In this document: one piece after another, positions 1-21,977 of the stretch
Layout: each line of letters starts with the position of its first letter
Numbering within the stretch: the stretch's first letter is position 1
IMG/VR virus record: IMGVR_UViG_3300025767_000143
Coordinates: 1-21,977 of that record
From: a virus
Direction: 5' to 3' (one strand)
Length of the DNA: 21,977 bases
The notes under the pieces: generated by a model
Databases searched by the model: none
Told to the model about the DNA's origin: nothing
The model's input: the letters and a program-made list of their open reading frames with translations, nothing else
Position numbers and translations under genes: made by a program

Positions 1-1
1 T

Positions 2-1015
2 AGAAACTTAATTATTCCAACATATCCAAACGGTGCTAAAGTTAATAATTTTGTATATACTGAATTAAACAGTAAAGACAATGACGATTTAACTAAATTA
101 CAAAATAGAAGAGATTTAGCATACGCTGTTCAAAAAGAAACACAAGATCAAGTATTAAATTTAATTATTAAAGCATCAGAAATGACCGGAAATAAAAATA
201 TTGTACTTAGTGGTGGGTACGGTCTTAACTGTGTTGCAAATTATTTTTATTTAACAAAACTAAACGAGTTAGGAATAAATTTATACGTTGAACCTATATC
301 AAACGATGCAGGAACTGCTATTGGAGCTGCACTTATGATTTACAAAGATATAGTAAAAGATAATACAGTATCTAATATAGATCATAATTTATATCTCGGT
401 CCTATTCATAGTTATACAAACAAAGATATCGATGATATTGCAGGAAAGTATAATGCAACAGTTTCTGATGCTACACATAGCGATGTTATTAAATTAATGA
501 CTAGTAAAAATATTGTTGCTAATTTTCAAGGACGTTCAGAAAATGGACCACGTGCGTTAGGCAATAGAAGTTTAATGTTTGATCCTACATTTAAAGATGG
601 TAAAGATTTTGTTAATATGATTAAGCGCCGCGAATACTTTCGGCCGTTTGCAGGGTCTATCCTAGAAGAGGATGCCCACGAATGGTTTGACTTACGTGGC
701 ATGGAAAGCTCGCCTACAATGATGTATGCTGTAAATTGTCAGCCGGGTATTGAAGAGAAGATACCTGCTATTATTCACGTTGACGGTACTTGTAGAATTC
801 AAACAGTGAACAGAGAACAAAATCCTCACTATTATGATATTATTAAAGCATTTAAAGAAGAAACAGGATGTCCAATTATCTTTAATACATCGTTTAACTT
901 AGGCGGTGAGCCATTAGTTGAAACACTCGACGATGCAATATGGACGTTACAACAAAGTGATATTGAATACTTGTACTTGCCAGAATATAATAAATTACTA
1001 ACCATACGTAACTAA
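2..1015 (+). CDS. Carbamoyltransferase, NodU/CmcH family (5'-truncated by window edge)
   Basis: The frame is open from base 2, so the gene begins upstream; the ATG at 182 is internal. About 337 residues are visible, against roughly 550-600 for complete family members. Family knowledge: these enzymes transfer the carbamoyl group of carbamoyl phosphate, through an adenylated intermediate, to a hydroxyl of a sugar or other small substrate. The end of the Kae1-like N-terminal domain is visible (VLSGGYGLNCVAN, then NDAGTAIGAA). The C-terminal carbamoyltransferase domain follows, with SENGPRALGNRSL, EYFRPFAGSIL, HVDGTCRIQTV and IIFNTSFNLGGEPLVET, all landmark motifs with no break. It is first in an apparent operon with three oxygenase genes: the stop is followed by an aaagga ribosome site and a TTG start 17 bp on. 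The acceptor cannot be told from sequence; glycan, nucleotide or small-molecule modification are all possible. Confidence 0.93.
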   Translation, partial: RNLIIPTYPNGAKVNNFVYTELNSKDNDDLTKLQNRRDLAYAVQKETQDQVLNLIIKASEMTGNKNIVLSGGYGLNCVANYFYLTKLNELGINLYVEPISNDAGTAIGAALMIYKDIVKDNTVSNIDHNLYLGPIHSYTNKDIDDIAGKYNATVSDATHSDVIKLMTSKNIVANFQGRSENGPRALGNRSLMFDPTFKDGKDFVNMIKRREYFRPFAGSILEEDAHEWFDLRGMESSPTMMYAVNCQPGIEEKIPAIIHVDGTCRIQTVNREQNPHYYDIIKAFKEETGCPIIFNTSFNLGGEPLVETLDDAIWTLQQSDIEYLYLPEYNKLLTIRN

Positions 1016-1032
1016 TATAAAGGATACACCCA

Positions 1033-1686
1033 TTGTCAGAAGAACTTACATTACAATTTTCAGAACTGCCAAATATTGGAGTATTGTCAACACAGCTTCC
1101 CCAAGAAATGTTAAGTATTTTAGTTGACGAAGTTGAAAAGATTATATCGACTAATTTTAATTCACACGCTGCATACAATCAAAACTTATTAGGACATATG
1201 CAACATGAATATGATTTAGAAAATTGTATTAATATTGTTGAACCCTTTGTATTATATCTAGCTAATGCATATAATGAACAATATAATTGGTTTGATAATA
1301 GTGACGAAAATTACGAAAATGATCGTACAAAACAATTAAAATTAACAGATTTATGGGCAAATATACAAAAAAAGCACGAATTTAATCCGCCACACGAACA
1401 CACTGGCATTATGAGTTTTGTTATATGGATTAAGATTCCGTACGACCTTGCAGACGAAGAATCGTATTTCCCTCCAGTAAGTGGTAACGCAAATAGAACA
1501 TCAAAATTTTCATTTCATTACTCTAATTTAATTGGACAACACCAACACTATATGGTTAATGTTGATAAAGATCATGAAGGAACTATTGTTATGTTTCCTT
1601 CAAAATTAAACCATAGTGTTAATCCGTTTTATACTTCTGACGACTATAGGATATCGATATCCGGAAATATTAGGTTAACATCATGA
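1033..1686 (+). CDS. Putative 2OG-Fe(II) oxygenase, phage type, TTG start
   Basis: A 217-aa protein resembling the putative 2OG-Fe(II) oxygenases common in marine T4-like phages. The double-stranded beta-helix core is suggested by WANIQKKHEFNPPHEHTG (residues about 108-125), SFVIWIKIP, FPSKLNHSVNP (distal His194) and DYRISISGN (2OG-binding Arg206, R-x-S). Such enzymes couple 2-oxoglutarate decarboxylation to hydroxylation or related oxidation of a substrate. The start is taken as TTG at 1033 because aaagga lies at 1019-1024, eight bases upstream, and no in-frame ATG is nearby. The proximal iron motif reads H121-E-H123, not the usual HxD, so the ligand set is uncertain. The stop overlaps the next start by 4 nt (ATGA), indicating translational coupling. 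Substrate unknown; it is clearly more distant from the two following oxygenases than they are from each other. Confidence 0.82.
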   Translation: MSEELTLQFSELPNIGVLSTQLPQEMLSILVDEVEKIISTNFNSHAAYNQNLLGHMQHEYDLENCINIVEPFVLYLANAYNEQYNWFDNSDENYENDRTKQLKLTDLWANIQKKHEFNPPHEHTGIMSFVIWIKIPYDLADEESYFPPVSGNANRTSKFSFHYSNLIGQHQHYMVNVDKDHEGTIVMFPSKLNHSVNPFYTSDDYRISISGNIRLTS

Positions 1687-2189
1687 CAAAACATTTTAAT
1701 AAACTTTTACCTGACTGGTTACATCAAAAAGTATTAGATCAAGTAGAATCTTCATCGATTGATTGGCATTTTCCAGGTAATGGTATAGATTTAAATCTTA
1801 GTTGTTTTATGCGAAAAGTATATGATGCTGAACAAAACTATTTAAATTACAATAATCTAGATAGTCTTAATTTTGCATTAGAATGTTGGATTAATGAAAA
1901 TCAGTGGTTTAATTTTAAAAGTTTAAATCGATGTATTGTAAACTTCTACACTCCAAACATGACTATGGGATGGCATACTGATCACAGCAATCCAAACTTC
2001 TACACATTAATTTATTATGTCAACGACAGCGACGGTGGTACACAAGTAGAAGATAATATATATGATCATAAAGAAAATAGCGGCATACTACTTAATTCTA
2101 ATGTAAATCACATCAATATCGAATCACAATCTCCTAGACGCATAAGTATAGCATGGATTTTAGAAGGATATCCTAATGAAAGTATATGA
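1683..2189 (+). CDS. Putative 2OG-Fe(II) oxygenase, first tandem paralogue
   Basis: A 168-aa small oxygenase-like protein. The iron and cosubstrate residues can all be placed: WHTDH (His98, Asp100), distal His143 in NVNHINI, and Arg153 in SPRRISIAW (R-x-S). The N-terminus FNKLLPDWLH matches the next gene's YDNFLPIWLH, which supports duplication. An AGG at 1672-1674 lies eight bases before the ATG, and that ATG overlaps the previous stop. Between the HxD motif and the distal His, the residues YYVNDSDGGTQVEDN and the few after them are identical to the next protein, and the DNA is identical too (see the 69-bp repeat). Soluble, with no signal peptide or membrane segment. It may act on a free metabolite, a nucleotide or a protein; the sequence does not decide. 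Some relatives in phages are annotated as prolyl hydroxylase-like, which I cannot confirm here. Confidence 0.82.
   Translation: MTKHFNKLLPDWLHQKVLDQVESSSIDWHFPGNGIDLNLSCFMRKVYDAEQNYLNYNNLDSLNFALECWINENQWFNFKSLNRCIVNFYTPNMTMGWHTDHSNPNFYTLIYYVNDSDGGTQVEDNIYDHKENSGILLNSNVNHINIESQSPRRISIAWILEGYPNESI
2011..2079 (+). repeat. Perfect 69-bp direct repeat, copy 1
   Basis: This block in the first small oxygenase gene is identical base for base to 2507-2575 in the second; a mismatch flanks each end (2010 a/c, 2080 g/a). It encodes the loop and strand between the HxD motif and the distal His. Third codon positions match as well, while the neighbouring sequence of the two genes is well diverged. Confidence 0.97.
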
Positions 2190-2688
2190 TAATTTTTTAC
2201 CAATTTGGTTGCATAACACAGTAAAACATCAACTTGAAGATCCAGCTGTGAGTTGGTATTTTCCTAGTACAAATGATGAAGATTTGTCCAAGGCTTCATT
2301 TTGTAAATACCATTATAATCATCTTGCACAATACGAAAACTGGGACGAAGCTAATAGCTTAATATATGTATTAGATAATTGGCTAGATAGAAATAAAGAA
2401 TGGTTTGAATATGAACGACTACAAAGATGTATGACAAATCTTTATGCAAAAGGCCAGTGTCCTAGTATGCACACAGACATCGAAGAAGACGGATACTATA
2501 GTTTACTTTATTATGTCAACGACAGCGACGGTGGTACACAAGTAGAAGATAATATATATGATCATAAAGAAAATAAAATATTGTTTTTTAAAAGTAATAT
2601 ACTACATGGAAGTGTTCCGACAATAACCAGCCCAAGACGAATAACAGTAAATTGGGTGTTAAAAGGAAAGATAAAAAAGCCTGCTTAA
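2176..2688 (+). CDS. Putative 2OG-Fe(II) oxygenase, second tandem paralogue
   Basis: A 170-aa paralogue of the preceding gene, overlapping it by 14 nt in another frame. The catalytic set is complete: His99-T-Asp101 in PSMHTDIEED, His144 in NILHGSV, and Arg155 in SPRRITVNW (R-x-T). The ribosome site aagga at 2164-2168 lies inside the previous gene, seven bases before the ATG. Outside the shared 69-bp block the two proteins differ widely, for example CFMRKVYDAE against FCKYHYNHLA, so substrate contacts may differ. It is the last gene of the + strand operon, and its stop codon lies inside the loop region of the terminator hairpin. The C-terminus KGKIKKPA is basic. Function beyond the oxygenase fold is unknown. 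Confidence 0.82.
   Translation: MKVYDNFLPIWLHNTVKHQLEDPAVSWYFPSTNDEDLSKASFCKYHYNHLAQYENWDEANSLIYVLDNWLDRNKEWFEYERLQRCMTNLYAKGQCPSMHTDIEEDGYYSLLYYVNDSDGGTQVEDNIYDHKENKILFFKSNILHGSVPTITSPRRITVNWVLKGKIKKPA
2507..2575 (+). repeat. Perfect 69-bp direct repeat, copy 2
   Basis: Second copy of the block at 2011-2079, offset 496 bp and in the same reading frame relative to its gene. Confidence 0.97.
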
Positions 2689-2700
2689 AGCAGGCTTTTT
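2674..2700. terminator. Bidirectional intrinsic terminator between convergent operons
   Basis: A hairpin with stem gcctgc (2679-2684) and gcaggc (2690-2695), flanked by an A-run on the left and a T-run on the right. Pairing can extend through A/T to 2674 and 2700. Read either way it gives a GC stem followed by a U-run, so it can end both the oxygenase operon (+) and the fibre cassette (-). The + strand stop TAA (2686-2688) lies within the loop, and the - strand stop at 2701-2703 abuts the hairpin. Confidence 0.92.
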
Positions 2701-3276
2701 CTATTCGGATTCTTGCTCTGCTTGAGCATCTCCTATATCTCTAAAGTCGCCAAAATCAGTTGGCGGTTCAGGGACATCTAACCACTTAGGAGATTCTATT
2801 GGTGTAAGTGGACCAGGAGCTTCAGGCCATTCAATATCTTCAGGTCCTGTTAAATTGTCCCAATCAAGAACATCTGTTATGTTCCTTAGACCTGCTCTAT
2901 AAGTTGCCCAAGCTGCAACTTCTTCAGTAGTTAATGGTGCATCTGCTAATTGTGTCCAGTCAGACATTAAAAATTTAAATTGTCGAGGACCGTCGACCCA
3001 ACGTTTATATTTTTCTGCTTTTGATATTGTATAAACAATCCAACGTTGTTCTATTGTACCATCTTCATTTTTTTCAATTTCACCTTCATAATATTCTTGA
3101 TGCTGTCCAATTGTACTAGGGTCAGGTTGATTTGCATACAAAACTTCTGCAAATCCTGCTTCTGCTAATAGCTCATCCGTAATTTCTTTAGTGTCTAGTA
3201 TATACACCATATTTTCGTGTGTAATAAGCGACTCTAACGGTTCACCATTTTCATCTATTTTTATAAAAAATGCCAT
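2701..3276 (-). CDS. Putative tail-fibre assembly chaperone (Phage_tail_APC-like)
   Basis: A 191-aa acidic protein. Residues about 96-135 contain FLMSDWTQLADAPLT, then WATYRAGLRNIT, the signature I associate with the phage tail assembly chaperone family (SDWT-x-L-x-DAPL, then WxxYRxxLR). It directly follows the glycine-rich adhesin gene with 24 bp between, the classic place for a fibre-specific chaperone (compare T4 37-38 or the Mu and lambda fibre/tfa pairs). The likely role is helping the upstream fibre fold or trimerise in the infected cell; some relatives stay on the particle. The N-terminal half (DENGEPLESLITHEN, then DGTIEQRWIVYTI) is the less conserved part. The C-terminal tail is proline- and acid-rich and probably disordered. 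An aggaaaa ribosome site precedes the ATG. Confident on the motif, less on the exact partner. Confidence 0.75.
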   Translation of the reverse strand: MAFFIKIDENGEPLESLITHENMVYILDTKEITDELLAEAGFAEVLYANQPDPSTIGQHQEYYEGEIEKNEDGTIEQRWIVYTISKAEKYKRWVDGPRQFKFLMSDWTQLADAPLTTEEVAAWATYRAGLRNITDVLDWDNLTGPEDIEWPEAPGPLTPIESPKWLDVPEPPTDFGDFRDIGDAQAEQESE

Positions 3277-3300
3277 TGTTGTAATTTTCCTATTTAATGT

Positions 3301-5082
3301 TTATTGATCGCCGGTATTAGTACTAGGGTATGCTCTTCCGCTGCCCCACATGATTCTAACAGCACCTGGTCCTCCCCAGCCGCCGCCATGCGATGTGCCG
3401 CCTCCGCCGCCACCGCCGCCGAAGCAGCCGCCGCATGCGTGTCCATTACCTCGACCATTTGACCACGGTTCGCCAGGTTTACCACATGTGCCGCCTGAGC
3501 CGCCTCGGCCGCCTGATCCAGTTTGGTGCGAGTAACCGCCGTTGCCACAGGTTCCGTTATTGCCTTGACCATTTATACCGGTGCCGCCGCCGCCGCCACT
3601 GCCGTATGTAGAACTGTGAACTGCTGTTGCGTTGCCACCGCCTCCATGACATCCAGTGTAACCTGAATTTGAATAGCGACACTGATTGCCAGCATAGCCG
3701 CCTCCAGCGCCGCCGCCGCCAGCTGTATTTGGATATGCAGGAGTTCCGCTTGCGCCTCCTGCAGACCCTGTGTAGCCGCTGCCGCTAATCGAACAACAAC
3801 CTGGGCAACATCCGCAACGTCCGCCATTTGCTTGCATTACGCCCGGAAAACAGCTACAGCCGCCACCCGACTGACTCCAACATCCGCCGCGGCCTGCTTT
3901 AATTGTATAACTCTGTCCAGGTGTAACTGGAATTCCGTTAGCCCATGTAAGTGCGCCACCAGCGCCTCCACATACTGCCCAGCCGTAATAGCCGCCGCCG
4001 CCAGCTCCGATAGCAGCAACACTAACAGTTGATACACCAGCTGGAGCAACCCATGTGTATGTACTTTCTCCGCCACTATTATTAGTAGTACCGTAATAGA
4101 GTTGTTGTCCTACTGGAGGATTAATAGTTGTACTCCAAGTAAATGCTCTACTAATAGTAAATCCGTTTGCTGTAGCATTTATAGTGAAGTTATATGTATA
4201 ACTACCTACAGCATCAGTTGACGAACCACTAATAACACCGTTTGATGAATTTAATGTTGTACCACCTGGAAAGCTTCCAGATGCTAATGAATAAGTAATA
4301 GATCCCGAACCTACTGTTGCTGTTACTGTTTTACTAAGAGTAGAACCTGCGCTAACAGTTGATGAACCAAGATTAGAGCCAGTAGACCAAACTGGAACTG
4401 CGTTTGTTAATGATACGCCTAGTGTCATGTTAAAACGTTTGATAACAGTACCTTGTTGAGCTTCAATTTTTATGGGATACGAAGACTGTGTTGCACCACT
4501 TAACGAACCACTAATAACACCACTACTAGATAAACTCAAACTCAATGGAAGTGCTTCAGTTGCTATAAACGTAACCGGATCTGGAAGTGACGTAGTAACA
4601 TAACCATCGGCAATCAAATCAATATTTAGTGTTGAATTTTTATTGTATGTACCTATATTTTCAGCACCTTGTATTGCTGTCGAACCCCAATACAGTCCAC
4701 CAGATACACCACTCGATGTTAAAACAGCGCCTTCTGATCCTGTTTTATCAGGCATATTTTCCCACTGTGTGTAAAAATTTGTACCATCGGATTGTACTGC
4801 TACAGTAAATCCATCTTCAATAACATGACTACTTGTTAAGTTTCCACCTGGGCCATCAAACACTCCGCTTGGTGTTTGTAGTGTAATATCTCCACCTGAG
4901 TTATTCCAGTAATATGTGTTTACTCCAGCATACGGTGAAGGATTTGGTAAGTTTACAGTATACGGTCCAGAACCAGCTAATTGTACTACTTGTCCGGCCT
5001 GTATAAATGTTTCTGTATGAGCACCAGTTATTTTTCTTGATGCAGGCAAGCCGCCTGTACTATTATTTAACCTTCTTCCCAT
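3301..5082 (-). CDS. Glycine/cysteine-rich tail-tip adhesin with Ig-like repeats
   Basis: A 593-aa protein. Residues 1-145 form a head region with a fibre-type linker (KTGSEGAVLTSSG). About 160-225 and 230-322 look like two bacterial Ig/cadherin-like units, each with a GVISGS strand (LSLSSSGVISGS; TTLNSSNGVISGS). About 340-395 is a beta segment (YTWVAPAGVSTVSVAAIGAG). About 396-570 is extremely glycine-rich with poly-Gly runs, then VRIMWGSGRAYPSTNT at the end. Glycine-rich tips of this sort form polyglycine-II sandwiches in T-even-like gp38 adhesins; by analogy this may be the receptor-contacting tip. All 15 cysteines fall after residue 370. An AGGAG ribosome site at 5090-5094 and a GATAAATA box at 5108-5115 precede the ATG. 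Poly-Gly is coded largely by GGC, giving a local GC-rich island. The putative chaperone gene follows. Confidence 0.8.
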   Translation of the reverse strand: MGRRLNNSTGGLPASRKITGAHTETFIQAGQVVQLAGSGPYTVNLPNPSPYAGVNTYYWNNSGGDITLQTPSGVFDGPGGNLTSSHVIEDGFTVAVQSDGTNFYTQWENMPDKTGSEGAVLTSSGVSGGLYWGSTAIQGAENIGTYNKNSTLNIDLIADGYVTTSLPDPVTFIATEALPLSLSLSSSGVISGSLSGATQSSYPIKIEAQQGTVIKRFNMTLGVSLTNAVPVWSTGSNLGSSTVSAGSTLSKTVTATVGSGSITYSLASGSFPGGTTLNSSNGVISGSSTDAVGSYTYNFTINATANGFTISRAFTWSTTINPPVGQQLYYGTTNNSGGESTYTWVAPAGVSTVSVAAIGAGGGGYYGWAVCGGAGGALTWANGIPVTPGQSYTIKAGRGGCWSQSGGGCSCFPGVMQANGGRCGCCPGCCSISGSGYTGSAGGASGTPAYPNTAGGGGAGGGYAGNQCRYSNSGYTGCHGGGGNATAVHSSTYGSGGGGGTGINGQGNNGTCGNGGYSHQTGSGGRGGSGGTCGKPGEPWSNGRGNGHACGGCFGGGGGGGGTSHGGGWGGPGAVRIMWGSGRAYPSTNTGDQ

Positions 5083-5107
5083 TAGTTATCTCCTAAATAC
5101 TTATTGT

Positions 5108-5115
5108 TATTTATC
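5108..5115 (-). promoter_or_regulatory. T4-type late promoter box GATAAATA (adhesin gene)
   Basis: On the - strand the bases read GATAAATA, one base from the T4 late consensus TATAAATA. The box lies in the 37-bp gap between the 106-aa and 593-aa genes. The expected start point, about 6 nt past the box, gives a leader of about 19 nt carrying AGGAG. The same 8-mer recurs at 10520-10527 and 19430-19437. Confidence 0.7.
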
Positions 5116-5119
5116 ATTG

Positions 5120-5440
5120 TTAAACTGCGCTTGTTTCAATGCCCATTGCTAATGCATTTACACTAGATGCACTAGATCTAACAACTAACAATTTATTAGC
5201 TTGCATAGCAATTCCAGTTCTTTCAAGAACATTGTTAGGCAAAATTGTTGCCTCATATTCTAAATACTCAGAATTGTTTGGTGTGCCAGTATCACATACT
5301 GCTAGTCTTACTTGTATAGCAGATGTTCCTCTATTTACAACGCTAACTGTTGCGATTGTAAATGTGTCTGCTGGACATGTATATAATGTTGTGTTTGCTC
5401 CTGCTGATAAATCAGCATTGCCTAGTATTCCTGTTGCCAT
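5120..5440 (-). CDS. Small beta-rich virion-type protein of unknown function (106 aa)
   Basis: A 106-aa protein of alternating hydrophobic beta strands (TFTIATVSVVNRG, IQVRLAVCD, NKLLVVRSS), with no signal peptide or membrane helix. It looks like a single small beta-sandwich. Its pattern (TI-x-x-x-x-x-x-N, a D-containing loop, P-x-N-x-L, KLLVxSS) parallels the 109-aa protein at 15615-15944, so the two are probably distant paralogues. GGAG lies 10 nt before the ATG and just after the 1681-aa gene's stop, so the two genes are probably one transcript. Its place between two fibre genes suggests a minor tail or fibre component or an attachment adaptor. That role is inferred from context only. Confidence 0.7.
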   Translation of the reverse strand: MATGILGNADLSAGANTTLYTCPADTFTIATVSVVNRGTSAIQVRLAVCDTGTPNNSEYLEYEATILPNNVLERTGIAMQANKLLVVRSSASSVNALAMGIETSAV

Positions 5441-5455
5441 TTTATGTGTTCTCCG

Positions 5456-8400
5456 TTATGATAAGAAATAATTCCATGCTTGCGGATATCCATTAATACC
5501 CACGTTAAAGTTCATTGGTGCAGTTACATCAATTGTTACGCCTGTAGGAGTAGTAATTTCTGTGCCTATTATTTTGACTTGACCAGCAGTAATACTATTT
5601 ACATTAAGTGTTGCTGCACCGCCACCAATCTGAGATGTAATATAAGTTTTAATTGCTCGCTGAGTCGGAAGTATATTATCCGAATCTGAAGCAAACGTTC
5701 CGTCTGCTGAGAATTCAGTAATTAATGCACTAGTGCCGCCAAGTGATACTGATCCTAATTGTAATTCTTGCAATCCGCTAATGTTAAATGCATCAGCATC
5801 TAGTGTTGCAATACCTGTTGATTGTTCTACACTAAACAATTCGCCAACTCTAAAGTTACCATCTTGGTCTGTACTTGTGTAAAATACTCTGCCGCCGCCT
5901 CTTTCGTAAGTTTCCTTAGTAGCGTCTGGATTAATTAATGGAATGCCTGGATAATTAGTATTTGCAAAATTTCCTGTACCAATATCTAAGAAGTCATGTC
6001 CTGTTAGACGACATTGGCTATAACGATATCTTATTGTTATACCCTCAGCATGCTCCGGCGCATCCGTAACACCAATTTCTGGACTTACTTGTAATAATGC
6101 ACTATATGGTCCAGTTCCTAATAAGTTTCTTACAGTAACTAGTTTATAATAAACATTAGATATGCCTGCAATTTCTACATTAGATCCTGCAAGAGGAACC
6201 GAAGTAAGTCCTTCTACTTGAATATACGATCCAACTTGATATTGGTCTGCATAACCATCACCTGTTGGCACAGCACTAGCAAGAGAGTAGCCTGTTCCTC
6301 TATCAGTCCAGGTTGGTTGTCCTAGAACTCCGTCTCCATATCTAACTAATGTAGGAGCTTCAACAGTATTACTAGGATCTGTAATAGTTAATGTAGGTAA
6401 ACTAGTATATCCCGAACCCGGATCAGTTATTCTAATTTCTACAATTTTTCCATCTTCAACTCTTGCTCTAGCCTTTGCAGTATCTGCATATAGGCCGCTT
6501 GGGGGTGAACTAAATGTAAGTCTTGGTTCAATTAAGTAAGAAGTACTATCGTCTAACGATGAAGATATTGCAGCGCCAGTTAAATGATCCCAGCCTGCTG
6601 TATCATCGCTCATCTTTTTAATTGTAGCAATTTTAGTTCCTGAATTATACGTGTCGATATAACCGTATTGTCCAGCGCCTAAGCCAGTAAGGATATAAAT
6701 TGCCATTCCAACAAATGCAGCACTTGTATTAGTATCTGTGTTTGATAATGTTATTTGAGTAGATGTTCCTACTTGTGCATAATTACTTGCAGTAACGTAA
6801 TCAGCGCCGCCTTGGTTGTCTGATGGATCAGTTAATCTAACTTGATAAACAGCGCCATTTTTAACTGTTGGTGAATTAATCACTGCACCTACTCCATCGC
6901 CGGAAACTACAAATTCTGTAGCATCACCGACTGTACTAACTTGGAATGTTAAATTTGGTGCACCGCCGCCGCCTAAATCCGAGTCTTGAATAGTAATAGT
7001 GTCTCCTGGAGAATGTCCACTGCCGCCTTTTACAACTTTTAACGTATTAACAAGTCCACCATCTTCGATTGTTATATCAAATTCTTGGTCAATTCCGCTT
7101 CCGTTAGATGTACCTACTAATCCGTTATAAGATCCTACAGTCCGAGATGCATCTGCTGCACCTATCGATCCTACTGTTTTAATTGCAGTAGTTGATGTAG
7201 TATAACCAACTCCTGCATTTAGATATTCAAACTGTAAAATTTCATTTCCGTCTGTAAAGATACTTTGTACTACAGCATCTGTAGAATAGTTGTCTACAGA
7301 TCCAGTAATTGGAGTTTCTGTTGAATCAACTCCTTCAGATACTGTTCCAAATGCACCATATGAAGAGTTACCGTTAGTAGCACGGATTTTACCGCCGTTT
7401 TCTGCTAAGTAACCAATATGTCCATAATATGAGAACACACTAACAAGTTCTGTTCTAGCCAAGTTAGTACACCATACTCCAATGCCGTCACTTAGTACTT
7501 GTGTAAAATCGTTAGCAACAATAGAGTCGTTGCCGCCTGCGTGTAAATCGCCATCAATTTTACAACCAACGCATCCTGTACCAAATGTTGTTACGTTTTG
7601 CACATAAGGTGATTTTGTACTAATCCACACACGATCGTCATTTGGTCCCCAACCTGGATCAAGACTTACATACGAACCTGCTGTTGGGCGCTTGGTTCCG
7701 TAAGCATTGTCTGCACCTAGTGTTCCATTTAATCCACTTACTGTGCAATTTCTTAAACCAGTTCCGTTTCTTGCATAGAACATATCTTCTAAAGTAGATC
7801 CGTTAACCGCATTAACATAATATCGGGCAGCTAATATTGCTTTATAATTGCCTGTATAATTTAAATCGTATTGTACTGCATCAATATAACGATCAATGTC
7901 TCTACGACACGAAGCTTCGTCATATACATATGCCGGATATGTAGCAGTAATAAATGCAATTACTTCATCTTTAATAAATTCTCTGTTAGCTTCAAGTACT
8001 TCAATGGCATACGTGTATTCTGTTGTAGCTACTGGAGTATTTGTTCCAACAATAGCAGGCTCTGAGCCCACTGCATTGATTTTAAAATCAATATATTCTT
8101 TAATATCAGTAACTATTCCTGCTGCTGCTGTTCCTGCCGCTGAAGAGCCTGCAGGTCTAGTAGTTACTTGTGTTTCTGATGTATTTTTTGTCCATCCAGC
8201 TGTATTATTTTCAACAATATTATCAATAAACGATGCTAAGTGTGTTATTGCTGCTAAACTATATGTAACATCGCCGGAGTCAACAAAAGATCCTCCTGCA
8301 ACAATTTTTGTTGATCTTAGTTCGTCGCCTACTACTGCTGTATTCTTTGGAATAATAATAGGTAGAATTTCATTAAATTGTCCTGTTTTAACATTAATAG

Positions 8401-10501
8401 TACTGTTAACTTGTATTTCTGCAGGAATATCTGTTGGTACAGCAGCTGTCAATGCATTAGATGTAATTTGTACTAATGCAGCAGCCGAAGCCCTAGCATC
8501 TGCTTCTTCAATATAACCTGCATTTTTATATTGTGTTATTGGCGATCCTACAGCATTTTCTGTTTGATAGTTTGTTGCTGGATCTAATTGTTGTAACACA
8601 GAATTCATTACTGTTACAGTATATACTAACGCTGCTGCTGTTTCGCCATCCTCGTCAGCAATTGCAGCAATTAATGCATTACCATCAAAATATGTTAATG
8701 CTGCTGCTCTACTTTTTTCGTTTCCGCCGTGAGTAAGGTCATAAATTACAGCATCTACAATTAACCCAACGTCCCTACGACAGGTTTCTTTAGTATATGT
8801 AAATGCACTTGTAAATGGCGCAATTTCATTTGCAATTTGATAGTCTACCCATTCAACTGTTTCTGCTTGGATAAAACTTTTATTTAAAGTTAACAGATGA
8901 GCTGCATTAGGTCTTAACGGACCTTTTTCAATTTGCTCTGCTGCATAACGAATTGTTTTAAATGGTTGATCAATTGTTCCACCGTAAGTTGGTGCTGGAC
9001 TATCGACTCCGTTTACTGGTTCAACATAAAAAATATGATTAATACTACCTAAAAATGACCATTCAGGTGCATTGCCTACTGAATTGACTTTTAATACTTG
9101 ACCTGCCTGTCCGATAGGAAGTCTTGCTGGACCTGAGCCGCCATAATATACTAAGTCGCCTGCTGTTGTAATAACCGATACTTCTGGTCCTCCTGACATA
9201 GTATTCCAGTAATCACCGTTTGTATCTTGGTCTGGTCTGTTTAGTGCTGCTATTTCATCTGATGTATGTCCTTGTACACAGACATAACTATTAACACCTG
9301 TACTAACAACATCGCCTAGCTCATATATTGTTGAGTCGGTCCATGCGTCTTTCCAAAAGAAACCACTGTTTAACTTTTCCCAGTATAGTAAATTTGGAGG
9401 AGTATTATTAAAGTTGTCTGCAATACATATATAAGTAAATCCATTAAGTCTAACTACGTCACCTACTTCGTATGCATAATCACTACTATCTTCAGCCCAA
9501 TCACCTAAAAATTTAAATCCAGTATTAAATAATTCCCAATCATCAGGGTTTACTGTAGGTTTGGCCTGTCTATGTATTGTTTTAGAAACATAAGTATATC
9601 CACCGTATGATACTATATCGCCAGGTTGATATCTTGTATCATTATTCCAGCTATCTTCAAATTCTAATCCGGGAACAAAAATAGACCAGTTACTTTCGTC
9701 TGTTTCAAATTCTAATGTACTAGTATGCGGTGATGTGCAAATCCAAAGGTCCCCGCCCCATTTTACAATGTCATTAATTTTATAACGAGTAGGAGTATAA
9801 GTCCAGTCGCCTAAATAAACAATACCTTTGTGTAAGTATTCCCAGTCTGGCTGATTAGCTTCTAAACCGCTTGTAATTGTTGCTGCTGAAGTATGTCCAT
9901 TAATATTAACATATAACTGGCCGCCATATCTTACAACGTCATTTGCTTTATATCGTGTATTTACTGTCCATTCATCTTTCCAATCAAAACCTGAGGAAAA
10001 TAAATTCCATTTTGCAATATCAATTTCGAGACCGATTGCAGCATCACTATTACTAGTATGGGCTTCTGTACACAAGTACACTAATGCTCCGTACTTTACT
10101 AGATCATTTATTTTATATCTAGTAGATACTTGCCAATCTGCTTGGTAGTCAAAACCTTCTGCAAATAAATCCCAAAGTAGTTGATCAGCTTCTAGTCCAG
10201 CAGATGATGTTACAGCCGATGTATGTTCTGTGTTTGCAATATAAAGATATCCGCCATATTTTACAATGTCATTATCATAATATAACGTACTAGTTGTCCA
10301 GTCTCCGCGCCATTTTTGGCCGTCAGTCATTTTGTTCCATTTATCAGCATCTTGTAAAAACTGAGGAGAACTAGTATGTCCTGCTGTGCAAACATACGTA
10401 ATGCCGCCAGCACGAACAATATCATCTTTGTAATATACAGTGTTGGTAGCCCAGTCGTCCTTAAAAACAAATCTAATTCTACCTAGTTTAAATTCAGCCA
10501 T
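5456..10501 (-). CDS. Giant tail-fibre-like protein, 8 W/Y/HTS repeats and interrupted beta-helix (1681 aa)
   Basis: N-terminus MAEFKLGRIRF matches its paralogue at 10535-15214 (MANFKLDRIRF) and is probably the particle anchor. Residues about 13-445 hold eight units of about 50 aa of the form W-x5-Y-x3-DIV-x-YGG-x-x-Y-x5-HTS-x(n)-W, resembling chitin-binding CBM5/12-like modules. A linker (ARLPIGQAGQVLKV) leads to a pectate-lyase-like beta-helix from about 490 to 1065 (IFYVEPVNG, PFKTIRYAAEQI, AVVGDELRST, KSPYVQNVTTFGTGC). The helix is interrupted by two helical modules, each with a CRRD motif (about 571 and 864). Beta-rich repeats (GSGYTSLPTLTI) follow, then TDQDGNFRVGELF near 1550 and a C-terminal PTQRAIKTYITSQIGGG segment. 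A late-promoter-like box lies just upstream, with aaagg at 10511-10515. Most likely a long virion fibre or baseplate-attached adhesin. No catalytic site is recognisable. Confidence 0.85.
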   Translation of the reverse strand: MAEFKLGRIRFVFKDDWATNTVYYKDDIVRAGGITYVCTAGHTSSPQFLQDADKWNKMTDGQKWRGDWTTSTLYYDNDIVKYGGYLYIANTEHTSAVTSSAGLEADQLLWDLFAEGFDYQADWQVSTRYKINDLVKYGALVYLCTEAHTSNSDAAIGLEIDIAKWNLFSSGFDWKDEWTVNTRYKANDVVRYGGQLYVNINGHTSAATITSGLEANQPDWEYLHKGIVYLGDWTYTPTRYKINDIVKWGGDLWICTSPHTSTLEFETDESNWSIFVPGLEFEDSWNNDTRYQPGDIVSYGGYTYVSKTIHRQAKPTVNPDDWELFNTGFKFLGDWAEDSSDYAYEVGDVVRLNGFTYICIADNFNNTPPNLLYWEKLNSGFFWKDAWTDSTIYELGDVVSTGVNSYVCVQGHTSDEIAALNRPDQDTNGDYWNTMSGGPEVSVITTAGDLVYYGGSGPARLPIGQAGQVLKVNSVGNAPEWSFLGSINHIFYVEPVNGVDSPAPTYGGTIDQPFKTIRYAAEQIEKGPLRPNAAHLLTLNKSFIQAETVEWVDYQIANEIAPFTSAFTYTKETCRRDVGLIVDAVIYDLTHGGNEKSRAAALTYFDGNALIAAIADEDGETAAALVYTVTVMNSVLQQLDPATNYQTENAVGSPITQYKNAGYIEEADARASAAALVQITSNALTAAVPTDIPAEIQVNSTINVKTGQFNEILPIIIPKNTAVVGDELRSTKIVAGGSFVDSGDVTYSLAAITHLASFIDNIVENNTAGWTKNTSETQVTTRPAGSSAAGTAAAGIVTDIKEYIDFKINAVGSEPAIVGTNTPVATTEYTYAIEVLEANREFIKDEVIAFITATYPAYVYDEASCRRDIDRYIDAVQYDLNYTGNYKAILAARYYVNAVNGSTLEDMFYARNGTGLRNCTVSGLNGTLGADNAYGTKRPTAGSYVSLDPGWGPNDDRVWISTKSPYVQNVTTFGTGCVGCKIDGDLHAGGNDSIVANDFTQVLSDGIGVWCTNLARTELVSVFSYYGHIGYLAENGGKIRATNGNSSYGAFGTVSEGVDSTETPITGSVDNYSTDAVVQSIFTDGNEILQFEYLNAGVGYTTSTTAIKTVGSIGAADASRTVGSYNGLVGTSNGSGIDQEFDITIEDGGLVNTLKVVKGGSGHSPGDTITIQDSDLGGGGAPNLTFQVSTVGDATEFVVSGDGVGAVINSPTVKNGAVYQVRLTDPSDNQGGADYVTASNYAQVGTSTQITLSNTDTNTSAAFVGMAIYILTGLGAGQYGYIDTYNSGTKIATIKKMSDDTAGWDHLTGAAISSSLDDSTSYLIEPRLTFSSPPSGLYADTAKARARVEDGKIVEIRITDPGSGYTSLPTLTITDPSNTVEAPTLVRYGDGVLGQPTWTDRGTGYSLASAVPTGDGYADQYQVGSYIQVEGLTSVPLAGSNVEIAGISNVYYKLVTVRNLLGTGPYSALLQVSPEIGVTDAPEHAEGITIRYRYSQCRLTGHDFLDIGTGNFANTNYPGIPLINPDATKETYERGGGRVFYTSTDQDGNFRVGELFSVEQSTGIATLDADAFNISGLQELQLGSVSLGGTSALITEFSADGTFASDSDNILPTQRAIKTYITSQIGGGAATLNVNSITAGQVKIIGTEITTPTGVTIDVTAPMNFNVGINGYPQAWNYFLS
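9190..10465 (-). repeat. Eight tandem ~50-aa W/Y/HTS coding repeats (1681-aa protein)
   Basis: Protein-level repeats beginning DDWATNTVYYKDDIV, DWTTSTLYYDNDIV, DWQVSTRYKINDLV, EWTVNTRYKANDVV, DWTYTPTRYKINDIV, SWNNDTRYQPGDIV, DWAEDSSDYAYEVGDVV and AWTDSTIYELGDVV. Each has a Y/W-C-x-x-x-HTS-like middle (degenerate in units 6 and 7) and a closing Trp. DNA identity between units is low, so the array is old. Confidence 0.9.
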
Positions 10502-10519
10502 GTTGCAGTTCCTTTAATA

Positions 10520-10527
10520 TATTTATC
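10520..10527 (-). promoter_or_regulatory. T4-type late promoter box GATAAATA (1681-aa gene)
   Basis: GATAAATA on the - strand in the 33-bp gap before the 1681-aa gene. With the usual late-promoter geometry the transcript would start at about 10514, inside the aaagg ribosome site at 10511-10515. The leader would be only about 13 nt, which is tight, so the exact start may lie a few bases earlier. Confidence 0.62.
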
Positions 10528-10534
10528 ATATTCT

Positions 10535-13500
10535 TTATTTAAACATTGCACGAGCTAACATAGAGCCTGCAATACCCTTCTTAAAGTTTATTGTTCTGTT
10601 TACTTGAATAGTACTTCCACCTGTTGTACTAAATGTATTACCGGTAACTTGTACTTCACCAGCAATTAATGTATTTGTCGAAACATTTGATGTTCCGCCG
10701 CCCAGCCTACTTTCAATATAAATTTTAACTGCACGTTGCGTTGGAATAATGTTATTAGAGTTAGCAATAAAGGCGCCATCTTTAGAAAATTCTCTAACAA
10801 CAACTGCTGTTCCGCCTACTTGAATCCCGCCCAATGTTAATTCCGTTAGACCATTAAGTTCGAAATAACTAGCATTAATACTTACAATACCTGTTCTTTG
10901 TTGCACTTCAAATAGCTCGCCGACTCTAAAGTTACCATCTTGGTCTGTACTTGTGTAGAATACTCTGCCACCACCTGCTTCAACAACTTCGTTTGCAGGT
11001 TTAGGATCATTAACTCCTTGATATCCAATTACATATAAACCAGGATAATTTGTTTCTAATGCATTACCTGTGCCAATATCTAAGAAATCATGACCTGTTA
11101 ATCTTACTTGACTATATCGTTGTCTAATAATCATACTAGTTGAATGATCAGGAGATTCTGCTCTATCAATAGTTGGTGAAACTGTTAATGTTGCTGCATA
11201 ATTTCCTAATGACCCTGTTGGAGTAGTAAATGACACAACTCTATATGTTACATCATCAATGCCGTCGATAACTAAGTTATCTCCTGGTCCAGGAATTCTA
11301 CTCATATTAGATACAATAAGGTCGCCGCCGATTTGGTAAGAATCTGCTAATCCGTTTCCAGTTATAGAAATTTTAGCAGATGCATATTCTGTTCCTCTGT
11401 TAGTAAATCTAGGTTGCGGTAATACCCCAGAATTAGTTCTTGGCGTAAATGTAGCATCTACTGTATTATTAGGATCAACTAAAGCAATTCCCATACTATC
11501 ATCGGTGTATCCGCTACCTGGCTCGTAGATATGAAACTCTTTTATTCTACTTGAATCGACTATTGCACGTATCAACGGCTTAGCTCCAGTAGTTAACACA
11601 TCGATATTAGATTGCGATGATTGGTTTGCTAAGAATCTTGCTCCATTATCAGATTCTCCAGCAGCAAAAGTTGTATATCCGCCGGTTCTAAAAAGAGTTT
11701 TGATAGTACTATCTTCCATTTCAGATGACCATACGTATCCACTGTTCGACATACTAACAACATTTGTAGTTGATGTTATTGCTGCAAAAGTTCCTTGGCT
11801 ATATTCAACCTTAGACCATGCACTATTTGTATCTTCATCAATTGATGAAGAATACCAAGTAACGCCATCGAAACTATACATTCTAACGTCACTGCCGTTT
11901 TGTACAGCAACAAATCTATTATTACCATACGCAATCGATGTCCAATTTCCGCTCGGTACAGTAACACTTGTCCAAGAAGTACCGTCAGTTGATGATGATG
12001 CTGTGCCGCCGCTTTTTATAGCAATAAACTTGCCTGAACCATATGCAATATCTGTATGCTGACTTGACGGTAATGCTCCGCCTGCTGTCCAAGTATCACC
12101 TTGATTGTCGGAATATGCAACGTTTGTGCCGCCGCTTGGACCGCCAGCAATTACTACTAATCGAGAACCATTATATGCTCCTGCTGTCCAATAATCAGTT
12201 GCTGGCATAGTTTCTGATGCCCACGAAGAGCCGTTACTGGTTCTTGCAATAGAATTAGTATTTTGCGTAGATTGTAAAAATATAGCACTGCTGTCTGCAG
12301 ATGCTACACTAGTCCATGTTCCTGCTGGTATTGTTATAGAATTCCATGTTGTTCCGCCGTTAGTTGATAATCCGCCGGCTGTTCCGCCTGCTTGTGCGCC
12401 AACCCATGTATTACCACCTAACCAAGCAACTGCTCCGAATATAGTAGGAGTAATATTATTAGTTACATTAAATATAGGTTCGTCAACTGATACTCGTGTT
12501 TCGATTGAGTATCTAGTTGTAGCATCTAACACCGGTGCTAGTGGATATCCAGGATATAAATGGTCCCAGCCCTGTTTTCCATCTGATTCTCTAGACACAA
12601 TAAGGTCTTTTGATACTGCATTATATCCAGTTATTACACCATACTGTCCTACACCAGTACCTTGTGTAATAATAATCCGCAGTCCTTCAAATGCAGCAAT
12701 AGTATTATTATCAGCAACAGATATTCTAATTCCTAATTCGTCGCCTCCTTGAGCATAGTTAACTATTTGTCCGTAATTAATGCCGCCGGCTACACTTGAA
12801 TCGCCTGGATCTGTTAGTCTTAATTCCGAAATGCCACCTTTTCTAAATTCATCGTACACTACTGTTGCATCTGCGCCAGGTCCTGAAACAGTTCCAGATG
12901 CTGTAGAGTATCCTAGTCCTGCATTACTGTAACCTAAAGTAATTAACTGATTACTATTTGTGAATACTTGAACTACATTTGCTGGTTTGCTTCGATTATT
13001 TACTACTGCTGTAATAGGAGTTTCTGTTGAATCAAATCCTTCAGCAACCGATCCATATGTACCATAAGAGTTATTGCCGTTAGTACCTCGAAGTTTGCCG
13101 CCGTCGGTTGACAAATAACCTATATGGCAGTAGTATGTAAATACAGAAACAAGTTCCGATAATGCATTGTTAGATGCCCAATAACCAATTCCGTCTGGAA
13201 TAATTTGTGTAAAATCGTTTGCAACAATTGACTTAGTTCCGCCATTGTGTAAAGATCCGTCAATTCTCATTCCAACACACCCTGTACCAAACGTTGATAC
13301 GTTTTGTACGTATGGAGATTTAGAAGTAATGTGTACACTAGCATCATCAGGGCCTGTGCCCGGATCCAGTGATACAAATGCTCCAGCAGATGGTCTTCTT
13401 GTTAGAAATTGATTTGGTGCTCCGAGTGTTCCACTTAATCCTTGCAGTGTACAATTTCTTAGTCCGCCGCCGTTTCTTACATAAAACATATTTGCTGTTT

Positions 13501-15214
13501 CGTGTCCGACTTGAGGAGTAACTATTGTACTTCTTAATTCATCACCTACTACTGCTACATCTGCTGGAATTGATATTGGTAGTATTTCTTCGTAAATTCC
13601 AGTTTTAACATATATAGTTGCCGGTGCTCTTGCAGCTTCGTCAGCTAATATATAATCACACGCATATTTAATTGTTCTAAAAGGTGCTGATATTGTTTTG
13701 CCACTTGAGTCGGAATCAGTGCCTTCTATTGATACATAATAAACTTTAGTAGCTAAGTCGTGATTTTCCCAAGATATTGCAGTTTCTAAATCGTTAACTT
13801 TTAGAACAGTGCCTTGAACTCCGACAGGCAAGTCAACAATATCTGTACCGTTGTGTGTTCTAAGATCGCCTCTATCTACTAAAACGTTATCAGCTGATCC
13901 ACCAACTTTTATAACCCAGTTTGTTCCTGCGCCTGCTACATCGCTCTTAGGATTTTCGCCAGTGTGTTGCTGTAATGCACTATATGCAGTTCCTGCATAC
14001 ACTGCAATATCACCCGGAAAGTAAAGTCTTGTGACATTCCAATCTCCTATATATTGGTTACCTGTAATTAATACTTGCCAGTTAACTGTAGATGTAGGAT
14101 ATACTCCTGCTGCATGATCAGTTCTCGCAACGTAAACATATCCATTGTTTCTGACAACATCGCCTGTTTTATAATCAGAATCTACTGACCAATCACCTAC
14201 AAATTTGTAAGAGGCTATTAATAATTCCCAATCGCCAGTATCTTGTAATATACCATTTACTGAAGGAACACTGCCGATATTATTTGTTAGTGCAGTATAT
14301 ATGTAGCCGCCATATTGTACAATATCACCTTTTTGGTATTGTACAAGAGTAGACCAACTTGCTTCATAACTTAGGCCTGGAAGCCATAATTCCCAGTTTG
14401 TTACTTGATCATCGTTTGCTAATTCATCATCTATAGATGTATGAGTTGTTATACATCTCCATAAAGAAGGACCGTATTTAACAATATCACCTACACGATA
14501 GTATGTAACATTAGCATAATCTTCTTTATATTCTAAACCCGAAATAACAACTTCCCATTTTGAAAGATTATCTTCTATGTTCAGTGTACTTGTATGGCCT
14601 TCAATACAACGATATACAGACCCATTATATCTTACAATATCATCTTTTACATATCTATTTAAATTTACAAGATCGCCCTTCCAAAAATCAGAAACTGTTA
14701 CAAGTGTCCAAGAACTTTGATCGTCTTCAAGTCCAAGTACAGTAGTAGTTGTTGACTGATGTTTAGTATTACAAACATAAACATTACCATTGTATCTTAC
14801 TACGTCACCAAGCTCGTAATATGTTAGTATTGTCCATTCGTTTAACCAGTTGTCTGTAGTAGCAAGTATAGCCCAGTAAATTGCGTCTCCAGTTAGTCCT
14901 GTTTGTATAACTGCGTTAGAAGTGTGCGGAAAAATACATTTATATATGTATCCATTCCATTTTACAATATCATGCTCGTCGTAATATGTATTAATTTGCC
15001 AAGGGCCGTCCCATACACTTCCGGTTTGCATAATTTCCCATTTTGGAACTATATCAAGTTTATCAAGATAAAAATCAGCATTAGAGGTATGCCCAACAAG
15101 ACAAACATAAACTGTGCCTTGATAATATACTACATCGTCTTTGGTATATTGTGTTTCTGTGGCCCAAATATTTTGCCATCTAAATCTAATTCTGTCTAAT
15201 TTAAAATTTGCCAT
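10535..15214 (-). CDS. Giant tail-fibre-like protein, 8 W/Y/HTS repeats, beta-helix and inserted Asp-box propeller (1559 aa)
   Basis: Paralogue of the 1681-aa protein. After the MANFKLDRIRF anchor, residues about 14-450 hold eight W/Y/HTS modules. A linker (DIVDLPVGVQGTVLKV) leads to a beta-helix at about 490-740 (KVYYVSIEGTDSD, PFRTIKYACDYIL, IYEEILPISIPAD, KSPYVQNVSTFGTGC). Unlike the paralogue, this helix is uninterrupted. Residues about 920-1205 insert six Asp-box blades (STNGGTTWN, TSNGSSWA, SDNQGDTWT, SSTDGTSWT, SFDGVTWY, SNSGYVWS), a sialidase/BNR-type propeller. The shared scaffold then resumes (GSGYTDD, TDQDGNFRVGELF near 1425, PTQRAVKIYIESRLGGG). Its ribosome site GGAAG lies within the 3' end of the 127-aa gene, 5 bp upstream, implying coupled translation. 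No sialidase catalytic Arg triad is evident, so a binding role is preferred. Probably a virion adhesin. Confidence 0.85.
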   Translation of the reverse strand: MANFKLDRIRFRWQNIWATETQYTKDDVVYYQGTVYVCLVGHTSNADFYLDKLDIVPKWEIMQTGSVWDGPWQINTYYDEHDIVKWNGYIYKCIFPHTSNAVIQTGLTGDAIYWAILATTDNWLNEWTILTYYELGDVVRYNGNVYVCNTKHQSTTTTVLGLEDDQSSWTLVTVSDFWKGDLVNLNRYVKDDIVRYNGSVYRCIEGHTSTLNIEDNLSKWEVVISGLEYKEDYANVTYYRVGDIVKYGPSLWRCITTHTSIDDELANDDQVTNWELWLPGLSYEASWSTLVQYQKGDIVQYGGYIYTALTNNIGSVPSVNGILQDTGDWELLIASYKFVGDWSVDSDYKTGDVVRNNGYVYVARTDHAAGVYPTSTVNWQVLITGNQYIGDWNVTRLYFPGDIAVYAGTAYSALQQHTGENPKSDVAGAGTNWVIKVGGSADNVLVDRGDLRTHNGTDIVDLPVGVQGTVLKVNDLETAISWENHDLATKVYYVSIEGTDSDSSGKTISAPFRTIKYACDYILADEAARAPATIYVKTGIYEEILPISIPADVAVVGDELRSTIVTPQVGHETANMFYVRNGGGLRNCTLQGLSGTLGAPNQFLTRRPSAGAFVSLDPGTGPDDASVHITSKSPYVQNVSTFGTGCVGMRIDGSLHNGGTKSIVANDFTQIIPDGIGYWASNNALSELVSVFTYYCHIGYLSTDGGKLRGTNGNNSYGTYGSVAEGFDSTETPITAVVNNRSKPANVVQVFTNSNQLITLGYSNAGLGYSTASGTVSGPGADATVVYDEFRKGGISELRLTDPGDSSVAGGINYGQIVNYAQGGDELGIRISVADNNTIAAFEGLRIIITQGTGVGQYGVITGYNAVSKDLIVSRESDGKQGWDHLYPGYPLAPVLDATTRYSIETRVSVDEPIFNVTNNITPTIFGAVAWLGGNTWVGAQAGGTAGGLSTNGGTTWNSITIPAGTWTSVASADSSAIFLQSTQNTNSIARTSNGSSWASETMPATDYWTAGAYNGSRLVVIAGGPSGGTNVAYSDNQGDTWTAGGALPSSQHTDIAYGSGKFIAIKSGGTASSSTDGTSWTSVTVPSGNWTSIAYGNNRFVAVQNGSDVRMYSFDGVTWYSSSIDEDTNSAWSKVEYSQGTFAAITSTTNVVSMSNSGYVWSSEMEDSTIKTLFRTGGYTTFAAGESDNGARFLANQSSQSNIDVLTTGAKPLIRAIVDSSRIKEFHIYEPGSGYTDDSMGIALVDPNNTVDATFTPRTNSGVLPQPRFTNRGTEYASAKISITGNGLADSYQIGGDLIVSNMSRIPGPGDNLVIDGIDDVTYRVVSFTTPTGSLGNYAATLTVSPTIDRAESPDHSTSMIIRQRYSQVRLTGHDFLDIGTGNALETNYPGLYVIGYQGVNDPKPANEVVEAGGGRVFYTSTDQDGNFRVGELFEVQQRTGIVSINASYFELNGLTELTLGGIQVGGTAVVVREFSKDGAFIANSNNIIPTQRAVKIYIESRLGGGTSNVSTNTLIAGEVQVTGNTFSTTGGSTIQVNRTINFKKGIAGSMLARAMFK
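13895..15172 (-). repeat. Eight tandem ~50-aa W/Y/HTS coding repeats (1559-aa protein)
   Basis: Units begin IWATETQYTKDDVV, PWQINTYYDEHDIV, EWTILTYYELGDVV, DLVNLNRYVKDDIV, DYANVTYYRVGDIV, SWSTLVQYQKGDIV, DWSVDSDYKTGDVV and DWNVTRLYFPGDIA. The HTS motif is clear in units 1, 2, 4 and 5, varied in 3 and 8 (HQS, HTG), and lost in 6 and 7. The count equals that of the paralogue, so the array predates the gene duplication or has been kept at eight. Confidence 0.9.
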
Positions 15215-15219
15215 TTTTA

Positions 15220-15603
15220 TTAACTTCCGTAATTATTGCCTGCAGATGAATCATTATCATCATACGTATATTTGTGATTAATTCTAGCAACTAGCTCGCC
15301 TTCATCATTAACATAGTACCATATATTTTTTGTATCCCATCGATATTGTTCATAATTTAAATTATCGTAAACTAAATTATGATTAACATCTCTTCCTTCA
15401 GTAAAATCTTGTCCTTCAACAAAATCAGGATAGTTCTGTGTTGTGTCACCCGGGTTGTTAATTGTTAAACTATCGGTTTTTGACATTTGGTCTACTTTAC
15501 CAAGAAATAATTCTCCGTGATCTGTTCTACGTAATCCGTAAAAATATCGATCTTTAAGTGTAGACATCATGTCTTCAATACTTGTACCTGTGTAACTACT
15601 CAT
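15220..15603 (-). CDS. Conserved-looking phage protein of unknown function (127 aa)
   Basis: A 127-aa soluble, acidic, aromatic-rich protein. It starts MSSYTGTSIEDMMSTLKDRYFYGLR and ends with a serine/asparagine-rich tail (DDNDSSAGNNYGS). A helical N-terminus is followed by a Tyr/Trp-rich beta region (YEQYRWDTKNIWYYVND, GELVARINHKY). I do not recognise a family. GGGA at 15611-15614 precedes the ATG by seven bases. The gene ends 5 bp before the 1559-aa gene and carries that gene's ribosome site. Being locked in a structural operon suggests a small tail, baseplate or fibre-joining part, by context only. Confidence 0.72.
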   Translation of the reverse strand: MSSYTGTSIEDMMSTLKDRYFYGLRRTDHGELFLGKVDQMSKTDSLTINNPGDTTQNYPDFVEGQDFTEGRDVNHNLVYDNLNYEQYRWDTKNIWYYVNDEGELVARINHKYTYDDNDSSAGNNYGS

Positions 15604-15614
15604 AACCTTTTCCC

Positions 15615-15944
15615 TTATACAATATCTACATAACTAATTACTGCATCAATTGAATCATCTTCATCTGACGAAATATATAACTGATTAGACGGTGAAAGTA
15701 TTATTTTTTCGCCGCCGCTAAGTGCCTTTAAACTACCATGTGGTGGAATCATAACATCTTTAATAAAATAACCATGTACACTATCAGAGTCTTTTATTGT
15801 GACACTTGCATACACTACTGATTCTGTTAAATTTGATAACTGTAGTCCAATAATAGTAGAGCGTGTACCTGCACCAGTTTCGATTGCAAGTACTGGCAAT
15901 TCTCCTATGTCTTTTAATATTTTATTTTCAAATGTTGTTGCCAT
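15615..15944 (-). CDS. Small beta-rich virion-type protein of unknown function (109 aa)
   Basis: A 109-aa protein with alternating beta strands (RSTIIGLQLSNLTE, VVYASVTIKDSD, GEKIILSPSNQLYISSDE, AVISYVDIV) and a PPHGSLKALSGG turn. It resembles the 106-aa protein at 5120-5440 in length, strand pattern and the N-x-LxxxSS segment, so it is a probable distant paralogue. The AGGA ribosome site at 15951-15954 overlaps the last codons of the 1121-aa gene, whose stop lies 3 bp before this ATG, so translation is coupled. Likely a small virion or fibre-associated protein. No enzymatic motif is seen. Confidence 0.72.
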   Translation of the reverse strand: MATTFENKILKDIGELPVLAIETGAGTRSTIIGLQLSNLTESVVYASVTIKDSDSVHGYFIKDVMIPPHGSLKALSGGEKIILSPSNQLYISSDEDDSIDAVISYVDIV

Positions 15945-15947
15945 GTT

Positions 15948-18900
15948 TTATCCTAAAACTAATATATATTCTAATACTAAATTTTCAGCTGCGTTATAAG
16001 TAATAGCACCTGATGATCCAGCAACTGAAACCCAAGATGTACCATTAAATATTTCTAAGTATTGCTGGTTAGTATTAAATCTTGTCATTCCTACTTCTCT
16101 GTATGGTGGAATAGGCCTCTCAAGATCCGTTCCACTTGGTACTATAAACGCTCCTGTTCCTTCAATCTTTACATATCCTGTTCCGGAATTTCTAAAATAA
16201 GTTGTTCCATTATTTTGAGTATTAGTTATCGAATTACCTTTAAAAGATAAATTATCAATAGCAACACTGCCTATTCCATTACCAGTAAGATTTAAATCAG
16301 TATTGGGTGTTATAGTACTTATTAAATTTCCGTCAATACCGATATCATCAACTTCTATTCTATCTGATCTCAATCTATTAGAATCTATATCTGCTACCAA
16401 TGAGCCATCTGCATAGAATCTAATAGTATTATCGTTAGCACCCGGAGTTAATTCTGATGTAATGTATGTGTTTAAATCTAAATCATACACACCGTTTAAT
16501 GCGATCCAGTTTCCGTCATATCCTTCAAATAGATTATTATCGGTATTATATCTTATCATACCGTTAACAGGCGAAGCTGGACGCTCTGCTGTTGTGCCTG
16601 TAGGTAAATTCAGTGCGCCGGTTGACTGGACACGTAAGGTTCCGCTATCTGCATTAAGTATTATGTCGCCACTTAAACTTTCAATAGTATTTCCGCTAAT
16701 GCGTAAATTTCCAGTGTCAATTTTTTCACCGGTAATAGTTGTTTGACTACCACCTGTATTAATTGTTACTCCGTCTTGTGTAGTAATATTAACTGCACTT
16801 GAACTAAACGACACAGTGCCATCTTCTTGACTTACATGAAATAAGTCACCGACTCTAAAGTCACCTTTGTGATCAACACTATTATATCTTACTTGAGCAT
16901 TGTTAGTTTCTACTACTTCATTTGCTTGTATAATAGTCAACGGATCATTAGTTGTAGATTTTCCATTACCTATATATGCCATATTATGGCTAACTGCATA
17001 CATAATAACGCCCGGACCGTCTCCGACTAATCCATAATTGCCGTACACACTTGCACTACCTATTAATCTTATTTCTGCACCAAAATCTGTTTGATCTGCT
17101 AATGTAACATATGTAGCTGTAGCGCCATTACTAAAACGTAAATCTTGCGCATTAACAATATCGTCAATAATGTTCGTAGACCCGTCAGATATATTATTAA
17201 AGTGTAATAATAATTTAGTATCTGTGTCGCCTGTAAATTGAGATGTTATCGGTGTAAAGGCTACTGTATATCTTGCTAATCCTTTCGTAACTCTAAACTC
17301 ATCTACATATCCGTCTAATTTATTTGCAGCGTCCCATCTTGCGCCGATTATTAAAGGTTTTGCAATTCCGTAATCCACTGGCGATACTGTCCAAGTGCCT
17401 TCTAATGTGCCGTCTAAAAATAGTCTTGTGTTGCTTCCGTCACGACTAACTGCAATATGATACCATTGTCCTGTTGTTAGTGTTGTACCTGTGATTCTAT
17501 CTGCACTGTAAGAATAAAAACGTAATTCGCCGCCGGCATCAATATAAACTAGTGGTGCAACATCTGATCCTGCACCTGCTCTAAAATCAAATAAATTTGT
17601 TGTAGCAGCTACGCTATTAAAATAAAACCATCCTTCTACAGTATAATTTCCTGTTCCAAATCCAAAATCATTGTTACTACCTACACCAATATAATCAGTA
17701 GTACCATTAAGTTCTAAACTACTAGTTCCAAACTTTTTAATCGTAGTATCTGTTGTTGGTGTTCCGTATTTGTTTACAACCTTGCCCCCTCGGGCAGTAG
17801 CAGTTACTAATCCTGTTAAATTTCCGTTTACATAAAACTTGTTGTCGGCGTCAACACTATCAATAGTGCCCGTTGCAATAACTGTAGTACCGTCCGTATC
17901 GTAATATGTAAATGTATTTCCAGCAGTAATCGATCCGCCGGTTAATCCATCTACCCTTACTGCTGTTTTACCTGTACCTTTTAAGCCAGTAGTTCCGTCA
18001 AATGCATATATCGACCTATTAGCAAAGTATGTAAATGAGTTTAACCACTCAACTCTAGCTCCGTTAGTTACTGTAATAGAATCTACACCCGGAGTAATAA
18101 AAGTAGCTGCGTGGAAAAGCATTGAAGCTTCATTGCTGTTAGAAATTGCAGTTGCTCCGTCAATGTATGCGCCTTTGCCAGCATCACCTTGGTTAAAACC
18201 TCGAGGGTCACTAGAGCTTGTAACACTTCCTTGTGTAATAACACTTACATTTTTAATATAAGGAGATCGATTAGTTGTTCCTGATACTGTAAAACCCGGA
18301 GCAAACTTAAATGCATATCCTGTATTATCGATACTATTATAATAAAATTGTCTAACAGTTAGTTCTTCAATTGTTGTGCTGCCGGTTAACAAAAATGCAT
18401 CATTATTTTGTGTCGCAACTGTTGGTTCTATGTTTACACTTCTTAAATTATGTCCTTTAACTGTAACTCCTGCTGGCACAGTTATTGGAAAAATTTCTTC
18501 ATATACGCCCGGATAAATGTGAACTGTATCACCTTCTGATGCATTTTCTACTGCATGTTTGATTGTAAGAAACGGATCGTTTGGATGTGTTCCAGAATGC
18601 GTGTCGTCGCCGTTTTCTGCAACATAGAATAAATTTCCTTGGCGTAGATTTAGATCAACTCCGTCAACTATTAACGAAGCTGCATTGATAGTATCTACAG
18701 TAAGATTGTTTACCCAAACATCATTCCATCTCTGAGTTGATGATCCTAAAGCAAATGTGTCAGTAGTGTTAGGAATAATATCAGAATTTATATCTGCATT
18801 AAATTCTACATTATCTGTATCAGCATCACCTAATGTAATATTACCGTCTGAAGTGATATTTCCTGTTGCTACAATATCACCGTATACATTTGTATCTGAA

Positions 18901-19313
18901 AATATTTCTACTGTGCCGGTTGCATTAGGACGGAACTCTAAATTAGTATTTGACGAATTAGTACTAATAACATTATTTTCTATATCAATACTATCAACAG
19001 TTAGTTTATTTTGGTATACAACAGAATCGTTAGTTCCTAAAGTTAATACAGGGTTAGTTGTACTAACTGTTGAACCTGTTATTGTAACATCTGCAATAGT
19101 TGCTGTGTTTGTTACATTAAGAAATGTAGATTTAGTTGTGCCGTTTACGTCTAGGTCGTATAAAGGTGTATTAGTGTTTATACCAACACGTTGTGCAGTG
19201 TCACCCGGTTTGGTAACTTTTAGATATAATAGGTCGTTCTCAAATGCCAGATCAACTCCGTTACGAAGTAAATTCGACTTCAAGAGCGGACCACTAATGC
19301 GACCTATAGCCAT
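15948..19313 (-). CDS. Tail-fibre-like protein with beta-helix and inserted LamG/ConA-like lectin domain (1121 aa)
   Basis: N-terminus AIGRISGPLLKSNLLRNGVD matches the neighbouring paralogue at 19449-21977 and is a likely common anchor. It is followed by RVGINTNTPLYDLDVNGT and a repeated beta region (GNITSDGNITLGD, NSDIIPNTTDTFALGSS). A beta-helix starts at about 228 (LFYVAENGDDTHSG, IYPGVYEEIFPITVPAG). Residues about 445-738 are absent from the paralogue and hold a LamG-type fold: FGTSSLELNGTTDYIGVG, NYTVEGWFYFN, GQWYHIAVSRDGSNTRLFLD, LDGYVDEFRVTKGLARY and TKLLLHFN. The scaffold resumes with ASVYGNYGLVGDG and DHKGDFRVGDLF. Two LPTGT-x-ERP-x-x-P...RYNT modules close the protein. AGGAG at 19319-19323 sits five bases before the ATG. 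Probably a virion adhesin binding surface glycans; the ligand is unknown. Confidence 0.85.
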   Translation of the reverse strand: MAIGRISGPLLKSNLLRNGVDLAFENDLLYLKVTKPGDTAQRVGINTNTPLYDLDVNGTTKSTFLNVTNTATIADVTITGSTVSTTNPVLTLGTNDSVVYQNKLTVDSIDIENNVISTNSSNTNLEFRPNATGTVEIFSDTNVYGDIVATGNITSDGNITLGDADTDNVEFNADINSDIIPNTTDTFALGSSTQRWNDVWVNNLTVDTINAASLIVDGVDLNLRQGNLFYVAENGDDTHSGTHPNDPFLTIKHAVENASEGDTVHIYPGVYEEIFPITVPAGVTVKGHNLRSVNIEPTVATQNNDAFLLTGSTTIEELTVRQFYYNSIDNTGYAFKFAPGFTVSGTTNRSPYIKNVSVITQGSVTSSSDPRGFNQGDAGKGAYIDGATAISNSNEASMLFHAATFITPGVDSITVTNGARVEWLNSFTYFANRSIYAFDGTTGLKGTGKTAVRVDGLTGGSITAGNTFTYYDTDGTTVIATGTIDSVDADNKFYVNGNLTGLVTATARGGKVVNKYGTPTTDTTIKKFGTSSLELNGTTDYIGVGSNNDFGFGTGNYTVEGWFYFNSVAATTNLFDFRAGAGSDVAPLVYIDAGGELRFYSYSADRITGTTLTTGQWYHIAVSRDGSNTRLFLDGTLEGTWTVSPVDYGIAKPLIIGARWDAANKLDGYVDEFRVTKGLARYTVAFTPITSQFTGDTDTKLLLHFNNISDGSTNIIDDIVNAQDLRFSNGATATYVTLADQTDFGAEIRLIGSASVYGNYGLVGDGPGVIMYAVSHNMAYIGNGKSTTNDPLTIIQANEVVETNNAQVRYNSVDHKGDFRVGDLFHVSQEDGTVSFSSSAVNITTQDGVTINTGGSQTTITGEKIDTGNLRISGNTIESLSGDIILNADSGTLRVQSTGALNLPTGTTAERPASPVNGMIRYNTDNNLFEGYDGNWIALNGVYDLDLNTYITSELTPGANDNTIRFYADGSLVADIDSNRLRSDRIEVDDIGIDGNLISTITPNTDLNLTGNGIGSVAIDNLSFKGNSITNTQNNGTTYFRNSGTGYVKIEGTGAFIVPSGTDLERPIPPYREVGMTRFNTNQQYLEIFNGTSWVSVAGSSGAITYNAAENLVLEYILVLG

Positions 19314-19424
19314 CTTTGCTCCTCAATACGGGGATCCTGTCCCTCTAGCCAAATTTTCAGCCTTTCGGCTCTTTGCTGGTTAACCACAGTTTGACCCTGT
19401 AAAACAATAGTCGCGTTTTACATT
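19314..19424 (-). promoter_or_regulatory. Hairpin-rich 5' leader of the 1121-aa gene
   Basis: This gap has no gene. Read on the - strand after the late box it holds, in order: a 7-bp stem GTAAAAC/GTTTTAC (19421-19415 with 19405-19399, 9-nt loop); the palindrome TGGTTAACCA (19377-19386); AGCC-GAAA-GGCT with a GNRA loop (19359-19370); a second GGCT (19347-19350) able to compete for the same AGCC; GGGA/TCCC (19343-19340 with 19334-19331); and then AGGAG. The other two leaders in the cassette are far shorter. It may stabilise the mRNA or tune translation; it matches no riboswitch class I know. Confidence 0.5.
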
Positions 19425-19429
19425 AATAG

Positions 19430-19437
19430 TATTTATC
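19430..19437 (-). promoter_or_regulatory. T4-type late promoter box GATAAATA (1121-aa gene)
   Basis: GATAAATA on the - strand, 11 bp after the stop of the upstream fibre gene and 116 bp before the 1121-aa start codon. It is identical to the boxes at 5108-5115 and 10520-10527. It would drive the 1121-, 109-, 127- and 1559-aa genes, which have no other box between them. Confidence 0.7.
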
Positions 19438-19448
19438 GTTTTTGAGGA

Positions 19449-21977
19449 TTATCCTAGTACAAGGACATACAAATCAAGTAGATCGTTAATAACTTCTTCG
19501 GTTACTTGTTGTTCACTTTCGCCTGAACTTCTAATCCAAAAACTACCGTTGTATATTTCTAGATAATCATTTTGTGTATTCCAACGAGTGTGCCCTAATT
19601 GAGGATCAATAGGTCGTTGGTCAACAGTGCCATATGGAATTATAAGTCCTGTTGCCATATCAAAACTTACATGGCCGCCGCTGCCTGTAGTTACAAGCGA
19701 AAGATTATTATTTGATGTATTTTCAATTATAGTTGCATCAAATTTTAAATTATCAATTATAACAGATCCGTTACCATTTGGTGTAATTGTAACATCTGAA
19801 TCAATTGTAGTAGGCGTAATTAAATTATTATCAAACAGAATATTGTTTGATGCTAGTCCATTTAATTCCATATTTCCAGAAGATATTCTTCCAGTTTCGA
19901 TAGCATTAGCCGTGAATACTAAATTTCCAAGAATATTATTAGCATTTATATTTGTTTGCCTGTCTTCACTATACACACCATTAAATGATATATTAGCAGA
20001 ACTATAACCTTCATATGCATTTAGCTCACTATTATACCGAATATCACTTTCTTCATTCATTCTTTCTAAACTGGTACCTGTTGGTAATATAAAAGAAGGA
20101 TTACTAGTTATATCTATTTTATTAGTTACTGGCGATAATATTAAGTCACCGTCAATCGTCATTATTTCATTTCCAGAAAATCTTATATTTCCTGTATCAA
20201 CTTTCTCTCCGTCAATATAGGTAATATTACCGTTAGTATTAATAAATATTGCACTAACATCAGTTAAGTCAACTTGCTCAGTGTCAAAGCTAGTTGTACC
20301 GTCATCAAAATTTGCAAAAAATGCATCACCTACTTTAAAAGTTCCTGTTTGATCAGAAGATACATAATATATTTTTCCTAAATTTAATTCAACTACTTCT
20401 TGATCTAATAATGCTAAAGTTTTGTCGTTACTAACGTCTTTGCCTGTGCCAATATAAGCAAAGTTATGACCTATTAGATACATTAGTGTATTGGCACCGT
20501 CTGCTACTGTGCCGTAGTTACCGTATACGTTAGCCGAACCAATTGATCTTAGTTCTGCACCATACCGAATAGATGTGTCTGGCATTAGTTTACCAGATGC
20601 CCCTTGTGTTGCATACAATCCTCTATTAGCAAAGTATGTAAACGAATTAAGCCATTCTACTCTTACACCGTTTGTCATTGTAATACAATCAACACCGGGA
20701 GTAATAAATGTACAACTGTGAAATAACATACTTGCTTCTAAACTTGCACTGTCTAATGCTGCGCCGTCAATTAATGCACCTTTGCCAGCATCTGCTGCAT
20801 TAAACCCTCCAGGATCACTTTCACTAGTAACACTGCCTCTAGTAATTACAGTTACATTTCTAATATATGGTGACCGTGTACTTACTAATCCGTTTGCTGT
20901 AAATTGGAATGCATATCCATTATAAAAATCTTTAATTGTAATATTTTGGATAGTAACATCATCTTCTAAATAAAATGCATCATTATTTTGGGTAGATAAT
21001 GTAGGTTTAATAATAACATTCCTTAAATCTTCGCCAACAATGTCTGTATAGGAAGGAACTGTTAAAGGAAACTCTTCTTCGTAAACTCCTGGATATACGT
21101 GTATAACAGTTGGACCAGCTGTGCTTCCATCAACTTGATCAAGGGCATGCTTTATTGTGCGGAATGCACCGTGTTGATGATCACCTACATTTGTATCACT
21201 TCCTAATGTGCTTACATAAAAAATATTTCCTTGGCGAGTTTCAAATGTAGTCGTATTACTACCTATTGAGTTTGTTGTTAGGTTTTGTCCGTTAATTAAA
21301 TTAGTATACAAAACATTCCATTTTTTCAACGGAGTACCTAAAGAATTTGTATCAGTAACATTAGGTAAAATATCACTATTTACATCTGCTTCAAATGTAA
21401 CATTATCATCGTCACTGTCACCGAATACAATGTTACCGTTAAATGTAATATTTCCAGTTGCATGCAAATTACCAGTTATATTTGTATTTGAAAATATTTC
21501 TAATGACCCTGTTGGATTTATTTCTAAATTTGCAGAGTTTTTTGTAAAAATAGCATTATCGTTAATTAATATATCATCTGTAGATAATGTCGAAACTTGA
21601 ATATTTGAAGCAGCATTTAAATATAAAGGAAATGAATTAGCAGTTATATCTCCTTCTGATATACTAATAGAATTAATATCAGCCTGTGTTGGTAAAATTA
21701 TGTTAGTGGTACCTATTTGAGTACCTACATGCAATTGTTCGGTTGGATTATCTATATTAATGCCAACATTGCGTCCTAAAGATTCCGGAGTATATGCAGG
21801 GTCGCCGTCTCCTGGCCAGTCTGGATCGTTAGCATTAACTCCGGAAGGACTGCCTTGTATTATATCAAAATTTGTACTGTCAAGCTTTAAATATAGTAGA
21901 TTTGAGTCAAATGCTAAATCTACACCATTCCGTAAAAGATTATCTTTTAATAGTAAACCGCCTATACGACCGTTTTG
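19449..21977 (-). CDS. Tail-fibre-like protein with beta-helix (at least 843 aa, start just beyond window)
   Basis: The frame stays open to the last base; the in-frame TTG at 21734 is internal. The visible N-terminus (NGRIGGLLLKDNLLRNGVD) aligns with residues near the start of the 1121-aa protein, so only a few codons are missing. Layout: anchor; VGINIDNPTEQLHVGT; repeated strands (GNITFNGNIVFGD, NSDILPNVTDTNSLGT); a pectate-lyase-like beta-helix from about residue 252 (IFYVSTLGSDTN, VYPGVYEEEFPLTVPS, RSPYIRNVTVITRGS); then SANVYGNYGTVADG, SDQTGTFKVGDAFF and two PTGT/PYGT...R modules. It lacks the roughly 290-residue LamG segment of its paralogue, whose length difference (about 278 aa) fits that one insertion. 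It ends LYVLVLG, similar to the other's YILVLG. Probably the basic form of this fibre family; no catalytic residues are recognisable. Confidence 0.83.
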   Translation of the reverse strand, partial: QNGRIGGLLLKDNLLRNGVDLAFDSNLLYLKLDSTNFDIIQGSPSGVNANDPDWPGDGDPAYTPESLGRNVGINIDNPTEQLHVGTQIGTTNIILPTQADINSISISEGDITANSFPLYLNAASNIQVSTLSTDDILINDNAIFTKNSANLEINPTGSLEIFSNTNITGNLHATGNITFNGNIVFGDSDDDNVTFEADVNSDILPNVTDTNSLGTPLKKWNVLYTNLINGQNLTTNSIGSNTTTFETRQGNIFYVSTLGSDTNVGDHQHGAFRTIKHALDQVDGSTAGPTVIHVYPGVYEEEFPLTVPSYTDIVGEDLRNVIIKPTLSTQNNDAFYLEDDVTIQNITIKDFYNGYAFQFTANGLVSTRSPYIRNVTVITRGSVTSESDPGGFNAADAGKGALIDGAALDSASLEASMLFHSCTFITPGVDCITMTNGVRVEWLNSFTYFANRGLYATQGASGKLMPDTSIRYGAELRSIGSANVYGNYGTVADGANTLMYLIGHNFAYIGTGKDVSNDKTLALLDQEVVELNLGKIYYVSSDQTGTFKVGDAFFANFDDGTTSFDTEQVDLTDVSAIFINTNGNITYIDGEKVDTGNIRFSGNEIMTIDGDLILSPVTNKIDITSNPSFILPTGTSLERMNEESDIRYNSELNAYEGYSSANISFNGVYSEDRQTNINANNILGNLVFTANAIETGRISSGNMELNGLASNNILFDNNLITPTTIDSDVTITPNGNGSVIIDNLKFDATIIENTSNNNLSLVTTGSGGHVSFDMATGLIIPYGTVDQRPIDPQLGHTRWNTQNDYLEIYNGSFWIRSSGESEQQVTEEVINDLLDLYVLVLG

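Follow-up and report, generated by a model that had tools for sequence, protein, structure and literature searches.

The fiber gene array and its shared scaffold

The window analyzed herein is the whole of a 21,977-base linear IMG/VR fragment, of which positions 5456-21977 are occupied by four long minus-strand ORFs, designated P1-P4. Along the minus strand the order is P4, P3, two small ORFs, P2, P1, a 106-aa ORF, an Ig-like/glycine-rich protein, and a tail-fiber assembly chaperone, as follows:

19449..21977, minus strand: P4, fiber protein of at least 842 aa without a large insert (ORF; its 5' end lies beyond the contig)
15948..19313, minus strand: P3, fiber protein of 1121 aa (ORF; PHROG)
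15615..15944, minus strand: conserved 109-aa ORF between P3 and P2, at the same position in nearly all relatives
15220..15603, minus strand: conserved 127-aa ORF between P3 and P2 (phrog_8997), at the same position in nearly all relatives
10535..15214, minus strand: P2, giant fiber protein of 1559 aa, paralog of P1 (ORF; sequence comparison)
5456..10501, minus strand: P1, giant fiber protein of 1681 aa (ORF; PHROG tail fiber protein, E 2e-202)
5120..5440, minus strand: conserved 106-aa ORF after P1, tail-fiber-like (phrog_11338, E 1.6e-12)
3301..5082, minus strand: 593-aa Ig-like and glycine-rich protein (PF05345; phrog_4474)
2701..3276, minus strand: tail-fiber assembly chaperone (PF16778, E 2.7e-10)

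The 593-aa protein is probably a further adhesin. A megablast search of the whole window against phages gave no match. Relatives came from IMG/VR scans with P1, P3, and P4, which returned about 75 loci, with the syntenic order in about 45 contigs; a scan with P0002 gave no confirmed relatives. In the longer relatives the portal, head protease, and gp23 capsid (PF07068) genes lie upstream of the array, which places it in a T4-like phage, and the gp23 of one relative is closest to those of the jumbo phages Vibrio phage 2.275.O, Phosso, GAP32, and PA5oct (65-69% identity).

The four large proteins had previously been read, from the sequence alone, as paralogs united by common motifs, and each of these motifs does occur once per protein. 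The beta-helix opening (YV..G-D..F-x-T-I-K/R) is found at residues 492, 493, 230, and 254 of P1, P2, P3, and P4, respectively, and the second motif has the forms FNEILPI (P1), YEEILPI (P2), YEEIFPI (P3), and YEEEFPL (P4). The third, F-R/K-VG-D/E, belongs to a shared C-terminal module and was located by motif search:

5834..5854, minus strand: FRVGELF of P1
10910..10930, minus strand: FRVGELF of P2
16839..16859, minus strand: FRVGDLF of P3
20319..20339, minus strand: FKVGDAF of P4

The division into two pairs according to the N-terminal anchor likewise holds, with eight CBM_5_12 repeats common to P1 and P2 and the motif GRI..LLRNGVDLAF common to P3 and P4, and within each pair the alignment runs from one end of the proteins to the other, interrupted by discrete gaps. 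The repeats of P1 and P2 are in register, with the HTS motif and the final Trp kept in most of them, and the P1/P2 anchor is itself made up of arrayed carbohydrate-binding-type domains. The repeats and the beta-helix cores lie at these positions:

9200..10468, minus strand: eight CBM5/12-type repeats, P1 residues 12-434 (PF02839, 124.9 bits against a cut-off of 26.2)
13910..15181, minus strand: eight CBM5/12-type repeats, P2 residues 12-435 (PF02839, 134.1 bits)
12935..13753, minus strand: shared beta-helix core, P2 residues 488-760 (hhalign with the P3/P4 family, E 3e-33)
17979..18641, minus strand: beta-helix core, P3 residues 225-445 (AF2 model; beta-helix matches)
20568..21233, minus strand: beta-helix core, P4 residues 249-470 (47% identity to P3 in the N-terminal half; hhalign)

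Across the pairs, P2 matches P4 by blastp (E 4e-15), and the profile-profile comparison that had been suggested as a check finds the two scaffold families homologous across the beta-helix core (hhalign probability 99.9, E 3.2e-33), with reversed-profile controls reaching E-values of 0.3 or worse only. The F-R/K-VG-D/E module has a weak hhalign score of its own, with 31% identity over 80 columns of the scaffold-profile alignment, and by blastp it matches between P2 and P3 (E 2.5e-5).

AF2 models, which were built as monomers on alignments of the orthologs, predict a right-handed beta-helix core in both pairs, with tailspike and pectate-lyase-type matches at Z 15-20. Residues 225-445 of P3 are modeled with a pLDDT of about 90 over most of their length and match lyase and tailspike beta-helices (Z 17-20), and the P1-fragment model is matched best by the tailspike of cyanophage Pam1 (Z 18.4). 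Sequence searches of the PDB gave no match with the whole P1-fragment alignment and weak tailspike matches only with the whole P3 alignment. We infer that the proteins form trimeric fibers or spikes on the tail. Another top fold match is TSP2 of CBA120, a member of the Ackermannviridae in which four adjacent genes encode beta-helix spikes, each with its own receptor and lyase domain. The window resembles CBA120 in having four beta-helix genes per phage, whereas its four proteins share a chassis and differ by inserts.

The best PHROG matches of P3 and P4 are named 'baseplate wedge subunit', and their P-HM1 and ACG-2014f relatives are annotated as gp7. However, two or three such 'gp7' genes are found in one genome, T4 gp7 is reported to be missing from cyano- and pelagimyophages (PMC7029224), and the fold comparison returns tailspikes and beta-helices of the lyase type. 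It is therefore extremely improbable that P3 and P4 are the baseplate wedge protein gp7, an identity that we reject as a name inherited from annotation.

Insert turnover and exchange at fixed sites

The discrete inserts that the sequence-only reading had described, a LamG domain in P3, an Asp-box propeller in P2, two CRRD-bearing modules in P1, and none in P4, were all recovered, and to them are added here a GSGY module in P1 and a small beta domain that encloses LamG in P3:

8402..8953, minus strand: phycobiliprotein-like helical module 1, P1 residues 517-700, inserted in the beta-helix (AF2, fold matches, profiles)
8771-8782, minus strand: CRRD of module 1 (C-x-R-D motif), P1 residues 574-577
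7793..8284, minus strand: phycobiliprotein-like helical module 2, P1 residues 740-903 (homologous to module 1, E 1.5e-18)
7898-7909, minus strand: CRRD of module 2 (C-x-R-D motif), P1 residues 865-868
6929..7177, minus strand: GSGY-type beta module of about 90 aa, P1 residues 1109-1191 (at many sites in relatives)
11630..12469, minus strand: Asp-box beta-propeller insert, P2 residues 916-1195 (Asp-box-like boxes; missing in some orthologs)
17082..17993, minus strand: nested insert, a small beta domain enclosing LamG, P3 residues 441-744 (ortholog alignment)
17286..17708, minus strand: LamG/concanavalin-A-like lectin domain of P3 (PF13385, E 3.4e-21)

The P2 propeller has six Asp-box-like boxes at a spacing of 39-43 aa. 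The P3 LamG domain scores 76 bits against the PF13385 cut-off of 27.6, and its predicted model has the pentraxin/PAPP-A/AbnA domain 4 fold (Z about 18). Matches to botulinum-type lectins were rejected, as they reflect merely the jelly-roll fold common to lectin domains.

To follow the inserts, 60 P1/P2-type and 50 P3/P4-type orthologs were aligned, and stretches of at least 40 residues between scaffold columns were taken as inserts. The synteny comparison proposed with the sequence-only reading shows that gene order is kept in about 45 contigs while the fixed sites gain and lose inserts. At the P3 site, 15 of the 26 orthologs have LamG and the other 11 a homologous 49-aa spacer; L012, which is closest to the window in its P3 scaffold, is among those lacking LamG, and the site has no insert in any aligned P4 ortholog. 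The P2 propeller site is filled in 29 orthologs, 27 of them clearly with one propeller family and two with other sequences of 319-361 aa, and is empty in six (L006, L017, L020, L047, L052, and L056); the same site is filled in two P1 orthologs. The CRRD module occupies two sites in nearly all P1 proteins and is present in the P2 of seven contigs, and the GSGY module of about 90 aa occurs at many different sites among relatives. Of the nine insertion sites in the CBM region, eight map to one and the same loop of the CBM5/12 repeat, which follows the HTS motif and precedes the closing Trp. On the scaffold trees the minimum numbers of state changes are three for LamG/spacer, four for the propeller, one for CRRD in P2, and three for one CBM-loop insert, so the LamG, propeller, and CBM-loop inserts have each turned over rather than being the same in all relatives.

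Under plain inheritance of the inserts, their identity would be expected to track that of the scaffold, and the two are only loosely correlated. The LamG domain of the window is 81-84% identical to those of L007, L017, L047, and L020, and the scaffolds are 64-69% identical. Some propellers are only 32-36% identical on scaffolds that are 79% identical (33% for the P2 propellers of L014 and L030, 36% for those of L007 and L037), and the L014 and L037 propellers are 67% identical on scaffolds of 69% identity. In sliding windows the drop in identity is limited to the propeller and recovers on both flanks. The LamG tree puts the window and L020 inside the L007 group (support 99/94 and 100/98), where the scaffold places the window outside, and the scaffold data reject the LamG groupings with AU p-values of 0.0035 and 9e-5, which are somewhat optimistic because the groups were named after the LamG tree had been seen. 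The reverse AU test, of the LamG hypothesis, was not significant (p 0.10). Judged by these alignments and trees, recombination has moved LamG and propeller alleles from one scaffold to another. Within the lineage LamG is confined to the P3 site and the propeller almost entirely to P2, with the P1 of two contigs as the exceptions. Hence, of the proposal that binding domains are swapped onto conserved scaffolds, turnover and exchange are borne out; free movement among the four genes is not, and neither are the P1 helical inserts evident binding domains.

The CBM repeats, LamG, and the propeller would contact surface glycans, in which case recombination would re-tune adsorption, and several receptor specificities per virion, as the sequence-only reading had envisaged, are a plausible candidate reading. 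An unlikely alternative is that the inserts are not adhesins and that CBM repeats, beta-helix, and inserts mainly set fiber length, stability, and assembly, with neutral turnover. The CBM repeat number is indeed nearly fixed at 7-8, as in a ruler, and the inserts lie mostly in one tolerant loop of the repeat. However, LamG, Asp-box, and CBM5/12 are all carbohydrate-binding-type folds, and the inserts change more quickly than the scaffold and have moved from one background to another, as expected for parts that interact with the host.

Modular fibers in general are already known, as is the hypervariability of the host recognition region in pelagi- and cyanomyophages (PMC7029224; PMC3909814). 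The host recognition cluster (PMC7029224) is likewise a hypervariable tail-fiber region with adhesin-like domains; its published description is of gene-level variation, whereas the window lineage shows domain-level turnover on a conserved four-gene scaffold. Tail-fiber and 'gp7' proteins of the Kyanoviridae have the same two scaffold types and CBM5/12 repeats as the window, examples being the S-CAM1 polymorphic membrane protein, P-SSM2 PSSM2_301, and Mosig_00063, as well as P-HM1 PHM1_095 and ACG-2014f gp267-269. In P-HM1 and two neighboring ACG-2014f paralogs, LamG is found at the same site as in P3 of the window. The Kyanoviridae regions examined, however, encode either a single first-type protein or between one and three second-type proteins; they have 5-6 CBM repeats and lack the propeller, whereas in the window both types are duplicated to give a four-gene array with eight repeats and the P2 propeller; the position of the window-type array downstream of gp23 in relatives is also unlike those regions. 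A four-copy array with documented domain-level exchange is new, and it represents a clear natural case of modular fiber evolution at the domain level, with fixed scaffold and sites, exchanged cassettes, and four copies per genome.

Phycobiliprotein-like modules in P1

The AF2 model of P1 residues 488-1681 has two helical domains between beta-helix strands, with pLDDT values of 80-95 over the inserts. Apart from beta-helices, the fold matches of this predicted model are phycobiliproteins, with Foldseek probabilities of up to 1.00, and module 1 superimposes on phycoerythrin beta chains with Z 14.8 and 2.8 A over 138 residues. Because the fold tool warns that matches of helical bundles below Z 13 can be due to chance, evidence was also sought in the sequences. 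When compared with all PDB sequences, the module 2 profile has phycocyanin alpha chains on top (E 0.2-0.5), aligned at C-x-R-D, and the module 1 profile alone has no match. The 53 module cores of the window lineage, compared with 70 alpha and beta phycobiliproteins drawn from cyanobacterial genomes, gave an hhalign probability of 89.6 (E 1.9e-6, score 41.6), where reversed and column-shuffled controls scored 11-21.

Independent homologs of the modules are present in 296 phage records, all labeled Synechococcus, Prochlorococcus, or cyanophage except for one marine virus. A set of 39 unselected full-length cyanophage modules matches phycobiliproteins with E 1.2e-8, with nothing found in ten shuffles, and a profile of 21 cyanophage modules run against 177,635 PDB sequences retrieved almost only phycobiliproteins, the best being C-phycocyanin alpha (E 2.4e-5). 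One S-CAM1 module alone reaches 25.6 bits for PF00502, above the curated cut-off of 22.2; single modules of the window lineage stay below that cut-off and gave no significant phycobilisome match in the Pfam scan. Modules of the window lineage are in turn homologous to those of cyanophages (E 3.4e-26), and since both are related to phycobiliproteins, the modules of the window belong to the phycobiliprotein superfamily. The phycobiliprotein link of the window's own modules runs through profiles, intermediate sequences, and fold.

Could the likeness have arisen by convergence, in a helical bundle of generic type that happens to contain CxRD? The matched sequence core is short (about 65-75 residues), fold scores are inflated for helical bundles, and the pairwise E-values are those of single comparisons picked after the fold search. 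Against this, the PDB scan was unbiased, one module passes the Pfam cut-off by itself, the motif and the helix order coincide, and the reversed and shuffled controls score 10-21 versus 42-51. Convergence is very improbable, and we conclude from the profile comparisons and the predicted fold that the P1 helical inserts are homologs of phycobiliproteins and bilin-binding globins.

With phycobiliproteins (PF00502) and the BBAG globins (PMC10151467) the modules share a predicted helical globin-like fold, the C-x-R-D motif, and detectable sequence homology. They differ in being inserts or tandem repeats in fibers, with no known partner subunits and with a bilin attachment that is putative; as inserts within a 1681-aa fiber protein they are not stand-alone phycobilisome rod subunits of the alpha or beta type. 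The identification of a widespread helical fiber module as phycobiliprotein-like is new, and in the open-access journal papers searched we found no report of phycobiliprotein-like domains in phage structural proteins.

Taken together, the locus is very probably a duplicated four-gene array of beta-helix fibers with exchanged cassettes, in which the inserts of P1 are phycobiliprotein homologs. A single beta-helix fiber protein would have given rise, by two rounds of duplication, to the four-gene tail-fiber array of a T4-like phage, with scaffolds and gene order remaining stable and the LamG, propeller, GSGY, and CBM-loop modules being gained, lost, and recombined at fixed sites. The P1 modules may carry a covalent bilin or may otherwise be bilin-free structural or recognition modules.

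The C-x-R-D motif and possible bilin attachment

The CRRD noted from the sequence alone corresponds to the C-x-R-D bilin-attachment motif of phycobiliproteins, in which the bilin is bonded by Cys and contacted by Arg and Asp (PMC10151467). It is intact in both P1 modules, and in the profile alignment it falls on Cys84 of phycocyanin alpha. At least one C-x-R-D is present in all 25 module-bearing P1 proteins, where loss of one copy leaves the motif in another, at a cysteine content of only 0.46%. All seven module copies in P2 have lost it, which indicates that the fold can persist without the motif. The unbiased count among full-length cyanophage modules is 33 of 39 with C-x-R-D; one further alignment of cyanophage modules was chosen for CxRD, and its invariant columns are therefore biased.

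In six of the seven cpeT-carrying cyanophages examined (S-WAM2, S-CAM1, S-RIM32, Syn1, S-CAM4, and S-PM2), the cpeT gene, encoding a T-type bilin lyase, lies 1.3-3.4 kb upstream of, and on the same strand as, the gene of a giant tail protein with multiple modules; in the seventh, P-HM1, it is 35 kb away. Such closeness would arise by chance at a random place in about 1-5% of cases per genome, although the genera concerned share synteny and the adjacency may thus be one evolutionary event. Heme oxygenase, bilin reductase, CpeT, and psbA were all absent from 26 contigs of the window lineage, a result that is not conclusive because the contigs are fragments. Among isolates the association of modules with bilin reductase (FDBR) genes is not tight, as Mosig and P-SSM2 have FDBR genes and lack modules; P-SSM2, P-HM1, and Mosig are all exceptions to a simple bilin-gene rule.

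On balance we lean slightly toward the modules being derived from bilin-binding globins that have lost bilin binding and keep C-x-R-D for helix capping or packing, so that they would serve as spacers, trimer contacts, or in protein-protein recognition. The absence of the motif from every P2 copy and from six of the 39 full-length cyanophage modules is consistent with this, as is the lack of bilin genes in the lineage contigs. What it explains less readily is that every module-bearing P1 retains at least one motif despite its loss in other modules and the scarcity of cysteine, and that six cyanophage genera have cpeT next to a tail gene with modules.

Covalent attachment of a bilin to the P1 modules is a tentative suggestion from sequence data, for which we counted the retention of the motif, the adjacency of cpeT in relatives, and the BBAG globins, which bind bilin without any lyase (PMC10151467), and against which we counted the lineage contigs without bilin genes and the bilin-reductase phages P-SSM2 and Mosig without modules. 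It is a rather speculative extension that the fibers of the window phage and of many cyanophages bear covalent bilins on these modules, with phage CpeT loading them where present, and that ho1, pcyA/pebS, and cpeT serve partly in virion pigmentation.

Phycobiliprotein-like fiber domains with an intact motif bear on old puzzles of phage bilin genes and light-dependent adsorption. Why T4-like cyanophages carry cpeT and bilin reductases, even where the host is a Prochlorococcus that lacks standard phycobilisomes, has been called unclear (PMC2984593), and the reason why phages of non-phototrophs have hemO/pcyX was left open (PMC11480375). Adsorption of several cyanomyoviruses is light-dependent (PMC2984593). 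If a bilin is bound, the modules would provide a link both to this light-dependent adsorption (PMC2984593) and to the unexplained phage bilin genes (PMC11480375; PMC2984593), and the virion would be pigmented, with the bilin acting, for example, as a light sensor behind light-dependent adsorption or as a photoprotective or receptor-mimicking element.

Insertion sites and size variants of the fibre proteins

In relatives, nearly all of the foreign modules enter the CBM5/12 repeats (positions 13910-15181 and 9200-10468 in the window) through a single loop that lies between HTS and the closing Trp of the repeat; eight of the nine insertion sites are in this loop. Large N-terminal or mid-protein expansions are present in some orthologues of the fibre proteins P4 and P3 (the related loci L048, 6587-10240, and L011, L064, L066, L067, L069 and L070), and these consist of multiple copies of the beta repeat that makes up the scaffold itself and reach 980 aa, at a site after P4 residue 617. 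P1 appears to be split or truncated in three relatives (L058, L059 and L061), where two ORFs (674 aa, then at least 473 aa) take the place of the single one.

LamG is found in both of two adjacent 'baseplate wedge' genes of ACG-2014f (L082, 22916-35303), and in each it occupies the same scaffold site as the LamG of P3. The name gp7 looks wrong for this family.

Phycobiliprotein-like modules and neighboring bilin genes

The second module of P1 (7793-8284) has ~120 residues N-terminal to its Cys and just ~35 C-terminal to it, and its first half matches the C-terminal helix of phycocyanin alpha very weakly. A possible reading of this module is a phycobiliprotein fold that has been split or circularly permuted. 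Across six cyanophage genera (records L165-L167, L170 and L171, with S-WAM2 in record L164), cpeT, of the bilin lyase family, is located 1.3-3.4 kb upstream of the giant module-bearing tail genes, and in phage Sf-CH3 a pcyA gene (21305-21790) is ~2 kb ahead of a phycobiliprotein-like module (23952).

Capsid affinity and tandem oxygenase-like genes

The gp23 capsid protein of one relative (L049, 4880-6061) is nearest to those of jumbo phages (GAP32, PA5oct, Phosso and Vibrio 2.275.O) and not to those of cyanophages, in contrast to the cyanophage-like fibres. The window also carries a tandem gene pair:

1683-2189, 2OG-Fe(II)-oxygenase-like gene
2176-2688, 2OG-Fe(II)-oxygenase-like gene

The two genes have an 80-base stretch of 95% identity in common while the remainder has diverged, a pattern that suggests recent gene conversion between them.
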